64,000 nucleotides of DNA from Rhodoblastus sp. 17X3 (GTDB lineage Bacteria; Pseudomonadota; Alphaproteobacteria; Rhizobiales; Beijerinckiaceae), in the NCBI RefSeq assembly GCF_030056575.1, contig NZ_JASHHX010000001.1, positions 124,001 to 188,000 on the forward strand, written 5' to 3'. This document shows, piece after piece, positions 1-64,000 of this stretch. Position numbers and translations under genes: made by a program. Every line of letters starts with the position of its first letter. Position 1 is the stretch's first letter. Under the pieces are notes generated by a model. The model worked only from the letters and a program-made list of their open reading frames with translations. It had not been told where the DNA came from and made no database searches.

Positions 1-179
1 AGTCCGAGCAGCGCGATCATATAGGCGGTGATGCGGGCGTCGATGCGCGGCCACAGATCGCTGTCGGGCGGATAGAGCGTGTTGTCGAGATCGAAAACCC
101 AGGTCTCGACCTTTCTGAACATCTCGACCCGGCGGAAATCCGCCAGGCGAGGCGCGCCTTGTTCGCTTCGATCGGTCAC
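1..179 (-). CDS. Pyrimidine 5'-nucleotidase, HAD family (partial, 3' end outside window)
   Basis: Only the N-terminal part of the protein is inside the window. The reverse strand reads [15 protein letters not shown], the HAD motif I (DLDNTLYP) typical of the pyrimidine 5'-nucleotidase/SDT1 group, which dephosphorylates nucleoside monophosphates in the cytoplasm. The start at 179 is a GTG whose bases overlap the argB stop as GTGA, suggesting translational coupling; an in-frame ATG at 122 is the alternative and would lie directly before the conserved region. The position downstream of argB is common in Hyphomicrobiales. The truncation is only the window edge. Confidence 0.8.
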
Positions 180-1081
180 CTTGTGATCAGCGTGCCCGCG
201 CCGTGATCGGTGAGCAGTTCGATCAGCACGGCGTGCGGGATCTTGCCGTCGAGGATGACGACGCCCTCGACGCCCTGCTCGATGGCGTAGATGCAGGTCT
301 CGACCTTGGGAATCATGCCGCCCGTGATGGTGCCGTCGGCGATGAGCGCCGGGATTTCGCTGATGCGCAACTGCTTGATGAGATGCTTGTTCTTGTCGAG
401 CACGCCGGGAACGTCGGTCAACAGAAGCAGGCGCTTGGCGCCGAGCGCCCCGGCGATGGCGCCGGCGAAGGTGTCGGCGTTGACGTTGAAGGTCTCGCCG
501 GCCGCGCCCTGCGCGATGGGGGCGAGCACCGGAATCAGCTCGCGCCCGAGCACCTGCTCCAGCACCGTGGAATCGACCTTGGACGGATCGCCGACGAAGC
601 CGAGGTCGACCGGGGCCTTGCCCTCCTGCTCGACCTTCACGACCTTCTGCGCCGTGACCATGTTGCCATCCTTGCCGCACAGGCCGATGGCGCGACCGCC
701 TTCATTATTGATGTAGCCGACAATCTGCTTGTTGATGGCGCCGGCGAGAACCATTTCAACCACTTCGACAGTGGCCTTGTCGGTCACGCGCAGGCCGTCG
801 GCGAATTCCGACTTGATGCCCAGCTTGTTGAGCATGGCGCCGATCTGGGGGCCGCCGCCGTGAACCACCACCGGATTGACGCCGGATTGTTCGAGCAGGA
901 CCATGTCGCGGGCGAAATTGCGCGCGGTCGCCTCGTCGCCCATGGCGTGGCCGCCATATTTCACCACGATGATGGTGTCATCGTAATGCAGCATGTGCGG
1001 GAGCGCCTGCATCAGGATCTTGGCCTGATCGATGGCGGCTGCCTGGTCGAGGGGGGCGGAGGGGACCGGGGCTTCGCTCAT
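176..1081 (-). CDS. argB: Acetylglutamate kinase
   Basis: The enzyme phosphorylates N-acetyl-L-glutamate with ATP, the second step of arginine synthesis. The 301-residue reading shows the amino-acid-kinase fold signatures VVKYGGHAM near the N-terminus, [10 protein letters not shown] after it, and GMIPKVETC with [10 protein letters not shown] near the C-terminus. The open frame continues upstream to 1156, but that start overlaps engB; the ATG at 1081 gives the usual family length of about 300 residues and a 31-base gap after engB. It is followed by the GTGA-overlapping nucleotidase, so engB, argB and the nucleotidase probably form one operon. Confidence 0.95.
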
Positions 1082-1112
1082 TTCTGCTGCCTTTTGATGG
1101 GGTGGCGCCTGT

Positions 1113-1805
1113 TTAGCCGATTTGGGCGGGCTGGAAAATCGTTCTGTCGCGTTCATACAGCAGCTGCGCGACCGCGGCGCGCAGATCCGACAGACCTTCG
1201 CCCTTGTGCGACGACAGGAATATGACGTCGGGATGGGCGGCGGGGTGTTCGCGCAGGATCGCCTTGGCGTCGGCGATGGTCTTTTCGACCTGGACCTGCT
1301 TCACCTCGTCGCGCTTGGTCAGGACCACCTGATAGGAGAGGGCGGCCTGATCGAGCTTTTTCAGCATGTCGCGATCGAGGTCCTTGACGCCGTGGCGGCC
1401 GTCGATCAGCACGAACACGCGGAGCAGGCTCGCCCGCCCGCGCAGGAAATCCTGCATCAGCTGGGTCCAGCCGGCGATCTTCTCCTTGGAGACGGCGGCG
1501 TAGCCATAGCCCGGCATGTCCACCAGACGCAGCAGCGGCTCCTTCGGGTCGGGGCCGAGCGCGAAGAAATTCAGCTGCTGGGTGCGGCCCGGCGTGTGCG
1601 AGGTGCGCGCCAGCGTCTTGCGGGTCGTGAGCGCGTTGAGCAACGACGACTTGCCGACATTGGAGCGGCCGGCGAAGGCAATCTCGACCGGCCCCATCGG
1701 CGGCAGGCCGTCGATCTTGTCGGCGGCCCAGATGAATTCGCAGTTCTGCGCAAACAGCTTGCGGCCGATTTCAGCGAAATCGAGGGCGGGTTCGGATTCT
1801 GTCAC
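1113..1805 (-). CDS. engB: Ribosome biogenesis GTP-binding protein YihA/YsxC/EngB
   Basis: This is a TrmE-Era-EngA-EngB-class GTPase of 230 residues needed for assembly of the large ribosomal subunit. G1 is [15 protein letters not shown]3 is DMPGYG, G4 is TKRD and G5 is the SSHKGEG segment, all in the expected order. The length fits the family (about 200-230). It lies between yidC and argB on the same strand, the standard position in this bacterial order. Confidence 0.95.
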
Positions 1806-1878
1806 GGAATGGCTCCGAAGGAAATACGACGCGCCTCGCCCAGTCCCTCTCCCCGCGCGGGCGGGGAGAGGGGGCGCG

Positions 1879-3705
1879 TCACGCCGCCTTGCGCGAAAAG
1901 GTCTTGCGCAGATTGTCGAACAATTCGACCTTCACGCCCGCCTGTTTCATGATCAGCGTCTGCTGAGCCACGGAGAGGACGTTGTTCCAGGTCCAGTAGA
2001 TGACCAGACCGGCCGGGAATGCGCCGAGCATGAAGGTGAAGATCACCGGCATCCACGCGAACATGGTCTTCTGCACCGGATCGGTCGGCTCGGGGTTCAT
2101 CTTCATCTGAACCCACATCGACACGCCCATGATCAGCGGCCAGACGCCGAGATGGAGCAGATGGCCGAACAGCGGCAGATGGGTCGGATCCACCGGCAGC
2201 AGCCCGAACAGGTTGAAGACATTGGTCGGGTCCGGCGCCGAAAGGTCCTTGATCCAGCCAAAGAAGGGCGCCTGGCGCATTTCGATGGCGACGAAGAGAA
2301 CCTTGTAGAGCGCGAAGAAGACCGGGATCTGCAGCAGAACCGGCAGACAGCCGGAGACGGGATTGATCTTCTCCCGCTTGTAAAGCTCCATCATCTCCTG
2401 CTGCTGCTTCACCTTGTCGTCGGGATAAAGCTCCTGCAGCGCCTTGATCTTGGGCTGCATCTCCTTCATCCGCGCCATGGACAGATAGGAGCGGTTGGCC
2501 AGCGGGAAGAACAGGCCCTTGACGACGAGGGTGATGATGAGGATGGCGACGCCGAAATTGCCGACGAGCTTGTAGATTTCCTCGAGCAGCCAGAACATCG
2601 GCCGGGTCAGGAAGTGGAAATAGCCCCAGTCGATCAGCATGTCGAGCTTCTTGATGCCGAGATCGTTCTGGTAATGATCGAGAACCTTGGATTCCTTGGC
2701 GCCCGCGAAGACGCGGGTGGTGAGGACCATGTTCTCGCCGGGCGCGAGCGTCTTGGCCTCGCCAAAGACGTCGGCCTGGTATTGCGGCGTCACGCCGGGG
2801 AATTCGCGGAACCAGCCTTTGTAATTCTCGGCCGAGTCGGGAATGATCGCCGTCGCCCAATATTTGTCGGTGAAGCCGAGCCAGCCGCCCTGGGCGTAGC
2901 CGTCGACCGGCAGCACCTTGGCGTTGTTGGTTTCCTTGGCGATCGCGGCATAGGTCAGCTCGGTCGAGGGCTGGTCGGCGCCGACCACGCCGATGAAGCC
3001 TTCATGCAGGACGGCGTAGCCCGAGGTCTTGGGCAGGCCCTGCCGGGTCGCGCCGGCGTTGGGGAACAGGGTGACCGCCTCCTTGCCGCGGTTCTCGATC
3101 GTATCCGCCACCGTGAACATGAAGAACTCGTCGACCGAGACCTTGCGCTTGAAGATCAGCCCATTGCCATTGTCGAAGGTCAGGGTGACGGGCGTGGCCG
3201 GGGTCAGCTTGTCGCCGTCGGCGGTCCAGACCGTGTCGGCCTTGGGCAGGCTGAGCGTCACGCCGCGCGAGGCGACATAGTTGAAGTCGATGAAATAGCC
3301 GTCCGGCGCGCCCGAGGGCGAAAGCAGGACGATGTTCGGGCTCTTGGGGTCGGTCGTCTCGCGATAGTTCTTGAGCGAGACATCGTCGAGCCGCGCGCCC
3401 TTGAGCGCGATCGAGCCGAACAGGTTCGGCGTCTCGAGAGCGATTCGCTTGCTCTGGGCGAGCGCCTCCTCGCGGGTCAGGGGCGTCGGCGCGGCCAGGC
3501 GTCCCGGCTCGCCGGCGGCGCCTGATTGAGCCGGATTGCCTGCGGCGCCTGGCTGGGCCGGATTGCCCGGCTCGATCTGGTTGAGCTGGTTCAGGGTCTG
3601 GCGCGCCTGCTGAACCTTGGGCGCGCCATAGAAATGGTTCCAGCCGAGGATGACCAGGAGCGACAGGCCCATGGCGATGAGGAGATTGCGGGAATCCTGC
3701 TGCAT
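1879..3705 (-). CDS. yidC: Membrane protein insertase YidC
   Basis: YidC inserts and folds inner-membrane proteins alone or with SecYEG. From the ATG at 3705 the protein has 608 residues, usual for alphaproteobacterial YidC with its large periplasmic domain. The N-terminal membrane anchor lies at about residues 8-25. A long periplasmic beta-rich region follows, and the conserved insertase core is C-terminal ([13 protein letters not shown], then helices including [16 protein letters not shown] and [13 protein letters not shown]). The frame is open further upstream to 3990, but that part is the antisense-like shadow of rnpA. The start sits 2 bases after the rnpA stop, so the two are cotranscribed. 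Confidence 0.96.
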
Positions 3706-3707
3706 GT

Positions 3708-4160
3708 TCAGAGGTCTTGCTTGCGGTCGGCGGCCTGTGCGGCGGGAGACCGGCCTGAGCCGGCCCGATGGATTTTCTTCAGGGCGCGGGCGAGTTCGCC
3801 GCGCAATTCGTCGAAGGGCGCGGCCAGGGCCTCGCGCCGCGCCGCGAGGACATAATCGCAGCGGAGCTGGAAAAGCGATTCGTCCGCCAGCCGGACCGCC
3901 TCGCGCAAGCGGCGCCGGATGCGGTTGCGGACGACCGAGTTGCCGACTTTCTTGGTGACGGTGAAACCGACGCGGGCCGATTCGACGCAATCCGGGGCGG
4001 GGTCGCGTTCACGCGCCTGCAGCACGAAGCTGTGCTGATGCTGGCGCCGCCCCTTGGCGGCGGAGACGAAATCGGCGCGCTTTTTCAGTCGCAAAACACC
4101 AAGACGCACGCCGGAGACGGCGTGCGTGGATAAGGTGTCGCCGTCTTCGGGACGGGTCAT
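3708..4160 (-). CDS. rnpA: Ribonuclease P protein component
   Basis: RnpA is the basic protein cofactor of RNase P, which trims the 5' leader of tRNA precursors. The 150-residue product contains the signature [20 protein letters not shown] (the RNR motif) and is rich in Arg and Lys. It is somewhat longer than the usual 115-130 residues because of N- and C-terminal extensions. It sits between rpmH and yidC, the classical order near the replication origin in many bacteria. Confidence 0.93.
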
Positions 4161-4191
4161 GGCGAAAGCCGGGCGCGCCGGCGTCGCGGCG

Positions 4192-4326
4192 TCAGGCCGA
4201 GAGACGCTTGCGGCCGCGGGCGCGGCGGGCGGCGACGACCTTGCGTCCGCCGACGGTGGCCATGCGCGCGCGGAAGCCGTGACGGCGCTTGCGCACGAGT
4301 TTGGAAGGTTGATAGGTCCGCTTCAC
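4192..4326 (-). CDS. rpmH: 50S ribosomal protein L34
   Basis: The 44-residue protein begins [18 protein letters not shown] and ends [11 protein letters not shown], the near-invariant L34 sequence. The start is a GTG at 4326, preceded by a GGAG element about 9 bases upstream. It is the first gene of the rpmH-rnpA-yidC-engB-argB run, so the promoter should lie in the 287-base gap up to the tRNA at 4614, where I see no other gene. Confidence 0.96.
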
Positions 4327-4613
4327 GGGTCTGCTCCGGTTTGTCTGGGCGCGTCGACAAGGCCGGACGCCGCCATATTTTAAAAGGTTCGCGCTTGCCG
4401 CTCTTGCTCGCCGCCTTTGATCAGCGCCAATAACAAGAAACGACCACGGCGCGAAGCCGAAAATCGCGAGCGGCGTTATAGAGTCATGGTCCGCCAAAAG
4501 TCAACGCGAGGGAAATGAATTTGGCGCCGCCATGCATCTTTGCCTATTGCCAAGCCCGCCGAGAGCGGTTAAACACCGCGCCACTCGCCGGCCCGCTTGG
4601 TCCGACGCGTGAT

Positions 4614-4690
4614 GCGCCCGTAGCTCAGCTGGATAGAGCACTAGACTACGAATCTAGGGGTCAGAGGTTCGAATCCTTTCGGGCGCGCCA
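4614..4690 (+). tRNA. tRNA-Arg (anticodon ACG), CCA encoded
   Basis: The 77 bases form a cloverleaf: acceptor GCGCCCG/CGGGCGC, D arm with AGCTCAGCTGGATAGAGC, anticodon stem CTAGA/TCTAG around loop CTACGAA (anticodon ACG), T arm with GGTTCGAATCC, and a genomic CCA at 4688-4690. It is the integration target of the element that follows: the 3' part is duplicated at 20002-20056. Confidence 0.97.
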
Positions 4691-4692
4691 TT
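4638..4692 (+). repeat. attL, 55-bp copy inside the intact tRNA-Arg
   Basis: These 55 bases, from the anticodon arm of the tRNA through CCA plus TT, are identical to 20002-20056. Identity stops on both sides (A versus G before, A versus T after). Because the intact tRNA is here, integration left the tRNA functional. Confidence 0.95.
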
Positions 4693-4712
4693 AAAATCAA
4701 AGAGTTACGAAG

Positions 4713-4743
4713 AAAAAGCCGGAGCGTATCGCCTCCGGTTTTT
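4713..4743 (+). terminator. Rho-independent terminator just inside attL
   Basis: An AAAAAGCCGGAG arm pairs with CTCCGGTTTTT around a short GCGTATCGC middle and ends in a T run. It lies 23 bases after the tRNA and inside the element, so the element supplies a terminator for the tRNA transcript. Confidence 0.8.
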
Positions 4744-4747
4744 CTTT

Positions 4748-4767
4748 GGGGTAACTCCTAGGGTAAC
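4748..4767. repeat. Paired GGGTAAC repeats beside attL (possible integrase arm sites)
   Basis: GGGTAAC occurs at 4748-4754 and again at 4761-4767, 13 bases apart. The same heptamer in either orientation recurs three times beside attR, as expected for arm-type binding sites of a lambda/P4-class integrase. The function is inferred. Confidence 0.5.
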
Positions 4768-4839
4768 GATTGGCGCTCAAATCCCGCCTGCCCCGTCGAC
4801 GACAGTAGCAGGCCTGCAGACTCAGGACATTGCCGGCGC

Positions 4840-5133
4840 TTACTCGGCCTGTTTGTCTCTAATGCGCGCCGTGACCTCTGCGAAGGATGGGCGCTGTCCT
4901 TGCGATGAGGCTTTCAGGGCTGATCTCAAGAATCGAACCGGGAAACACATCGCCTCGACGTTCGACGACCTGATCTCCGTGGGGCGACCTGCGCCAGTCG
5001 CAATGCCTCGCTCGACCTCCGCGAGCATGAGGCCCACCTCTTCCTCGTCGAGAACTTTCTTGTCCACGAGCGCCTGAAAAAGCGCGGCAAGCACGGCATA
5101 GACGCCTTCGAGCTGCAAATTCGCTGTGTTCAT
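4840..5133 (-). CDS. Hypothetical protein, 97 residues
   Basis: I do not recognise a family. The product is soluble, begins MNTANLQLEGVYAVLAAL and has an acidic/hydrophobic helical first half (LVDKKVLDEEEVGLMLAEV), followed by a more basic tail. There is no signal peptide or membrane span. It is the first cargo gene inside attL, on the minus strand, and stands alone. Codon use looks normal for the window, so I consider it probably real but unproven. Confidence 0.5.
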   Translation of the reverse strand: MNTANLQLEGVYAVLAALFQALVDKKVLDEEEVGLMLAEVERGIATGAGRPTEIRSSNVEAMCFPVRFLRSALKASSQGQRPSFAEVTARIRDKQAE

Positions 5134-5300
5134 GGGGGTGTTCCCGTCGTTTGGAAAACTTGGGCGAATTGTCCTATCGTCCCGAAGATAGCACCGAATC
5201 CTTACAGTCGTTCATCAGCGCCGCACCAGCGACCTCCTCGGCCGCGATGGTCGCTCCGAACGCCGCCTTCAGTTTGTCGCGGACGCCGGCCGATAGCGAA

Positions 5301-5375
5301 AAACCCCGCAACCGGTTTTCACCGTGCGGGGCCTGATCCTTGGCGGCTGTACATCCGAGCGCGCCTTGGAATTGA
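5301..5375. repeat. 75-bp dispersed hairpin repeat, copy 1
   Basis: This copy aligns without gaps to 37916-37990. It opens with a stem-loop, CCCCGCAACCGGT pairing imperfectly with ACCGTGCGGGG around a TTTC loop, and ends with GGCGGCTGTACATCCGAG and a CCTTGGAATTGA tail. A decayed third copy is at 6309-6351. It occupies most of the 280-base gap between 5134 and 5414. Confidence 0.85.
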
Positions 5376-5414
5376 AGTCAGCTTAACCGGCGCTTGTGTC
5401 ATTATGAAGGCTCG

Positions 5415-5657
5415 TCACTCCACATAGGCGCAATCGGCCCCGTTGATGATTCCAGTTTGCTCGGCGAGGCCATCCGCATCCCCAATCCCGCTCTCGTCTT
5501 CTTCGTCAAGATCATCTTCGCGATCAGGTTCCTCCTCGAAGTCGTCGTCGCCATCGATCTCGTCGAGGAGCAGGATCAGGCTCTCGATCGCGTCCTCGAT
5601 CAGCCGGCGCATCCCTGGCCGGAACTCGATGAAGGTGCGGGGCGTGGGGCTATTCAT
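5415..5657 (-). CDS. Small highly acidic hypothetical protein
   Basis: From the ATG at 5657, which has a GGAG element 6 bases upstream, the product has 80 residues. The N-terminal part (TFIEFRPGMRRLIEDAIESL) looks like an amphipathic helix. The second half is an Asp/Glu-rich stretch with several runs of acidic residues. No membrane span or catalytic motif is visible. The frame could start at 5678, but that start lacks a ribosome site. Function unknown. Confidence 0.55.
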   Translation of the reverse strand: MNSPTPRTFIEFRPGMRRLIEDAIESLILLLDEIDGDDDFEEEPDREDDLDEEDESGIGDADGLAEQTGIINGADCAYVE

Positions 5658-5820
5658 CGCTCGCTCCAGCCTTTTCATAAAGCTCGTAATAGGTTTTCAT
5701 CGCTGCGGTCGCCCAGCATCGTTCGCGGCGGAAAACGATCTTGACATCCCGCGAGGCGAGGCTCAGCCTTCGATGCTTATTTCCCAAGCACAGTAAAAAA
5801 AAGCAATCGTGGAGGGAATC

Positions 5821-6189
5821 ATGGTCTCCGAAACGCTGGACATCAACGCGCTGACGCGAGACGATAATCAGGATCCGGACTTTCCCGATGCGCCGAGCGC
5901 GTGGACGCGGCAGGCGGCAGAAGAAACCGCCAAAGAGGAAGGGCTGAAGCTTACCGACGCACATTGCGAATTGATACGGGCGCTGCAATACTATTATGCG
6001 CGCCATGACGAGCCCGTGATCAACATGCGCGAACTGCACGATGCGCTGGACGAGAAATTCCACTTCCTCGGCGGCCTCAAATATCTATACGAGATCCTCC
6101 CCGGCGGGCCGATTGCGCAAGGTTGCAGGCTGGCTGGGTTGAAGGCTCCGTTTATGGCGACCGACAACAGTTTCGGCAGCGTAGCCTGA
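5821..6189 (+). CDS. DsrC/TusE-family sulfur-carrier-like protein lacking the penultimate Cys
   Basis: DsrC/TusE proteins carry persulfide or trisulfide on C-terminal cysteines in tRNA thiolation or sulfur oxidation. The 122-residue product has the family core: DAPSAWTRQAAEETAKEEG, LTDAHCELIRALQYYY, and a C-terminal GPIAQGCRLAGLKAP arm. The arm keeps the upstream Cys (CysB position), but the residue 11 positions later, where the essential CysA should be, is Ala, and the tail ends in DNSFGSVA. It is therefore unlikely to act as a normal TusE or DsrC. The start at 5821 is chosen over a GTG at 5809 because GGAGG lies just upstream. It is element cargo, followed by a terminator at 6224. Confidence 0.85.
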   Translation: MVSETLDINALTRDDNQDPDFPDAPSAWTRQAAEETAKEEGLKLTDAHCELIRALQYYYARHDEPVINMRELHDALDEKFHFLGGLKYLYEILPGGPIAQGCRLAGLKAPFMATDNSFGSVA

Positions 6190-6223
6190 GCTGCTGACGC
6201 AAGACCTTGAACTGGCAAACGAT

Positions 6224-6251
6224 AAGCCCCCGGCAAAACCGGGGGCTTTTT
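6224..6251 (+). terminator. Rho-independent terminator after the DsrC-like gene
   Basis: AAGCCCCCGG and CCGGGGGCTT form a perfect 10-bp stem around CAAAA, followed by TTT, 35 bases after the DsrC-like stop codon. The rest of the 6190-6509 gap holds only a decayed repeat copy. Confidence 0.9.
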
Positions 6252-6308
6252 AATGAGCGCCGCGCGAGCGTTTTCAAGCCGGCCCACCGCGATCGATCGA
6301 AAACGCGC

Positions 6309-6351
6309 CGTGCGGGGCCTGCTCCTTGGCTGCTGTACAATCGAGCTCGCC
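6309..6351. repeat. Decayed third copy of the dispersed hairpin repeat
   Basis: The stretch beginning CGTGCGGGGCCTGCTCCTTG, followed by GCTGCTGTACAATCGAGCTC, matches the right part of the repeats at 5301 and 37916 with a few substitutions. The left hairpin arm is not recognisable. Confidence 0.7.
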
Positions 6352-6509
6352 CAGAGCGCGGCCGCTGAATCTTCATTCTTCAATAGCGCCAGAAGCTCTG
6401 CCATTGACCACCGGACTTTTCACTCGGATGGGAACCAAACGCCTCTTAATGAGCTTGTTGAGCCAACGGAGTCGGCCGCCGCAGAACAACTCATAGTGGA
6501 GGACGCGAC

Positions 6510-6878
6510 ATGGTTGGCAAGCTCGAATGCAAACACATCGACAAGCCCGACGAGACACGCCTATTCAAGGATGGGAAGGGCAAAGTTGAAGTCGTCACAC
6601 TTGGCGATCATACCTTCGGCCGTGGTGTCTTTGAGCCCGGTTGGCGCTGGTCGCAACACGTCAAGCCGATTGCCGGAACTCCATCCTGCCAAGCTTCACA
6701 CACCGGCTATGTCCTTGAAGGTCATATGGTGGTGAAGATGGATGACGGCGCTCAGATCGAATACGGCCCCGGCGACGCCTTTTACATGCCGCCTGGCCAC
6801 GATGCGTGGATTGTTGGCGACCAACGCTGCGTATTGATCGACTTTACCGGCGTAGCGAAATACGCGAAGCCTGCCTGA
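6510..6878 (+). CDS. Cupin-domain protein
   Basis: This is a single small beta-barrel of 122 residues. The cupin motifs are GRGVFEPGWRWSQHV (motif 1 region) and YGPGDAFYMPPGHDAW (motif 2, PGDxFxxPxGHxxW). The protein is soluble and likely metal-binding through His residues. The first cupin motif is weakly supplied with ligands (one clear His after GWRW), so the metal site may be incomplete. Many such one-domain cupins are of unknown substrate, and no neighbour points to a pathway. It stands alone as element cargo, convergent with the 7002-8016 pair. Confidence 0.8.
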   Translation: MVGKLECKHIDKPDETRLFKDGKGKVEVVTLGDHTFGRGVFEPGWRWSQHVKPIAGTPSCQASHTGYVLEGHMVVKMDDGAQIEYGPGDAFYMPPGHDAWIVGDQRCVLIDFTGVAKYAKPA

Positions 6879-6942
6879 AGGGCGCAACGGTTAACGATGG
6901 GCATATCGCTCGAAACTCGAATGGTCGTTCCGCTTAACAAAA

Positions 6943-6971
6943 ACGCCCGCCAGTGCATCCGTGGCGGGCGT
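6943..6971. terminator. Convergent hairpin, likely bidirectional terminator
   Basis: ACGCCCGCCA and TGGCGGGCGT make a perfect 10-bp stem around GTGCATCCG. It lies between the convergent cupin gene and the gene ending at 7002. A related hairpin with the same loop is at 10067-10094. Confidence 0.65.
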
Positions 6972-7001
6972 CAGTTGGCATGAGCCGTCGGGTAGGAAAG
7001 C

Positions 7002-7322
7002 TCAGCTTGGACTCAAAGTGGGGGTGCTTTTTTCCTTCGACAAGGGCGCCACCGCTACGGCGTCATCATAGGCCTTGTGATATTGCGTGTGCGCCTCGCG
7101 GATTAGATCTTCAACGTGATTGATCGAAAACATCAGCACTTTCAAGAACTCGCTGCTGATCACGATTTTTCGGTCGCCGTCGCCCCCCACGTCTTCAGCG
7201 ACATGGCGAACCTGGTCTTCAGCAAACTGGGTCAAAAGAACGGACATATTGAGAGCATTGAAGATTGGCATTTCCAGGCGGCGGAAAGCGTCCGCAAGGT
7301 GCTCGTCATTCGGATAGGCCAT
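7002..7322 (-). CDS. Hypothetical protein, 106 residues
   Basis: I do not recognise a family. The product is mostly helical (MAYPNDEHLADAFRRLEM, then VLLTQFAEDQVRHVAEDV) with no membrane span, and ends in a polar Lys/Ser/Thr-rich tail. A strong GAGGAG ribosome site lies before the ATG. It begins 10 bases after the stop of the Tat-exported protein gene at 7333-8016, so the two are probably one transcript under control of the operator at 8051. Confidence 0.6.
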   Translation of the reverse strand: MAYPNDEHLADAFRRLEMPIFNALNMSVLLTQFAEDQVRHVAEDVGGDGDRKIVISSEFLKVLMFSINHVEDLIREAHTQYHKAYDDAVAVAPLSKEKSTPTLSPS

Positions 7323-7332
7323 GGAACTCTCC

Positions 7333-8016
7333 TCAAACTGTCAAAGTGGGGCGGACGAACGACTGAAGCAGCGGCATCAGAAGATCCTCGTCGTGTATCT
7401 CATCCTTGAGTGGTGACGACATAACGTATTCAACCTTGATCCGCGCCTCCTCGATGTCGCGGCATTGGTAGGCCAGAAGGATGATGGTCAGTTCCCTTTC
7501 TGCGTCGTTCGTCTCTTGCCAACGCCGGTTGGCGGCGCTGAGCCCGAACGCTTCCTTGCGAGCTTCATCGGCGGCGAAATTCACATCGAGGGTGGCGATG
7601 CGTTCGACCTCCTTGGCGTCGATCGCTGCCAGCGCCTGTTCGGCTGCTGTCGGGTCAAGGCGGACGAGTCCCGACAGCTTCTTGCGCTGTTCTTCGAAAT
7701 CGTCGGCGATGCCCTTCTTACAAAAATCATAGCCGTAGGTGAGCTCGTAGCTGCGGCCTGGACCGGCCGGCGTCAGCACAGGATCTGGGTATGCTTCATC
7801 ATATCGATCCTGCGTCGCCTCCTGGAGATCGATGGCCTCGCAAAACGCCTCGCGCGCCGCCCGGTGTTTGGCGATCAGGCTGAGCAGATCGGAAGCTTCA
7901 GTGCCGTGCGCAGCGGCGGAGATCGCGCCGAACACGGTTGCAGCTGATCCGGCGGCAAGGAATAGGCGGCGAGAAGGCAAGCCGGTAGCGCTTGCCGAAA
8001 TGGTGTTTTTCGACAT
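7333..8016 (-). CDS. Tat-exported hypothetical protein
   Basis: From the ATG at 8016 (AGGGAG upstream) the product has 227 residues. It starts with a twin-arginine signal: LPSRRLFLAAGSAATVFGAI ends near an A-x-A type site (SAAAHG), predicting export in folded form to the periplasm. The mature part is helical and rich in Glu, Asp and Ala, with no recognisable catalytic motif. The longer open frame to 8058 would put 14 residues before the signal and overlaps the operator palindrome. It is divergent from the XRE regulator at 8090 and upstream of 7002-7322. Function unknown. Confidence 0.65.
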   Translation of the reverse strand: MSKNTISASATGLPSRRLFLAAGSAATVFGAISAAAHGTEASDLLSLIAKHRAAREAFCEAIDLQEATQDRYDEAYPDPVLTPAGPGRSYELTYGYDFCKKGIADDFEEQRKKLSGLVRLDPTAAEQALAAIDAKEVERIATLDVNFAADEARKEAFGLSAANRRWQETNDAERELTIILLAYQCRDIEEARIKVEYVMSSPLKDEIHDEDLLMPLLQSFVRPTLTV

Positions 8017-8050
8017 GGGTTGCTCCCTAAGAGCAGCTTGTGATACAAAA

Positions 8051-8072
8051 TGGATCATACATTAATGATCCA
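8051..8072. promoter_or_regulatory. Palindromic operator between divergent genes
   Basis: TGGATCAT and ATGATCCA are perfect 8-base inverted arms separated by ACATTA. The palindrome lies 18 bases upstream of the XRE gene and 35 bases upstream of the divergent Tat-protein gene. It is a natural autoregulatory operator for the 80-residue HTH protein; the binding itself is inferred. Confidence 0.6.
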
Positions 8073-8089
8073 AAATTGGTCAAGACTCG

Positions 8090-8332
8090 ATGACGAAAAT
8101 TAATCAGGTAAGGGCGGCTCGCGGTCTTATTGGCTGGTCGCAAACACAGCTTGCGGAAGCTGCCGGCCTGTCCTTGCCGACCGTAAAACGCTTCGAGACG
8201 GACAATGGCGTGAAAGTTTCGGGCGACGCAGTTTCGAAGATGGTCGCCGCGCTAGAAGCCGCGGGCGTCGAGTTCATCGCGGAGAATGGCGGCGGCGCGG
8301 GGGTGAGGCTCAGAAAGTCCATGATCAACTAG
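8090..8332 (+). CDS. Small XRE-family helix-turn-helix regulator
   Basis: The 80-residue product is essentially one HTH domain: NQVRAARGLIGWSQTQLAEA, then AGLSLPTVKRFE as the recognition helix region, and a C-terminal VSKMVAALEAAGVEFIAENG typical of short phage-type Cro/CI-like regulators. It acts as a cytoplasmic DNA-binding protein. It is divergent from the Tat-protein operon, with a 22-base palindrome between them, so autoregulation plus control of 7002-8016 is likely. Confidence 0.85.
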   Translation: MTKINQVRAARGLIGWSQTQLAEAAGLSLPTVKRFETDNGVKVSGDAVSKMVAALEAAGVEFIAENGGGAGVRLRKSMIN

Positions 8333-8611
8333 GCTTGCGGCCATTCTACCGCTTGTCATCGATCTGACCTTCAAGTCTTCGACAAGCAAATAGCCTGCCG
8401 TTTAGCTCTAGGTTTCTACGCCTGATCAAGTATTGGTCATTTTTTTGCCTGTAAAATAAACAACAAAAATGATACCCTCCCGCATTCGTGATGTGCGAAA
8501 GCGACCACTGCGCGTTAATATTTTAGAGGACGTAGGAATTTGGCGCCGGTCGCTTGGTCGGACGGCGCGGCACGCTTGGCCTTTGCAACTGTATTCTCGC
8601 AGGAGGTTGAA

Positions 8612-8806
8612 ATGCCGCAGACACTCCATGCTCCTCATTTCTCTTTTCACCTTCCTAAACTCTCGTCATCCGACGTCGGCGCTCTCGAATTTTTGGTCTG
8701 CGCTGCCGCCGTGCTGGCGCTAGTTGTCGTCCTTGCGATCGAATTCCCGCTTGGAAGGGACAACCCCGGGGATGACGGCACCTATATCGCCGCCTATCAA
8801 CATTAA
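8612..8806 (+). CDS. Small single-span membrane protein, 64 residues
   Basis: A textbook AGGAGG at 8601-8606 precedes the ATG by 5 bases, which decides this start inside a longer open frame. The protein has one hydrophobic segment (LEFLVCAAAVLALVVVLAIE, about residues 25-44) and a short hydrophilic tail ending in IAAYQH. I do not recognise a family. The 279 bases upstream (8333-8611) show no gene. Confidence 0.55.
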   Translation: MPQTLHAPHFSFHLPKLSSSDVGALEFLVCAAAVLALVVVLAIEFPLGRDNPGDDGTYIAAYQH

Positions 8807-8831
8807 GCGCATAGGGCGACCGCGCTGGCGC

Positions 8832-9110
8832 ATCCGTTTTCGCCAGCGCGTCCAGTTCGACGCCCTTATCAAGCGATGTTCCGGCGATGTCGTTCAGGTC
8901 ATCGCCAAGGGCTTCCCCACGGGCGGCGGCGCGGCGCACGGTGCGCTCGTCCTTGCCGGTGGCGTCGGCTGTCGCTGATGTGAACACGCCCTCATCCGTT
9001 CGAACAAATTGTCCGTTCGGTCCACAATTGCCGTTCCGCTTCGTCTCCGGGTGCAGCGTCTCATAGATCGCCTTGCTCCGGGCGATGGCGCGCGCCTCCT
9101 GCGCCGGCTC
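8832..9110 (-). pseudogene. Remnant of a ParB/plasmid-partition-like gene
   Basis: The minus-strand frame reads AIYETLHPETKRNGN, then ATADATGKDERTVRRAAARG and GTSLDKGVELDALAKT, the order seen in ParB-like proteins of alphaproteobacterial phages and plasmids. Homology begins abruptly after an in-frame TGA at 9113 and stops after LAKT, so both ends of the gene are missing. There is no start codon at the right place. It indicates that the cargo half of the element has been rearranged. Confidence 0.6.
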
Positions 9111-9209
9111 TCAGAGAACGAGGCCCGCGAGGTCGCCAATGTCATGTTGGCGATGCGGATATTGACCAAGCGAAGTCGCGGCTGACGCGACCCGCTGCCG
9201 ACGTTCACG

Positions 9210-9911
9210 TCAAACTTGCGTTCCGAAGACGAAGCCAATCCCGGCCGTGACCGCCATCGCCAACGCGCCCCAAAAGGTGACGCGGATCGTCGCCTGAAAA
9301 ACCTTGGCGCCGCCAGTCCTGGCGCCGACGTAGCCCAACAGGGCCAGAAACAATAGGGAGGCGATGGATACGGTTTCCACTACGTGCGAGGCCGGCGTCG
9401 CCAGCGCCAGGACCAGCGGCAGGGCGGCCCCGACCGCGAACGAGGCTGCGGAAGCCAATGCCGCCTGCACGGGCCGCGCCCGGGTCAAATCCGATATACC
9501 GAGTTCGTCGCGAGCGTGGGCCGCGAGCGAGTCGCTCGCCATCAGTTGCTCGGCGACCTGCAGGGCGAGCGTCTTGTCCAGTCCGCGCTTCATGTAAATT
9601 CCTGCCAGTTCCTTCAACTCTCCCTCAGGATTTTCGCTGAGTTCGCTGCGTTCGCGGGACAAATCCGCCGTTTCGGAATCGGATTGGGAACTGACCGAGA
9701 CATATTCGCCTGCGGCCATCGACATGGCGCCGGCGACGAGGCCGGCGACGGCCGCCGTGAGAATAGCCTGATGCGTTCCCTGGGCGCTGGCGACGCCGAT
9801 AATCAGGCTCGAGGTGGAGAGCAGGCCGTCATTAGCGCCGAGAACCGCCGCCCTGAGCCAACCGAGGCGCTCGACGGCGTGATTTTCGCGATGTCCCCAC
9901 GTTCGGACCAT
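9210..9911 (-). CDS. VIT1/CCC1-family membrane transporter
   Basis: VIT1/CCC1 proteins move Fe2+ or Mn2+ across membranes. The 233-residue product starts GHRENHAVERLGWLRAAVLG followed by ANDGLLSTSSLIIGVASA, the family signature for helix 1. It has helix 2 with AGAMSMAAGEYVSVSSQSD, a hydrophilic metal-binding middle rich in Glu, and three further hydrophobic helices to the C-terminus, giving five spans. The ATG at 9911 aligns with the usual N-terminus; the frame upstream to 10004 has no family similarity. It is cargo of the element, on the packaging-module strand but separated from it by 201 bases. Confidence 0.9.
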   Translation of the reverse strand: MVRTWGHRENHAVERLGWLRAAVLGANDGLLSTSSLIIGVASAQGTHQAILTAAVAGLVAGAMSMAAGEYVSVSSQSDSETADLSRERSELSENPEGELKELAGIYMKRGLDKTLALQVAEQLMASDSLAAHARDELGISDLTRARPVQAALASAASFAVGAALPLVLALATPASHVVETVSIASLLFLALLGYVGARTGGAKVFQATIRVTFWGALAMAVTAGIGFVFGTQV

Positions 9912-10066
9912 GATCTGCCGCCCCCTCAGCAAGTTGCCGAAGACCCTATCGGCGAGGCGCCATTGTCGAAAGATTCGGATTTTGCACAAGCCTGGATTTT
10001 GCAAATGGGCCCAACGAAATTGAGCTGATTACAAAACTGCCATGGCGAGAGTAACCCTCGAGACGC

Positions 10067-10094
10067 CGCACGCCAGTGCATCCGTGGTGGGTGT
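10067..10094. repeat. Second copy of the CGCCAGTGCATCCGTGG hairpin
   Basis: CGCACGCCA and TGGTGGGTG flank the same GTGCATCCG loop as the hairpin at 6943-6971, with some mismatches in the stem. It lies just after the 3' end of the gene finishing at 10113, where it could end the packaging transcript. Confidence 0.6.
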
Positions 10095-10112
10095 TCTGCT
10101 GTTCGGCGTCGG

Positions 10113-10385
10113 TCACGCCTGACCGGCCGCCGGCATCGTCAAAAGTTGCTCGCGCGCCATATCAATGAAAACCTTCGGCATAGCGAAGGCGACCGCGTCG
10201 GAAATTTCCGGGTTTAGCTCTTTAATAAGCCGTGAGACCTCGGATCCAATTCGGGCTAATTCGGCGTCAATTTCGGCCTGCGGTCGCCCCGCGAGATCCA
10301 GGCATGTTTCGTAAAGATATCGATCGGCGAACGGGGCAATCACCCCCCGAATGAGTTCGACAGCCTGCTTCAGTTCCGGCGTCAT
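10113..10385 (-). CDS. Hypothetical protein, last gene of packaging module
   Basis: The 90-residue soluble, helical product (TPELKQAVELIRGVIAPF, then LARIGSEVSRLIKELNPEIS) matches no family I know. Its start overlaps the stop of the gp10-like gene by four bases (ATGA), so it belongs to the same translation-coupled run. A small virion or assembly protein is possible from position only. Confidence 0.6.
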   Translation of the reverse strand: MTPELKQAVELIRGVIAPFADRYLYETCLDLAGRPQAEIDAELARIGSEVSRLIKELNPEISDAVAFAMPKVFIDMAREQLLTMPAAGQA

Positions 10386-10921
10386 TTGCGCTTGCCCTCG
10401 TCTTCATCCTCGGGGCCAAATTCATCCCAGATCTTTTCACCCGTTTCTTTCAGGATGTGCAGAAGGTGGGCCACGTTCCGGAAGTTGGAGCCGCCGCTTA
10501 TCATCGCGGTATAGACAAGCTTCCCGGTCATCTCAGCGATCAAATGGCCATTGGCCATGGCGGCAGCCGACAAGAATGGACGCGGCGGAATTTTCGACGT
10601 CCCCAGCTCGTGCCAGACCGCCTTCACGTTGTTCGATCCAACATAACCGGCAATGTCGCTTCCTTCATGAACCGGCGCCGTGATCTCGATCGACCGCTTA
10701 AGCTCGCCGGTTTCAAGCAATGGCGTGTCGCCCCTCGCCTTGTGCGCAATCGTCTCAGGCTTCAGCGCCGGCCAAAACGGCTGCGGGTGGCCGAGCATAC
10801 CCTTCGCCTTGCGCTGAATGAGCTTGCAGCCCCTTACGACGGCAACCTCCTCGGCGAGGCGGATATCGGCCTCCATTGTCAGCAAATGAGCGGCAAATTC
10901 GCCTAGGGAAAAAGTCTTCAT
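10382..10921 (-). CDS. HK97-gp10-like (head-tail/tail completion) protein
   Basis: gp10-family proteins join the phage head or tail tube. The 179-residue product has KPETIAHKARGDTPLLETGE and later VWHELGTSKIPPRPFLSAA, the typical pair of family motifs (LxxTGxL...ExGT...PPRPFL). The ATG at 10921 overlaps the terminase stop as ATGA, whereas the longer frame start at 10960 lies inside terL. Its presence without recognisable capsid or portal genes is odd. Confidence 0.85.
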   Translation of the reverse strand: MKTFSLGEFAAHLLTMEADIRLAEEVAVVRGCKLIQRKAKGMLGHPQPFWPALKPETIAHKARGDTPLLETGELKRSIEITAPVHEGSDIAGYVGSNNVKAVWHELGTSKIPPRPFLSAAAMANGHLIAEMTGKLVYTAMISGGSNFRNVAHLLHILKETGEKIWDEFGPEDEDEGKRK

Positions 10922-12297
10922 GTTGCATCCCCGGCTGATTTGGCTTGTTCGGCGTCCCATTCGACCGACCCAACCGCGTAGGTTCGCGCAATCGGCTCCG
11001 GAGCGTCCGCCTGCGCCATCGCGTCGCGCCGCATCAGTTCGAACAGCGCCGAGCCTTTGACCATCGTCTTGGTCATTAATTCCGTGAGCGCCCAGACCAG
11101 AGCGTCGAGGCGGTCCGGCGACTTGTTCGACCCGGGCTCAAAGCTGCAAAGCTGATCTTCCAGCTCGGCGAACATCCCGACGTGATGGACGCGGCCGTTC
11201 TCATAGAGTGCAGATATAGGTTCGGCGCGGGCGACCTTGCCGCGCGAGGCGTGGACGAGGGTGATGGCGACATTCGGATCGATGACTCGAATCGTGCTCT
11301 CCACCATCGCGCCGCCTTGGTTCGCTTCGGCGACGATCCGGTCGGCTTCCCATCGGTGATAGGCTCTGACCGCAATCGAGGCCCATTCGGTCGGCGAGTA
11401 TTTGCCCGACAGATCTTCGAGAATGCAGCCCTCGGCGTTGTCGTCGATCGCGGCGACCACGATCCCGGTCTCGTCGCTCGTTTCGCTCACCGAAACGGCG
11501 GGATCGACCGCGACCACGATCCGCCGAAGGTTGACGCCCTTCCGGTCCTGCCAGCGGCTGGATTCGATCATGTCGCGGGTCCACAACGCGCCTTGGACGT
11601 CTTCGAGCAACTCGGCGTTCAATTCCTGCCGGCCGAGGCGCGTGCCTTCGTATTTCCGCACGATCTGCGAAAAGAATGTCGGCGCCAGATTCTCGCGGTT
11701 GTCATAGGTCGAGCCGCGCGTGACTCTCACGTCCTGGCCATCCTGCGCGACGAGCTGCTTGATGATTTTGAGCGGCTTCGGCGTCGTCGTCACAACCTGG
11801 CGCGGCCGTTCGCCAAGGCGCAGACCAAATTGCAGCATCGACCACGTTTCCTCGACATTGCGCCAGGCGGCCAATTCATCGGCCCATGCTGCGCCGTGTT
11901 GCGGCCCGCGAAGGCGCTCCGGCTCCTCGCTCGAAAACATCGTCGCAATGCAGCCGTTCGGCCATGTCAGACGGCGCTTTGACGGCTCATAGGTCGGTCG
12001 ATTCCAGTCCGGACAGATCGACAGGATGCCGCTCTCGCCCTCGACCATCGTATCGCGCACGTCGCCCGCCGTAGGCCCCACCAAGGCGATACGGTGAACC
12101 TTGCCGGCCTCGGCGATCGATCGAACCCATTCGCTCCCGGTTCTGGTTTTTCCAAACCCACGGCCCGCCAAAATCAACCAGGTCGTCCATTCGTCGTCGG
12201 GCGGCGGTAATTGTTGGGGGCGAGCCTTCGACGCCCAATCGTCTTCGAGGGCTGAGGCCAGTCGCGCGAAGGGCGAATGGTCGGCGGAATCATGCAC
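10918..12297 (-). CDS. Phage terminase large subunit
   Basis: TerL is the motor ATPase and nuclease that packages DNA into a prohead. The 459-residue protein has Walker A GRGFGKT at residues 45-51, Walker B AAWADELAAW near 140, and the RNase H-like nuclease start VVAVDPAVSVSETSDETGI in the C-terminal half, then AEANQGGAMV. It looks intact. It overlaps terS by 8 bases upstream and the gp10-like gene by 4 downstream. The HK97/GTA-type sequence suggests headful or cos packaging; the sequence alone does not say which. Confidence 0.95.
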   Translation of the reverse strand: MHDSADHSPFARLASALEDDWASKARPQQLPPPDDEWTTWLILAGRGFGKTRTGSEWVRSIAEAGKVHRIALVGPTAGDVRDTMVEGESGILSICPDWNRPTYEPSKRRLTWPNGCIATMFSSEEPERLRGPQHGAAWADELAAWRNVEETWSMLQFGLRLGERPRQVVTTTPKPLKIIKQLVAQDGQDVRVTRGSTYDNRENLAPTFFSQIVRKYEGTRLGRQELNAELLEDVQGALWTRDMIESSRWQDRKGVNLRRIVVAVDPAVSVSETSDETGIVVAAIDDNAEGCILEDLSGKYSPTEWASIAVRAYHRWEADRIVAEANQGGAMVESTIRVIDPNVAITLVHASRGKVARAEPISALYENGRVHHVGMFAELEDQLCSFEPGSNKSPDRLDALVWALTELMTKTMVKGSALFELMRRDAMAQADAPEPIARTYAVGSVEWDAEQAKSAGDAT

Positions 12298-12931
12298 GGG
12301 TCGCCTCCATCAGTTTCGGCGGCGCCCCATTGATCATGGGCGCAGCGTTGTATTTTTCGTCGAGGCGCTTGAAGAGGGCGACGATATCGGCGCGGGCCTC
12401 CGGATGAGCGGCGCAGACCTGAATGAGCCCGGCCTGCAACTCGGAAAAGGGCTGGCTGTTGAGAATGGCGAAATTGTTTTGAACGTTGACGATCGTGCTG
12501 CTGGCAATAGTCGAGACTTGCCCCGTAACCCGGCCGATCTCCTTCAGGACGTCCGTCAGCCGAGCCGATATGGCTACGACGCCGGCGAGATCGTCCTTCG
12601 CCGCGAGGCGATCAAATTGGTAGAAAAGCGCCGATCGGAGAATGGCGTAATAATCGATCAGCGATTGGCTTTCTTCGGCGGCGACTTCCGCCAGCTTGGC
12701 GATCTTGCCCGCGCCGATCAGATACGACGCCTTGCGGTCGTCGCTGACATGGCGCTCCATGTGGCGCCAGATTGCATCCCGATGCAGGTCGAATTGCTCG
12801 GCCAGCTTGTCGAGGCTCACACCAGCGCAGCGAAGCGCCTCGATCCGAGGACGCTCAGGATGCTTGCACACGGTGCAACGGTTCTCCGGCGAGATTTTCC
12901 GTGAGCCGCTTTTCGGGTAGCCCTTCGGCAT
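12290..12931 (-). CDS. Putative terminase small subunit (zinc-ribbon plus HTH)
   Basis: The 213-residue protein precedes and overlaps terL, the usual place for terS. Near the N-terminus is CTVCKHPERPRIEALRCAGV followed by SLDKLAEQFDLHRDAIWRHM, a DNA-binding HTH with a nearby CxxC. A long helical middle follows (two stretches around residues 80-140), suitable for ring oligomerisation. The recognised part is the HTH; the terS role rests on position. Confidence 0.7.
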   Translation of the reverse strand: MPKGYPKSGSRKISPENRCTVCKHPERPRIEALRCAGVSLDKLAEQFDLHRDAIWRHMERHVSDDRKASYLIGAGKIAKLAEVAAEESQSLIDYYAILRSALFYQFDRLAAKDDLAGVVAISARLTDVLKEIGRVTGQVSTIASSTIVNVQNNFAILNSQPFSELQAGLIQVCAAHPEARADIVALFKRLDEKYNAAPMINGAPPKLMEATRA

Positions 12932-12932
12932 T

Positions 12933-13262
12933 TCAGCCCTCTTCCGCGACCCGGAAACCGTGAATGATCAGATCGGCAACGGCCTCGATCGGCGCGACGA
13001 TCACGCCGTCGTCGTCAGCCGCGAACGCCTGTCCCCGCCACGAGCAGCCCGCGCGGGGCGAACCCATCAGCCGGATCGATCCGAGCGACGGAGCCGGCGC
13101 CACCTCTTCTTCGATCAAGGTAAAACCGGCGCCTGCCGTCAAGGAAGCGACCGCCTGTTCCGGAACGGAGACGGTGCCGTCGTCGTGAACGCGATATCGC
13201 TCGGTGCCGTAATTGCACTCATCGCAGCCGGGCGGCGCGATCAATCGGACCATATCCGTCAT
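12933..13262 (-). CDS. Small phage-type protein with an internal duplication
   Basis: The 109-residue product contains two related halves. The first is around CNYGTERYRVHDDGTVSVP and AVASLTAGAGFTLIEEE, the second around CSWRGQAFAADDDGVIVAP and AVADLIIHGFRVAEE. Each unit has a Cys, a turn with DDG, a Val-x-x-Pro strand, an AVA-x-L helix and a GF strand before an acidic end. The start at 13262 follows the upstream stop by one base. I infer a small structural or adaptor protein; no family name is certain. Confidence 0.65.
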   Translation of the reverse strand: MTDMVRLIAPPGCDECNYGTERYRVHDDGTVSVPEQAVASLTAGAGFTLIEEEVAPAPSLGSIRLMGSPRAGCSWRGQAFAADDDGVIVAPIEAVADLIIHGFRVAEEG

Positions 13263-13263
13263 G

Positions 13264-13578
13264 TCACACCGCCGATCCGGTGAGGGGATCGCGCCAGACG
13301 AGGCCGTCAAAGACGATCCATTTGTTCAGCGTCGTGTCGATGAACTCGAAGCCGGGCGCGGCCGTGTAAGGCGGCGTCAGGGCGCCGGGCTTCGGCCGTG
13401 CGGATGTCGGACCCGACGGAGCGACATTCGCCCAGCCGTTGGCCATTAAAACTGCGGCGTCGAAGTCAGGGACATCGACATAACTGCCGGGCGCGGCGGA
13501 ATAGGTGCGGCCGTTCGCAACAACACTCTGTTGCTGGATGTTCGGCGGCGGGAGTAGGCGGGTCGTAAGCTGCATCAT
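13264..13578 (-). CDS. Small phage-type hypothetical protein, 104 residues
   Basis: The product has a Pro/Gln-rich start (MMQLTTRLLPPPNIQQQ), then a strand-rich unit, GRTYSAAPGSYVDVPDFDAA plus VLMANGWANV, which resembles the repeat unit of the next protein. It ends with a second segment with FIDTTLNKWIVFDGL. The ATG at 13578 overlaps the upstream stop as ATGA. Likely a virion-associated or assembly protein, from context only. Confidence 0.6.
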   Translation of the reverse strand: MMQLTTRLLPPPNIQQQSVVANGRTYSAAPGSYVDVPDFDAAVLMANGWANVAPSGPTSARPKPGALTPPYTAAPGFEFIDTTLNKWIVFDGLVWRDPLTGSAV

Positions 13579-14234
13579 TGTCTCCAATCGGATTCAGGAC
13601 GGCCGCGAACCGACGCAGACCGCGCATTCGCTTCACGCCAAACCTTGTCGAACTGCTCGACGTTGCCGAGCCGGCGATTCAGATCCTCGACCTTCGAAAG
13701 GAGATCGTCAGCCTGCGCCAACAGCGCCTCGGCTTTGCGGAAATCGGCGTCACGCGGATCAATTCGGCGATAGTCGACGGGGCCGTCAGCCTTCCACAGA
13801 TCAAGGACCGCCTCCGGATTGGCGGGGCGATCGACCAAGCTCAATTCCGACCAAGCAATCTTGGTGATGATCTTCGAGTTTTTCGGGTCGCGGCCCAAGA
13901 CCTTGCCACCGATGCTCAGGCCTTTCAGGACGCCCGTCTGAACCTTCTTGATCGCGACCGGATCGACCACAGTCGCCTCGATCAGCGTCCGGTTCTTGTC
14001 GTCGATCTCGACGTGATCGACTTTGCCCGCCGCGTCCAGGCCGTGCATCGAGCGGAGGGCGCCTGTCCCATGCGCCATGAAGTCGGGAATGGCTTTGCGA
14101 ATGGCCGAGGCGAGAACGATCTCGCCGGACCGGTCAACCTCTTCCGTCGAGGCGATGCCGGTGATGTGCAGCAGGCCGTCGTCGTCTTCCTCAACCTTGC
14201 GCAGCCGACCGTAGACGTGGAAGCGGGCGCTCAT
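13575..14234 (-). CDS. XkdF-like/prohead serine-protease-like protein
   Basis: The 219-residue product begins RFHVYGRLRKVEEDDDGLLH and contains ITGIASTEEVDRSGEIV, then VDHVEIDDKNRTLIEATVVD and GVLKGLSIGGKVLGRD, then WSELSLVDRPANPEA. These are the order and motifs of the phage XkdF/prohead-protease fold, with the L-S-I-G and S-L-V-D-x-P signatures. Such proteins mature heads, but here no capsid gene accompanies it. The ATG at 14234 overlaps the upstream stop; a start at 14288 has no support. Confidence 0.75.
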   Translation of the reverse strand: MSARFHVYGRLRKVEEDDDGLLHITGIASTEEVDRSGEIVLASAIRKAIPDFMAHGTGALRSMHGLDAAGKVDHVEIDDKNRTLIEATVVDPVAIKKVQTGVLKGLSIGGKVLGRDPKNSKIITKIAWSELSLVDRPANPEAVLDLWKADGPVDYRRIDPRDADFRKAEALLAQADDLLSKVEDLNRRLGNVEQFDKVWREANARSASVRGRPESDWRQ

Positions 14235-14950
14235 TGATCGAGGCCCTTCACAACACCGCCGGTCGTCTCGGCGATATGGGCGGACCATTCGAGCTGAGCG
14301 CGTCGAACATCGTCGGTTGACGGGCCGACCGGCTTCAGATCGCCGATTTTGGCGTCGTACTGCTCAAGCCAGCGAAGATGCTCAAGGCCGGAATTGGGAA
14401 GGCGCGAGTTGCGCTGATGACCCAGTAGGATCAGAGGCTCGCGGACGCCGAGGGCTTTGGCGATCAGTTTATTGTGATGCGCCGCGACTTCCTTCAATTC
14501 GTCGACGATCGGCGTGATCTCTTCGGCGAGGATGTCCAGGACGGCCAGTTCGATTTCCGCTTCGATGGCCTTGGCCTTGCGTTCGGCTTCGTTGAGTTGC
14601 TGGCGAAGCTGGCCAGCCGCCGTGCGCGCCGCCGCTGCCGTGGCGCGAGTCTCAGCCGAACGATTTTCGAGATCTTTGCGCTCCTCGATGCGCGGGCCGG
14701 GAGCGTCGCCCTTGCCGCTCGTCGCCCACGCCTGAACGTCTGCGGCCTCGCGGGCTTCGATGCCCGCCAGATCGGCGCTATAGGCGTGCTCAGCCTGTTC
14801 GGCCCCGCTCAGCCGCTCGATGGCCTGACGCAAGCCAGTCGCCTCGGAAAGATGCTCTTGCCGCTCTCCGAGCAGCTTGTTGACCATCTCGCGCCCCGGT
14901 GAGACGTTTTCGCCGTCGATGGGTTCGACGAGTTTCAATGTCTTGATCAA
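14231..14950 (-). CDS. Coiled-coil hypothetical protein, first gene of packaging module
   Basis: The 239-residue product is largely coiled coil: residues about 25-150 are rich in Glu, Ala, Arg and Gln with heptad spacing (for example LRQQLNEAERKAKAIEAEIE). The C-terminal third is more globular and includes LEHLRWLEQYDAKIGDLKP. It lies at the head of the coupled run before the protease-like gene, where a scaffolding protein would be expected, but I cannot show that role from sequence. Confidence 0.6.
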   Translation of the reverse strand: MIKTLKLVEPIDGENVSPGREMVNKLLGERQEHLSEATGLRQAIERLSGAEQAEHAYSADLAGIEAREAADVQAWATSGKGDAPGPRIEERKDLENRSAETRATAAAARTAAGQLRQQLNEAERKAKAIEAEIELAVLDILAEEITPIVDELKEVAAHHNKLIAKALGVREPLILLGHQRNSRLPNSGLEHLRWLEQYDAKIGDLKPVGPSTDDVRRAQLEWSAHIAETTGGVVKGLDQ

Positions 14951-15311
14951 ATTGGCCTCCTTCTGAGCGCGAAAAATCGTCGCGTTGATACCCTCAAGTT
15001 ACCCTATTTGAGATTCGTGCCCAATATGACAAATCAAGACATTGAAAAAACATCAGAAAATATTTTTGAGCACCTGTTGTTGTATCAGGTGCGCGCTGTT
15101 TTTACGGGCCGGCGACCAAGCGGGAAATGGCGCCCGGATCGACGGAGAGAGGAAAACTCGGCGCTGCTGTTTTCGCCCTTTTGGGCGGAAAATCAGGGAG
15201 GTTTTCTTATGGCCAAGGTCAAGGCAAAAAAAATCCCGTCGCACGAGTGGAGAAGGCAGGGCGTCTTTTCCCTCCCAATTCCTCGCATGGTCCGCTCACT
15301 ACTGCCCCACC

Positions 15312-15428
15312 TGTGAAGGTGCGGCGGGGCAAGGTGCGGCAAGTTCGGCGGATGTGGCGCCCCACCCAACCCCCTATAGGGGTGTGGGGTGGGGCGGGGC
15401 AGATTTTCCAGCCAATGTGAGGTGCGGC
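15312..15428. repeat. GC-rich repeat region with GGTGCGGC repeats and a large inverted repeat
   Basis: The gap 14951-15432 has no convincing gene. Its right end has GGTGCGGC at about 15318, 15333 and 15421, plus an inverted repeat at 15359-15395 centred on TATA, where GCCCCACCC...CCCC faces GGGG...GGGTGGGGC with one bulge; CCCCTATAGGGG at 15371-15382 is a perfect palindrome. The region directly follows the replication ATPase gene and could be the element's origin or a packaging site. Confidence 0.5.
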
Positions 15429-15432
15429 AAAA

Positions 15433-16620
15433 TCAGTCATCGGCGAATGTCCCGACTTCGACGTAATCGCGAAGCTCTCGCTTAGCGTCCCGCTTCTGGG
15501 CGACGACGAGCATTCCTGACTTTTTCCAGATTTTCAGGAGGCCGATGATTTTGGCTTTGTGCTGCTTGTTGCCGGTGTCGAGTTGCATCACCTGCGCCAC
15601 GGCCTTTCCGACCCAATCAGCCGCTTGCGAGTTATCCCGCCATTGGCCTGCGGCGACGGCGTCTTGAACGGCGCGGAGATCGGCGACGGTGACCTGGTCG
15701 AGTGGGTCAGGCCATTTCCATACGGTGACGACGCCGACGTGATCGCCGTTGCCAATCTCGACCGACGTGATTTTGTACCAATCGGATTTGTCCGGCGGCG
15801 GCGCCAGATTGCTTTTGCCGTTGTCGACGCGGAAATGGAGCCGGCGATGTTCGACGCCAGCTCTGGCGCCTTCGTCTTCGGTCATGACATTCAGCACGCG
15901 GGCTGATCTGGCGGCGGACAGGAGCGCCACAGCGCCGCGCCCGTCCTCGACGGTGACCTCGGCGCCATTGGTCTTGCGGACGTGGTGGACGAGTTCGACG
16001 GCGCATCCTGTGTCGTCGGCGATCTTCGCCCATGCCTTGGCGACGCGGTCGATTGCTCCGTTGTCGTTTTCCGTGACGCGGTGCGAACTGACGAAAGGGT
16101 CAATAATCACCACGTCGATCTTGTTGGCCATGATGGTCGCCTTGATGGCGTCGATCACCGGCGCGATGACCTGGGCGCCGTCTCTGGTCTGCTCGGCGAT
16201 GACCAGATCCATATCGCGGCCGGAATCGACAAACAGGCGTCCCTCAAAGTCTGAGGCCGCCAAACCGTGTTTGACGGCGGCGGCCATGATGCGGCGTTGA
16301 AGCTCGTCTTCCGGGTCTTCCCCGTTCCACATCCAAACTTTGAATCTACCCGAAGGGCTGATCCCGAGCAGCGGCTTCCCGCTGGTCATCGCGAGCATCT
16401 CAACAATTCCCAGCGAGGATTTGCCAACGCCTCCCGGCGCGACCGTGGTGCTGATGAATTTACGGGTGTGATGGCCTCCATAGATAAATTGACGCTTTGG
16501 GATCGTGTCGGGCTCAATCCAGGCGAAAGGCTTGGCACGGATCGCCTTGCCGGGCATCGGCGGCTGGAAGGCCTCGCCCGGCTGCTCGTAGAACGGATCG
16601 AATGGGATGGGTTGTCTCAT
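15433..16620 (-). CDS. RepA-like replicative ATPase (RecA fold)
   Basis: The 395-residue protein has Walker A GGVGKSS at residues 63-69, an ordered RecA-like core with VWMWNGEDPEDELQRRI and VDVVIIDPFVSSHRV (Walker B), and the sensor VELVHHVRKTNG. This matches the AAA_25/RepA group of phage and plasmid helicases that unwind DNA at an origin. It is the last gene of the coupled run 17777-15433 and lies next to the repeat region 15312-15428, consistent with origin replication of the excised element. Confidence 0.8.
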   Translation of the reverse strand: MRQPIPFDPFYEQPGEAFQPPMPGKAIRAKPFAWIEPDTIPKRQFIYGGHHTRKFISTTVAPGGVGKSSLGIVEMLAMTSGKPLLGISPSGRFKVWMWNGEDPEDELQRRIMAAAVKHGLAASDFEGRLFVDSGRDMDLVIAEQTRDGAQVIAPVIDAIKATIMANKIDVVIIDPFVSSHRVTENDNGAIDRVAKAWAKIADDTGCAVELVHHVRKTNGAEVTVEDGRGAVALLSAARSARVLNVMTEDEGARAGVEHRRLHFRVDNGKSNLAPPPDKSDWYKITSVEIGNGDHVGVVTVWKWPDPLDQVTVADLRAVQDAVAAGQWRDNSQAADWVGKAVAQVMQLDTGNKQHKAKIIGLLKIWKKSGMLVVAQKRDAKRELRDYVEVGTFADD

Positions 16621-16856
16621 TCGGCAGCCTCACACATCTCCACCGGCGCGGCCATGACGGCCCGCACGGTCTTGAACTCGCGAAGAGCCGCGCGGGCGTG
16701 ATCCGCGAAGCATTGCAGATCCCAAATGGCGCCGGCGTCGTCGGCGATCTCCAGATGGCCTTGCGCGAGTCGTGCGTAATGCATCGCCATGGCGAGGTTG
16801 CTGTGCGATTCTTCGCGGGCTTTTGTCGCCAATTCTTCGGAAGGGACGCTGGTCAA
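16617..16856 (-). CDS. Small hypothetical protein in replication module
   Basis: The 79-residue helical product (SEELATKAREESHSNLAMAM, then GAIWDLQCFADHARAALRE) starts at a TTG that overlaps the stop of the RuvC-like gene by four bases. Its own stop overlaps the ATPase start. No family is recognised. The coupling on both sides supports it as a real gene. Confidence 0.6.
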   Translation of the reverse strand: MTSVPSEELATKAREESHSNLAMAMHYARLAQGHLEIADDAGAIWDLQCFADHARAALREFKTVRAVMAAPVEMCEAAE

Positions 16857-17332
16857 TGGCCGCCCTCCCGCACAATCGTTTCAGCCGCGAAGCGGGCGAT
16901 CAGCGCCGCCTCGGCGCGGCCGTGGTCTTTTTTGCGGGCGAAAAGTTCGGCGCGAGCCGGCCAGAGCTGCAGCGCGCGAGCGCGGGATTCCTCCTTGTCC
17001 GCCGACAACCCAAAATGCCGTTTCCATTTGCCGGGGGTGACGAAATTGACCGGGATTTTCAGCGCGGCGACGACGCCGATCAATGTCCCGTAGGCCTGCC
17101 CGAACTTGAACGTGCTCGAAACGCCCTGACCCGGCATCGATCCGACCCGCTCAATGATGGCGATATCGGGCTTCATGATCTCGAACCGCCGGGCAAGGGT
17201 GGCGGCGTCGACCTGACCATCCGCAACAGGGATATCTTCCGCCGAAACCGTCGAGGGATGGTCCGTGAAAACGAAGGCGATGGCGCCGGTCGTCACGCCA
17301 GGGTCGAAACTGGCAATGCAAGTATTGGTCAT
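16853..17332 (-). CDS. RuvC-like Holliday junction endonuclease
   Basis: The 159-residue protein has the RNase H-fold catalytic residues of RuvC-type resolvases: Asp in CIASFDPGVTTGAI (residue 10), Glu in IAIIERVGSMPGQG, and the C-terminal DHGRAEAALIARFAAE with acidic ligands. GKWKRHFGLSADKEESRARA fits the conserved middle of the phage and mitochondrial-like branch. Its role would be resolution of recombination or replication intermediates before packaging. It is coupled with both neighbours. Confidence 0.85.
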   Translation of the reverse strand: MTNTCIASFDPGVTTGAIAFVFTDHPSTVSAEDIPVADGQVDAATLARRFEIMKPDIAIIERVGSMPGQGVSSTFKFGQAYGTLIGVVAALKIPVNFVTPGKWKRHFGLSADKEESRARALQLWPARAELFARKKDHGRAEAALIARFAAETIVREGGH

Positions 17333-17529
17333 GACCGCACCTCGCGCGGTCCGAGTCCGGCAAGGGCGGCGATTGTCGCGGCAATCTCCGGCGCCACGCC
17401 GTAGCGGCGACGAAGAAATTGCAAAACGAGATTTGGGGGGCTATTCTCCGGATCGATCGCCGCCAAGCTGATCGTATTCCGGACCCGGCCCGCCGCCAGC
17501 GTGGCTGGGTTCAATTTTTCTGTCATCAT
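17329..17529 (-). CDS. Small hypothetical protein, 66 residues
   Basis: The product begins MMTEKLNPATLAAGRVRNTI and ends with an Ala/Gly-rich helical segment containing APEIAATIAALAGLGP. It overlaps both neighbours by four bases. No family or motif is recognised. Confidence 0.5.
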   Translation of the reverse strand: MMTEKLNPATLAAGRVRNTISLAAIDPENSPPNLVLQFLRRRYGVAPEIAATIAALAGLGPREVRS

Positions 17530-17777
17530 TCCGCAGCCGCCACCATCGAGTTGCGGCCGGCGATGCGCCTGCCAAGGGTGCGGCGACCAAATCCAAACTC
17601 GCGCGCCACTTGTTCGGCGGGCACGAAAGTTTCGATCTGGTCGGGAACAATTTCGGGAACCGTGCCGCCGAGAGCGGCGGCCATCAGCCTGCGCTTGTAA
17701 AGTTCAAGTTCGGATCGTCGCCAGAACAGGCGACCGCGCATGCGGATAGGAAGCGGAAATTCAGGCTCGTTAGTCAT
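17526..17777 (-). CDS. Putative DNA-binding HTH protein, first gene of replication module
   Basis: The 83-residue product has a C-terminal helix-turn-helix: PAEQVAREFGFGRRTLGRRI, resembling AlpA/excisionase-type winged HTH proteins that control phage and satellite genes. Its N-terminal part (RMRGRLFWRRSELELYKRRL) is basic. As the first gene of the coupled replication run it could be an activator or excisionase; neither is proven. Confidence 0.55.
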   Translation of the reverse strand: MTNEPEFPLPIRMRGRLFWRRSELELYKRRLMAAALGGTVPEIVPDQIETFVPAEQVAREFGFGRRTLGRRIAGRNSMVAAAE

Positions 17778-17840
17778 GTCTTACCTCGGCTTGAAGGGGC
17801 CTGAGGTGAGATTGAGTTTTTTAGCGCCTTATTATCAGTC

Positions 17841-18518
17841 TCAATTCTCCAACAATATTTGAAGTAGCTGATTTTCTTGTATTTTTAATACGTCTTGGAT
17901 TATCCGCCTGAACGAGATTGCGAGGCCGACAAGTCGGCGAGTGCGGGCATCATCATCCAGAATGTCTCCAAAGCTAAGCCCGTTATCGTCCCCGCATTCC
18001 CACCTATAGGCGAGAGCAAGATGGAGCGAGGGGATGCTTGGTTTCCATTTCCGGAACTTGATATTTTCATCGTTGCGAAGCGCATCGCCGCTTTCCGGAC
18101 GTCGCCCCGGACCATTGTTCGTTCGGCGATCTGCAACGTCCTTATCGACTGCATTCAGCATCGCATTAGAGAAATGCTTGGGAACGTCCGCGGGGCGCGA
18201 GACACCGATGATGTCGAAAGCCGCGGCGTGAGCTTCCGGCCATGCCATTTTCTCAGCAATCAATCGCTCAGTTTGGATTATCTTCCATCCGGAACTGGCG
18301 GCCTTTTCCAGTTCATGAATGTCGCTCACGCTCAAAAGCACGTCGACAATTCGAGGGATGCGGCGGCTCGCAGCTTTCGCTCCATTCCGCATGGTCAGGT
18401 ATATGCCCGCCTCAAACTTTGCGCGACGACTGCGATCATTCGGAAAGGCGAGCGCTGACAGAAACAAAGCCCCTCGTTCCCACGGGCTCAGGTCCGGCGT
18501 TATGATCAACGGATCCAT
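17841..18518 (-). CDS. Hypothetical protein, 225 residues, coupled to integrase
   Basis: No family is recognised. The protein is soluble and helical (SPWERGALFLSALAFPNDRS, SGWKIIQTERLIAEKMAWPE, RLVGLAISFRRIIQDVLKI), with a charged, flexible middle. Its start lies 4 bases after the integrase stop, so it is probably cotranscribed with the integrase. Codon use is slightly less GC-rich at the 3' end, which is the AT-rich edge next to the replication module. Confidence 0.6.
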   Translation of the reverse strand: MDPLIITPDLSPWERGALFLSALAFPNDRSRRAKFEAGIYLTMRNGAKAASRRIPRIVDVLLSVSDIHELEKAASSGWKIIQTERLIAEKMAWPEAHAAAFDIIGVSRPADVPKHFSNAMLNAVDKDVADRRTNNGPGRRPESGDALRNDENIKFRKWKPSIPSLHLALAYRWECGDDNGLSFGDILDDDARTRRLVGLAISFRRIIQDVLKIQENQLLQILLEN

Positions 18519-18521
18519 GAA

Positions 18522-19832
18522 TTAGCCCCTCTCGCTCGCCAAATCGACGACATTGCTGGCAAGCTTGCCGCTCACGATTGCGTCGAGATTTCGCGCCCAT
18601 GCCTCAAGCGCCGCCTTCTTCTCGTCGGCGTAGCTGTATCGGTTATAGACAGCCGCGACGCCTTTGATCGTGCCGCTCTTATGGTTCAGCACCGCCTCGA
18701 CAACATGGGGCGCGATCCCAAGCCCAGCCATGCCGCTGGCGGCCGTCCGGCGGAGATCGTGAAGCGTCCAGCGCGCGGGCGCCTTAGCTTCATCCGCGTC
18801 TTCGCCGCGCTCAACCGCCTCGGCGCGGATGGCGTCGAGTATCACGGCGTCAAATTGCTCTTTCGCCCGGCTGAAACCGGAAACAGACGTCTTGCCGGTC
18901 GTCGTGAAAACGAAATCTGATTTCTTCCCCTCCTTCTCGCCGGCTGAGATCCGGGGCAATGCCTTCAGGATTTTCACGGCCGCATCGGACAACGGAATTT
19001 CATGCGCGAGGCCGTTCTTCGAACGCTCCTTCGCAATCGTCCATATCTTCTTATCGAGGTCGATTTCCGACCACCGGGCATCCGCAACCTCGTCGCGCCG
19101 AACGCCGGTCAATAGGAGCAGTTGCGCGATCGGGCCAAAAGGCCAGCCGATCGCCTCAAACGCTTCCCAGGCCGTCTTGATTTCTGCGTCCGATAAGACT
19201 CGGTCGCGGCTATTCTCGGCAGACGGCGCCCGCAATTTGTCGCAGGGCGAGGCGTCAATAATCCCGCGCTCGATCGCCCAATTGCAAAGCTTCCGGAAAC
19301 CGGCGAGGGTTCTATTCGCCGTAATCGGCGAACCACGATCGACGATCTTGTCGAGAAGGGCATGAACATCCGCGCGCGTGATCGATGACAGGCGCCGGCC
19401 TTTCCATGGCCCCGAAATTTCCTTCCGCAACAGTCGTCGCGTCTCGTTCAGATATTTGGGTTTCGAGTTTTTCGTCGAATACCGTTCGATGAATGTTTCG
19501 ACAACATGCTCGACGCTTTCGTATTCGCGCGCCGCCTCTTCCCGAGCGGCGATCTTCGCGGCCTGTTTCGCCTGAGAAGGGTCGTCACCGCGCGCGATGA
19601 CTTGTACGGCTTCGCTGGCTAGCCTCCGAGCCGCAGCAAGGTCGATCGCAGGGTAGGGGCCTATGGTCAGCTTTTTCGGCCTGCCCGCGAACCGATAGCG
19701 GAGCGCCCAGCTTCCGGCGCCGCTCGGTTGAAGCACGAAGAAAAGGCCGCGCGTGTGACCATCTGGAATTTCGCGCCGCGCCGCGCCAGGCTTGAGGCTG
19801 TCCAGCGCTTTTACGGTGAGGTCTTTTGCCAT
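18522..19832 (-). CDS. P4-type tyrosine recombinase (integrase)
   Basis: The 436-residue protein has the N-terminal DUF4102 arm-binding domain (LKPGAARREIPDGHTRGLFF, then PKKLTIGPYPAIDLAAARRL), a SAM-like core-binding domain, and a catalytic domain. In the last, Arg is in LLTGVRRDEVADARW (about 243), the HxxR box is LHDLRRTAASGMAG (about 357), and the nucleophilic Tyr is in VYNRYSYADEKK (about 398-400). It lies 169 bases from attR and has GGGTAAC repeats around it. This family typically targets tRNA 3' ends, matching the tRNA-Arg repeat. Confidence 0.97.
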   Translation of the reverse strand: MAKDLTVKALDSLKPGAARREIPDGHTRGLFFVLQPSGAGSWALRYRFAGRPKKLTIGPYPAIDLAAARRLASEAVQVIARGDDPSQAKQAAKIAAREEAAREYESVEHVVETFIERYSTKNSKPKYLNETRRLLRKEISGPWKGRRLSSITRADVHALLDKIVDRGSPITANRTLAGFRKLCNWAIERGIIDASPCDKLRAPSAENSRDRVLSDAEIKTAWEAFEAIGWPFGPIAQLLLLTGVRRDEVADARWSEIDLDKKIWTIAKERSKNGLAHEIPLSDAAVKILKALPRISAGEKEGKKSDFVFTTTGKTSVSGFSRAKEQFDAVILDAIRAEAVERGEDADEAKAPARWTLHDLRRTAASGMAGLGIAPHVVEAVLNHKSGTIKGVAAVYNRYSYADEKKAALEAWARNLDAIVSGKLASNVVDLASERG

Positions 19833-19839
19833 GTAATCC

Positions 19840-19902
19840 GTTACCCCCTATTCTACGGGTATCGCTGGGGTAACGAAAATGAGCCGTCTTGACCTGTTAC
19901 CC
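19840..19902. repeat. Three GGGTAAC/GTTACCC heptamers near attR
   Basis: GTTACCC at 19840-19846, GGGTAAC at 19868-19874 and GTTACCC at 19896-19902 are spaced 28 bases apart each, alternating in orientation, between the integrase start and attR. Two more copies sit beside attL. This is the expected layout of integrase arm sites and the integrase promoter; no other gene lies in 19833-20001. Confidence 0.55.
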
Positions 19903-20001
19903 AATGTCCTAGACGCTACCGGACAAATGAGAAAAACTCAAGAAAAATAAGCGATTAAAGGGGATGTGGCGTCCTGATCTGTCAGCCTATTTCAGCCTAT
20001 G

Positions 20002-20056
20002 GCACTAGACTACGAATCTAGGGGTCAGAGGTTCGAATCCTTTCGGGCGCGCCATT
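20002..20056 (+). repeat. attR, 55-bp tRNA-Arg fragment
   Basis: The bases are identical to 4638-4692, but the 5' half of the tRNA is absent, so this is not a gene. It marks the right end of the element. The 168 bases between here and the SpoU gene at 20225 show no gene. Confidence 0.95.
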
Positions 20057-20224
20057 TTCCAACGCAATTTTCGATATACGGCTGTGAACCGGAGCGCGCT
20101 CCTGTGCGACGGGGCGACGCAAACCCGATCGTCTTCATTCAGGGCTTAAGCGTAAGCGGAACTGCGTGGCTACACGCGGGTTACAAGCTCAGAAAATGCC
20201 AGAATCGGTTGACGAGAGACATGA

Positions 20225-20779
20225 ATGGAGACTGAGCGCCGGCATCGCGTTTCACCGACCGGGGTGTTGCGCCAGGGCAAATGCGACCGGGAAGCCTTTG
20301 CGGCAAAGCGGCGCCTGCCGATCCTTGTGGTGCTCGACCAGGTGTCGCAGGCCTATAACATTGGCGCCATCTTTCGGCTTTGTGATGCGATGTTGGCCGA
20401 GCGACTCGTGATCACTGGGGCCGACGTCGACCTGCGCAAGCGCAACCTGGGGCAGGCCGCGTGTGGAACGCAATATTGGACGCCTTGGTCTCAGGAAAAA
20501 TCAGCCGAAGAGGCGGTCATTCGCGCGAAGGCTGACGGATACCAGATTGCAATCGTCGAATTGGCGTCCAATAGCGTTCGACCCGAAGCGTTTACACCGA
20601 AATTTCCCGTGTGCCTTGTTCTCGGCGGCGAATTCGATGGGGTATCGCAAAAGGTCGTCGATCTGGCCGACGCCGTCATCGAGATTCCAATGCGGGGCAT
20701 GGCGAATTCGATCAATGTCTCAACCGCGGCCGCAATCGTTCTCTACGGGCTCTCTTGTCGCGCTGAAGCTGAAATTTAA
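20225..20779 (+). CDS. SpoU/TrmH-family RNA 2'-O-methyltransferase
   Basis: SpoU enzymes methylate ribose 2'-OH groups of rRNA or tRNA with SAM through a knotted fold. The three signature motifs are present in order in 184 residues: QAYNIGAIFRLCDAM (motif 1), CLVLGGEFDGVS (motif 2) and EIPMRGMANSINVSTAAAIV (motif 3). The length fits a TrmH/TrmL-like single-domain enzyme; the exact RNA target is not evident. Motif 3 has I where most members have L (S-I-N-V). It is the first gene beyond attR on the right side. Confidence 0.88.
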   Translation: METERRHRVSPTGVLRQGKCDREAFAAKRRLPILVVLDQVSQAYNIGAIFRLCDAMLAERLVITGADVDLRKRNLGQAACGTQYWTPWSQEKSAEEAVIRAKADGYQIAIVELASNSVRPEAFTPKFPVCLVLGGEFDGVSQKVVDLADAVIEIPMRGMANSINVSTAAAIVLYGLSCRAEAEI

Positions 20780-21007
20780 CCTGACCACGAAAGACAGTCG
20801 CCGGCCAGCCGACAGAAGCCAATCCCGAACCAGCGACTTCCGACGATGAATGAGAATATTAGAAGCGGTCCCGTCACGTTGAGACGCCGACAACTTCAAG
20901 ATCGTGTCTGGACAAGCCCAATGATCCATGTCGCGGTCGAATTCGGCATTGGCGGAACGGTTTGGTAAAAATTGCAACCGGCTGAACGCGCCACGCCCGC
21001 CACGCGG

Positions 21008-21592
21008 TTAGCCGAGGAAACCGGGCAAATCCTGCGCCTCATCAAGCCGAGCCAGTTTGGTCGCTAGTTCCGCCGCCTGATTGAATTCCAGCTCAATCAG
21101 GCGGCGGCTCATGAAAGTGCGGAAATAATCGCCCCAGATAAATTCCTGGAATGGGGTGTCGAGATCGGTGAAGGCCTCGCCACGCACTCGTCGCGCGAGC
21201 GAACGCCAGACATTGTCAGTCAGATCGGTTACATGACGCGGAATTGCGGCATAGGGCCGGCGATTGCCGTCGGCGTCAATTGGCCAGAAATAGCCCTTGG
21301 CTTCCATTTTCCGCCAGAACGGACGGGTTTCGAGATCCGACCAGTCCCCGAGTTGTTCGCCGAGCGCCGCTTCGCGAATTTTGAGCGACCACAGGGCGCG
21401 CGCCAGATGATGATGATCGACCATATAGAGACATTTGCCCGGACCGATGATGTGAGGAATGGATTTGCGCTCGAGATAGGTTTCGCGCTCGTCAGCGGAC
21501 ATTTTGGCTATCTTCGCGGCCCGACGGGAAACCTCTGACAGGCCGAGCGTGAGTTGGGTCGGCCTGAGATCGGCAATCGCAATTTTGTTCAA
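21008..21592 (-). CDS. ParB-like nuclease-domain protein (ParBc_2 type)
   Basis: The 194-residue protein begins with a short ParB-type strand (IADLRPTQLTLGLSEV), then IPHIIGPGKCLYMVDHHHLA, and a long tail with DNVWRSLARRVRGEAF. This matches the ParBc_2 group found as stand-alone proteins in bacteria; it is not a chromosome-partition ParB. The function is unknown. It stands alone, facing the SpoU gene across a 228-base gap with no gene. Confidence 0.7.
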   Translation of the reverse strand: MNKIAIADLRPTQLTLGLSEVSRRAAKIAKMSADERETYLERKSIPHIIGPGKCLYMVDHHHLARALWSLKIREAALGEQLGDWSDLETRPFWRKMEAKGYFWPIDADGNRRPYAAIPRHVTDLTDNVWRSLARRVRGEAFTDLDTPFQEFIWGDYFRTFMSRRLIELEFNQAAELATKLARLDEAQDLPGFLG

Positions 21593-21978
21593 AGCGTCGC
21601 ACCTTTATCGCGGTGGGTTTTGGTAAGCCGACTTCATGCGGAAAATTTGATTTTGAAAACGGCTATCGCATATGAATAACCAAAAGGTGCTCGATGCCAC
21701 TTTTATCGGCCGTTCCTTCCGCGCCCCTCGGCAATTTATAAGGATTGCGCCCCGTTCTCTCGCGATGCTCCACTACTCGGCCACGTCGAGCCGACGTTCG
21801 CGCCCCTCGTATTTGGCGACAACCGGCATCGGGTTCGGGCGACGTCAACGGCGTCGTCTATGACGTGGTGTCCAAGCCGCCCGGCGCGATCGAGTGGGAG
21901 TGAATTTCGTGGCGGCTCGCCTGCGTGCTAATGGTCAGGACAATTCAATTTCCACTGGAAAATAGGGTCAGGCCTTTC
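21593..21978. other. Intergenic region, possible gene remnant near its right end
   Basis: No complete gene is visible. In 21841-21903 the plus strand reads DVNGVVYDVVSKPPGAIEWE then a stop, which looks like a protein C-terminus without any upstream coding sequence. I cannot name the family with certainty. Confidence 0.3.
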
Positions 21979-22815
21979 ATGTGCGCGCACCTCCGGTGGA
22001 ATTTGGTCGCCTTGGCGGCGGCTTTCGCAGTCGTCATCGGCCTCGCTATTCCTTCGGCGGCGGGACAGCTTGTCATCGATATCGGCGCGCCGCGCACCAT
22101 GGAAAGCGCGACCCTGCTCGCCAGGCCGGACGCTGCGACTATAACAGTGCCCATGGATGCGAGCTATGGGCGCGAGATGACCTATCGCGCGGTTCCGCTG
22201 CGCGCCCTTCTCGGCGTCCCGGCGCTGCCCCCGGGCAAGGTGTTGCAATTTGTCGCCGCCGACGGCTTCGTCAGCAATCTGCCCGCGTCTTTGCTTTTCC
22301 CGGCCGACGGCGAGGACGCTGTTCCCTGGCTGGCAATCGAGCCGCCGGACGCGCCTTGGCCACCGACGCCCGGAGGCGCGGCGACGGGCCCTTTCTACCT
22401 TGTCTGGCTCAATCCGGCGGCTTCGGGGATTTTGCAGGAGCAATGGCCTTTTGCGATTGTCAAGCTGCAACTCTCCGACGCGCCCGCCACGCGCTGGCCG
22501 CAAATCGCGGTCGGTGGCGACGCGGCGGCGGCGTCCCCCGCGCGCAAGGGTCAGGAGCTCGTCACGAGCCAGTGCATGGTTTGCCATAAGGTTGATGGCG
22601 CCGGCGACGCGGACATTGGCCCGGACCTGATCCGGCCGCATAGCCCGACCGAATATTTCCAGCCCTGGGCGTTCCGCGCGCTCATTCGCGATCCGGGCTC
22701 CGTGCGCTCCTGGCCGGGCCGGCGCATGCCGGGTTTTTCCAAAGACGTACTGAGCGATGGCGACGTCGACGCGATCGCCGCCTATATTAGCTACCTAACC
22801 GGCCGTCGGAAGTGA
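21979..22815 (+). CDS. Exported cytochrome c with an N-terminal oxidoreductase-like domain
   Basis: From the ATG at 21979 the product has 278 residues and a signal peptide (LVALAAAFAVVIGLAIPSAA), so it is periplasmic. Residues about 30-180 form a beta-rich domain with VPLRALLGVPALPPGKVLQF and FYLVWLNPAASGILQEQWPF, reminiscent of the sulfite-oxidase/molybdopterin-oxidoreductase fold but without its Cys. The C-terminal third is a class I cytochrome c: CMVCH heme site and MPGF as probable axial Met. Likely an electron carrier for an unidentified partner. Starts at 21925 or 21931 would add a non-signal-like N-terminus. Confidence 0.75.
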   Translation: MCAHLRWNLVALAAAFAVVIGLAIPSAAGQLVIDIGAPRTMESATLLARPDAATITVPMDASYGREMTYRAVPLRALLGVPALPPGKVLQFVAADGFVSNLPASLLFPADGEDAVPWLAIEPPDAPWPPTPGGAATGPFYLVWLNPAASGILQEQWPFAIVKLQLSDAPATRWPQIAVGGDAAAASPARKGQELVTSQCMVCHKVDGAGDADIGPDLIRPHSPTEYFQPWAFRALIRDPGSVRSWPGRRMPGFSKDVLSDGDVDAIAAYISYLTGRRK

Positions 22816-23160
22816 CAGGCGAACGGCATCGCGCCACCCCAATCCGCCGCCCCTTTTAACTGGCTGAGGCGGGCTGACATTCGCCCTTGGGACAGCCCGG
22901 CAGTTTCATCACGGCTCGTTGCCGACCCACCTGAATAAGCCTGCGACCATACCGCTCAATGACAGTGAAGAGCGGCTCCGTGATGCTTCACTGGATTATA
23001 CGGTCGCGGCGCCCCTCCCGTCGGAGAGCAGTCTGTCGCGAGATCAACCTCGTCCTTGGGGGCGATCAATCAACCACACTCCAATCGCCCTGTCCAAAGA
23101 GAACCGGCCCGGCAATAAATGCTCCCCGATGTTCTTTCGAAACGAGCAAGCTCGCGTAGA
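22816..23160. other. Intergenic region, no gene seen
   Basis: The 345 bases between the cytochrome gene and the convergent acyltransferase contain only short open frames without a ribosome site or familiar sequence. The reading at 22919 has no start context and shows no family similarity. Confidence 0.5.
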
Positions 23161-23904
23161 TCAACTCGAAGTTGGCGCGACCGCCGGCGGCAAGTCACGG
23201 AAGTCCCAATTAACCCCGCTCGAAACGACGCGCGCTGGCGAGCCGGCAAGAACAACATTGCTCGGAAACTCGCCGCCTCGCACAAAAGATCGGGCGCCGA
23301 TGATAGAATCGCGCGCAATTTTGCTGTTGCCCATGACCATCGACTCCTGTCCTATCCAAACATGATCGTCGATATCGATTAAACCGCCATAAGGGTTCAG
23401 TCGCTTCCGTTCCGCGACACTGAAAAGCGTATGGCAGTCGTCCGTCTGGATGATGACGTCGGAAGCAATCAGAACGTCCCTGCGAAGAAAAATGGCCCCG
23501 CCATTGCGGCAGTTGAGATTAAGCCGCGCTGTATGGCGAACATAAGGACCGCAATAAACGCAGCCCGACCCAAGCGCAATGTTTGCGCCCGCGATGCTGG
23601 CCTCTCGAGCAACATACATCAATCCGCCATCGCCCCAAACGAGAACGCCGTAGTCATGTTCTCCGTTGCAAATCAGGATGAAATTGGAACATTTTTCATG
23701 ACCCGGGTGGAGCTGAATATGTGGGATCCCATTGGCGGCTCCGCGCGGACGGACGAGAAAATTGCCGTTGGCGCCCCACCAGGCAGGCAATCTGTCGTGG
23801 CTTTGGACTATCTCATAATCAACGAGTTCGATTGGATCGAACAGGGATTGCGCCTGATAGCGTTTCGAAAGCTCCTTCAACAAGCAATCGATCTTGGCAA
23901 TCAT
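23161..23904 (-). CDS. Hexapeptide-repeat acyltransferase (left-handed beta helix)
   Basis: The 247-residue product has a short helical N-terminus and then repeating hexapeptides of the LbH type: MYVAREASIAGANIALGSGC, and later DHVWIGQESMVMGNSKIARD ending in NVVLAGSPARVV. This is the usual end of O-acetyltransferases acting on sugars or surface glycans with acyl-CoA. QTDDCHTLF may supply the catalytic His. The start at 23904 has a GGGGAAAG site; the upstream frame to 23943 is unsupported. It opens a 14-kb block rich in glycosyltransferases. Confidence 0.85.
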   Translation of the reverse strand: MIAKIDCLLKELSKRYQAQSLFDPIELVDYEIVQSHDRLPAWWGANGNFLVRPRGAANGIPHIQLHPGHEKCSNFILICNGEHDYGVLVWGDGGLMYVAREASIAGANIALGSGCVYCGPYVRHTARLNLNCRNGGAIFLRRDVLIASDVIIQTDDCHTLFSVAERKRLNPYGGLIDIDDHVWIGQESMVMGNSKIARDSIIGARSFVRGGEFPSNVVLAGSPARVVSSGVNWDFRDLPPAVAPTSS

Positions 23905-24578
23905 ATCAAGCTTTCCCCGATTTCTTCCGGAACAAGCCCGCAAATAGGTCGCAGGCGCTCAGGCGATTGTTTCTGATTGTTGGAGCGATGGTGCAAGGAA
24001 TCGCGAATCAGCACGAATCGTCGCGCTGTTTCCTGACAATATCAGGTTCAACCGAGCCGAGCGCCGCAATAACCTTCGTGTACGCAGGACATGAGCGCAA
24101 CTTGACCGAAAGCATTTGTTAGAGCGCCGATGGCCTCGGCTCCTAGCTTTCTTCTCAGTGATTTGTTTGTCGCGTCAGGGGGGGCGTGAAGAGATTCCCC
24201 GGCGCGTCGTCGCTCGTCGCGGCATGGGTATTTTATTATTGCAGCGCCCGTGCCAAACGTCGAACCATTCACTCGCGTGCGAGGTTCGGACGCGTCGTCC
24301 GCGTTATTGGAGATGTGCCAGGAAAGGACGCCGGACTCGCCCAGTCGAAGCGAAGTGGAGCATGACGCTTGAGACGAGGGCGCTTTTGAGCGATAAATTC
24401 TCGTTCAGCATGCTCGCCACGGTCGCCCGACCGATTCTTTTGACCAAGAAACGATTGCACCTACAGTCAATTACACCACGCCCCGGGACACGATCGGTTC
24501 CTATCCGCTCCTTCAGCCAATTCGATGCGCCACAGTTGCGTGACAATTACAGTAAACAGAGGCGCCTAGCGAAAAAAC
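23905..24578. other. Intergenic region, no gene seen
   Basis: The 674 bases separate divergent genes. Short plus- and minus-strand frames exist but lack ribosome sites and show no familiar sequence. Promoters for both neighbours should be here. Confidence 0.5.
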
Positions 24579-25274
24579 ATGATCCCAAAAATCATTCATC
24601 AACTTTGGATCGACCCCTCATCTACGACAGCCACGCCGCCGCCTTCCGTCCTTGCGCAAGCACACTTATGGAGAGACCTTAATCGAGAATATGCTTATCG
24701 ACTTTGGTCCTTGGACGATGCTTTGAATCTATGCGAAAAACACGACCGACACGAAATTGTAGAGGCCGTCAACGTTGCTCGTTTCCCAGCAATGAAAGCT
24801 GATATACTTAGACTTTTTATCATGCACTGCTTTGGTGGATTTTGGGTGGATCTTAAGCTCAAGCCACTCAAGCCTATCCCTGACCTATTTTTGGATTTTG
24901 AGCATGTCATTGCGCCGCAAATTACACCTGTTCATCACGACATTCATAAAGATGTCCAAACGAATTTTATAGGCGCCAATCAGAATTCTATTATCCTTGC
25001 TGCGGCGCTTCAGGTAGCGGTCAATAATATAAAATTGAGACGGGGGGTTAGTGTTTTTGGCGTCTCGGGTCCTGTCTGTCTTGCTGTCGCACTCCAACAA
25101 CAAATTGAAAAAGATGAACCTAGAAATGGAATTCTTTTTCTCGATAGGCAGGACTCATGGGGGAACCTTTACGTGAACTCAGCTGAGGACTATAATCACA
25201 ACAACATGCATTGGTCTGTGAGGCAAAAGCGCGAGCCCATGTACACAGACTGTTGGGGTAATGAGTGGTCCTAA
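24579..25274 (+). CDS. GT32-like glycosyltransferase with altered DxD motif
   Basis: GT32 (DXD sugar-binding) enzymes transfer sugars from nucleotide sugars. The 231-residue protein starts IPKIIHQLWIDP, the family hallmark, and has AMKADILRLFIMHCFGGFWV followed by DLKLKPL. Most relatives have D-x-D here (for example DLD or DID); this protein has DLK, so metal binding may be changed. The gene is visibly more AT-rich than the rest of the window (many AAT, TTA and ATA codons), suggesting later acquisition. It stands alone on the plus strand among minus-strand glycosyltransferases. Confidence 0.82.
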   Translation: MIPKIIHQLWIDPSSTTATPPPSVLAQAHLWRDLNREYAYRLWSLDDALNLCEKHDRHEIVEAVNVARFPAMKADILRLFIMHCFGGFWVDLKLKPLKPIPDLFLDFEHVIAPQITPVHHDIHKDVQTNFIGANQNSIILAAALQVAVNNIKLRRGVSVFGVSGPVCLAVALQQQIEKDEPRNGILFLDRQDSWGNLYVNSAEDYNHNNMHWSVRQKREPMYTDCWGNEWS

Positions 25275-25327
25275 CAACGTGGAAAATAAACGATATACAC
25301 TCTCCCGCTAACACAGACATATTGACT

Positions 25328-26500
25328 TCACCACTTCGGCGCAAGCGCGGCGCAGTGGGGACCTAACCCTCGCGCCCACGATATTAACTCTTGAAGTCTA
25401 TCCAGATTTGATGGGGAATAATCCTCTTCGTTTCGATCATGGCTTGCAAAAAAATCATCGGGTCGGATTCGCGATGGGTCATCAGGCGCCCTGTCTGCCA
25501 TGCCGCGTGCACGTTTTAAGTCCCACTCGTCTTTCGATTTCACGAAATAATGATTTATTTGTGCGGAGACAAAATCGGCCGCATTAAGCTTTCCGCTGAT
25601 GGGAGGTTGCGTCAGATGTCTGCCGGCCGAGGTGACATAAATACCATTTTTCAGATTAACATGATGTACGTCAACACTCTCCACGGACTCTGGGCGCGCG
25701 AACGTTTTGATGTGCCGGTTCGGCGCAAACGGCTTTGTTGCGCATTTCCTAAATCTGTCAGACACTAAACGATTTTCGAATGCAGTAGCGCCCGAAGAAC
25801 CGAATACACGCCAATTAAACGCCACTGCCGAAGCGTCGTCGTGGAGTTTCAAGACCTCATCGATTCTCTCCCCAATGAGAGGTATGAAAAACTCGTCAGC
25901 ATCAAGGAATCCGACCCAACCAAAGTGATAAGCGTAGTTTCTAAGAAAATCATTATAAGCGGTTGTTTGAGTATCAGGAAATGCGCGGCTAGCCCAAGGT
26001 ATTATGGTGACCAAACCCACGTTTTCGAATTCTTTCAAAATGCCAGATGTTTCGTCACTACTTTCATTATCATATATAAAAAAGTGATCTATGCCGATTC
26101 GCTTGTGATGACAAATCCATTCGACAAGGTATCGCGCTTCATTCTTGACAATGGCGCACAATGCAATTTTTGACCGTTCCGCAACGAAGTGTCTAGGCGG
26201 GCTAAGTTCTCGTTCAGCACCTCGGGCTCGAATTTGGCAAATATGCGTTTTGAAATCCAGGTATCGAGATGGTACCGGATATCTAAAGCAATGATCGCCA
26301 CGGCCAATATTGGCTTGTTGTAAATCCGACCGCCAAGTCGACGGCGTCACGAGACCGCAGAGCTCGTTGTCTATCAGAATTTCGACAATCGGCCGCCGCT
26401 CGAAGTCGTCGAAATCTGCGGCCCATCCAAAAATAAATAAAGATGGAACCCCGTTAACGAAGTGCCTCACGACTCCATCAAGATTTCCTTTAATGTTCAT
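25328..26500 (-). CDS. GT92-like glycosyltransferase with N-terminal GW domain
   Basis: Residues about 1-105 form a beta-rich domain (VRHFVNGVPSLFIFGWAADF, then VEILIDNELCGLVTPST) of the kind also found in the large protein at 29102-32038. The C-terminal part is a GT92/DUF23-type transferase: IALCAIVKNEARYLVEWICH, FFIYDNESSDETSGILKEFE and WVGFLDADEFFIPL (metal-binding DxD). It probably adds a hexose to a surface polysaccharide. It is adjacent to another GT92-like gene, and both are on the minus strand. Confidence 0.82.
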   Translation of the reverse strand: MNIKGNLDGVVRHFVNGVPSLFIFGWAADFDDFERRPIVEILIDNELCGLVTPSTWRSDLQQANIGRGDHCFRYPVPSRYLDFKTHICQIRARGAERELSPPRHFVAERSKIALCAIVKNEARYLVEWICHHKRIGIDHFFIYDNESSDETSGILKEFENVGLVTIIPWASRAFPDTQTTAYNDFLRNYAYHFGWVGFLDADEFFIPLIGERIDEVLKLHDDASAVAFNWRVFGSSGATAFENRLVSDRFRKCATKPFAPNRHIKTFARPESVESVDVHHVNLKNGIYVTSAGRHLTQPPISGKLNAADFVSAQINHYFVKSKDEWDLKRARGMADRAPDDPSRIRPDDFFASHDRNEEDYSPSNLDRLQELISWARGLGPHCAALAPKW

Positions 26501-26518
26501 TGCAAATTCATCCAGGTT

Positions 26519-27331
26519 CTATCCGAGTGTTGCGAGCGCCTCACGGAGGCTATTCGCTACCCATAAGATTGTATCGTCAATCTGATCATTAAGATCGTGA
26601 GCGGTGAACATCTCTTCCGTGTAACGCGTGAATTTCGTGGGGTCGGCATTATTTCGGTTAGCGTTGCCCCGTTGCCGTTTGACGATGTATTCGGCGCGCG
26701 ATTTTGCAAAATAGTGATTAATTTGAGCGGGCTCGAACGCCACAAGCTTGCTGACGCCGCGGGGCTCCATTTCAAGGGGGCTTCCGTTTGCCATGACGCT
26801 CCTGCCGGCACGCATAAAGGGCGCGTGAATGTGCACTTCTTCGACCTGTTGGGGGCGAACGAAGCATTTTACATGTCTGTTTTCGGCAGCAGCGACAGTG
26901 GATGCGCTCGTAAAACGTTCAATAACAGGATTGGGTTCGAATTCTGCGAGGCCGTTCGACCCAAAGATCCGCCAATTGACAGCGACACAAGAGACGTCTG
27001 CAGCGAACCGCTCAAGGAAGACGTTGACTGGTTCGCGCGAGTGGATGTTCAAGAACTCGTCCGCGTCGAGAAAGCTCAGCCAGTCCGTCCGACAATTCCG
27101 AATTGCGTCGCTATAGGCGCCTAACTGTGGCGACCCGTCGGCATTGGCCCATGGTACATAGCGCGCTATCCAACCAGCTTCGTATAGCTCTTTTAGAATT
27201 GCAGCGGTATCGTCTGAGCTATCGTTTTCGTAGACTTCAATCCGATCAAACCCGATGAGGCGATGAAAGGCTACCCACTCACGAATATAGGGTGCCTCAT
27301 TCTTCATGATTGCGCAAAGTGTGCTGGACAT
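26519..27331 (-). CDS. GT92-like glycosyltransferase
   Basis: The 270-residue protein is a single GT92/DUF23-type catalytic domain: TLCAIMKNEAPYIREWVAFH, IEVYENDSSDDTAAILKELY, WLSFLDADEFLNIH with the DxD motif, and EVHIHAPFMRAGR. It is the paralogue of the catalytic half of 25328-26500 but lacks the N-terminal GW domain. It is 18 bases upstream of that gene, so the two are cotranscribed. The substrate is unknown; surface polysaccharide is inferred from context. Confidence 0.82.
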   Translation of the reverse strand: MSSTLCAIMKNEAPYIREWVAFHRLIGFDRIEVYENDSSDDTAAILKELYEAGWIARYVPWANADGSPQLGAYSDAIRNCRTDWLSFLDADEFLNIHSREPVNVFLERFAADVSCVAVNWRIFGSNGLAEFEPNPVIERFTSASTVAAAENRHVKCFVRPQQVEEVHIHAPFMRAGRSVMANGSPLEMEPRGVSKLVAFEPAQINHYFAKSRAEYIVKRQRGNANRNNADPTKFTRYTEEMFTAHDLNDQIDDTILWVANSLREALATLG

Positions 27332-27469
27332 ATTTCACCACCGTCGCACTTTTATCACGCTCTCCTCCTCCCTCGAACTACTTTTTTACGAGCGCGAATT
27401 CAATTCGAAAATCGTTTTGGCAATTGAACCGCTTCGGATTTGCAACCGCCTCTCTCGATGAAATAGCCG

Positions 27470-28954
27470 TCAATCTCTCCAAGCGCCAAAAACGATCGGA
27501 TCAATCGAGGAATGCAGGATCGCTCCTTTGGCTAGATTGTCCAATTCGTCGATCTGTTGATTGCCATGCAGTCGATAGGCCCCAATGACGATATTGCTTT
27601 CAACGCCATTGACGACCTTGCCATCATATTGGGGAAAATTGCTGCAATGAGCCGCATTCGTTGCGTCGATCGTTTTGCCCAGGCCCGCGCCCTTCACATA
27701 ACAAGAGAAGAACGCCGTCGCCGCTTCAATCGACTGGCCATGATCGCCGCGATAGGCGTAAAAATCGAAGCCCGCAATCTTCAGGATTTCGGCAGCCCGG
27801 TACATGTGGGTCACGACGCCGGCAGAATAGCCGATCGCCTGCGCCGGATTCGCGTTCCGGTAACGGTCGTCGATCTCGCCGAGCGCGGCGCGGGCCGTGC
27901 TGAAAGTGGGCTGGCTTGTGGCTCCGTCGCGGCCCGTATTCGCAAAGCAACTGTTTGACTTGTCGCCCTCGCCGTAGAAAGCGTGGTTGAAATAGGTCAG
28001 CAATGGAGCGGGCGGAGCGAGGGCGGCGTTCTCGCCGTCGAGAAGCGAACGCAAGCGGATCTCATCGCGAAGGAGCGCGGCGATCGCCATTCGGCCGACA
28101 ATATGGCTCGCGACCTGATTGTTGAAATATTCGCAATCGAGCGGTTTTGTGATCCTGGCGTATAAGGCCTGCCCGTTGCCGATGAGATCGTCCATCGCCA
28201 GATGGAAGGCGTTCAATTCCTTGATTTCCGACACGTTTAACGCGTCGATGGACTCGAGCAGATCCTGAGCAAAAGCCGAATAGACCACGCCGCGCGAAAT
28301 TTGCAGCGGCATGCCGACCTGGGCGCCGAGGTCCGGCTTACCATCGACGCAAAATTGCTCCGAAGAATTGAGATACTTGCCTTGTCCATCGCGAAAACCA
28401 TGGCGGGCCCAGGTCTGCAAAATTCGTTTCGTCAATTCCGCCGCCTGTTCGGCGGTGGGGGCGTTCGCAAGGCGGGGCGCGCCGTTGCTGAGCAGCGCGG
28501 CGTAAAGCGCGGCGCGGGCCGCGACAACGGCCGCCCCCCGGGGCGGATCCATTCCGGCGTCCACATGCGCTGCGGCTCGAAGCTCGCCGTCCGAGCGGAT
28601 TTCGTTGGCGTAGCCTCCTGCGGGTTCGTATGAGAAAAGATGCAAGTAGGCTTCGATATCGCAGCCGCTGTATGCTGCGTCCCAATCGATTTTTGGATCA
28701 AGGCTTTGGCGCACGGTTTCCATAAGTCTAACGAACATGGATGCCGAAAACGTTCCTTTTCTTCCCGATCGCGCAGCAAGATCAGCCACATCGGCCCGCG
28801 TCATAAATGTTCGTGGATGGACCGCCGGCAAATGGATAGTTTCCGCTTGACCGTGGCCTCCGAAGACGAGGCCAGCAGAGGCGCAGCGCGCCTCCTGTGA
28901 AAGCGTCACCAGAATGCCCGGCGCCAAAAAAAAGATGGGCAAAATTCTACGCAT
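27470..28954 (-). CDS. Exported alginate-lyase-like protein
   Basis: From the ATG at 28954 the product has 494 residues and a signal peptide (ILPIFFLAPGILVTLSQEAR) predicting periplasmic location. The mature part is helical with an (alpha/alpha)-barrel feel. The segment CEYFNNQVASHIVGRMAIAA resembles the N-N-H region of alginate-lyase-domain proteins, and a late segment reads AYRGDHGQSIEAATAFFSCY. A polysaccharide lyase or processing role is plausible in a glycan cluster, but catalytic residues cannot be certified from sequence alone. An upstream start at 29017 lacks support. Confidence 0.6.
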   Translation of the reverse strand: MRRILPIFFLAPGILVTLSQEARCASAGLVFGGHGQAETIHLPAVHPRTFMTRADVADLAARSGRKGTFSASMFVRLMETVRQSLDPKIDWDAAYSGCDIEAYLHLFSYEPAGGYANEIRSDGELRAAAHVDAGMDPPRGAAVVAARAALYAALLSNGAPRLANAPTAEQAAELTKRILQTWARHGFRDGQGKYLNSSEQFCVDGKPDLGAQVGMPLQISRGVVYSAFAQDLLESIDALNVSEIKELNAFHLAMDDLIGNGQALYARITKPLDCEYFNNQVASHIVGRMAIAALLRDEIRLRSLLDGENAALAPPAPLLTYFNHAFYGEGDKSNSCFANTGRDGATSQPTFSTARAALGEIDDRYRNANPAQAIGYSAGVVTHMYRAAEILKIAGFDFYAYRGDHGQSIEAATAFFSCYVKGAGLGKTIDATNAAHCSNFPQYDGKVVNGVESNIVIGAYRLHGNQQIDELDNLAKGAILHSSIDPIVFGAWRD

Positions 28955-29101
28955 GGCGGTTCGTCGTTCTGGAACTCGTCGAATAGCGCTGACTCCTGAT
29001 CGCCTCATCGCAATCAAGGAGAGACGCCGCCGCCGCGATTTGGCCTGAGCAGAATCGAAGCCGTTTGGCGCCGCCGAATGGCGAGAACGCCAATTTGAGC
29101 A

Positions 29102-32038
29102 TTAATCCACATATACGCCCGCTTTGGCCAAGGCCTCCTTCATTTTGATTCGGCCGGCCTCAAAAGAAAAATTCAGGCGGGCAAAGCGACGCGCTCGATC
29201 CGACATGTCCATCCAACGCTTTTCGTCCATGTAGAGCGTTTTGACGCTGTCGACCCATTCGGTCAGCGCGTTGGCAATGAAAGCTTCCGACCCATTGCTG
29301 ATGGCAATGCCTTCGCCTGCGATCGAGGTCATGATCGTCGGCGAGCCCGCGGCTAAGGCGCCGATGACCTTCCCTTTGATCCCGGCGCCAGACAACAGGG
29401 GGGCGATGAAGATGCGGCACGAGTGATAGACTTCGGCCACGTCTTCGACATAGCCTCGGAACTGAACCCCTTCTGCCTCAAGCTTGCGAAGATCGGACGG
29501 CATATGGGAGCCAAAAATGCTCAATTCTATATCCGGAACTTGCCGGCGCAATTCGGGCCATATTTCGCTCACGAAGTAGCGAATGCCTTCCTCGTTCGGC
29601 GGGTGGCTGAAGTTTCCGAGGAAGGCGAGCCCTTTACGCTCGGCAAATGACGGAATCGACTTGTCGACTTGCGCGACCCAAGGACAGCGGGCGATTTTCG
29701 TCGCATCCAAATTATGCGACAGAATAATCGCGGCTTCCGTATCGCTGTATGACAAGGTGATGTCCGTTCGCCGCATCACGGACAGCTCGATGTCACGCGT
29801 CTCGAGCGCGCTGCGAAGCGCCTCGCGATTTTTCGCGGCCAGCGCCAACCGGATTTCCCGCAGGAAATGCAAGTCCGCGTTATTGAATATGATTTTTGTT
29901 TTTGGCGCGTACTTCCGGATCATATCAACACATTGATCAGCAACGGAATAGCGGGTGATGTAAACGATGTCGAATTCTTTAGCCCTCTGCTCGACAACCT
30001 CCGAAACGGAGGTCTGGAACGGGGCGTAAAGGCACTCGACCCCGCTTCTTTGCAGCGCCTCGGTGTAGTTGCCCAGATAGGTCATGTTGTGCGGGAGAAA
30101 CGTCACCTTGAACCCGAGCGACTGCAGCAACCTTATTTCCTGGACGGCGGCGTAACTTCCCGCATCCTTGTCCGGTTGGGGAATCTGAATGTCGACGACA
30201 AGAGCGCGCAGCTGGATGCCGCGATCCTTGACAAATTCGCTGTCAAGGCTCGCGGGGAGTTTTCGAATTGTCGAAGCCCAGCGCGCCGAGAGTTTCGGCT
30301 CGTTGATGAGTTGAAACCGACTTGTTCCGGACTCTAATGAAGCGCCGCTCGATATGCCTTCAAAATGAACGACTTTGGAGAATGGTGTATAGTAGGTCTT
30401 GAGCCCTTTGGCTCTTACGCGAAATGCGAGGTCAATGTCTTCGTGGGAGGCAGGAGCGAGGAGTTCGTCAAATCCGCCAAGTTCGTCCCATAATTCGCGA
30501 CGCAACATAAGGCTCACGCCAGAAACGTAATCAACTTGCCGGGTATAATTATACCGGGGATCGTGTTGATTACCGTTGCGACCGTAATTGGCCCCGTCGA
30601 AGTTGGGAAAGATTATCCCTCCCGCTTCATGGAGTCGTCCATCCGGGTAAACAAGTTTCGATCCAGCAAGCCCGACATCGTTGAACGACCTGAACACATG
30701 GATAAGTTCGTCGATCCAAAATGCGCAGGGCTCTGTGTCATTGTGCAGCATAATCACGAACTCGCCGCGGGCTGATTGCGCACCGCGATTCGAGCTTTTG
30801 ACAAAACCCAGGCTCACTTTGTTACGTAGTATGGTGATTCCCGTAACATAAGCTTCCAGCTCGGTCGTGAGATCAGAAGAGCCGTCATCAACGACAATGA
30901 CCTCGAACGTGCTGCGATTGGGCGCCAGCAATAGAGCCGCAAGACAATTATGAGTTGCCGAAAATTTATTCTGAACTGAAATAATAATACTTACAAGAGG
31001 TCTTTCATGGATTGGGAAATTGAATTCGTCCGGAGTCTTCAGCTGTTCGGCAATGCCGCATTTAACGCGCTTATGGGCCGACGCGAGTTGCCTGAAATAT
31101 TGTGCGGCCAAACCTTGGCGCTCGTCCGATGCGTCGGATAAAGCAAGCTCAAGCTGTCCTTCCAAAGAGGCATAGCGATTTGCCGCGTTGGGCGAGAGGA
31201 AGCTCGGAAAATGAGCGGCATATTTCTGAAGGGCGTCTTCAGGCGTTGTGACGATCGGAGTGGCAAAGACTGCCTCCGCAATGATCTGCTCCGAATCGGG
31301 ATCTCTCAGCTGAAACCAATGGATTCTTCCATCTGCCAGAGCGGCCGGAAGCGCTGTTCTTAAGTCATAACGATGACCCTGGATTGGTAAGAGAAACTGT
31401 TTTTCGTCTATAATGGCGCCATCGGCAACAAGTTGGACGGTGATATCATAATTTCCTGAGGTGGTCAGCCACCCGTCAAGGGTCATGCCCTGAAGCTTAT
31501 CAATTCCACCCTGAATCGTACCCTTGGATATGTTTACGTTTACGACGCCATTTAGCGCCTTGTTGGAACCTAATACTTTAGCGATCAATTTATGTTCGCC
31601 GATAGCGAGTCTGGGAAGCGGAATCGCGAAGCCGCAGTTGCTGCTGCCAAAGCCGGCTTTAGCGACGTCCACCCTGTATTTTGACGTTTGTCCCGAGGCG
31701 ATGAGGGCGTCATCGGCCCAGATCTCGACGACAAGTTGTTTCGTGGGATCAATCGCATCGGTCGCCCATCCAGTAGCAATTCCATCGGCGACGTCATCGA
31801 AACGCCCATGAAATTTAGGCTGGACTGAATGATCGGCCGGCAACGCCTTGTCTTGCGTCGAGGGAGGCGCATTTGCTTCAGGGCCAGAATTTGCGGTGAT
31901 GGCGCGTGCTGACGACTCGCCTGACAGATTGGTATCCGACGAATATTCGGAGCGGGAAAGCTCTTCCGCTGAATTCTGTTGCATATTGCCCGCGCGAGCA
32001 GTGGGGGCGTCGCATTTTACAGTCGTCGACATCGCCAT
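29102..32038 (-). CDS. Large multidomain glycosyltransferase (GW domains + GT2 + GT4-like)
   Basis: The 978-residue protein has a disordered N-terminus (1-75), a GW domain at about 76-170 (GIATGWATDAIDPTKQLVVE) and a second weaker one at about 171-270 (LQGMTLDGWLTTSGNYDITV). A GT2 domain follows from about 347 (PLVSIIISVQNKF, then VIVVDDGSSD and FVIMLHNDTEP), and a GT-B/GT4-like domain occupies the last 350 residues (FLGNFSHPPNEEGIRYF, FIAPLLSGAGIKGKVIGALA). Two catalytic modules in one chain suggest that it adds two sugars in sequence. It probably works on surface polysaccharide at the cytoplasmic face of the membrane. Confidence 0.88.
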   Translation of the reverse strand: MAMSTTVKCDAPTARAGNMQQNSAEELSRSEYSSDTNLSGESSARAITANSGPEANAPPSTQDKALPADHSVQPKFHGRFDDVADGIATGWATDAIDPTKQLVVEIWADDALIASGQTSKYRVDVAKAGFGSSNCGFAIPLPRLAIGEHKLIAKVLGSNKALNGVVNVNISKGTIQGGIDKLQGMTLDGWLTTSGNYDITVQLVADGAIIDEKQFLLPIQGHRYDLRTALPAALADGRIHWFQLRDPDSEQIIAEAVFATPIVTTPEDALQKYAAHFPSFLSPNAANRYASLEGQLELALSDASDERQGLAAQYFRQLASAHKRVKCGIAEQLKTPDEFNFPIHERPLVSIIISVQNKFSATHNCLAALLLAPNRSTFEVIVVDDGSSDLTTELEAYVTGITILRNKVSLGFVKSSNRGAQSARGEFVIMLHNDTEPCAFWIDELIHVFRSFNDVGLAGSKLVYPDGRLHEAGGIIFPNFDGANYGRNGNQHDPRYNYTRQVDYVSGVSLMLRRELWDELGGFDELLAPASHEDIDLAFRVRAKGLKTYYTPFSKVVHFEGISSGASLESGTSRFQLINEPKLSARWASTIRKLPASLDSEFVKDRGIQLRALVVDIQIPQPDKDAGSYAAVQEIRLLQSLGFKVTFLPHNMTYLGNYTEALQRSGVECLYAPFQTSVSEVVEQRAKEFDIVYITRYSVADQCVDMIRKYAPKTKIIFNNADLHFLREIRLALAAKNREALRSALETRDIELSVMRRTDITLSYSDTEAAIILSHNLDATKIARCPWVAQVDKSIPSFAERKGLAFLGNFSHPPNEEGIRYFVSEIWPELRRQVPDIELSIFGSHMPSDLRKLEAEGVQFRGYVEDVAEVYHSCRIFIAPLLSGAGIKGKVIGALAAGSPTIMTSIAGEGIAISNGSEAFIANALTEWVDSVKTLYMDEKRWMDMSDRARRFARLNFSFEAGRIKMKEALAKAGVYVD

Positions 32039-32973
32039 TTCCTGATGATTATTTATTTACGGTTTGCGAAAACGCGCTGATAGTGGACGAAATTCGATTG
32101 ACTGGAAGGAGTGGCCCGAGGGCGGGCTTGGGCTTCCCCTCTATATTAATTCCGATGTAAGAAATACGAAAAATGCCTTTGTGATTCGCTATCGATTTGA
32201 CAGAAACTTAGAATATTATGGGTGTTTCCATTCAATGCTCCATCATATCGTGGCAGGCGGTTTCGTTCGATAGGTTCAGCGTTGCATGGTGCGTGGCGAG
32301 TCTAAGGCTTGCCGCGTGATTTTAATATCCCTAGTTTGAGATGGATGTCGGCCCGGGTCTAGCCCGTTTTATTCGCCAGATTTGCTGGGCGAGCTGGCGA
32401 GCGTGATCAAAGGCGCTGTCAGCGCGCAGGATTTGGTTGCGTCATCTGGCTTGTTGGGCAATTCGCTCCAACCACCTCCGCCATTGCGTCAAATTTTGCA
32501 GAAGGAACAACGCGCCCTGGCGCGCCTCGTTTTGCATACGGCTGCTTGCTTGCGGCTGAGATTTTTGAAAATTGTCGCCCGCGTCATCTAAGCGGCAAGC
32601 CGCGTCCGATCGGCTTTCGCCTCCGTTTATCGTAAGCCGATCGCCGCCGGGAGCCCTGATGCAGGCCATCGCCGGCGCGGCTGTTCGATCCAGCGAGCGG
32701 CGAAGGCGCAGAGCAACAACCGGCGCCTCAGATCGTCAGAACACAAAATTGAGGCTTCACCGGCCCCAGTGGCGAATAAGGCCGGTTGGCGCATTGAAAA
32801 TCGGCAGATTCCCAATTCAGGGCGGTCCCGGGGGGCGAACGATTGATTCGAGAGAGTCCTGGCGGAAGCAGCAGAGGAGCTGCTCTTTTCCCCAACGGAA
32901 TGTCCAAGAATCTTGATTCGAGATTGTTTTCGAGGTTTGTGCTGTGATCTGATCGGTCGACTCTCGACGCAAA
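32039..32973. other. Long intergenic region between divergent giant glycosyltransferase genes
   Basis: The 935 bases hold no gene I can support. Short frames (for example 32382-32591 and the antisense 32442-32669) show repetitive Arg/Gln/Leu composition without a family. The AT-rich stretch 32040-32330 is the more likely promoter region. Confidence 0.5.
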
Positions 32974-35900
32974 ATGGGAAACGCTGTGATGGAAAGCAAA
33001 TCTATCAAATTGGCGAAAGACGATGAAATCATGCGTCCCGGCAATTTCGAGATGGTTTCCTATTTGCCGGCATCGCGACGTGTGCTCTTGAGCGGCTGGC
33101 TCCGCACGGATCGGCGGGGCGAAGTTGGGGTCGAAGTCAAGATTTGGAACGGGTCCGGCGAGATCAGCGGAGAGGCGACCGCGCTGCTCTTTGAGCGAGA
33201 GGATCTTTTCGGCATTGGCAAATGTTTCGTGGCGCAACTCAGCGTCGAGGATAATGGAGCGCTCGCTTACGCTGCGATTACATCTGACCCTGATGCTGTG
33301 TTCATTGTTTCGATCAAGGGTGAGATCGCGCATCGACAGAGCCAGGGGATTCTCGCTCTCTCCCGGGAGAGCCACCTCAACACGATGCGCCCCTATATGG
33401 AAAATCACGTCGACGACAAGGCGCAACGCCTGTTGGAATCGCTGGATGACGAGTTCGTGGAGATTTTAGCCGACGCGATTGAGGCGAATGTAGAAGCGGA
33501 GCCGAGCGTCGCCACCGCGCCGAGCTTCGACCCCGCTGCGAAGGGAAAGGTTCAACGTTTCGGGCCCATTCACGTTACAGGCTGGGTCCGAATCCCCGCG
33601 TCGGGGGATTTGCCGGCGATGCAAGTGCGTTGGGCGAAGGAGCGGCGAAATGTCGAGGCAAAATTTGCCCGACGGACGGAAGCGACCAAGGACAGGCGCG
33701 CCCGTAGCGCGCATCAATTCCAATTTGCGATTCCGCCGGATATCCCGATCGATGACCTCAAATCAACGAAAGTCTTTGCCAAAGGACAGCACCTGAAAGA
33801 GGGCGATGACTTCATTTTCGAGAGCCCTGCCTATTTCAAGCTGCTCACTGTTTATGGCAGTGCCTTCGAGGCCATTGCACTCGATCTGCGCGACCCCAAC
33901 CAGCCTTGCGAGATCGAACTTGTAACCGAGGATGGACGAGTCTTTTCGGTAGATCGTCGCTTCAGCCATTCGCTCGACATACAGGGCGAACGCATCGAAG
34001 GTCTGATCGGCGTCGCCGCCGATCTTGCGGACATCACGAAAGGCGGGCGCGTCCGGGTTATTTGCAGACTCGCCGGGTCCGACACGATTTTCGGCGAAAT
34101 CACCCTCGATGGAAGCCTCGACGGCATGCGGCCGCGCAAGGCGCCGATTGTCAGGAGCAATGACGGAAAGGTCGACCAGATCGGACCCCATTTCGTCGGC
34201 GGCTGGGTGCGTATCGAGGACAATGTCGAGCCCCAGGTCGAGCTTCGAATCAACGATGCGCCCTGCGGCCGGACGACGGCGCGCCGTCCCCGGCCCGATG
34301 TCGAGGAGGCGACCGGCCAGGGCGCCCGCGGCTTCTTGCTGCCGCTGCCGCACAACCGGCTGTTGCCCGCCGCCAACAAGATTGAAGTTGTCAGGCTCGA
34401 CACGAAGAAAGTCCTGCGCTCGGTCGAATCCACGATCAGCAGCCCGTCCAATCCTGGACAGGCGCGCGTGACCAGCGATTCGATTGTCGGTTTCGTGGAG
34501 AAGGGTTTCATTTCGTCAGCAAGCCGGATCGAGTTGATCGTCGGCCAGGACGTCGTCGGATCGTGCTGGCTGGGAACTGACACGTCCCGCATCGCTGAGC
34601 GAGTCGATTTCGAAATGCCCTTGCCTGATCGCACCCTCGAGCCGGGGCGCATGCATCTCCGCCTGCTGCCTCAAGGGCTAAGTTTGTCGCTGGTTGATCA
34701 GCCGGCGAAATTAACCGGCAAACTGCATTCAAATTTTGACGGATTACATAGCGATGCGCTGACCGGATGGCTGTTCGACGCCGGCGACCATAACAGATCC
34801 CTTGGCGTGCTGGTCACCATCGACGGGATCGTGATGGGACAATATCCGGCCACGGATATGAGGGGCGACCTCAAATCAACAGGGATCACATCCTTCAATC
34901 ACGGCTTCAAGATCGCGATACCGGCCCCGCTGATGGACGGCCGTACGCATCTCGTCTCGATTATCAATGCGGAGAGCATGGCGCCACTTAATAGCAGCCC
35001 GCAATCCATCAGGTTTCCGAAGCGTCTCCCCGATCTTCCGTTCCCTCGGACGCCTCATCTCAATGGCCTGCGTTCGCCGCTCGCGCCGCTTGATCCGCCA
35101 AAAATCGTCGCCAGCGAGACTCCTGAATTCTCACTGATCATTCTCAACAAGGACGCCGGGGAAGTTCTTGAACGCGCATTCGAATCCATAGCGGACTATT
35201 TCTGGAAACATGACTTCGAAATCCTTTTGGTTGATCACGCTTCGGCGGATAATTCGCTTAAGGTGGTCGAACGCTGGTCCGAGCGTCTTCCAATCAGGTT
35301 ATTTGTACGCGATGGCAACAATACCTTTTCCTATTCGAACAATTTTGCCGCTCGGCATGCGCGCGGTCGTCGCGTCGCGTTCGTCAACAACGATATCGTG
35401 TTTACGCAAGACGTGCTGTCGTCGGTTCGAAACTATATGGACGCCAATGCGGATGTGGGCCTCGTCGGCATCAAATTGCTCGAGCTGCGCAAGTCCCGTT
35501 TTGCTGATTCAATGAACGATTTCAAAGTTCACCATCTCGGAATCGCCTATGCCGAGGATCGGAGGACCGCCACGATCAAGCCCATGGAAATCGTCGATGA
35601 CGCCGAGAACGCGTGGCGAAGCTTCGTGCCGACGGATGTCGCCTCGGTGACGGGCGCCTTCTGCATCATGAACCGCGACGAATTTCTGTCGATTGGCGGT
35701 TTCGACGAGCAATTTTTCTATGGTTATGAAGACGTTACTCTCGGCTTGAAAGTGATGCAACGACTCAACAAGCGCGCGGTTTCGTTGAATGACGTCACCT
35801 CTTTCCACCATCGCGGCTTCATGCGCCTGTCCGGAAAGATGGATGAAGAGTTCATGCAGCGTGTTCGCCATAACGACAAGATCATCGCCGATCTTTATGG

Positions 35901-37782
35901 CAGGCTTATCCGCCAGCAATATCTGAAGAGTCTCTATGCTGGCGATTGGGTTTACACGACGAAAAAGCTGACCGTCGCATTCATTGTTTTCGACGCCAGT
36001 CCTGTGACTCGCGCCGGAGATTATTTTACGGCGCGCGAACTGGCGGGCGAACTCGTCAAGACCATGTCGTGCAGCGTCTTCTTCATCGACGCAGCGACTG
36101 GCTGGAATACGGCTGGCGATTTCGACGTCATCATTAATTTGCGAAACGAGTTTGACATACGCGACCTGGCCAATCCGAAGCCGAACATGCTCAAAATCGC
36201 TTGGTTGAGGAACAATTTCGAAGATTGGCTCGAAGGCGGCGCCCTCGAAACGTATGATTATATCCTTTCGTCGTCGGAACCCTTTTTGGAGGAAATCAGG
36301 GAACAAACGGGAATTTCCGGCTCCAAGCTCGAAATCGCCGCCAACGCGGCAAAAATGGCGCGAGGCGTATTTCAGCCGTGCTATGCCGCCGATGTCATCT
36401 TTAACGGCTCCTTTGCCGGAGCCGACCGCGATCTCAACGCTGAATTCGCCGAAAAGGAGCTGCCATTTTCTTTCAAGGTCTTCGGCTCCGGGTGGGAAGG
36501 CAGCGCATTGGAGCAATATTTAAGCGGATTCGTAGAATACGACTCCATGCCGGACCTTTATGCGTCGACGAAAATCGTCATCGACGACGCCAATACTTCC
36601 GCGCGGAAATGGGGTGGAACAAACAGCCGCGTCTTCGACGCACTCTCGGCTGGATGTTTGATCATCACGAATTCAGCCCAGACGTCAGCGGCTTCGTTCG
36701 ACGGCTTGCTTCCCGTCTGGACCGACGGAGACGATCTCATCTGCAAGATCCAGCACTATCTGGCTCATCCGGAAGAACGACTCGCTCTGGTCGAAAAATT
36801 GCGGACGATCGTCATGGACCGGCATACTTACGCGGAAAGGGCTACGTCGCTTTCGAAGATCATCAAATTGAGTGCGCGCTGCCGCCGGATCGCCATTCGA
36901 GTTTGCGCTCCGTCCCGAAATACCAAGGAAGTCTGGGGAGACGTCCATTACGCGGAACAATTGGCTTTCGAACTGCGCCGTTTAGGCTATTGGGTCGTGG
37001 TTCAAACTCGTCAGGATTGGGAAAGAGCCTCTGGACGCGAGGATGTCGTCATCGACCTGCGAGGCCTGAAGGCATTCCCCAAGGTTACGACCGCGCTCAA
37101 TATCGTCTGGGTCATCTCGCATCCCGATGACGTCTCCGCAAGTGAACTGGGGCAATATGACCACGTCTTCGCCGCCAGTGAAGAATCGTGCCGCCGCTTT
37201 CGGGAAATGGGCGCCTCGAACGCCTCTGTGCTGCTCCAGTGCGCCACCTTGCGCCGGAAGCCGAAGAAAGCCGAAATCGCGCTGAAGCACAAACTGCTTT
37301 ATGCCTGCAATACCCGCGGCGAAATGCGGGTCGGCGCCAAGATGTTGGAACAAATCGGCGCGGAATACGATCTGATCGGTTACGGATGGGAGAATTTCGC
37401 TTCCGTTGACAATATTCGCGCCACGAGCATTCCATATGACGACCTTTTATCGCTTTACGAGGAAGCCCCAATCACGATCAATGATCATTGGGAGGACATG
37501 AGGAAGTGGGGAATCATCTCCAACCGTGTCTTTGACGTCGCCGCAGCGGGCGGATGCGTCGTGACGGACAGCGTCATTGGTCTTGAGAGTGTTTTTTCCG
37601 AGGACGTTTTTAGTTATGAGGACGCCGCAACCTTCGAGACGGTCATCGGCAAATTGTTGTCGGATGAGAACTTGCGCCGTGAGAGCGCCGCACGAGCGCA
37701 GAAAACCGTTTTGAACGAGCACCTCTTCGAGCATCGTGCAAAAGTGTTTGACGAAACGATCCAGTTTTTATCCGACTGGTGA
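32974..37782 (+). CDS. Giant glycosyltransferase, 1602 residues (GW-like domains + GT2 + two GT-B)
   Basis: The N-terminal 650 residues hold about five related beta-rich units marked by GW or similar: LLSGWLRTDRRGEVG (near 35), IHVTGWVRIPASGDL (near 195), HFVGGWVRIEDNVE (near 407), SDSIVGFVEKGF (near 500) and DALTGWLFDAGDHN (near 590). A GT2 domain starts near 717 (FSLIILNKDAGEVLERAF) with FVNNDIVF as metal site. Two tandem CgeB-like GT-B domains follow, near 999-1300 and 1306-1602; their donor-site boxes are NSRVFDALSAGCLIITNS and SNRVFDVAAAGGCVVTDS. A start at residue 6 (32989) has a better ribosome site. Multistep glycan synthesis is inferred. Confidence 0.88.
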   Translation: MGNAVMESKSIKLAKDDEIMRPGNFEMVSYLPASRRVLLSGWLRTDRRGEVGVEVKIWNGSGEISGEATALLFEREDLFGIGKCFVAQLSVEDNGALAYAAITSDPDAVFIVSIKGEIAHRQSQGILALSRESHLNTMRPYMENHVDDKAQRLLESLDDEFVEILADAIEANVEAEPSVATAPSFDPAAKGKVQRFGPIHVTGWVRIPASGDLPAMQVRWAKERRNVEAKFARRTEATKDRRARSAHQFQFAIPPDIPIDDLKSTKVFAKGQHLKEGDDFIFESPAYFKLLTVYGSAFEAIALDLRDPNQPCEIELVTEDGRVFSVDRRFSHSLDIQGERIEGLIGVAADLADITKGGRVRVICRLAGSDTIFGEITLDGSLDGMRPRKAPIVRSNDGKVDQIGPHFVGGWVRIEDNVEPQVELRINDAPCGRTTARRPRPDVEEATGQGARGFLLPLPHNRLLPAANKIEVVRLDTKKVLRSVESTISSPSNPGQARVTSDSIVGFVEKGFISSASRIELIVGQDVVGSCWLGTDTSRIAERVDFEMPLPDRTLEPGRMHLRLLPQGLSLSLVDQPAKLTGKLHSNFDGLHSDALTGWLFDAGDHNRSLGVLVTIDGIVMGQYPATDMRGDLKSTGITSFNHGFKIAIPAPLMDGRTHLVSIINAESMAPLNSSPQSIRFPKRLPDLPFPRTPHLNGLRSPLAPLDPPKIVASETPEFSLIILNKDAGEVLERAFESIADYFWKHDFEILLVDHASADNSLKVVERWSERLPIRLFVRDGNNTFSYSNNFAARHARGRRVAFVNNDIVFTQDVLSSVRNYMDANADVGLVGIKLLELRKSRFADSMNDFKVHHLGIAYAEDRRTATIKPMEIVDDAENAWRSFVPTDVASVTGAFCIMNRDEFLSIGGFDEQFFYGYEDVTLGLKVMQRLNKRAVSLNDVTSFHHRGFMRLSGKMDEEFMQRVRHNDKIIADLYGRLIRQQYLKSLYAGDWVYTTKKLTVAFIVFDASPVTRAGDYFTARELAGELVKTMSCSVFFIDAATGWNTAGDFDVIINLRNEFDIRDLANPKPNMLKIAWLRNNFEDWLEGGALETYDYILSSSEPFLEEIREQTGISGSKLEIAANAAKMARGVFQPCYAADVIFNGSFAGADRDLNAEFAEKELPFSFKVFGSGWEGSALEQYLSGFVEYDSMPDLYASTKIVIDDANTSARKWGGTNSRVFDALSAGCLIITNSAQTSAASFDGLLPVWTDGDDLICKIQHYLAHPEERLALVEKLRTIVMDRHTYAERATSLSKIIKLSARCRRIAIRVCAPSRNTKEVWGDVHYAEQLAFELRRLGYWVVVQTRQDWERASGREDVVIDLRGLKAFPKVTTALNIVWVISHPDDVSASELGQYDHVFAASEESCRRFREMGASNASVLLQCATLRRKPKKAEIALKHKLLYACNTRGEMRVGAKMLEQIGAEYDLIGYGWENFASVDNIRATSIPYDDLLSLYEEAPITINDHWEDMRKWGIISNRVFDVAAAGGCVVTDSVIGLESVFSEDVFSYEDAATFETVIGKLLSDENLRRESAARAQKTVLNEHLFEHRAKVFDETIQFLSDW

Positions 37783-37915
37783 ATGTCACGAGACCATTCG
37801 CCTCCATCATGGCGTCCGTTTCACGTCAAGGCGTTCCAGCCGCGATTTTGCGCCAATGGCGTCAGGCGACGCTTTTGCTGCGGCGGAACGATCCGGCCCC
37901 ATGTCGAAAAACGAT

Positions 37916-37990
37916 AAACCCCGCAACCGGTTTTCACCGTGCGGGGCTGCCTCCCTGGCGGCTGTACATCCGAGCTCGCCTTGGAATTGA
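37916..37990. repeat. 75-bp dispersed hairpin repeat, copy 2
   Basis: This copy aligns without gaps to 5301-5375 with about seven mismatches. It lies in the gene-free part of 37783-38155, far from the integrative element, so the repeat is not confined to the element. Confidence 0.85.
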
Positions 37991-38155
37991 GAGGATGATC
38001 GCCCGGACTTGTGTCAAACTCGCGGCGGCCCGAGGCAGAATCTCAAAATCGCGGCGCCCGGTCGGCGCGTAGCCCAAATTGCCATTGTCCCGCCGCAGGC
38101 TCGCCACGAGGCGCCTCTATGCTGCTTGTCGTGCTGCGGAAAACAGGTGATCGAC

Positions 38156-38383
38156 ATGGCTGGTTGGCATGTAAACTACTACAGCGTCACTCGGCGGGCC
38201 GAATCCCGTTCGGCGTCCTGCCTCACCTTCGATGGCGCCCTCGTTCATGCGCGGGCGCTGACCATCAACGGGCACATCGTCCGAAGCGTCACCGGGCCGA
38301 ATGGCGCGACCTTTGACGCCGGGCAGTTCCGAAGCGAGCGCGGCGAAAGAGCCCCCTCCGGCGCCGACCGCGATCATTTCTGA
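38156..38383 (+). CDS. Small hypothetical protein, 75 residues
   Basis: From the ATG at 38156 (AGGTG upstream) the product reads MAGWHVNYYSVTRRAESRSA and then FDGALVHARALTINGHIVRS, followed by VTGPNGATFDAGQF. The helix-then-strand pattern with H-x-V-x-x-V-x-G-P-x-G is seen in many small unnamed bacterial proteins that bear an EALxxAxxL helix. The first sigma-54 enhancer site begins 62 bases after its stop, so it is upstream of, and not part of, the aromatic cluster. Confidence 0.45.
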   Translation: MAGWHVNYYSVTRRAESRSASCLTFDGALVHARALTINGHIVRSVTGPNGATFDAGQFRSERGERAPSGADRDHF

Positions 38384-38444
38384 AAGTGACGATCGCGCTT
38401 TCATTTGCGGAGGGGCGCGCAAGGCCGCCGGGCCGAATTTGCGG

Positions 38445-38497
38445 TTGATCATTTGGTAAATTGCCCCGATCAAGCGATCACAAAAATTTGATCAAAC
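38445..38497 (+). promoter_or_regulatory. Two upstream activator sites for the OmpW-gene sigma-54 promoter
   Basis: TTGATCATTTGGTAAA at 38445-38460 resembles the XylR/DmpR-class enhancer TTGATCAATTGATCAA, and TTTGATCAAA at 38487-38496 is a perfect palindrome. They lie 181 and 139 bases upstream of the -24 element, the normal distance for enhancer-binding activators. The same pair stands before tmoA at the same distances. Confidence 0.75.
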
Positions 38498-38625
38498 CAT
38501 CTAGCGTGGCGTGCTCAAACGCGTTGCCGCTGGTCAGCGCCGTCTTGAGTGCGTCTCTTATAAGATATTGAAGATAAACAAGTAATTCAGTTTCTATTTG
38601 GCGCCGTGTCATCCCCTTTTTCCGG

Positions 38626-38641
38626 TGGCGCCAACCTTGCT
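38626..38641 (+). promoter_or_regulatory. Sigma-54 promoter of the OmpW-type gene
   Basis: TGGCGCCAACCTTGCT matches the -24/-12 consensus TGGCACG-N4-TTGCW in both boxes with exact spacing. It is 75 bases before the ATG at 38717. Confidence 0.85.
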
Positions 38642-38716
38642 GCCGCGTGTCCAGGCTGGCTGCGCGAGAATCAGCATGAACGGCCGGATTCAAATGATGA
38701 AAAAACGGGGGGATGG

Positions 38717-39418
38717 ATGAAAATCGGAACGATTTCGAAATTGATCGGGATGGGAGCAGTCGCGCTCGCCGCGGCCGCCGGCGCTTCGAAGGCCGCCGAT
38801 TTGCCGAGCGTCAAAGAGCCCGTCGTCGGGCCCGTCGCCGCCTACAACCCGCCGTGGTTTTTCCGATTGGGCGCCGGCGGCGTCCTGTTCGATTCCAGCG
38901 CCACCTTGACCCTTGCGGGCGCCGGCGTTCCCTCGGCCTCCGCCCACGCGAGCGACAACGTCACGGCGATTGTCGAGTTCGGCTATTATATTAACGACAA
39001 CATTTCGATTCAATTGACGGGAGGCTACCCGCCGACCAGCACGTTGACCGGAACCGGAAACATCGCCGCGCTCGGGGCGCTTGGAAAAGTGACCTATGGC
39101 CCGGCCGTCCTGACTCTGGACTATCACCTCAGGAATTTCGGCGCCTTCCAGCCCTATCTCGGCGCGGGCTTCGTGGAAGCGATCATTTTCTCGACGCAAA
39201 GCCGCGCGGTTCACGATCTCAGCATCCCGAGTTCGGGCGGCTGGGCCGTCGAGGGCGGCTTCGACTATTTCGTGACCCCGAACTGGTCCATTTTCGCCGA
39301 CGCGAAATATCTTTTCCTTTCTGTAAGCGCCACGGGCAACGTGGGCGGCGCGCCGGTCACGGCGCGCGTTCGTCTCAATCCGACGATCGTCAGCGGCGGT
39401 CTCGCCTACCACTGGTAA
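38717..39418 (+). CDS. OmpW-family outer-membrane protein
   Basis: OmpW forms an 8-stranded barrel that lets small hydrophobic compounds cross the outer membrane. The 233-residue product has a signal peptide (MGAVALAAAAGASKA) followed by AADLPSVK. It has the family pattern of alternating aromatic strands and YHLRNFGAFQPYLGAGFVE, ending with a C-terminal aromatic residue (LAYHW) needed for barrel assembly. The ATG at 38717 has GGGGGG upstream; the frame to 38606 covers the promoter. The shared sigma-54 control with tmoABCDEF points to uptake of the monooxygenase substrate. Confidence 0.85.
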   Translation: MKIGTISKLIGMGAVALAAAAGASKAADLPSVKEPVVGPVAAYNPPWFFRLGAGGVLFDSSATLTLAGAGVPSASAHASDNVTAIVEFGYYINDNISIQLTGGYPPTSTLTGTGNIAALGALGKVTYGPAVLTLDYHLRNFGAFQPYLGAGFVEAIIFSTQSRAVHDLSIPSSGGWAVEGGFDYFVTPNWSIFADAKYLFLSVSATGNVGGAPVTARVRLNPTIVSGGLAYHW

Positions 39419-39448
39419 GCGCCGGCGCAACGCGCGATCGCCCTTCAG

Positions 39449-39482
39449 AACGCCCCGTCGCTTACCCAGCGGCGGGGCGTTC
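39449..39482 (+). terminator. Hairpin terminator after the OmpW-type gene
   Basis: AACGCCCCG and CGGGGCGTT with further CGCT/AGCG pairing make a strong stem around TACCC, 31 bases after the stop. The T run is short. It separates the channel gene from the tmo promoter. Confidence 0.6.
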
Positions 39483-39557
39483 CGCTTTCGGGAGCCGCGG
39501 CCGCTTTTCATGCCCGGTTCACCAAAACTGAGGCGGCGGCTCAGGCGGAATTCGCGT

Positions 39558-39610
39558 TTGATCATTTGATGAATTTGGATGGACGCGCGGCCAAATCCGG
39601 TTTGATCAAA
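39558..39610 (+). promoter_or_regulatory. Two upstream activator sites for the tmo promoter
   Basis: TTGATCATTTGATGAA at 39558-39573 and the palindrome TTTGATCAAA at 39601-39610 repeat the arrangement before the OmpW gene. They lie 182 and 139 bases upstream of the -24 box. Confidence 0.75.
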
Positions 39611-39739
39611 CCGTCGAGTGTTGCGGACGAGAAAGCATTTGCACCGCAGCATTCCATTTTTTTGAAACAACGATTCCCCTAGAGGAAATAACCGAGAGGC
39701 CGAATTGTTGCGGTGCAGCGAATTTGTCCGCCAGACTGC

Positions 39740-39755
39740 TGGCGCCAACCTTGCG
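39740..39755 (+). promoter_or_regulatory. Sigma-54 promoter of tmoABCDEF
   Basis: TGGCGCCAACCTTGCG has the first 15 bases identical to the OmpW-gene promoter. It is 80 bases before the tmoA ATG, with AGGGAA as ribosome site near 39810. Confidence 0.85.
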
Positions 39756-39819
39756 ATGAATGCTGCGTGAAGCGCGCTCCGAATGCGCGCCGCCAACAAC
39801 ATCGTTACAGGGAAACGTC

Positions 39820-41322
39820 ATGGCATTGCTTGACCGCGCCGAATGGTACGACATCGCTCGCGCCACGAACTGGACGCCGAAATATGTCTCCCAAGCGGAG
39901 CTTTTTCCAGACCTCATGACCGGCGCGCAGGGCGTGCCGATGGAGAAATGGGAAGTCTACGACGAGCCGTACAAGACTTCCTATCCGGAATATGTGCGCA
40001 TCCAGCGCGAAAAGGACGCCGGCGCCTATTCGGTGAAGGCCGCGCTCGAGCGCAGCCGCATTTTCGAAGACGCCGATCCGGGCTGGCGTTCGATTCTCAA
40101 GTCCCATTACGGCGCTATCGCGCTTGGCGAATATGCCGCCATGAGCGCCGAAGCCCGCATGGTGCGTTTCGGCCAGGCGCCCGGCATGCGCAACATGGCG
40201 ACCTTCGGCATGATGGACGAGAACCGTCACGCGCAGATCCAGCTGTTCTTCCCGCATGAATATTGCCCGAAGGACCGCCAGTTCGACTGGGCGCACAAGG
40301 CCTATCACACCAATGAATGGGCGGCGATCGCGGCGCGCCACGCCTTCGACGACCTGTTCATGTCGCGCAGCGCCACCGACATCGCCGTCATGCTGACCTT
40401 CGCGTTTGAAACGGGCTTCACCAACATGCAGTTCCTCGGCCTCGCCGCCGATGCGGCTGAAACCGGCGACTTCACCTTCGCCAGCCTGATTTCGAGCATC
40501 CAGACCGACGAGTCGCGTCACGCCCAGATCGGCGGACCGGCGCTGCAGGTGCTGATCGCCAATGGCCGCAAGGCTGAAGCGCAGAGGCTGGTCGATATCG
40601 CCATCGCCCGCGCCTGGCGGATCTTCTGCATCCTGACCGGCCCGTCGATGGACTACAACACGCCGCTCGAACACCGGAAGCAGAGCTTCAAGGAGTTCAT
40701 GCAGGAGTGGATCGTCGGCCAGTTCGAGCGCAGCCTGATCGATCTTGGCCTCGATCTGCCCTGGTATTGGGAAAAGATGATCGCCGAGTTCGATTACCAG
40801 CACCACGCCTATCAGATGGGCCTGTGGTTCTGGCGCCCGACCCTGTGGTGGAATCCGGCCGCCGGCGTGACGCCCGAATGCCGCGAATGGCTCGAGGAGA
40901 AATATCCCGGCTGGAACGCCACTTTCGGCAAGTGCTGGGACGTCATCACCGACAACCTGCTCAATGGCCGCCCCGAACTGACGGCGCCGGAGACGCTGCC
41001 GATCGTCTGCAACATGAGCCAGATTCCGATCTGCGCCGTGCCCGGCGACGGCTGGAACGTGAAGGACTATCCGCTCGAACATGAGGGACGGCTCTATCAC
41101 TTCAATTCCGAAATCGATCGCTGGATCTTCGAGCAGGATCCCGCCCGCTATCGCGATCATATGACCCTCGTCGATCGCTTCCTCGCCGGCAAGATCTCGC
41201 CCCCGAACCTGCTGGGCGCGCTGATCTACATGAACCTCCAGCCAGGCGAAATGGGCGACGACGCGCACGGCTATTCCTGGGTCGAGAAATTCCGCGAGCC
41301 GGCCAAAGCCGCGGCGGAATGA
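39820..41322 (+). CDS. tmoA: Toluene/benzene monooxygenase hydroxylase alpha subunit
   Basis: This is the diiron catalytic subunit that hydroxylates an aromatic ring (or epoxidises an alkene) with O2. The 500-residue product follows T4MO TmoA numbering exactly. Diiron ligands are E104, E134, H137, E197, E231 and H234, with the gate/proton-transfer Thr at 201. The residues known to steer T4MO regiospecificity (I100, G103, A107, F176, F196, F205) are all present. The ATG at 39820 is chosen over the longer frame. It is the first gene of the tmoABCDEF operon behind the sigma-54 promoter. Confidence 0.96.
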   Translation: MALLDRAEWYDIARATNWTPKYVSQAELFPDLMTGAQGVPMEKWEVYDEPYKTSYPEYVRIQREKDAGAYSVKAALERSRIFEDADPGWRSILKSHYGAIALGEYAAMSAEARMVRFGQAPGMRNMATFGMMDENRHAQIQLFFPHEYCPKDRQFDWAHKAYHTNEWAAIAARHAFDDLFMSRSATDIAVMLTFAFETGFTNMQFLGLAADAAETGDFTFASLISSIQTDESRHAQIGGPALQVLIANGRKAEAQRLVDIAIARAWRIFCILTGPSMDYNTPLEHRKQSFKEFMQEWIVGQFERSLIDLGLDLPWYWEKMIAEFDYQHHAYQMGLWFWRPTLWWNPAAGVTPECREWLEEKYPGWNATFGKCWDVITDNLLNGRPELTAPETLPIVCNMSQIPICAVPGDGWNVKDYPLEHEGRLYHFNSEIDRWIFEQDPARYRDHMTLVDRFLAGKISPPNLLGALIYMNLQPGEMGDDAHGYSWVEKFREPAKAAAE

Positions 41323-41414
41323 CAGCGCGCAATGCCCGCGGACGCTCATTGCGTTCGCGGGCGGCGCCTCGCTGAACCCATTCAAAACGACAACCTTCGA
41401 GAAGGACGCCTGCA

Positions 41415-41675
41415 ATGGCTCTGTTTCCGGTGATTTCCAACTTCCAATATGACTTCGTGCTGCAACTCCTGCCTGTCGACACCGACAACACCATGGACGA
41501 GGTCGCCGCCGCCGCCGCGCATCACTCCGTCGGACGCCGCGTCGCGCCGCGTCCCGACAAGGTGGTCCGCGTGCGCCGCCAGGGCGACGAGCAGTTCTTC
41601 CCCCGCGACGCGCGGCTCCATGAAACCGGCATCAAGCCGATGGAGACGCTTGAGTTCATTTTCTGCGACAGGTGA
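41415..41675 (+). CDS. tmoB: Toluene monooxygenase gamma subunit
   Basis: The 86-residue product begins MALFPVISNFQYDFVLQLLP and ends ETGIKPMETLEFIFCDR, the compact ubiquitin-like gamma subunit of the four-component monooxygenases. It packs on the hydroxylase dimer. Its place between tmoA and the Rieske gene is diagnostic. The 92-base gap after tmoA is free of genes. Confidence 0.93.
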   Translation: MALFPVISNFQYDFVLQLLPVDTDNTMDEVAAAAAHHSVGRRVAPRPDKVVRVRRQGDEQFFPRDARLHETGIKPMETLEFIFCDR

Positions 41676-41682
41676 AAAGAAC

Positions 41683-42018
41683 ATGTCCTTCAAGCCCGCT
41701 TGCACTCTGGACGATCTGTGGGAAGGCGACATGACCGAGGTCGAGGTCGACGGCCTGCCGATCTTGCTGGTCTGGCCCGAAGGCGGAGAAATCCGCGCCT
41801 TTCAGGGCATGTGCCCGCATCAGGACATCCCGCTTTCCGAAGGCAAGTTCGATGGCCGCGTCATCATGTGCCGCGCCCATCAATGGACTTTCGACGCAAA
41901 GACGGGAGCCGGCCTCAATCCGTCGGACTGCCGCCTCGCCGAATATCCGGTCAAAGTCGAGGGCGATTCCGTCCTCGTCGCGATCGAGGGCATCAAGCCC
42001 CTGTTCGCGCACACATAA
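41683..42018 (+). CDS. tmoC: Rieske [2Fe-2S] ferredoxin of toluene monooxygenase
   Basis: TmoC passes electrons from the reductase to the hydroxylase. The 111-residue protein has the Rieske ligands C44-P-H46 in FQGMCPHQDIPLS and C63-x-x-H66 in IMCRAHQWTF. The ATG at 41683 follows tmoB by 7 bases; the long upstream frame is a shadow of tmoB. The presence of a separate Rieske protein marks the toluene/alkene four-component class, not soluble methane monooxygenase. Confidence 0.95.
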   Translation: MSFKPACTLDDLWEGDMTEVEVDGLPILLVWPEGGEIRAFQGMCPHQDIPLSEGKFDGRVIMCRAHQWTFDAKTGAGLNPSDCRLAEYPVKVEGDSVLVAIEGIKPLFAHT

Positions 42019-42041
42019 GAAAAAAACGGGAGGTACCAATC

Positions 42042-42356
42042 GTGACCAAGGAAAACGTTGCCGACGGCTATCGCAACAATCGGGTGGGCCCGGTCCTGCG
42101 GGCGAGTCCCATCACCGCCAGCGTCATCGAAGCGGCTGAAGAAGACAATCCCGACAAGACCATCCGCGTCGACGACAAGATCGCCTATGTCCGCATCGAC
42201 TGCGATGGCGAGCTGATCCTGCGCCGCGAGACGCTCGAGCGCGCGCTCGGCCGGCCGTTCAAGATGGCGGAGCTCGAAGTCAATCTCGGCTCCTTCGCCG
42301 GCCGCATCGAGACGACGGACGACTTCGTCCGCTTCTTTTACGAGAAGACGCTCTGA
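42042..42356 (+). CDS. tmoD: Toluene monooxygenase effector (coupling) protein
   Basis: TmoD binds the hydroxylase, tunes the active site and couples electron transfer to substrate oxidation; it has no cofactor. The 104-residue product starts at a GTG preceded by GGGAGG. It contains NRVGPVLRASPITASVIEAA and the conserved RIDCDGELILRRETLERALG. It has the family length (about 103). Confidence 0.93.
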   Translation: MTKENVADGYRNNRVGPVLRASPITASVIEAAEEDNPDKTIRVDDKIAYVRIDCDGELILRRETLERALGRPFKMAELEVNLGSFAGRIETTDDFVRFFYEKTL

Positions 42357-42467
42357 TTCCTCCCTCGCCGCTCGCGCGGCGAGACGCGCCAATCTTTCTC
42401 TCAACGCCCGCACTCGTCCGCGATTTCTTCGCCTTCGAGCAACGCGCCCAAATTTCGTGAGCAAGCC

Positions 42468-43454
42468 ATGTCCGAGCCTCAAATCGCCAAGCCGCTGAAA
42501 ACCTGGAGCCATCTCGCCGGCAAGCGCCGCAAGCCGAGCGAATATGAAATCGTCTCGACCAATCTGCATTTCACCACGGACAATCCGGACGCGCCGTTCG
42601 AGCTCGATCCGAACTTTCCGATGGCGCAATGGTTCAAGAAGAACCGCAACGCCAGCCCGCTCAAGCACGGCGACTGGAACGCCTTTCGCGATCCCGACGA
42701 AATCATCTACCGCACCTACAACATGCTGCAGGACGGCCATGAAAACTATGTGTTCGGCCTGTTCGACCAGTTTTCCGCGCGCGGTCACGACGCGATGCTG
42801 GAAGACGGCTGGGCGCGCCATCTCGCCCGGCTTTACACGCCGGGGCGGTACCTGATGCACACGCTGCAGATGGGTTCGGCCTATCTGTCCCAGATGGCGC
42901 CGGCCTCGACCATCTCGAACTGCGCCACCTATCAGGCCGCGGATTCATTGCGCTGGCTCACCCACACTGCCTACCGGACCGCCGAGCTGAAAAAGACCTT
43001 CGGCGACCTCGGCTTCGGGACCGGCGAACGCGGCATCTGGGAAAACGATCCGGCCTGGCAGGGCTTCCGCGAACTGGTCGAAAAGGGCCTCTGCGCCTAT
43101 GACTGGGCGGAAGGCTTCGTCGCGCTGAATCTCGTCGCGCGTCCGGCGTTCGAGGAGGCGGGGCTTCGCGCCCTTGGCCAGGCGGGCCGCCACAATGGCG
43201 ACACCCTGCTTGGCCTGCTGACCGACGCGCAACTGGCCGACGCCGAGCGGCATCGGCGCTGGACCGGCGCGCTGGTCAAGATGGCGCTCGAGACCGAGGG
43301 CAATCGCGAAGCGCTGCAAAACTGGCTGGCGAAATGGGCGCCGCTCGGCGACGCCGCGATCGACGCTTTTTGCGCGCATCTGCCGGATTCGCCCGGCGCC
43401 GCGCAAACCGCCCGCGAAGCCTGCGCCGCGCTGCGCCGCGGTTATGGCCTGTGA
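42468..43454 (+). CDS. tmoE: Toluene monooxygenase beta subunit
   Basis: The beta subunit dimerises the hydroxylase and lacks the diiron ligands. The 328-residue product starts MSEPQIAKPLKTWSHLAGKR and has MAQWFKKNRNASPLKHGDWN near 46, and LYTPGRYLMHTLQMGSAYLS in the middle. It has the expected length and position before the reductase. Confidence 0.93.
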   Translation: MSEPQIAKPLKTWSHLAGKRRKPSEYEIVSTNLHFTTDNPDAPFELDPNFPMAQWFKKNRNASPLKHGDWNAFRDPDEIIYRTYNMLQDGHENYVFGLFDQFSARGHDAMLEDGWARHLARLYTPGRYLMHTLQMGSAYLSQMAPASTISNCATYQAADSLRWLTHTAYRTAELKKTFGDLGFGTGERGIWENDPAWQGFRELVEKGLCAYDWAEGFVALNLVARPAFEEAGLRALGQAGRHNGDTLLGLLTDAQLADAERHRRWTGALVKMALETEGNREALQNWLAKWAPLGDAAIDAFCAHLPDSPGAAQTAREACAALRRGYGL

Positions 43455-43467
43455 TGGCAGGGGATCG

Positions 43468-44469
43468 ATGAAACATCGCATCCAGATCGAGGGCGGAGAC
43501 GGTTTCGACGTCTCCGCCGACGAGGATAGCCTGCTCCGCGGCGCCTTGCGTGCGGGAGTTGGCTTTCCCTACGAATGCGGAGTCGGCGGCTGTGGCAATT
43601 GCCGCTTTGACCTGGTTTCGGGCGAGATGGAGACGCTTTGGCCCGAAGCGCCCGGCCTTTCGGAACGGGAGCGCAAGCGTGGCAAGCGGCTCGCCTGCCA
43701 GAGCCGTCCGCTCGGCGATTGCGTCGTCCGCGTTCGCTGCGCGGACGAATATCGCCCGGTCGTCCCGACCCGGCGCCTGCAGGCGGTGCTGACCGAGCGG
43801 CGCGAAGTCGCTCCCGGCATGGCCGAGCTGACCTTCACGGCGCCCGGACCGGCGACCTTCCTGCCCGGACAATATGCCGTGTTTCACCCGCCGGGCGTCG
43901 AGGGGCCGCGCGCCTATTCGATGTCCAATCTTCCCAACGCCAATGGCGAATGGCGTTTCGTCGTGCGCCGCATGCCCGGCGGCAAGGGCAGTAACGCCAT
44001 GTTCGACGCGCTCGCGCCCGGCGACGCGCTGACGATCGACGGGCCTTACGGCAACGCCTACCTGCGCGAGGACAATGAGCGCGAGGTCGTCTGCGTCGGC
44101 GGCGGGTCCGGCGTTGGGCCGGTCGTCTCGGTCGCCCGCGCGGCGCTGAAGCTCGGCCGGGAGAAGGGCGTGCATATATTCGAGGGGGCGCGCACGCGCG
44201 CCGATCTCTGCGTCCCGGCCCTGCTCACGGAGAGGGAAATGGCGGCGCTGAACTATATCCCGGTGCTGTCGTCGGAACCCGAGGACAGCGGCTGGAGCGG
44301 CGCGCGCGGGTTCGTCCATGCGCAGGTCGAACAGTCTCTGCAGCTTCCCGTCGAGCATCACGAATTTTATTTCGCCGGGCCGCCGCCGATGATCGAGGCT
44401 ATGCAGGATCTGCTCGTGATGCGCTGGAAGGCGCCGCATGCGCAAATCCATTTCGACAAATTCTTCTGA
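43468..44469 (+). CDS. tmoF: NADH-dependent reductase of toluene monooxygenase
   Basis: The 333-residue protein carries a plant-type [2Fe-2S] domain (C37, C42, C45 in YECGVGGCGNCRF and C77 in RLACQS), an FAD-binding domain with RAYSMSNLPN, and an NAD-binding domain with VCVGGGSGVGPVVSVAR, ending YFAGPPPMIEAM. It transfers electrons from NAD(P)H to TmoC. The ATG at 43468 follows tmoE by 13 bases. The operon ends at the hairpin 44510. Confidence 0.95.
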   Translation: MKHRIQIEGGDGFDVSADEDSLLRGALRAGVGFPYECGVGGCGNCRFDLVSGEMETLWPEAPGLSERERKRGKRLACQSRPLGDCVVRVRCADEYRPVVPTRRLQAVLTERREVAPGMAELTFTAPGPATFLPGQYAVFHPPGVEGPRAYSMSNLPNANGEWRFVVRRMPGGKGSNAMFDALAPGDALTIDGPYGNAYLREDNEREVVCVGGGSGVGPVVSVARAALKLGREKGVHIFEGARTRADLCVPALLTEREMAALNYIPVLSSEPEDSGWSGARGFVHAQVEQSLQLPVEHHEFYFAGPPPMIEAMQDLLVMRWKAPHAQIHFDKFF

Positions 44470-44509
44470 CGCCTGAAAGCTGTCGGAGAAGGGGTGAAAC
44501 AATCGGATC

Positions 44510-44547
44510 GAGAGCGATGTCCGCGAGGACGTCGCTCTCTTTTTTTG
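44510..44547 (+). terminator. Rho-independent terminator of the tmo operon
   Basis: GAGAGCGATGTCC and GGACGTCGCTCTC form a 13-bp stem with one mismatch around GCGA, followed by eight T bases, 40 bases after the tmoF stop. Confidence 0.92.
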
Positions 44548-45036
44548 CGTCGCGCGGGCGCCGGCCCGCCCGGATGCAATCGTTATTATGATATAATATC
44601 GACAATTATCTTGACCCGAGGCACGGCTGCTGTTACGAAAAAGGGCGGTGGCGATGCGTAAAAATAAAAGCATTCCAGCCACCGGGGGAGCGATCTAAAA
44701 TTGGTAAGAGGCCAGCGGTCCTTCGTCGGGCGGGCGTGGGGGAAGCGTTTGCCCGCGCCAGTCGTTGAGTCTGGACGCGGCTATCAGGCCTCCTTCCGCA
44801 ACCGCGAGTCGATTAGCTGATCGTCGAACCTGGGATTCCGCCCGAAATGACCCACGTCAAGCCGACTCCGTGACGCGTCGGCGACAATGTGAGGCAATCT
44901 TTCGATCCGACCGGCGTGGCCTCGCCGTAGATCGACGCACAATTGGGAAGCGTCTGGATAACAAAGTCGAAGACAGCTGAACCAGGCGAGCCGCCAGCGG
45001 CAAGAGCGATGGCAATTGCGAAGGGAGGACGGCAAA
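44548..45036. other. Upstream region of the regulator gene, with an AT-rich operator-like element
   Basis: No gene is supported in these 489 bases. The AT-rich element ATAATATCGA at 44593-44602 belongs to the motif shared with 47751, 55341, 55361, 61981 and 62011. The regulator promoter should be here. Confidence 0.5.
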
Positions 45037-46812
45037 ATGGGCGCCAATTTCTTGAAAAGACCGGTGCTGAAATCTGTCCCGACGGGACGCGCCGTCGCCT
45101 CCGCCGTGGCCGAACACGCCGACTGTTGCGCCATCCGCGTGCCCCAAATCCACGATCTCGCCAACCGCCTCCGCTTCGCCCCCGAACAGGGCCGCATCTG
45201 GCTGGATGACCAGAGGATGATGCTGATGCATGTGAGTTCGCTGGGCGCCCTTCGCGAGGAGTTGATCGGCAGCCTGGGCAAGGAGGCCGCGCGCGGCGTC
45301 ATCACGCGCATCGGCTACCAGGCCGGCGCGCGCGACGCCGAAATGGCCAAAAAACTGCGCTCCTCTTCCAGCACCTACGAACATTTCCTCGCCGGGCCGC
45401 AACTGGTCTCGCTTGAGGGGATCGTGCATTGCGAACCGATCGCCCTCGACATCGATGTCGGCAGCGGCCGCTACTTTGGCGATTTCGCCCTGATCGACTG
45501 CGCCGAGGCTGAAGCCCATGTGGCCTCTTTCGGCATTGGCGAGGAATCGTCCTGCTGGATGCTGGTCGGCTATGCCTGCGGTTACACCAGCACCTTCATG
45601 GGCCGGCCCATCCTCTGGCGCGAAGTCGAGTGCCGCGCCATGGGGCATGACCGGTGCCGCGTGGTTGGCCGCCCCGTCGAGGAATGGGGCGACGACGCGC
45701 GCGAGGACCTCCGCTTTCTGCAAATTGGCGACTTCGTCAAATGGACGCCCGCGCCGCCCAACCAGCCGCCCGTCACCGCCCGTCTTGCGGCGCGCCTCGC
45801 GGGTCAGGAGAACAGTTTCGGGATGGTCGGCATATCGAGCGGCTTCAACAATGTCTGCCATCTCGTCAAGAAGGTCGCGCCGACCGAAGCGACCGTGCTT
45901 TTCCTCGGCGAAAGTGGCGTCGGCAAGGAGATTTTTTCGCATAACCTGCACCGGCTGAGCAACCGGGCGAAGGGACCGTTCATTGCGGTCAACTGCGCCG
46001 CCATTCCCGAGCAATTGACGGAATCGGAGCTTTTCGGCGTCGAGAAGGGCGGTTTCACCGGGGCGACAGTCTCGCGGCCCGGGCGCTTCGAGCGCGCGCA
46101 TGGCGGAACCCTGTTCCTCGATGAAATCGGCACCTTGAGCTACACCGCGCAGGGCAAGCTGCTGCGCGCCTTGCAGGAGGGCGAAATCGAGCGGGTCGGC
46201 GATTCAAGGGTGCGCAAGGTCGATGTCCGCGTGATCGCGGCGACCAATGTCAATCTGCGCGATGCGGTCAAGGACGGCTCCTTCCGCGAGGATCTGTTCT
46301 ACCGGCTGAATGTCTTTCCCATTCGCGTGCCGCCCTTGCGCGACCGCCGCGACGACATTCCGCTGCTGATGAACTGGTTCATGCAGCGCTCCTGCAAGAA
46401 GAATGGCAAGACCATCACCGGTTTTCGCGAGCGCGCGGTCGACGCTTTGATCAATTACAGTTGGCCCGGCAATGTGCGCGAGATGGAGAATCTGATCGAG
46501 CGCGCCGTCATTCTTGCCGACGACGGCGGCGCGCTGGACATCTGCCATCTCTTCACGACCGGCGAGGAACTGAATTCGACGACCTTCATCGTGCAGAAGA
46601 ACGGCGCGCTGGGACCCGCGGCCGATATGATCGAGACCGACGCGCCGACCGCCGAAGGCGGATTGCCGAAGCTGGCCGACACCGAGGCGCGCATGCTGCG
46701 GCTGGCGCTTGCGGAAGCCAATGGCAATCTTTCGCTCGCCGCGCGCCTGCTCAGCATCAGCCGGCCCACGCTCGCCTATCGCCTGCGCAAGCACAAGATC
46801 GCCGTGGAGTGA
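45037..46812 (+). CDS. Sigma-54-dependent activator of the XylR/DmpR/TbuT class
   Basis: The 591-residue protein has an N-terminal XylR_N effector domain, a V4R domain ([18 protein letters not shown], then [20 protein letters not shown]) and an AAA+ domain with Walker A GESGVGKE near residue 291 and [10 protein letters not shown] as Walker B. It ends in a Fis-type HTH ([20 protein letters not shown]). The sigma-54 contact loop reads GGFTGA where the norm is GAFTGA. The ATG at 45037 has GGGAGG 8 bases upstream, better than the TTG at 45016. It likely senses the aromatic inducer and activates the two sigma-54 promoters. Confidence 0.93.
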
Positions 46813-46830
46813 CTTTTTTCGGCGGGCGCC

Positions 46831-46893
46831 AAGCGCCCGCTGCGGTCAATCAAGCGCCCGCTGTTGTCGATCAAGCGTCCGCCGCTTTCAATA
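46831..46893. repeat. Three 21-bp tandem repeats
   Basis: AAGCGCCCGCTGCGGTCAATC is followed by two related copies at 46852 and 46873. They lie between the convergent regulator and aldolase genes; the last copy overlaps the aldolase 3' end by 6 bases. Confidence 0.8.
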
Positions 46894-47694
46894 AGGCGAC
46901 GGCGCTTCGGGCGCCGCCGAGTCCGGCTTGAAGCGCCGCGCCAGCGCCTGGGTGGCCTGCACCAGCAGCAGCACATCGACCCCGACGGCGACAAATTGCG
47001 CGCCCTGGGCCAGATAGGCCGAGGCCGTCGCCTCATCCGTCGCCAGCAATCCCGGGGCCTTCCCGCTCGCGAGAATGGCGGCGATCGCCCTTTCCATCGC
47101 CGCCACGACCTCCGGATGCTGCGGCTGGCCGATATGGCCGAGCGACGCGGAGAGATCGGGCGCGCCGAGAAAGATCCCGTCCACGCCCTCGATCGCGGCG
47201 ATGCGCTCCAAATTTTCGAGCCCGGTCCGGGTCTCCACCTGCAACAGCAGGCAGACCTGATCATTGGCCTGATCGAGATAATGGGCGATGCGGCCCCAGC
47301 GCGCCGCCCGCGCTATGCCCGCGCCGACGCCGCGAAATCCCTGCGGCGCGTAGCGCGTCGCGCGCACCAGCATTTCCGCCTGTTCCGGCGTTTCGACCAT
47401 CGGAATGAGCAGGCTCTGCGCGCCGATGTCGAGCATCTGCTTGATCAGGACCGGGTCGCCCGTCGGCGGCCGCACCACGGCGTGGGTGGCGTAGGGCGCG
47501 ACGGATTGCAGCTGCGCCAGCATGGTGCGCAGGTCGAGCGGCGAATGCTCGCCATCGAGCAAGAGCCAGTCGAAACCAGATCCGGCGCAGATTTCGGCGC
47601 TATAGGAATCGGCCATGGCGAGCCAGAGGCCGATCTGCTTCTGCCTGTTCTGCAGCGCCATCTTGAAGCGGTTGGTCATGAATTCGGACGTCAA
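46888..47694 (-). CDS. HpaI/HpcH-family pyruvate aldolase
   Basis: Class II metal-dependent aldolases of this family split 4-hydroxy-2-oxoacids into pyruvate and an aldehyde. The 268-residue product has [67 protein letters not shown] and [15 protein letters not shown] with the metal-binding Glu and Asp. A TTG at 47694 has GGGAGG upstream; the ATG at 47679 is the alternative. It duplicates the job of the DmpG-type aldolase of the operon at 50947, perhaps for another substrate. It is divergent from the hydrolase at 47851. Confidence 0.85.
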
Positions 47695-47750
47695 TTGAAC
47701 GCCTCCCGGAAAATTTGAAGGGGACGCCTTCGCGCCGCGCAGCATTTCCT

Positions 47751-47768
47751 ATAATATCGATATTTTTT
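47751..47768. promoter_or_regulatory. AT-rich operator-like element between aldolase and hydrolase
   Basis: ATAATATCGATATTTTTT contains the palindrome AATATCGATATT. It is one of six related elements in the aromatic cluster and lies in the divergent promoter region 47695-47850. Confidence 0.55.
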
Positions 47769-47850
47769 CATTTCCACGATAATATGAATCGCATACACTA
47801 AATCATGAAATCACGAGACTCTCGTCTCGCCACCACCCGGGAGCAGGATC

Positions 47851-48684
47851 ATGAACGCCGCAAATCCGGAAATCGCGCTACGGACGCGCGCCGCCGGCAT
47901 CGACACAAATTATCACGATCAGGGCTCCGGGTTTCCGGTGCTGTTCATCCATGGGTCGGGGCCGGGCGTCAGCGCCTGGGCCAATTGGCGGCTGGTCCTT
48001 CCCGAAATCGCCAAATCCAATCGCGTCATCGCCCCGGATATGGTCGGCTTCGGCTTCACCGAACGTCCTGAAGGCGCGACCTATGACATCGACACATGGG
48101 TCGCCCAGGCCATCGGCCTGCTCGATGCGCTCGGCCTGCCCAAGGCGCATATCGTCGGCAATTCCTTCGGCGGCGCGATCGCTCTGGCTCTGGCGATCCG
48201 GCATCCCGAGCGCGTCGAGCGTCTCGTGCTGATGGGCAGCGTCGGCGTTCCCTTTCCGATCACGCCCGGCCTCGACGCGGTCTGGGGCTATCAGCCCTCG
48301 TTCGAGAACATGCGCGCGCTGCTCGACATTTTCGCCTTCAGCCGCGAGTTGGTGAACGACGAGCTGGCCCAGCTGCGCTACAGCGCCAGCATCCGTCCGG
48401 GTTTTCAGGAGAGCTTTTCGGCCATGTTCCCGGCGCCACGCCAGCGTTGGGTCGATGCGATGGCCAGCCGCGAGTCCGACATTCGCAACCTGCCGCATGA
48501 GACGCTCATCATTCACGGCCGCGACGACAAGGTGATCCCGCTGTCAAACTCCCTCACGCTGCTCGAATGGATCGACCGTTCGCAACTACACGTCTTCAGC
48601 CGGTGCGGACACTGGGTGCAGATCGAACATTCGCAGCGTTTTTCGCAATTGCTCGCGGGCTTTTTCGCAGAAACCAGCTCCTGA
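47851..48684 (+). CDS. dmpD: 2-Hydroxymuconic semialdehyde hydrolase-type alpha/beta hydrolase
   Basis: This C-C hydrolase cleaves the meta-ring-fission product (also from methylcatechols) to 2-hydroxypenta-2,4-dienoate and a carboxylate. The 277-residue product has VLFIHGSGPGVSAWANWRL, the nucleophile elbow GNSFGG, Asp in IIHGRDDKVIP and His in CGHWVQIEH. It matches DmpD/XylF/TodF in length. It is not in the main operon but in a small plus-strand unit with the SDR that follows 49 bases later. Confidence 0.88.
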   Translation: MNAANPEIALRTRAAGIDTNYHDQGSGFPVLFIHGSGPGVSAWANWRLVLPEIAKSNRVIAPDMVGFGFTERPEGATYDIDTWVAQAIGLLDALGLPKAHIVGNSFGGAIALALAIRHPERVERLVLMGSVGVPFPITPGLDAVWGYQPSFENMRALLDIFAFSRELVNDELAQLRYSASIRPGFQESFSAMFPAPRQRWVDAMASRESDIRNLPHETLIIHGRDDKVIPLSNSLTLLEWIDRSQLHVFSRCGHWVQIEHSQRFSQLLAGFFAETSS

Positions 48685-48733
48685 TCGATCCGCTATAAAC
48701 GCGAGTGCGCCTTTCAAAGCAGGGGAGAGCGGA

Positions 48734-49528
48734 ATGAACATCGATCTGACAGGCAAGAGGGCGGTCGTCACGGGCTCGACCTCCGGCATCGGCTTCGCCA
48801 TTGCGCAAGGTCTGGCCGTATCCGGCGCGCGCGTCATCCTGAATGGACGCAAGGACGACGGCGTACGCGCAGCGGTCGCCAAATTGCTTCAAAGCACGCC
48901 CGGCGCCGACGTGTCCGGCGTCACGGCCGATCTTGCGACCGCGGAGGGCGTCGCCAAATTCCTCGCTGAAGTCGGCGACGCCGATATACTGGTCAATAAT
49001 CTCGGGATTTTCGAACCCAAGCCTTTCCTCGACATTGCCGACGCCGACTGGCTGCGCTTCTTCGAAACCAATGTGATGAGCGGCGTGCGCATGTCGCGCG
49101 CCTTTCTCCCCAGGATGCTGGCGAAAAACTGGGGGAGGATCGTTTTCATCTCAAGCGAGTCTGCGCTCAATATCCCGCCTGAAATGGTCCATTACGGCAT
49201 GACCAAGACGGCGCAGCTCGCGATTTCGCGCGGCCTGGCGGAAATGACGGCGGGATCGGGCGTCACGGTCAATTCTGTTTTGCCGGGTCCGACCCGCTCC
49301 GAAGGCGTGGCAGATTTTTTTGCGAAAATGGCGGCTGATGAAGGCATATCGCAGCCCGAGATGGAAGCGCGCTTCATCGCCGAGCATCGGCCAAGCTCAC
49401 TGCTGCGCCGCCTCGCCAGCGTCGAGGAAGTCGCCAATATGGTCGTCTATGTCTGCTCGCCGGAAGCCTCCGCCACCAATGGCGCGGCGCTGCGAGTCGA
49501 TGGCGGCGTGGTCAAGTCCATCGCTTGA
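48734..49528 (+). CDS. Short-chain dehydrogenase/reductase
   Basis: The 264-residue classical SDR has the nucleotide motif TGSTSGIG, NNLG (a variant of NNAG), the catalytic Ser in VFISSESAL, Tyr and Lys in YGMTK, and VNSVLPGPTRSEG. It oxidises or reduces a hydroxyl or keto group with NAD(P). The neighbours suggest an aromatic or aliphatic alcohol intermediate; the substrate is not readable from sequence. It is convergent with the GFA gene. Confidence 0.85.
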   Translation: MNIDLTGKRAVVTGSTSGIGFAIAQGLAVSGARVILNGRKDDGVRAAVAKLLQSTPGADVSGVTADLATAEGVAKFLAEVGDADILVNNLGIFEPKPFLDIADADWLRFFETNVMSGVRMSRAFLPRMLAKNWGRIVFISSESALNIPPEMVHYGMTKTAQLAISRGLAEMTAGSGVTVNSVLPGPTRSEGVADFFAKMAADEGISQPEMEARFIAEHRPSSLLRRLASVEEVANMVVYVCSPEASATNGAALRVDGGVVKSIA

Positions 49529-49540
49529 GTCGTCGTCGGT

Positions 49541-49948
49541 TCAGCCCGGCGCCTTGGCGAAATTGGCGGTGTCGCAGGCGAGCGGCGCCCAGTTCTGACG
49601 GGAGTCGCAGTAGATCTGCAGGGTTGGCTTGAGCCAGCTGGTGTCGTCGAAACAGCCGGCCTTGACGATGGCGGCGCCGGGCATCGCCTCGGCCTCCGTC
49701 CAGATCGGCGATCCGCATTCCGCGCAGAACCAGCGGTCGACCGCGAGGTTGCTGTCGCCCTTGTCGGCGAATTTCTTCAGCGGGCCGGTGACGGTGAATT
49801 TTTCACGCGGCGAAATCGCGACGATCGAAAAGGCCGAGGCCGTTGATTTCTGGCAATGCGTGCAATGGCAAATCGCCACGGTCGGCTGATCGTCGTCGAG
49901 CGTGAAATGCGATTTGCCGCACAGGCAGCTTCCGGAGCGTCGTGTCAT
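49541..49948 (-). CDS. GFA/CENP-V-type zinc-binding protein
   Basis: The 135-residue protein carries the zinc-ligand pattern of glutathione-dependent formaldehyde-activating-like proteins: GSCLCGKSHF, ICHCTHCQKSTASAF and FCAECGSPIW. It is soluble. Most such proteins have no proven activity; a role in handling aldehydes is possible given the position at the end of the operon. It lies 49 bases downstream of the tautomerase gene. Confidence 0.82.
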   Translation of the reverse strand: MTRRSGSCLCGKSHFTLDDDQPTVAICHCTHCQKSTASAFSIVAISPREKFTVTGPLKKFADKGDSNLAVDRWFCAECGSPIWTEAEAMPGAAIVKAGCFDDTSWLKPTLQIYCDSRQNWAPLACDTANFAKAPG

Positions 49949-49997
49949 GCGTTCCTCCCAAAACCGTCGATGATGAAGCCGCCTGCGGCGAGCCGCG

Positions 49998-50183
49998 CTA
50001 TTTTTTTGACTTCGCCACGCCGGCGACGGAAAAATGCAGCGGCGGCACTTCGCGGATGATGATGCGGATCGCCTCTTTCGGCGCGTCGATCGCCTCGTGA
50101 ATGGCGTCGGCGACCTTGGCGTGGAGCCGCTCCTTGGCCTCGTCGGAGCGGCCTTCGATCAATGTGATTTCGACAATGGGCAT
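49998..50183 (-). CDS. dmpI: 4-Oxalocrotonate tautomerase
   Basis: The enzyme converts 4-oxalocrotonate from enol to keto form with an N-terminal Pro as base. The 61-residue product starts [20 protein letters not shown], with Pro1 exposed after Met removal, and has the small tautomerase length. Its start overlaps the 3' end of dmpH by 25 bases. Confidence 0.92.
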   Translation of the reverse strand: MPIVEITLIEGRSDEAKERLHAKVADAIHEAIDAPKEAIRIIIREVPPLHFSVAGVAKSKK

Positions 50184-50950
50184 GATTGCTCCGCGACGTT
50201 GATCGAGACCGAACCGAGATTCTGCATGACCGTGCGCACATGCTGGCCGACGCTCAGCGGATGCGCGGCGGTGGCGCCTCCGGCGAGAACGATCCAGCCG
50301 GGCTTGAGGCCGCCGATGCTGGCCGCCGCGCGCGCCGCCGCGACCAGCGAACGGATCGGGTGGCCGAGGATCGCCGCTGTCGAGCCGATCTGGACGGCGC
50401 GGCCGTCGACTTCCACCACGATGCCGAGATTGCAGAAGTCCTGGTCCGGGCGCCCCCAGTTGCCGACGACGAAGCCGGACGATGAGGAATTGTCGGCGAT
50501 CACGTCGGGCAGGGCGAACTTGAAATTCTCATAGCGCGAATCGATGATCTCCATCGCCGGGGCGATGGCCTCGACCGCGCTCAGGGCTTCCGCCGCCGAA
50601 ACTTCGCCGCTCAATTCGCGCTTCATCAGGAAGGCGAGTTCCGGCTCTATGCGCGGATGGACATAGCGCTTCTTCGACAAAGAACCGCCTTCCTCCAGCC
50701 GCATCGCGTCGGTGAGACGGCCCCAGATCACTTCATCGACGCCGACCTGAATCATCTTGGCGCGGGAGGTGAGTCCCATCTTCACGCCGACCAGGCGCTC
50801 GCCGCGTAAAAATCGGCGCTCCAGCGACAGGGCCTGAATGGCGTAGGCGGCATCGACGTCGAGCGGCGCGCTCGCGGTGAATTGCGGGATGGCGGTAGCG
50901 GTGCGCGCCGCCTCGTCGACGATTTCGGCGAATTTCGCAAACTGGATCAT
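50159..50950 (-). CDS. dmpH: 4-Oxalocrotonate decarboxylase (hydratase/decarboxylase family)
   Basis: The 263-residue protein belongs to the 2-oxopent-4-enoate hydratase/4-oxalocrotonate decarboxylase family: [31 protein letters not shown] with metal-binding Glu, [11 protein letters not shown] and [11 protein letters not shown] paralogue (52935-53723) lies between dmpC and dmpF. By dmp gene order this copy, between dmpG and dmpI, is the decarboxylase; sequence alone cannot separate the two activities. Confidence 0.82.
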
Positions 50951-51993
50951 TGCGCCGCCGCCTCCGCTTCGCGCGCTTTCAGAAGATCCAGCGCGACATC
51001 GACGATCATGTCTTCCTGTCCGCCGACCATCCGGCGCTTGCCAAGCTCGGTGAGAATATCGCGCGCGTCAACGCCATAGATCTTCGAGGCGTTTTCGGCG
51101 TGGCGCAGGAAGCTCGAATAGACGCCGGAATAGCCGAGCGACAGGCTTTCGCGGTCGACCCGCACCGGGCGGTCCTGCAAGGGACGCACGAGATCGTCGG
51201 CGGCGTCCATCAGCATGTGCAGGTCGCAGCCCGTTTCGATCCCCATGCGGTCCAGCACGGCGATCAGCGCCTCCAGCGGGGCGTTGCCCGCGCCGGCGCC
51301 CATGCCGGCGAGCGAGGCGTCGACGCGCACCGCGCCCGCTTCAATGCCGGCCACAGCGTTGGCCACGCCGAGCGTCAGATTGTGATGGGTGTGGACGCCG
51401 ATTTCCGTCTCGGGCTTCAGCGCGCCGCGCACCGCCTTGACCCGTTCGGAATATTGGTTCGGGAGCAAGGCGCCAGCGGAATCGGTGACATAGACGCATT
51501 CCGCGCCATAGCTTTCCATCAGCAGCGCCTGCTCGACCAGCTTTTCGGCCGGAATCATATGGGCCATCATCAGGAAGCCGACCGTGTCCATGCCGAGCTT
51601 GCGGCCCGCCTCGATATGCTGGCGCGAGACGTCGGCCTCGGTGCAATGGGTGGCGACGCGCACGCTGCGCGCGCCGGCCTCGTGCATGCGCTTCAGGTCA
51701 TGGACCGTGCCGATGCCCGGAATGAGCAGCACGGTGGGCGCCGCATGGGAGCATTCCCCGGCGACGGCGGCGATCCATTCAGCGTCGTCATGCGCGCCGA
51801 AGCCGTAATTGAAGGTCGAGCCGGTAATGCCGTCGCCATGGCAGATTTCGATGGCGTCGACGCCGGCGCGGTCCAGCGCGCGGGCGACAGCGCGCACCGT
51901 GTCGAGGTTGTAGGAGTGACGGATGGAATGCATGCCGTCGCGCAGGGTCACGTCCTGGATATAGAGCTTGTTCGGATTCGCGCGGGCCATCAT
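50947..51993 (-). CDS. dmpG: 4-Hydroxy-2-oxovalerate aldolase
   Basis: DmpG splits 4-hydroxy-2-oxovalerate into pyruvate and acetaldehyde and forms a channeling complex with DmpF. The 348-residue product starts with [20 protein letters not shown] (TIM-barrel signature with R-D-x-M-H), has [18 protein letters not shown], and the metal ligands in [15 protein letters not shown]. The ATG at 51993 overlaps the dmpF stop; the ATG three bases later is an alternative. Confidence 0.93.
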
Positions 51994-52934
51994 GCGGCCT
52001 CCTTCTGCAACTGTTTGGCGGCCCAATGGTCGGCGGAGACCAGGGCCGCGGAGGTCATGATGTCGAGATTGCCGGCATAGGCGGGCAAATAATGCGCCGC
52101 GCCTTCGACCTCGAGCATGATGGTGGTCTTCAGGCCCGAGCACAGGCCGACGCCGGGAATGCGCACCGGCGCGTTGTCGCCGATGTTCTCGAACTGCACC
52201 TTCTGCTTCAGGCGGTAGCCCGGCACATATTTCTGGACGGCGGCGACCATGTCGAGAATGGACTGCTCGATGGCTTCGCGCGAGCCGCCCTGCGACAAGG
52301 TGAACACGGTGTCGCGCATGATCAGCGGCGGCTCGGCCGGGTTGAGAATGATGATGGCCTTGCCATGTTCAGCGCCGCCAAGTTTCTTGATGGCGCTCGA
52401 CGTGGTTTCGGTGAATTCGTCGATATTGGCGCGCGTGCCGGGGCCGGCGGATTTCGACGAGATCGAGGCGACGATCTCGCCCCAGATCACCCGGTCAGTC
52501 GCGCGGCGCACCGCGTGAACCATCGGGATCGTCGCCTGGCCGCCGCAGGTGACCATGTTGACATTGGGCTCGTCGATGTTGGCGTCGCCATTGATCGCCG
52601 GAATGGTGAAGGGTCCGATCGCCGCCGGCGTCAGGTCGATGACCTTCTTGCCGTCCTTCTGCAGGATGGCGTTGTTGTGGATATGGGCGCCGGCCGAAGT
52701 GGCGTCGAAGACGATCTGGATGTCGCCGTAATTGGGCAGCTTGCGGAGGCCGTCGATGCCCTCATGGGTCACCGGGACGCCGAGCCGCGCGGCCCGCGCC
52801 AGTCCGTCCGACTTGGGATCGATGCCGACCATCGCGCCCATTTCGAGGTTTTTCGACATGCGCATGATCTTGATCATCAGATCGGTGCCGATATTGCCCG
52901 AACCGATGATCGCGCAGGGAATTTTCGCCATCAT
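51990..52934 (-). CDS. dmpF: Acetaldehyde dehydrogenase (acylating)
   Basis: DmpF oxidises acetaldehyde to acetyl-CoA with NAD and CoA. The 314-residue product has the Rossmann start [40 protein letters not shown] with the catalytic Cys, and [20 protein letters not shown]. It is adjacent to and overlaps dmpG, as expected for the DmpFG complex. Confidence 0.95.
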
Positions 52935-53723
52935 TCACTCCTTCGCGAAAGCTGCGCGCACGGAGCCGAGGCCCTCGATCCGCGCTTCAAAAACATCGCC
53001 CCATTTGACCGGCGCCATGGGACCGAGCGCGCCCGACAACACCGTGTCGCCTGCCTTGAGCGGACGCCCGACCCGGGCCATGGTCTTCGCCAGCCACAGC
53101 ATGGCGGAGAAGGGATCGCCGAGGCAGGCCGCGCCTGCGCCGACGGAAACCGGCTCGCCCGCGCTTTCCATCACCATGCCGGCCGAGCGCAGATCGAGAT
53201 CCTCGAGTTTCTTCGGCGTCGCGCCGAGGACGTAAAGGCCCGAGGAAGCGTTGTCGGCGATGGTGTCGAGAATGCCGATCTTCCAGTCGGCGATGCGCGA
53301 ATCCACGATTTCGATCGCGGGCAAGGCAAACGCCGTTGCGCGTAAAACGTCGGCGACGGTGAGGCGTTCGTGATCGAGATCGCGCTCGAGCACGAAGGCG
53401 ACTTCCGCCTCGACCTTGGGCTGGATCAGCTGCTTGCGCCCGATTTCCCAGCCGTCGGGGATCGCCATGTCGTCGAACAGCATGCCGTAATCGGGCTGAG
53501 CGACGCCGAGCTGCTTCTGCACGGCGAGAGAGGTCAGGCCGATCTTGCGTCCGACGAGACGGCGGCCTTCGGCGAGCCAGCGACCGGTATTGACCTCCTG
53601 CGCCGCATAGGCCTGATCGATCGCCCCTTCGGGCAGGAGATCCCGCACCGGCGCGCTTGGCTTGCCGCTGTGATGGGCTTCGAAGATCTTGTCCGCGACC
53701 TGTTTTATCGCTTGGTCCGACAC
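52935..53723 (-). CDS. dmpE: 2-Oxopent-4-enoate hydratase
   Basis: The 262-residue protein has [40 protein letters not shown] with metal-binding Glu, [20 protein letters not shown] and the conserved [20 protein letters not shown]. It hydrates 2-hydroxypenta-2,4-dienoate to 4-hydroxy-2-oxovalerate. The position between dmpC and dmpF assigns it to the hydratase branch. It abuts dmpF. Confidence 0.85.
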
Positions 53724-53759
53724 AATGGCGTCCTTCCTGAGGGGTTCAGATTTCCGCGG

Positions 53760-55271
53760 TCAAAGCTTGACGCAGACATTGGTGAGTTCGGTGTAGAACT
53801 CCAGCGAATGCAGGCCGCCCTCGCGGCCGATGCCGGATTGCTTGGCGCCGCCGAAGGCGGTGCGCAGGTCGCGCAGGAACCAGGAGTTCACCCAGCAGAT
53901 GCCGACATCCATTTTCGCCGCGACGCGATGGGCGCGGGAGACATTCTCGGTCCACACCGCCGCGGCCAGACCATAGGGCGTGGAATTGGCCAGCCGGATC
54001 GCCTCTTCTTCCGTGTCGAAGGGGCGGATGTGGCAGCAGGGGCCAAAAATCTCTTCATTGACCACAATGGCGTCGTCGGAGAGGCCGGTCCAGATCGTCG
54101 GCTCGACCCAGGCGCCCTGCGCGAGGTCGCCGGGCATGTCCGGGACGCCGCCGCCCGTCACCAGAGTCGCGCCCTGGTCAAGCGCCTTCTGGTAATAGGA
54201 GAGCACCTTCTGGCGATGCTCCTGGCTCACCAGCGGGCCGAGATTGGTTGTGGGGTCTTCCGGGCGACCGAGCTTCAGGCTCTCGGCGCCGGCCTTCAGC
54301 CGCGCGACAAAGGCGTCGAAGATCGGGCGCTCGACATAGACGCGCTCGGTGCCGAGGCAAACCTGTCCGCAATTGGCGAAGGCCGAACGCATCGTCCCTT
54401 CGATCGCCTTGTCGAGATCGCAATCGGCGAAGACGATCGCGGGATTTTTGCCGCCGAGCTCGAAGGAGACCTGCCTGATGCCATGCGCCGCCTGGCGCAT
54501 GATCGCCTCGCCGGTGCGGGTCTCGCCGGTGAAGGTGATGCCGTTGACCAGCGGATGCTGGGTCAGGAACTCGCCGGCGGAATTGGGGCCAAGGCCATGA
54601 ACGACATTATAGACGCCCTTGGGCACGCCGACCTTGTTCATGACCTCGCCGAGCAGCGTCGCGGTCAGCGGCGTTTCTTCCGACGGCTTGACGATGACGG
54701 TATTGCCGCAGGCCAGCGCCGGGCCGACCTTCCAGGTCATCAGCAGCAGCGGCAGGTTCCATGGCGAGATGACGGCGATCACGCCCTTGGGGCGGCGCAG
54801 GCCGTAATTGAGCGCGCTCTTGCCGTCCGGGGTGTCGAGGATGAAGGTCTCGGTCGAGACATTCTTCACCGTGTCGGCGAACATCTTGAAATTGGCGGCG
54901 CCACGCGGAATGTCGATATGCGAGGCGAGGCCATAGGGCTTGCCGGTGTCGAGACATTCGGCGGCGAGGAATTCGTCGAAGCGGGCGTTGATCTCGTCGG
55001 CCACCGCCGCGAGCAGATCGGTGCGTTGGGCCACGGTCATCTTGCCCCAGGGGCCTTCGAGCGCCGCGCGAGCCGCGCGCACGGCCGCGTCGACCTCCGC
55101 CTGGCCGCCTTCCGGCACGCGGCCGATCAGGCTGTTGTCGAGCGGCGAGCGGTTCTCCCAGCTCTTAGCCGTCGACCCTTGCGTGAAAACGCCGTCAATG
55201 AAATGCGCGGCGTCGCGTCGCGCCGTATCGACCCCCGCACGGGCGTGCTTATGCAGAGCCTGAACCGACAT
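53760..55271 (-). CDS. dmpC: 2-Hydroxymuconic semialdehyde dehydrogenase
   Basis: This aldehyde dehydrogenase uses NAD to oxidise the meta-cleavage product of catechol. The 503-residue product has PKGVIAVISPWNLPLLLMTW, FTGETRTGEAIM, the catalytic Glu in VSFELGGKNPAIVF, and the nucleophilic Cys in ANCGQVCLGTERVY. It is of normal family length. It opens the lower-pathway part of the operon, after a 146-base gap containing the HMSD promoter-like AT-rich elements. Confidence 0.93.
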   Translation of the reverse strand: MSVQALHKHARAGVDTARRDAAHFIDGVFTQGSTAKSWENRSPLDNSLIGRVPEGGQAEVDAAVRAARAALEGPWGKMTVAQRTDLLAAVADEINARFDEFLAAECLDTGKPYGLASHIDIPRGAANFKMFADTVKNVSTETFILDTPDGKSALNYGLRRPKGVIAVISPWNLPLLLMTWKVGPALACGNTVIVKPSEETPLTATLLGEVMNKVGVPKGVYNVVHGLGPNSAGEFLTQHPLVNGITFTGETRTGEAIMRQAAHGIRQVSFELGGKNPAIVFADCDLDKAIEGTMRSAFANCGQVCLGTERVYVERPIFDAFVARLKAGAESLKLGRPEDPTTNLGPLVSQEHRQKVLSYYQKALDQGATLVTGGGVPDMPGDLAQGAWVEPTIWTGLSDDAIVVNEEIFGPCCHIRPFDTEEEAIRLANSTPYGLAAAVWTENVSRAHRVAAKMDVGICWVNSWFLRDLRTAFGGAKQSGIGREGGLHSLEFYTELTNVCVKL

Positions 55272-55340
55272 GCCTCTCTCCCTTCAGCTGTTTTGGCGCG
55301 TCCACCCTGCTTCAGCAGCGTCTCGGACGTTCATGCCATC

Positions 55341-55376
55341 GAATATATCGCTATTCAATCAAAATATCGATTTTAT
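55341..55376. promoter_or_regulatory. Two AT-rich operator-like elements before dmpC
   Basis: GAATATATCGCTATT at 55341 and AAAATATCGATTTTAT at 55361 are 20 bases apart, in the 55272-55417 gap. They resemble the elements at 47751 and 61981. Confidence 0.5.
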
Positions 55377-55417
55377 GCCATGTCAGTCGGATTTCTACCC
55401 GGCCGAATGCGCCGTCT

Positions 55418-55849
55418 TTAAAGACCGAGCGCGGCCAGACCGGCCCGCGCGCAATCCCGGTCTTCGTCCTCCGAACCGCCGGAAACGCCGATGGCGCCGA
55501 TGATTGCGCCATCCACGACAATCGGAATGCCGCCCGCGAACAGGACCACGCCCGGCCGCAGCGCTATGCCCTGATGCAAAGTCGCGTTTGCGCTCAAGGC
55601 CTGGCTCAGCGCCTCCGTGGGGGCGCCGAAAACGGCGGCGGTATAGGCCTTGTCCTGCGCGATGCCGATGGAGGGCTTGAACGCTCCGTCCGCCCGCAGC
55701 AGGGCCACCAGATCGCCGCTCGAATCGACCACGGCCGCGACCACCGCCTTGTCGATGGCGCCGCCATAGGCGACCGCCGCTTCGACAGCGGCATGGGCCG
55801 CATGAGCGCAGATGGAGGAACGTGTGATGGCAATCTGCATGGCGCGCAT
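55418..55849 (-). CDS. GlcG/HbpS-like protein
   Basis: The 143-residue protein is a complete GlcG/HbpS domain: IDKAVVAAVVDSSGDLVALL, SIGIAQDKAYTAAVFGAPTE, GIALRPGVVLFAGGIPIVVD and IGAIGVSGGSEDEDRDCARA. Relatives bind heme or cobalamin-like ligands or are of unknown role. It occurs in many aromatic operons beside the ring-cleavage dioxygenase, where it may protect or reactivate the iron of that enzyme; that role is inferred. GAGG precedes the ATG. Its coding start follows the dioxygenase stop by 4 bases. Confidence 0.85.
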   Translation of the reverse strand: MRAMQIAITRSSICAHAAHAAVEAAVAYGGAIDKAVVAAVVDSSGDLVALLRADGAFKPSIGIAQDKAYTAAVFGAPTEALSQALSANATLHQGIALRPGVVLFAGGIPIVVDGAIIGAIGVSGGSEDEDRDCARAGLAALGL

Positions 55850-55853
55850 GTCC

Positions 55854-56768
55854 TCAGGTCACCACGGACAGGAAGGCCGGGTTGAGCTGGCGCTCATAGT
55901 AGAAGATGCCCTTGCCGATCTGGGTTTCGTCCCAGGTGCGGGTCGGAAGATCCGGGTAATAGGTGTAGCCGCCCGCGAACACTTCGTTGCGGTTGCCCGA
56001 GGGGTCGAAGAAATAGATCGTCTGGCCGCGCGTGATGCCGTGGCGGGTCGGGCCGATGTCGATCGAGATGTCGTAGCGGGTGATGATATCCGCCGCGTGG
56101 CCGACCGCCTGCCAGTTCTCCAGATCGAATGAGAGATGGTGCAGCTTGCCGGGCTCCGGATGCTTCACGAAGGCGATGTCATGCGCTTTCATGCCGGCGG
56201 TCAGCCAGATTGCCAGCAGGCCGTCGGGCATATCGACGCGCTCGGCGCATTTGAAGTCCAGAACCGTGGTGAAGAAGTCGAGAACCTTCTCGATTTCCGG
56301 CCCATAGAACAGCGCGTGATCGAAGCGGCGCGCGGCCATGCCGTGCGGCTCCAGATTCCAGATGTCGGGATTGTGGATCGGCGGCTTGGGATCGGACAAT
56401 TCCGCTTGGGCGAATAATTCGATGCGGTGGCCGGAGGCGATGGTGAAGCCGATGCGGCGGCCGACGCCCGGCTGCTCGCCGGCGGCGACATGGTCAACCG
56501 CGTAGCCGTAATCCTTGACGCGCTTCTCGAAGGAATCGAGATCGGAATCGGCGGCCACCTTGAAGGCGATGAAATCGACGCCGGCCTGTTCGGCGCGACG
56601 CAGGATGATCGAATGGTGATCGAACTCTTCCGCCGATTTCAGATAGACGCGGCCGTCGGCGCCCTCGGTGACCTGATGCAACCCGACGCGCCTGGTGTAA
56701 TGCTCGACCGCCGCCGGCATGTCGAGCACACGAACCTGGATAAAGCCGGGACGTAGAACGCCTGTCAT
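55854..56768 (-). CDS. dmpB: Catechol 2,3-dioxygenase (extradiol)
   Basis: The enzyme opens catechol next to the hydroxyls, giving 2-hydroxymuconic semialdehyde. The 304-residue two-domain VOC-fold protein has the Fe ligands H151 (RRFDHALFYG), H210 or H211 (GKLHHLSFDL) and E262 (GNRNEVFAGG). The ATG at 56768 gives the usual start (TGVLRPGFIQVRVLDM) and overlaps the ferredoxin stop as ATGA; the ATG at 56774 is the alternative. Confidence 0.95.
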   Translation of the reverse strand: MTGVLRPGFIQVRVLDMPAAVEHYTRRVGLHQVTEGADGRVYLKSAEEFDHHSIILRRAEQAGVDFIAFKVAADSDLDSFEKRVKDYGYAVDHVAAGEQPGVGRRIGFTIASGHRIELFAQAELSDPKPPIHNPDIWNLEPHGMAARRFDHALFYGPEIEKVLDFFTTVLDFKCAERVDMPDGLLAIWLTAGMKAHDIAFVKHPEPGKLHHLSFDLENWQAVGHAADIITRYDISIDIGPTRHGITRGQTIYFFDPSGNRNEVFAGGYTYYPDLPTRTWDETQIGKGIFYYERQLNPAFLSVVT

Positions 56769-57139
56769 GGCCATGATGTTTCCTCCTCAGACAACTGCGC
56801 CGCTTTGCGGCATTTTTCCTTGATGACGACCGGCGTCTCCAGCCGCATCGAAAGTGCTGACCGCGGATAGATGCAGCAAGCGAGCACAAGGCCCGAGGCT
56901 TCCTCTTCGGCCGATACATGCGCGCGGCTCATCGGATCCGCGTGAAAATCTCCCTGCGTCACGCGCACGCGGCAGACGCCGCATCCGCCGCGCCGGCAGC
57001 CGACCGGCAGCTTCAGGGGCAGGTCCTTCAGCTGACCGAACCCTTGCGCGCGCTCTAGCGCCACCAGCACGCGCTCATGCGGGAAGCCCGACGCGAGGCC
57101 ATGTCCTTCCAGCGTGATCGTGAACTTCTCGCCCGCCAT
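56765..57139 (-). CDS. dmpQ: Plant-type [2Fe-2S] ferredoxin (DmpQ/XylT-like)
   Basis: XylT/DmpQ ferredoxins reduce inactivated catechol 2,3-dioxygenase iron. The 124-residue product has the cluster pattern in KLPVGCRRGGCGVCRVRVT with three Cys and a fourth in LVLACCIYP. It is longer than the typical 112-residue XylT by a charged C-terminal tail. It is encoded directly upstream of the dioxygenase, matching dmp order (P, Q, B). Confidence 0.92.
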   Translation of the reverse strand: MAGEKFTITLEGHGLASGFPHERVLVALERAQGFGQLKDLPLKLPVGCRRGGCGVCRVRVTQGDFHADPMSRAHVSAEEEASGLVLACCIYPRSALSMRLETPVVIKEKCRKAAQLSEEETSWP

Positions 57140-57140
57140 C

Positions 57141-58205
57141 TCACAGCCTCTTGAACACGGGGCTTTTCGGCTTCTCGGCGCAATCCTTCGCCGTCAGGAA
57201 GCGTTCGGTGAAAATGTGCTTTTCGAACAGGCGGCCCTGCATCAGCGTGGCGATGCAGGCTTCGATCATCGGCGGCGGACCGCACAGATAGGCGGTGTTT
57301 CCGGCGAACATCCCGCCATGGACCCGCTTGGCGACGTCATGGACGAAGCCGCGCTCGCCCTGCCAGTCGCTCGCCTCGGGCTCCTGCGACAGCGCGGGAA
57401 CGTAGCGGAAATTCGCATGGGCCCTGGCCAGCGCCTCGAACTCATCGCGCCCGTAGAGATCGGCCTGGGCGCGCACGCCGTGGACGAGCGTGATCGGCTC
57501 GGCATAGCCTTCTTCGAGAAGGTCGAGGATCATCGCGCGCGGGCTCGAGACGCCGGTGCCGCCGGCGAGAAACAGCAAGGGGCCGCCGCGCGACTTGCGC
57601 ACAAGAAAGCGCCCGTAGGGACCGCTGATGGCGAGGCGTTCGCCGAGCTTCAGTTTTTCATGAATATAGCCGGTGCCCGCGCCGTCTGGCACGCGGCGGA
57701 TCTGCAATTCAACATGCAAGCCGTCGCTCGGGGCGTTGGCGATCGAAAAGGCGCGCGAGCCTTCGACGCCCGGCAGGACGAGATTCACATATTGCCCGGC
57801 CTGAAAATCGATCGGCCCGTCTTCCAGCGCCAGCAGCACGCCCTTGACGTCATGGGTGAGATCTTCGAGTCCGACCACGGTCCCGACGAAATCGCGCACA
57901 TTGATGCGGCGCGCGTCGGGGTCATCCTCGACATCAGCCTCGATCGTCACGTCGCTGACGAGCGTCGCCGTGCAGGCGAGAACGAATCCGTCTTCGCGCT
58001 CGAAATCCATCAGCGCGAAATTCGACGCCGCCCCATGATCGATTTCGCCATCCGTCACCTGGGTCTTGCAGGTGCCGCACAGGCCATGGCCGCAGGCGTG
58101 CGGGAGATAGACCCCGGCGCGCAGGCAGGCGTCGAGGATGGTCTGGCCCTCCTCGACCTCGATCGTGTCGCCCAAGGGTTCGATGGTGAGTTGATGCGCG
58201 GACAT
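57141..58205 (-). CDS. dmpP: Phenol hydroxylase reductase component
   Basis: The 354-residue protein carries an N-terminal plant-type ferredoxin domain (YLPHACGHGLCGTCKTQVTD, fourth Cys in LACTATLV), an FAD domain with RAFSIANAPSDG and an NAD domain with LLFLAGGTGVSSPRAMILDL, ending CGPPPMIEACIATLM. It delivers electrons to DmpLNO. It has family length (about 353). Confidence 0.95.
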   Translation of the reverse strand: MSAHQLTIEPLGDTIEVEEGQTILDACLRAGVYLPHACGHGLCGTCKTQVTDGEIDHGAASNFALMDFEREDGFVLACTATLVSDVTIEADVEDDPDARRINVRDFVGTVVGLEDLTHDVKGVLLALEDGPIDFQAGQYVNLVLPGVEGSRAFSIANAPSDGLHVELQIRRVPDGAGTGYIHEKLKLGERLAISGPYGRFLVRKSRGGPLLFLAGGTGVSSPRAMILDLLEEGYAEPITLVHGVRAQADLYGRDEFEALARAHANFRYVPALSQEPEASDWQGERGFVHDVAKRVHGGMFAGNTAYLCGPPPMIEACIATLMQGRLFEKHIFTERFLTAKDCAEKPKSPVFKRL

Positions 58206-58229
58206 TTTCGCTCTCCCTCGCGCCCAGGC

Positions 58230-58598
58230 TTAGCTGGCGGAGCCCTTGTAGCCGCCGAGGCCGGGCGTCCAGAAACGCACCAGCGACTTGTGGCGAAGCC
58301 CGTTTTCCTCAAGCGATTTCGAGAAATCCGGAACCTTCTTCTCGCCGTCGATCATCCACACGACCTGCGTCCAGTCGATCTTTTCGGCGTCCGGATGGGC
58401 GGCGTAATGCGGCTTGACCACCGCTTCGACAAAGGCGCCGAACGGCATGGCCGGCGGCAGGGGAAAGGCGATCGCCGAACAAAAGGCGAGATGCTGTTCC
58501 CAATGGACATAGACCAGGCGATTGCCGTGAAAATTCTTTTCGGCGTCGCGATATTCGATCTGACTTTCATAGCCCGGCGCAAGCGTGAGGACGGCCAT
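58230..58598 (-). CDS. dmpO: Phenol hydroxylase gamma subunit
   Basis: The 122-residue product starts MAVLTLAPGYESQIEYRDAE, has YVHWEQHLAFCSAIAFPLPP, and ends WTPGLGGYKG, typical of the small hydroxylase subunit. The ATG at 58598 has GGGAGTGG upstream; the upstream extension in the same frame is not coding-like. Confidence 0.92.
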   Translation of the reverse strand: MAVLTLAPGYESQIEYRDAEKNFHGNRLVYVHWEQHLAFCSAIAFPLPPAMPFGAFVEAVVKPHYAAHPDAEKIDWTQVVWMIDGEKKVPDFSKSLEENGLRHKSLVRFWTPGLGGYKGSAS

Positions 58599-58665
58599 GT
58601 TCCACTCCCGATTTTTCTTTTGAGAGGCGCGGCCAAGATCGCCGCGCCGTCGATGTTTGATGAAA

Positions 58666-60180
58666 TCAGCCGGCTGCTTCGGCCGCTTTCGCGTGCCATT
58701 CGTTCCAGAGCTTTTCGTCGGGAGAGCCGGCGTAATCCATGTTGTCCGCACCGTTGTTCATCCGGTACCAGTTCAACACGTCCGGCACGGTCGGGCCGCC
58801 GCAATTGCCCTGGAAGATCTGGTGCACGGGCAGCCAGCTCTGGGCGTATTTCTCGGGCTCGTCGTCGAAGATGTCTTTGCAGCCGTCCGAGCAGAAATGG
58901 TACGTCTCGCCCTTGAATTGCGTCTCGCGGAAGCAGATCGTGGTCGGGTCGCCCGGCTCGGTATAGGCCATCGGAATCTGGCAGACCTGGCAGAGTTGCG
59001 GCAGCGCCATGTTGTAGAAGCGCTTGCCCTCTTTTTCCGCCTGCGCCCACATCTCCCAGCGCGGGCGATAATATTTGTCGAAGGTGTTGGGATATTTCTC
59101 CGACAGCCAGTCGAGATGCTCGCGGTCCGGCATCCAGGTGTGGAAGCCCGCGGCGTGGGTATATTGATAGAACACCGCCCAGTTCTGATGCGAGATATGC
59201 TCGGCGGCTTCCGTCGCCACGTCGGCATATTTCGGAACCTTGATCCCGTAGCGGGCAAGGTCCTGAAACAGCGAGCCGCCGCCTTCGGTGAAATAGATTT
59301 CCCAGGCTTCCTTCCAGGACATCACCTTCTTCGGCAGCATGTAGTCCATCATCATGGCGACGAGGCCGAGGACGCGGAAGCCGCGCCAGAACCATTTGTC
59401 GACCCATTTCTGCACGATCGGCAGATTGTCGGGATGCTGTTCGAGCAGGAACTTGATGACCTCGATGCCGAGCGTCATGTGGCGGCTCTCATCCGACTGC
59501 GCCGAGAAGCCGAAGGTGACGGTGGACATGTCGCCATTATAGGCCGCGCCCGACATGAAGGGCACGAACAGCAGGTTGGTCAGCACATATTCGAAGGCGA
59601 AGCCGATCGCGATCATGAATTCGAACGGGCCGGCGGCGCGGGCGTCGTCGAAGAAGCTCTTCGGCACCGAGAGATACCACACGCGATCATGCATGTGGGG
59701 GAACTCGGACAGGCCGTCGAAATATTTGTTGTACTGGCTGATCGTGTGAATCTGCGTCTGGACGTGACGCAATTCGTCGAGCGACTGCATTTGCGCCGCG
59801 ACGCGCGGACCAGCGCCGCGCAAATGCCGGCCCGTGAAGGCGAAGCCGCGATGCGCCTGATATTCGAGCGGCGACACGCCGGTCAGGAACAGCTTCAGCG
59901 TGTTGATGTAGCGCCCGTCGGAGACGCTGGCCTGGCCGTTGTTCTGCGCGAAGGCGTCGAGCACGGCGTAGAGCTTGCGCTCCTTCTCGGCCTGGAATTT
60001 CCAGTAGGCGTCCATGGTCAGGCGGAAGGGATCCTCCCAGGCCGACCAGTCCTTGATCTTGATTCCCTCGAACTGGTCATAGGGAAACACCTTGTCCATC
60101 GGCTGATAGGTCGTTTCCCAATCGAGGCCGCGGGTCATATGGGCGTAGCGCTGCTTCAGCCCGAGTTTCTTGGCAGTCAT
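58666..60180 (-). CDS. dmpN: Phenol hydroxylase alpha (diiron) subunit
   Basis: The 504-residue catalytic subunit hydroxylates phenol to catechol. The diiron ligands are E106 (PLEYQAH), E136 and H139 (LDELRHVQ), E197 (AFEYVLTN), and E231 and H234 (SDESRHMT). The C-terminal part has a Cys/His segment (LCQVCQIPM, then HFCSDGCKDIFDDEPEKY), the zinc/YHS-like domain found in DmpN. The start at 60180 has GGGAGG. The two diiron monooxygenases of the window are clear paralogues of different subfamilies. Confidence 0.96.
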   Translation of the reverse strand: MTAKKLGLKQRYAHMTRGLDWETTYQPMDKVFPYDQFEGIKIKDWSAWEDPFRLTMDAYWKFQAEKERKLYAVLDAFAQNNGQASVSDGRYINTLKLFLTGVSPLEYQAHRGFAFTGRHLRGAGPRVAAQMQSLDELRHVQTQIHTISQYNKYFDGLSEFPHMHDRVWYLSVPKSFFDDARAAGPFEFMIAIGFAFEYVLTNLLFVPFMSGAAYNGDMSTVTFGFSAQSDESRHMTLGIEVIKFLLEQHPDNLPIVQKWVDKWFWRGFRVLGLVAMMMDYMLPKKVMSWKEAWEIYFTEGGGSLFQDLARYGIKVPKYADVATEAAEHISHQNWAVFYQYTHAAGFHTWMPDREHLDWLSEKYPNTFDKYYRPRWEMWAQAEKEGKRFYNMALPQLCQVCQIPMAYTEPGDPTTICFRETQFKGETYHFCSDGCKDIFDDEPEKYAQSWLPVHQIFQGNCGGPTVPDVLNWYRMNNGADNMDYAGSPDEKLWNEWHAKAAEAAG

Positions 60181-60197
60181 GATATCCTCCCGGCCAC

Positions 60198-60470
60198 TCA
60201 ATGGCGCCAGCTGACGGTGAATTGGTCGTCGTCTTCGTCGAGATGGCCCGCCATCGAAATGATGACGAGATGCATCTCCTGCGGATCCCAGGTCCGTCCG
60301 AGCCGCTCCTCGACGGAGGCGCGGTTGATCACCAGCGGGCCATCGGAATCGAGCTTCACGCAGCCGGGCAAGTTCATCACGCGCACGCCGGGATTGTCGG
60401 CGAGAATGGCTTCGATGATCGGTCGGGCGTCGTCATTGTGGTAAAGTGTGAGCGATGCGATTTGCGCCAT
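60198..60470 (-). CDS. dmpM: Phenol hydroxylase effector protein
   Basis: The 90-residue cofactor-free regulatory protein contains ILADNPGVRVMNLPGCVKLD and ends DEDDDQFTVSWRH. It binds the hydroxylase and raises activity. It lies between the beta and alpha subunit genes, as in dmpKLMNOP. Confidence 0.93.
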   Translation of the reverse strand: MAQIASLTLYHNDDARPIIEAILADNPGVRVMNLPGCVKLDSDGPLVINRASVEERLGRTWDPQEMHLVIISMAGHLDEDDDQFTVSWRH

Positions 60471-60494
60471 TGCGACGTTCCTCCGTCCTGTTTC

Positions 60495-61487
60495 CTAGAG
60501 CGCGAGGCCGAGCGAAAGGGCGCGCTTGCGCGTCGCTTCGCCGGCGGCTTCCGCCACAGCGCCATTGTCGCCGAGCAGCGACGCGGACAAGGGTTTCGCC
60601 GCCTCGACCGCGCGGTCGATCCACAGCTTGGCCCACTGCGAGACCAGCGCCTTGTTTTCGGGGCTTTCCGCTGCGACCGTCTTGATGACGGAATCGCTCC
60701 AGCGGCTTTCCTCGGCGCGCCAGTCGGTCATGAATTCCGTCAGCATGGCGACGGTGACGCCGGCCTCCTGCCAGGCCGCATCGGCGTGTTTGTAGACGAG
60801 GTCGAGGATGACGCCGTTCACAGCCAGCGTCTGCGCGACAAAGAGCTGGAACCAGTCGCGCTCGACGAAACTGTCTTCGATCAGCTTGCGCACACCCTGC
60901 CAGGCGGGGTTGTTCAGCCAGGTCTCCTTGGCCATGTCGAGGCTCACGCCGGTCTGACCGTCAAGCGCCAGACCGATGCGGCTGACGATCTGGGCCATGC
61001 CGAGATGATCCATCGCCGAGAAAATACAGGGAGCCGTGACCGCCGTGCCATAACCCCGCTGGCAGATCTCCGTCATGTTCATGTTCGCGCCCCAGTGCAG
61101 ATGGCGCAGGGGCAGCAGACCGTGCTCGATCTGCGAGCGGGCGTCGTCGGACAGTTTGGCGATCAGCCCGCGCTCGTCCGCGAAGGCAAAGCTGCGCTCC
61201 ACCGACTGGTTCATGTTGGCGCGGGCGATATTATAGGTGGCGTAATAGAACTGGCGCGGATCGAGCGGCTTGTACCAGTCTTCCATCACGACAGCAGTCT
61301 TGCGCGCGTCGAAATGCCAGAACTCCGGCTCCCATTGCGGCTTGTAATGAAAATTGACCGTCGGCTGGACGTCGAGCGTCGCTTCGAGATAGCGCGAGGC
61401 CGGCTTGTCGGCGCCCAGGCGGCGCGCGACATGGCCGAACGTCTGGCGCTTGGGCTCGTACTCGATCGTTTTGATTTGCACGCTCAT
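60495..61487 (-). CDS. dmpL: Phenol hydroxylase beta subunit
   Basis: The 330-residue structural subunit has RFGHVARRLGADKPASRYLE-like opening (QTFGHVARRLGADKP), EPEFWHFDARKTAVVMEDWY, and MDHLGMAQIVSRIGLALDGQ. It lacks the metal ligands, as expected. It sits between dmpK and dmpM. Confidence 0.93.
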   Translation of the reverse strand: MSVQIKTIEYEPKRQTFGHVARRLGADKPASRYLEATLDVQPTVNFHYKPQWEPEFWHFDARKTAVVMEDWYKPLDPRQFYYATYNIARANMNQSVERSFAFADERGLIAKLSDDARSQIEHGLLPLRHLHWGANMNMTEICQRGYGTAVTAPCIFSAMDHLGMAQIVSRIGLALDGQTGVSLDMAKETWLNNPAWQGVRKLIEDSFVERDWFQLFVAQTLAVNGVILDLVYKHADAAWQEAGVTVAMLTEFMTDWRAEESRWSDSVIKTVAAESPENKALVSQWAKLWIDRAVEAAKPLSASLLGDNGAVAEAAGEATRKRALSLGLAL

Positions 61488-61516
61488 TGATTTCTTCCCT
61501 CCCAGGAATGACGGAA

Positions 61517-61867
61517 TTAGCCGCGCGGGTCGGGCTCGGCCGGGTTTGAGGCTGGCGCTTCCCGCCCGTCTTCGACGGCGTTCTTGACGCGACGCAAAAG
61601 CCCGGGCTGACGCGAGCGCCAGGCAAGTTGCTCCAGATGGGCGGCGGCGGATGGATCGGGAGGGAGAACGGTCGCGTTCTGCAGGCGGCAGAATTCGTCG
61701 AAGGCCGTGAAGGGCAGGATCAGTTCGACCGTCAGATCGGCGTCGTTCACGGAAAACTCGAACTCGACATATTTGTCGAGGCGGGCGCCGATGACGCGGA
61801 CAAATTTCTGCATTGACGCATCGACGCGCACGCCAGATGGCGCGACGCCAGAATCCTGGCGGCCCAT
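61517..61867 (-). CDS. dmpK: Phenol hydroxylase assembly protein DmpK
   Basis: DmpK is a small protein needed for active hydroxylase, thought to help iron loading of the apo-enzyme. The 116-residue product begins GRQDSGVAPSGVRVDASMQK and has VRVIGARLDKYVEFEFSVND and FTAFDEFCRLQNATVLPP. It is about 20-25 residues longer than most DmpK because of a Glu/Pro/Asn-rich tail. GGGAGG precedes the ATG at 61867. It is the first gene of the operon, behind the AT-rich operator region. Confidence 0.92.
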   Translation of the reverse strand: MGRQDSGVAPSGVRVDASMQKFVRVIGARLDKYVEFEFSVNDADLTVELILPFTAFDEFCRLQNATVLPPDPSAAAHLEQLAWRSRQPGLLRRVKNAVEDGREAPASNPAEPDPRG

Positions 61868-61980
61868 GCCGTTTCCTCCCACAGAGACGTTTCTTCGTCC
61901 TTCAAGGGGGGCGCTCTTGACCGTCGCCTCGCTCTCGATTTCCCGATTTTTAGACCGCCATAAAACGACAGTCAACAGGA

Positions 61981-62023
61981 ATATCGATATTTTTATGATA
62001 TGGGCATTTTTATCGATATTTTG
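61981..62023. promoter_or_regulatory. Two AT-rich palindromes between dmpK and gntR
   Basis: ATATCGATAT at 61981-61990 and TATCGATATT at 62011-62020 sit 30 bases apart in the divergent region between the phenol operon and the GntR gene. They are the best candidates for the GntR operator and the phenol-operon promoter region. Confidence 0.6.
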
Positions 62024-62120
62024 TGCATATCTCTCATTCTTTGAAACAGTCCACAAACTGGAATTTCACCGTTATAATGAATGCTAGCCGAGATTCGGGC
62101 GTTTGCAAGGGCGACAGGAC

Positions 62121-62843
62121 ATGACCATCGAGACGACCGAGGATGATCGGGAAATCGCTCCGAAGGCGGGCAGGACGCTCGTCGAAAGCGCCTATGCGAC
62201 CCTGCGGCGCGAGATCCTCGACGGCGCCTATGAGCCGGGCGCAAAACTTCGGACGGAGGAATTGCGGGCGCGCTATAATATCAGCGGCAGCACGATGCGC
62301 GAGGCGCTGACGCGCCTGCTCGGCGAGGCGCTGGTGACATCCGAGGGGCAGCGCGGCTTTCGCGTCGCGCCCGCGTCGCTCGAGGACTTTCGCGATCTGA
62401 CCGAGGTGCGCAAGCTGATCGAAACCGAGGCGTTGCGGCAGGCGATCGCGGTTGGCGACGAGGCCTGGGAAAGCCAGATCGTCGCCACGTTTTACCGGCT
62501 GTCCAAGGTCGAGGAGCGTCTCGCGGAAGACCCCGCGGCGCCATTGAGCGAATTCGAAGCGCGCAATCGCGAATTTCATCACGCGCTGATCGCCGCCTGC
62601 CCGTCGCGCTGGCTGCATCACATGATCGGCCTGCTCTTTCAGCAATCCGAGCGTTACCGCCGCATCGCGCTGGCAAAACGCACGGTCCCCCGCGACGTCC
62701 ACGCCGAGCACCGCGCCATTTTCGACGCCACGCTCGCCCGCAATACCGAGCTCGCGTGCCAGCTCACCATGGATCATATCGAACGGACGCTGACGGTCCT
62801 GCGCACCGCGCTTGAGCCGCCAGGCTTCCAGAGGGCCCGGTGA
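62121..62843 (+). CDS. GntR-family (FCD domain) transcription regulator
   Basis: The 240-residue regulator has the winged HTH near the N-terminus (SAYATLRREILDGAYEPGAK, then YNISGSTMREALTRL) and an FCD effector domain with RKLIETEALRQAIAVGDEAW, FEARNREFHHALIAACPSRW and the metal-binding HAEHRAIFDATLAR. FCD-GntR proteins often sense catabolites or acyl compounds. Divergence from dmpK and the two palindromes imply control of the phenol operon, as for AphS or BphS-type repressors; the direction of effect is inferred. The ATG at 62121 is preceded by AGGA. Confidence 0.9.
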   Translation: MTIETTEDDREIAPKAGRTLVESAYATLRREILDGAYEPGAKLRTEELRARYNISGSTMREALTRLLGEALVTSEGQRGFRVAPASLEDFRDLTEVRKLIETEALRQAIAVGDEAWESQIVATFYRLSKVEERLAEDPAAPLSEFEARNREFHHALIAACPSRWLHHMIGLLFQQSERYRRIALAKRTVPRDVHAEHRAIFDATLARNTELACQLTMDHIERTLTVLRTALEPPGFQRAR

Positions 62844-62846
62844 GGC

Positions 62847-63011
62847 TTAGTTCAGGCCGTTGGAGACCGAGCTGAATTTGGCGTTGAGATTGGTTCCGAC
62901 GGTCTTCAGCCCGGTGATGACGACAAGGGCGATGAAGGAGGCGATCAGCCCATATTCTACGGCGGTCGCTCCGGACTCATTGCCGAGGAAGCTCGAAATC
63001 AGTTTGCCCAT
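62847..63011 (-). CDS. flp: Flp/Fap-type pilin
   Basis: The 54-residue prepilin has the processing site and start of the mature helix in ESGATAVEYGLIASFIALVV (Glu5 after the G-ATAVE cut) and a short C-terminus. It is the subunit of a Tad-type adhesive pilus, exported and cleaved by a prepilin peptidase. No other Tad genes are in view. The ATG at 63011 is chosen for its GGGAG spacing. It is convergent with the GntR gene. Confidence 0.9.
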   Translation of the reverse strand: MGKLISSFLGNESGATAVEYGLIASFIALVVITGLKTVGTNLNAKFSSVSNGLN

Positions 63012-63179
63012 AATCATTTCTCCCTGAAATTTCTGGCGGCTCACGCCTTCGTCGCGCGTCGGCCTCGCTCGACTGTTCTAGCGCGAAAGAATTCGGGGGA
63101 GTTTAATCGAAAGCGCGCGGCCGGGTTAACGGGCCGTATCCAAAATGAAAGATTGAAGCCTGCCGCTCCGGCCCGCCGA

Positions 63180-63848
63180 TCAGGCGGCGGAGGCTGGCGA
63201 TTTTGGCGCGGCTTTCGGGGCTCCCGCGCCGTCCACCCAAAAAGCTTCGTCGGCCATATCCAGCATCGGCGCGTCGGCGGCGGAGCGGCCATAGGCGACG
63301 CAATGTCCGATTCCGCCCCGGCCGATCGCGCCCTGGGCGGAAAGCCACGCGTAGATTCGCCTGACCTTTTCCTGGCCCTGGCAATCGCCGCCGGCCAGCG
63401 CGCCGGTGGCCCGGCTGTCGGCGTCGAGGGCGAGCCGCGAGCAGATCACATGGTCGAAGCCTTCGCGACTGGCCCAGGGCTCGAGATAGAGGTCGAGCGC
63501 GGCGCCGACCAGAATGCAGAGCCTGCCCTCGTCGCGCCGCCGCCGGACCTCTGTCATCATGGTTTCCCGCAACAGGCGCGGGACGCCGTCCTGCGCGAAT
63601 GTCGCCCCGAGGGCGCGGAGATCGTCAATATGGCGTCCGCCGAGGGCGGCGGCCAGCAGGCGCTCTTTGGCGTTATCGTCCCGGGTCAGGCGGAGGGCGT
63701 TGCCGGCGAGCCAGGGCGAGCTTGCCGCCAGCGCGCGGCCCAGAGCCAGCGGACCGATCGCTTCCCGCAGAAAGGGCAGCAGACTATCGCGGCGGGACAG
63801 CGCGCCGTCGAAGTCGAACAAGGCAAGATCTCGGCTCACTGCGGTCAT
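63180..63848 (-). CDS. HAD-IB-like protein with degenerate motifs
   Basis: The 222-residue product has HAD motif I LALFDFDGALSRRDSLLPFL, where the canonical D-x-D-G-T has Ala instead of Thr. The motif II region CILVGAALDLYLEPW has Gly where Ser or Thr is usual. Motif III Lys is in QGQEKVRRIYAW, and motif IV is YGRSAADAPML, where the first Asp of G-D-S-x-x-D is Arg. The fold is clear, but phosphatase activity may be lost or altered. It stands alone on the minus strand. Confidence 0.8.
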   Translation of the reverse strand: MTAVSRDLALFDFDGALSRRDSLLPFLREAIGPLALGRALAASSPWLAGNALRLTRDDNAKERLLAAALGGRHIDDLRALGATFAQDGVPRLLRETMMTEVRRRRDEGRLCILVGAALDLYLEPWASREGFDHVICSRLALDADSRATGALAGGDCQGQEKVRRIYAWLSAQGAIGRGGIGHCVAYGRSAADAPMLDMADEAFWVDGAGAPKAAPKSPASAA

Positions 63849-63967
63849 TTCTTGACGTTCGATTCAGTAAAATGCCCAGTCGCCGGCGTATTGAAGCGCC
63901 GGAAGGCCGGCGGAGCGGGCGGCGAAGGAGCGATGCGGCCTAAGCAGAATCCAGAAAGGGAAACAGG

Positions 63968-64000
63968 GTGCGCGAACTGACGCCCCCTTCCGGCGCTTTT
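63968..64000 (+). CDS. Possible start of an unidentified gene (partial, window edge)
   Basis: A GTG at 63968 opens a frame MRELTPPSGAF to the window end, with AAGGGA upstream at about 63953. Eleven codons cannot identify a product. The preceding 119 bases show no other gene. Confidence 0.3.
   Translation, partial: MRELTPPSGAF

Follow-up and report, generated by a model that had tools for sequence, protein, structure and literature searches.

An integrated element in a tRNA-Arg gene

The window, a stretch of 64,000 bp from Rhodoblastus sp. 17X3, contains an element of 15,364 bp that is integrated in the bacterial chromosome and flanked by perfect 55-bp repeats of a tRNA-Arg gene (Table 1). 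Both the tRNA and the repeats had been reported in a first-pass annotation and are confirmed. The repeat is present at two sites of the window only, and a 25-base piece of it, with up to three mismatches allowed, detects just these att sites, with 0 matches expected by chance. A genus mate, G158, displays a flank of 703 bp that is 97% identical and a single 56-bp copy of the att site. The element is not matched in the 13 kb of G158 that follow the site up to the contig end, nor TerS in the genome of this element-free relative. As had been described, the genes form translation-coupled runs, with most minus-strand genes overlapping by a few bases.

Table 1. Features of the element, by position in the window; percentages are identities to proteins of other loci (L numbers).
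Feature	Position	Strand	Basis or match
tRNA-Arg(acg)	4614-4690
attL, 55 bp, 3' part of tRNA-Arg(acg)	4638..4692		perfect direct repeat
small protein	4840..5133	-
acidic small protein	5415..5678	-
DsrC-like protein, cargo	5809..6189	+	Pfam DsrC 1e-16
cupin protein, cargo	6510..6878	+
o106	7002..7322	-
o241	7333..8058	-	47-54% to parts of one L095 ORF; no Pfam, PHROG or PADLOC match
Xre-type regulator	8090..8332	+	Pfam HTH_31, HTH_3; 51% in L064, 42% in L095
VIT1-family membrane protein, cargo	9210..10004	-	Pfam 1e-65
o90, after gp10	10113..10385	-	42% to L064
gp10/Neck1-like protein, 192 aa	10382..10960	-	phrog_222 'tail completion or Neck1' 4e-12
TerL, 459 aa	10918..12297	-	Terminase_6N 8e-32, Terminase_6C 9e-19
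TerS-like protein, 213 aa	12290..12931	-	overlaps TerL
o125	12933..13310	-	phrog_26071 4e-7
o107, small protein of phage head modules	13264..13587	-	58-59% to L045, 38% to L044
prohead-type serine protease, 237 aa	13575..14288	-	motif residues present
o239	14231..14950	-	predicted helical hairpin, pLDDT 83.6; scaffold-like by position only
non-coding gap, candidate replication origin	14951..15432		weak in this element
AAA_25 replication ATPase/helicase, 395 aa	15433..16620	-	Pfam E 5e-41
o79, conserved small protein	16617..16856	-	33% to L073, 43% to L045
RuvC-like protein, 159 aa	16853..17332	-	37-41% to L064, L074, L066; no Pfam match
o66, conserved small protein	17329..17529	-	66% to L074, 32% to L064
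small conserved protein, 83 aa	17526..17777	-	weak HTH_8; 82% in L064, 78% in L074
o225, 225 aa	17841..18518	-	0 matches in Pfam, PHROG, PADLOC
tyrosine integrase, 436 aa	18522..19832	-	Pfam Arm-DNA-bind_3, Phage_int_M, Phage_integrase
attR, 55 bp identical to attL	20002..20056		perfect direct repeat

The integrase is 53-55% identical to those of L064 and L074 and 51% to that of L086. It displays the Pfam domains of a tyrosine integrase, but its earlier assignment to the P4 type finds no support beyond these. The 83-aa protein may be excisionase-like; in a scan of viral contigs the contig of L064 is its sole match. The replication ATPase claimed earlier is borne out by its AAA_25 domain. Its product is 60% identical to that of L073 and in PHROG matches phrog_25693 (3e-46, function unknown) and phrog_906 (polymerase/primase, 4e-40). 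Two further claims are less well supported. The 159-aa protein called RuvC is conserved and contains what we take to be a RuvC-like motif, but it has no Pfam match. The origin-like repeats in the gap next to the ATPase gene are not significant, as their count is reached by 44 of 500 shuffles. Repeats at the same place, after the ATPase gene, are significant in all five relatives tested (0-3 of 500 shuffles each). Pfam scans of 20 element proteins yield no AlpA, Psu or primase; the ATPase resembles the primase-helicases of PHROG. The N-terminus of o241 presumably carries a Tat-like motif.

Packaging genes and the missing shell

The terminase, protease and gp10-like genes named in the first-pass annotation are substantiated by the matches in Table 1, apart from a reservation on TerS. 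TerL displays the motif residues of its class (GRGFGKT Walker A, D265 and D398), the two aspartates presumably having nuclease roles. A sequence search of PDB with TerL matches T4 gp17, which we take to agree with a headful-type motor. The closest TerL among isolate phage records is that of Desulfofustis phage LS06-2018-MD02, at 57% identity. The TerS assignment is upheld by position and by co-conservation with TerL, but domain support is weak (HTH, E 0.006).

The protease matches phrog_21715 (1e-46, function unknown) and the head maturation protease family phrog_80 (1e-12), with a Pfam S78 score slightly below the cut-off. Residues H82, S125 and E148 are unchanged across four aligned proteins, the element's own included. 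Scans of genome contigs and viral contigs with the protease only give no matches. The gp10-like protein is 45-55% identical to proteins of L064 (two copies) and L095. Its predicted structure has a pLDDT of 38.6 and was left out of the fold search. Sequence searches of PDB with gp10, the protease and the portal of L095 give no useful match.

Three further proteins accompany these genes. BLAST homologues of o239 are found in L045, L073 and L043, and in L044 the counterpart is supported by position only; a profile built with the L044 and L073 sequences matches there by construction and matches no phage locus at E <= 1. Homologues of o107 lie between TerL and portal in the phage contigs L099 and L164, and 3' of the portal in L168. 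A weak phage homologue of o125 (blastp 5e-6) follows the putative capsid gene in L005.

Besides the integrase, ATPase and TerL, the element has no start-to-stop open reading frame of 270 aa or more. Portal and capsid are therefore absent by size, in agreement with the earlier remark that neither was visible, and phmmer scans also rule out either as a large open reading frame in the window. PF05065 has no match in the window, and the gp10/Neck1-like protein is the sole connector-like protein recognised there. A hidden capsid or portal in o239, the one folded of four proteins proposed earlier for structure prediction, was considered and rejected: in Foldseek searches of PDB and BFVD the predicted hairpin matches nothing at E <= 0.001, and it has no significant match to scaffolds. 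The locus is thus a bounded, integrated element with an integrase, a replication gene and an incomplete virion gene set, which includes a TerS (by position and conservation), a TerL and a protease of its own.

Relatives and the TerL tree

A TerS-TerL core is common to the element and seven relatives. The six of these eight members with definable ends measure 15,364, 15,850, 15,088, 14,582, 15,493 and 15,071 bp (mean 15,241 bp, sd 433; range 14.6-15.9 kb). The L044 end repeat is short, at 15 bp. No ends are defined for L064 and L074; L074 stops at a contig edge and says nothing on gene absence after TerL. One member, L095, is apparently a closed circle and carries ParA. Restriction systems are carried by two relatives. 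Accessory assembly genes differ among members (protease, gp10, tape measure, baseplate hub, MuF), and L095 has two gp10 copies, one of them interrupted. This variation also fits piecemeal decay. Left out of the eight are L043, with protease and o239 homologues and no TerL seen; L065; L066, a 5-kb fragment with TerS and TerL; and L042, which resembles a prophage and has a portal, a protease and a putative capsid.

A TerL model matches all eight members; an adaptor model and a putative capsid model of the phrog_13692 type match none. The latter family has no assigned function in PHROGs; its designation as capsid follows from gene position and size. In whole-genome searches, PF05065, PF04860 and phrog_13692 have no match at the six chromosomal elements, and a capsid gene is recognised in 0/8 members in scans that covered part of the relatives' large open reading frames. 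A phmmer search (E 0.01) with 145 phage open reading frames downstream of TerL and the portal-region frames of L095 and of contigs C33 and C23 of the host genome detects a portal in L095 only. Lack of a portal is therefore not universal among members. As phage portal models failed to match the L095 portal, negative homology searches are not conclusive by themselves in the relatives.

In an order-wide TerS search 7 of 397 genomes match, strongly only the element's own genome and G248; the remaining five matches are weak, with E from 2e-9 to 5e-4. Searches of these five regions by tblastn with family queries give matches in two, each to TerS-like proteins only, and none of the five counts as a member. 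The carriers G040, G071 and G199 are outside the seven and may lie outside the 397 sampled.

In a tree of 99 TerLs (FastTree, midpoint-rooted), those of seven of the eight members and of fragment L066 form their own clade, with local support of 0.96. Of at least 590 phage sequences the best 80 were included, and the clade might not survive wider sampling. The TerL of L086 falls outside and adjoins that of phage L168; the phage TerLs of L005/L099/L164-type contigs also fall outside. There are related phages that have a portal and genes of the capsid region, but among the 99 sampled TerLs that of the element is not nested among complete phages, and a recent or simple deletion from such a phage, the outcome proposed earlier as a refutation, is rejected. 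TerS and TerL appear to be under purifying selection, as judged from sequence comparison of the element, L064, L074 and L095: dN/dS is 0.17-0.26 for TerS and 0.14-0.28 for TerL, with dS near saturation. For the protease against L043 it is 0.34.

A probable satellite with its own motor, and its candidate helpers

The locus is probably (at roughly 70%) a phage satellite in its integrated form, from a lineage whose hallmark is a self-encoded, complete terminase, which would be used on foreign proheads; helper dependence we infer. With an active helper, the element would excise from tRNA-Arg and replicate with its own ATPase. TerS and TerL would recognise element DNA and dock on the portal of helper proheads. 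The protease, o239, o107, o125 and gp10 may adjust prohead maturation and the head-tail joint, and perhaps also shell size, to allow a genome of 15 kb to be packaged and sealed. The helper would provide the capsid, portal, tail and lysis functions.

Known satellites share parts of this plan. Those in the available portions of PMC10690885, PMC11389934 and PMC4936722 either depend on the helper for the large terminase or come with a whole head. Capsid-forming PICIs (cfPICIs) are likewise integrated, with their own TerS, TerL and head maturation protease, but they have capsid, portal and connector genes and borrow nothing but tails (excerpts of PMC10690885 and PMC11389934), whereas here a capsid is recognised in none of eight members and a portal in L095 only. 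PICIs and SaPIs, as far as the excerpts of PMC10690885 describe them, share the integrase, a replication gene and a TerS-like protein of their own, and use foreign capsids, as we infer here; they bring cos sites, TerS, Rpp or scaffolding proteins, whereas the core shared by the element adds TerL. The size of SaPIs, about 15 kb, is similar (PMC4936722, in part). P4-like satellites and AH14b are small, integrated beside a prophage and without a full structural gene set, but in AH14b neither a terminase nor structural genes can be identified (PMC4936722, in part). In the 20 proteins of the element scanned with Pfam there is no Psu match. MulchRoom and MiniFlayer have terminase subunits of their own, with portal, capsid and scaffold and no primase (PMC10690885, in part), whereas the element has a replication ATPase and neither portal nor capsid. 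No satellite family that has both TerS and TerL and lacks a capsid appears among the open PMC titles and abstract openings listed. Phage contigs of the L005/L099/L164 type share a homologous TerL, o107 or o125, and the protease, and add a portal, the phrog_13692 putative capsid and MuF/adaptor genes.

If the interpretation holds, it represents an intermediate strategy, in which the packaging motor is brought and the shell is not, and motor and portal would be mixable across virus lineages in nature. It would also offer a testable system for the basis of TerL-portal compatibility and packaging specificity. Phage satellites are indicated in Rhodoblastus and Methylocella, where a conserved cluster resembling a gene transfer agent (GTA) would be an unusual candidate helper.

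The first-pass annotation had left the choice between a satellite and a prophage whose head genes were replaced. The satellite is better supported, because of the relatives of similar size, the satellite-only TerL clade (as sampled), the purifying selection, the restriction cargo of two relatives and the one circular relative; redirection of helper capsids stays conditional. A defective prophage, that is, the remnant of a complete phage in which cargo was acquired, the genes for portal, capsid, tail and lysis disappeared and the other head genes are leftovers, is improbable. The homology of the head genes to L099, L164 and L005, which also carry portal, MuF, putative capsid and adaptor genes, is in its favour, as are the differing subsets that members keep and the terminase of L086 from another branch. 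The core common to members, the narrow size range, the separate clade of 7/8 TerLs, the low dN/dS values and the apparent extrachromosomal circle argue against it.

Slightly less probable still is that the TerS/TerL, protease and gp10 homologues are weapons that poison the assembly of infecting phages, the island moving by other means. Restriction systems in relatives and the lack of a helper found would fit, and single structural homologues could serve as dominant decoys, but the TerL motif residues would be needless for a decoy, and integrase, ATPase and terminase stay together at similar total size.

Besides the siphovirus-like prophage C23, the genome contains a GTA-like cluster on C33, with GTA_TIM, DUF2460, portal, protease, putative capsid phrog_13692 and adaptor. 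To our knowledge, no gene transfer agent has been described with a satellite. The helper might be this vertically inherited particle, a generalised carrier that the element's sequence-specific TerS-TerL would make a private vehicle. Several features are consistent with this. The portal-to-tape-measure block, with an inner hisC on the opposite strand, is present in 8/8 other same-genus loci compared. The phrog_13692 family is found in all ten sampled genomes of the genus and in G199, and in four of five satellite-carrying genomes. Scored with models from the phage type closest to the satellite TerL, five C33 proteins (TerL, portal, putative capsid, adaptor and protease) reach 1e-73 to 1e-202, a better fit to the satellite's terminase type than that of C23 (portal 1e-10, adaptor 3e-13, protease 1e-11 only); and a portal of this phage type accompanies 11 of 13 phage TerLs in the sister group of the satellite clade. 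This is nevertheless the least probable alternative, since the portal model also matches 31 of 70 other phage loci and MuF proteins, the ubiquity of the cluster makes co-occurrence expected anyway, G248 carries L086 and no phrog_13692, in the tree the satellite TerL does not derive from that of the GTA-like cluster, and particle formation and capacity of the cluster are putative. The element itself, without a capsid gene and absent from G158, is no vertically inherited capsid-encoding cluster. In prophage C23 a 671-aa open reading frame was considered as a protease-capsid fusion and rejected, as the PF05065 match sits further on, in another reading frame.

Integration site and gene content

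The tRNA-Arg(acg) gene is the insertion site of the element, which is flanked by perfect 55-bp repeats lying 15,364 bp apart. A genus mate (G158), whose 703-bp flank is 97% identical, carries the att site only once, as a 56-bp copy. The 13 kb from this site to the contig end display no similarity to the element, and a genome-wide search of G158 gave no TerS match. The sequence to the right of attR was also not found within 13 kb past the tRNA-Arg of G158. Two regions further along the window, with operon-like and large open reading frames, are listed in the table of coordinates.

On the minus strand, the order from attR is integrase, o225 (such proteins are named by their length in amino acids), a small conserved protein, o66, a RuvC-like protein, o79 and an AAA_25 ATPase. 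After a 482-bp non-coding gap follow o239, a prohead-type protease, o107, o125, a TerS-like protein, TerL, a gp10/Neck1-like protein and o90. Beyond o90, towards attL, lies cargo: VIT1-family, DsrC-like and cupin genes, a regulator and small unknowns. DsrC-like and VIT1-family genes appear to be unusual cargo for satellites. The element also has dispersed short repeats; sequence near the 44-nt repeat was matched in addition at tRNA-Arg loci of two other genomes (G199 and G071).

Portal or capsid proteins usually have about 280 amino acids or more. The start-to-stop open reading frames of at least 230 amino acids in the element are the integrase, ATPase, TerL, VIT1, o241, protease, o239 and two antisense frames, over TerL and TerS, for which no PHROG match was found. 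Because all are thus accounted for, the element encodes neither a portal nor a capsid protein of the usual size, regardless of sequence. This absence stands on open reading frame size and is independent of the homology tests in relatives.

Coordinates of features in the window and in compared loci
Feature	Location	Remark
tRNA-Arg(acg)	window 4614-4690	insertion site
44-nt repeat	window 5322-5365 / 6308-6351	
DsrC-like gene	window 5809-6189	cargo
28-nt repeat	window 6944-6971 / 10067-10094	89%
VIT1-family gene	window 9210-10004	cargo
Large open reading frames	window 23000-38000	lower GC; presumably glycosyltransferase-like
Operon-like group	window 39760-44469	taken to resemble a soluble di-iron monooxygenase operon
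EcoRII, cytosine methylase, Vsr	L044:14608-17615	restriction cargo
MmeI-type enzyme	L073:1979-5524	restriction cargo
Protease match of L042	G130:C32:103633-104163	reported with two TGA stops
Open protease frame	L042:17412-18869	
Prophage (L076, L077)	G000:C23:98001-134000	window's own genome
GTA-like cluster (L041)	G000:C33:1-20000	window's own genome

A family of relatives with interchangeable assembly genes

A TerS profile detected relatives in 3 of the 11 genomes of the genus, the window's own genome counted. An order-wide search and collections of genomes and viral sequences supplied further relatives, giving a working set of eight. Identity to the window across members is 51-68% for TerL and 39-70% for TerS. 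Ends could be defined in six of the eight, with sizes of 15,364 (window), 15,850, 15,088, 14,582, 15,493 and 15,071 bp (L095 about 15.1 kb). A capsid of constant internal volume would be expected to impose such a narrow range on the DNA packaged in it.

Members of the working set, their ends and the assembly genes beside the terminase
Member	Source	Ends	Assembly genes
Window	Rhodoblastus sp. 17X3	55-bp repeat, tRNA-Arg	protease, o239, o107, o125, gp10
L064	metagenome contig		two gp10
L095	metagenome contig	127-bp terminal repeat, suggesting a circle	portal, glycine-rich fibre-like protein, gp10; second gp10 copy interrupted
L074	G199, shared with L073; cut by contig end		
L073	G199, shared with L074	45 bp, tRNA-Cys	o239
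L045	contig assigned to Rhodoblastus acidophilus MO	25+20 bp, one mismatch, tRNA-Lys	protease, o239, o107, 671-aa tape-measure-like protein
L044	contig assigned to Methylocella silvestris TVC	15 bp, weaker repeat, tRNA-Ala	protease-MuF fusion, o107, protein at o239's position
L086	G248, another family of the same order	55 bp, tRNA-Lys	baseplate-hub protein

The assembly genes differ from member to member. In phage contigs, the composite order of the module (L005, L099, L164) is TerL, o107, portal, MuF/protease, putative capsid, o125 and adaptor, and in phage L168 o107 follows the portal. Among other viral contigs, gp10 matches only L093 and L094 (31-32%), which also carry the portals most closely related to that of L095 and which, by gene order, resemble myoviruses. 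The prophage-like locus L042 encodes a gp10 with 38% identity as well as the closest protease of the family search (55%); the two TGA stops of that match probably lie before the start of the open frame. The insert in the second gp10 copy of L095 presumably represents a transposase fragment, which it resembles.

By BLAST, homologues of o239 are found in L045, L073 and a further locus, L043, with no match to phage loci at E <= 1. Its AlphaFold2 model is a long helical hairpin, for which a structural search gave no significant match. From its position beside the protease, one might guess at a scaffold or size-determining protein.

Models grown from phage loci matched TerL in all eight members, and the putative capsid of the phrog_13692 type and the adaptor in none. 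The portal model gave a signal only in L044, via its MuF part. The family phrog_13692 is without an annotated function, has no Pfam match and is labelled a putative capsid because it is located after the protease and before the connector. At the six chromosomal elements, whole-genome searches of the five carrier genomes gave no match to PF05065, PF04860 or phrog_13692. The portal of L095 is real (phrog_145, 5e-10, in a PHROG search covering part of the relatives' large open reading frames), and the phage-locus models missed it. In a further comparison, 145 phage open reading frames downstream of TerL and the portal-region frames of L095 and of contigs C33 and C23 were set against all six frames of the eight members. 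A portal was matched only in L095, by its own portal; protease/MuF proteins and two marginal short matches (E 0.001 and 0.006) were also obtained.

Restriction cargo is present in two members, L044 and L073. Repeated 8-mers after the ATPase gene are significant in L064, L073, L045, L095 and L074 (0-3 of 500 shuffles); the window's own count is reached by 44 of 500 shuffles and is not significant. L095 (IMGVR_UViG_3300045776_000213) encodes ParA, a primase-like frame, TerS, TerL, portal, fibre-like protein and gp10; its integrase search gave no match and no capsid was recognised. It appears to be a plasmid-like satellite forming an apparent 15.1-kb circle.

The terminase lineage and known satellites

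A midpoint-rooted FastTree phylogeny was built from 99 TerL sequences (83 phage loci, eight members, seven GTA-like loci and one fragment). A separate clade unites seven members with the metagenome fragment L066 (local support 0.96), and its sister group consists of 13 phage TerLs (0.87). This clade could yet be broken, because the phage sequences were limited to the top 80 out of at least 590 matches, with 8 earlier loci added. The TerL of L086 groups with that of phage L168, and its terminase is therefore of other origin.

Among the window, L064, L074 and L095, pairwise dN/dS of TerS lies at 0.17-0.26 and that of TerL at 0.14-0.28; it is 0.27 for gp10 (window versus L064) and 0.34 for the protease (window versus L043), all rough ratios because dS is often above 1. 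TerL retains the Walker A motif GRGFGKT and candidate nuclease aspartates, and the window protease retains the residues invariant among four aligned proteins.

In the sections of PMC10690885 and PMC11389934 that treat them, cfPICIs carry terminase, protease, portal, connectors and capsid; the window element differs from these in its negative capsid and portal results. The same sections describe PICIs and P4 as leaving the large terminase to the helper. The terminase of AH14b is not identifiable in the account consulted (PMC4936722), and MulchRoom and MiniFlayer are described as having their own portal and capsid too (PMC10690885). A satellite with a complete terminase but without a capsid was not found among the open-licence papers listed, a scope outside which most subscription papers lie.

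Candidate helpers

The most likely candidate helper is a phage that infects the host and has a head of the L005/L099 type. Resident prophages are not necessarily the helper, as stated in the part of a review consulted (PMC11389934).

A bold alternative is a GTA-like particle of the host (for gene transfer agents, see the background sections of PMC9662315). The C33 cluster has GTA_TIM, DUF2460, portal, protease, phrog_13692 and adaptor, with hisC inside on the opposite strand. Portal to tape measure and hisC recur in all eight other same-genus loci (L046-L053), and TerL and the GTA_TIM protein in seven each, two loci being short contigs; three loci of other genera have parts only, without hisC. 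The phrog_13692 family is found in 37 of 199 family genomes, including 10 of 10 of the genus, and also in G199, hence in all 11 genus genomes searched. It is present in four of the five carrier genomes; the fifth, G248 with L086, has no match to phrog_13692, PF05065 or PF04860. The cluster's putative capsid has no PF05065 match. The cluster may represent a type of GTA other than RcGTA.

The siphovirus-like C23 prophage has a portal, a PF03354-type terminase, a protease and a PF05065 capsid, the latter a gene separate from a 671-aa frame with a weak S78 protease match; its tail gene labels are our assumption. Its portal displays only distant likeness to the portal type nearest the satellite TerL, and the C33 head genes match that phage type far better than those of C23. 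Among the sister phage TerLs, 11 of 13 are accompanied by this portal type, as are 31 of the 70 other phage loci; the portal model used here matches MuF proteins as well.
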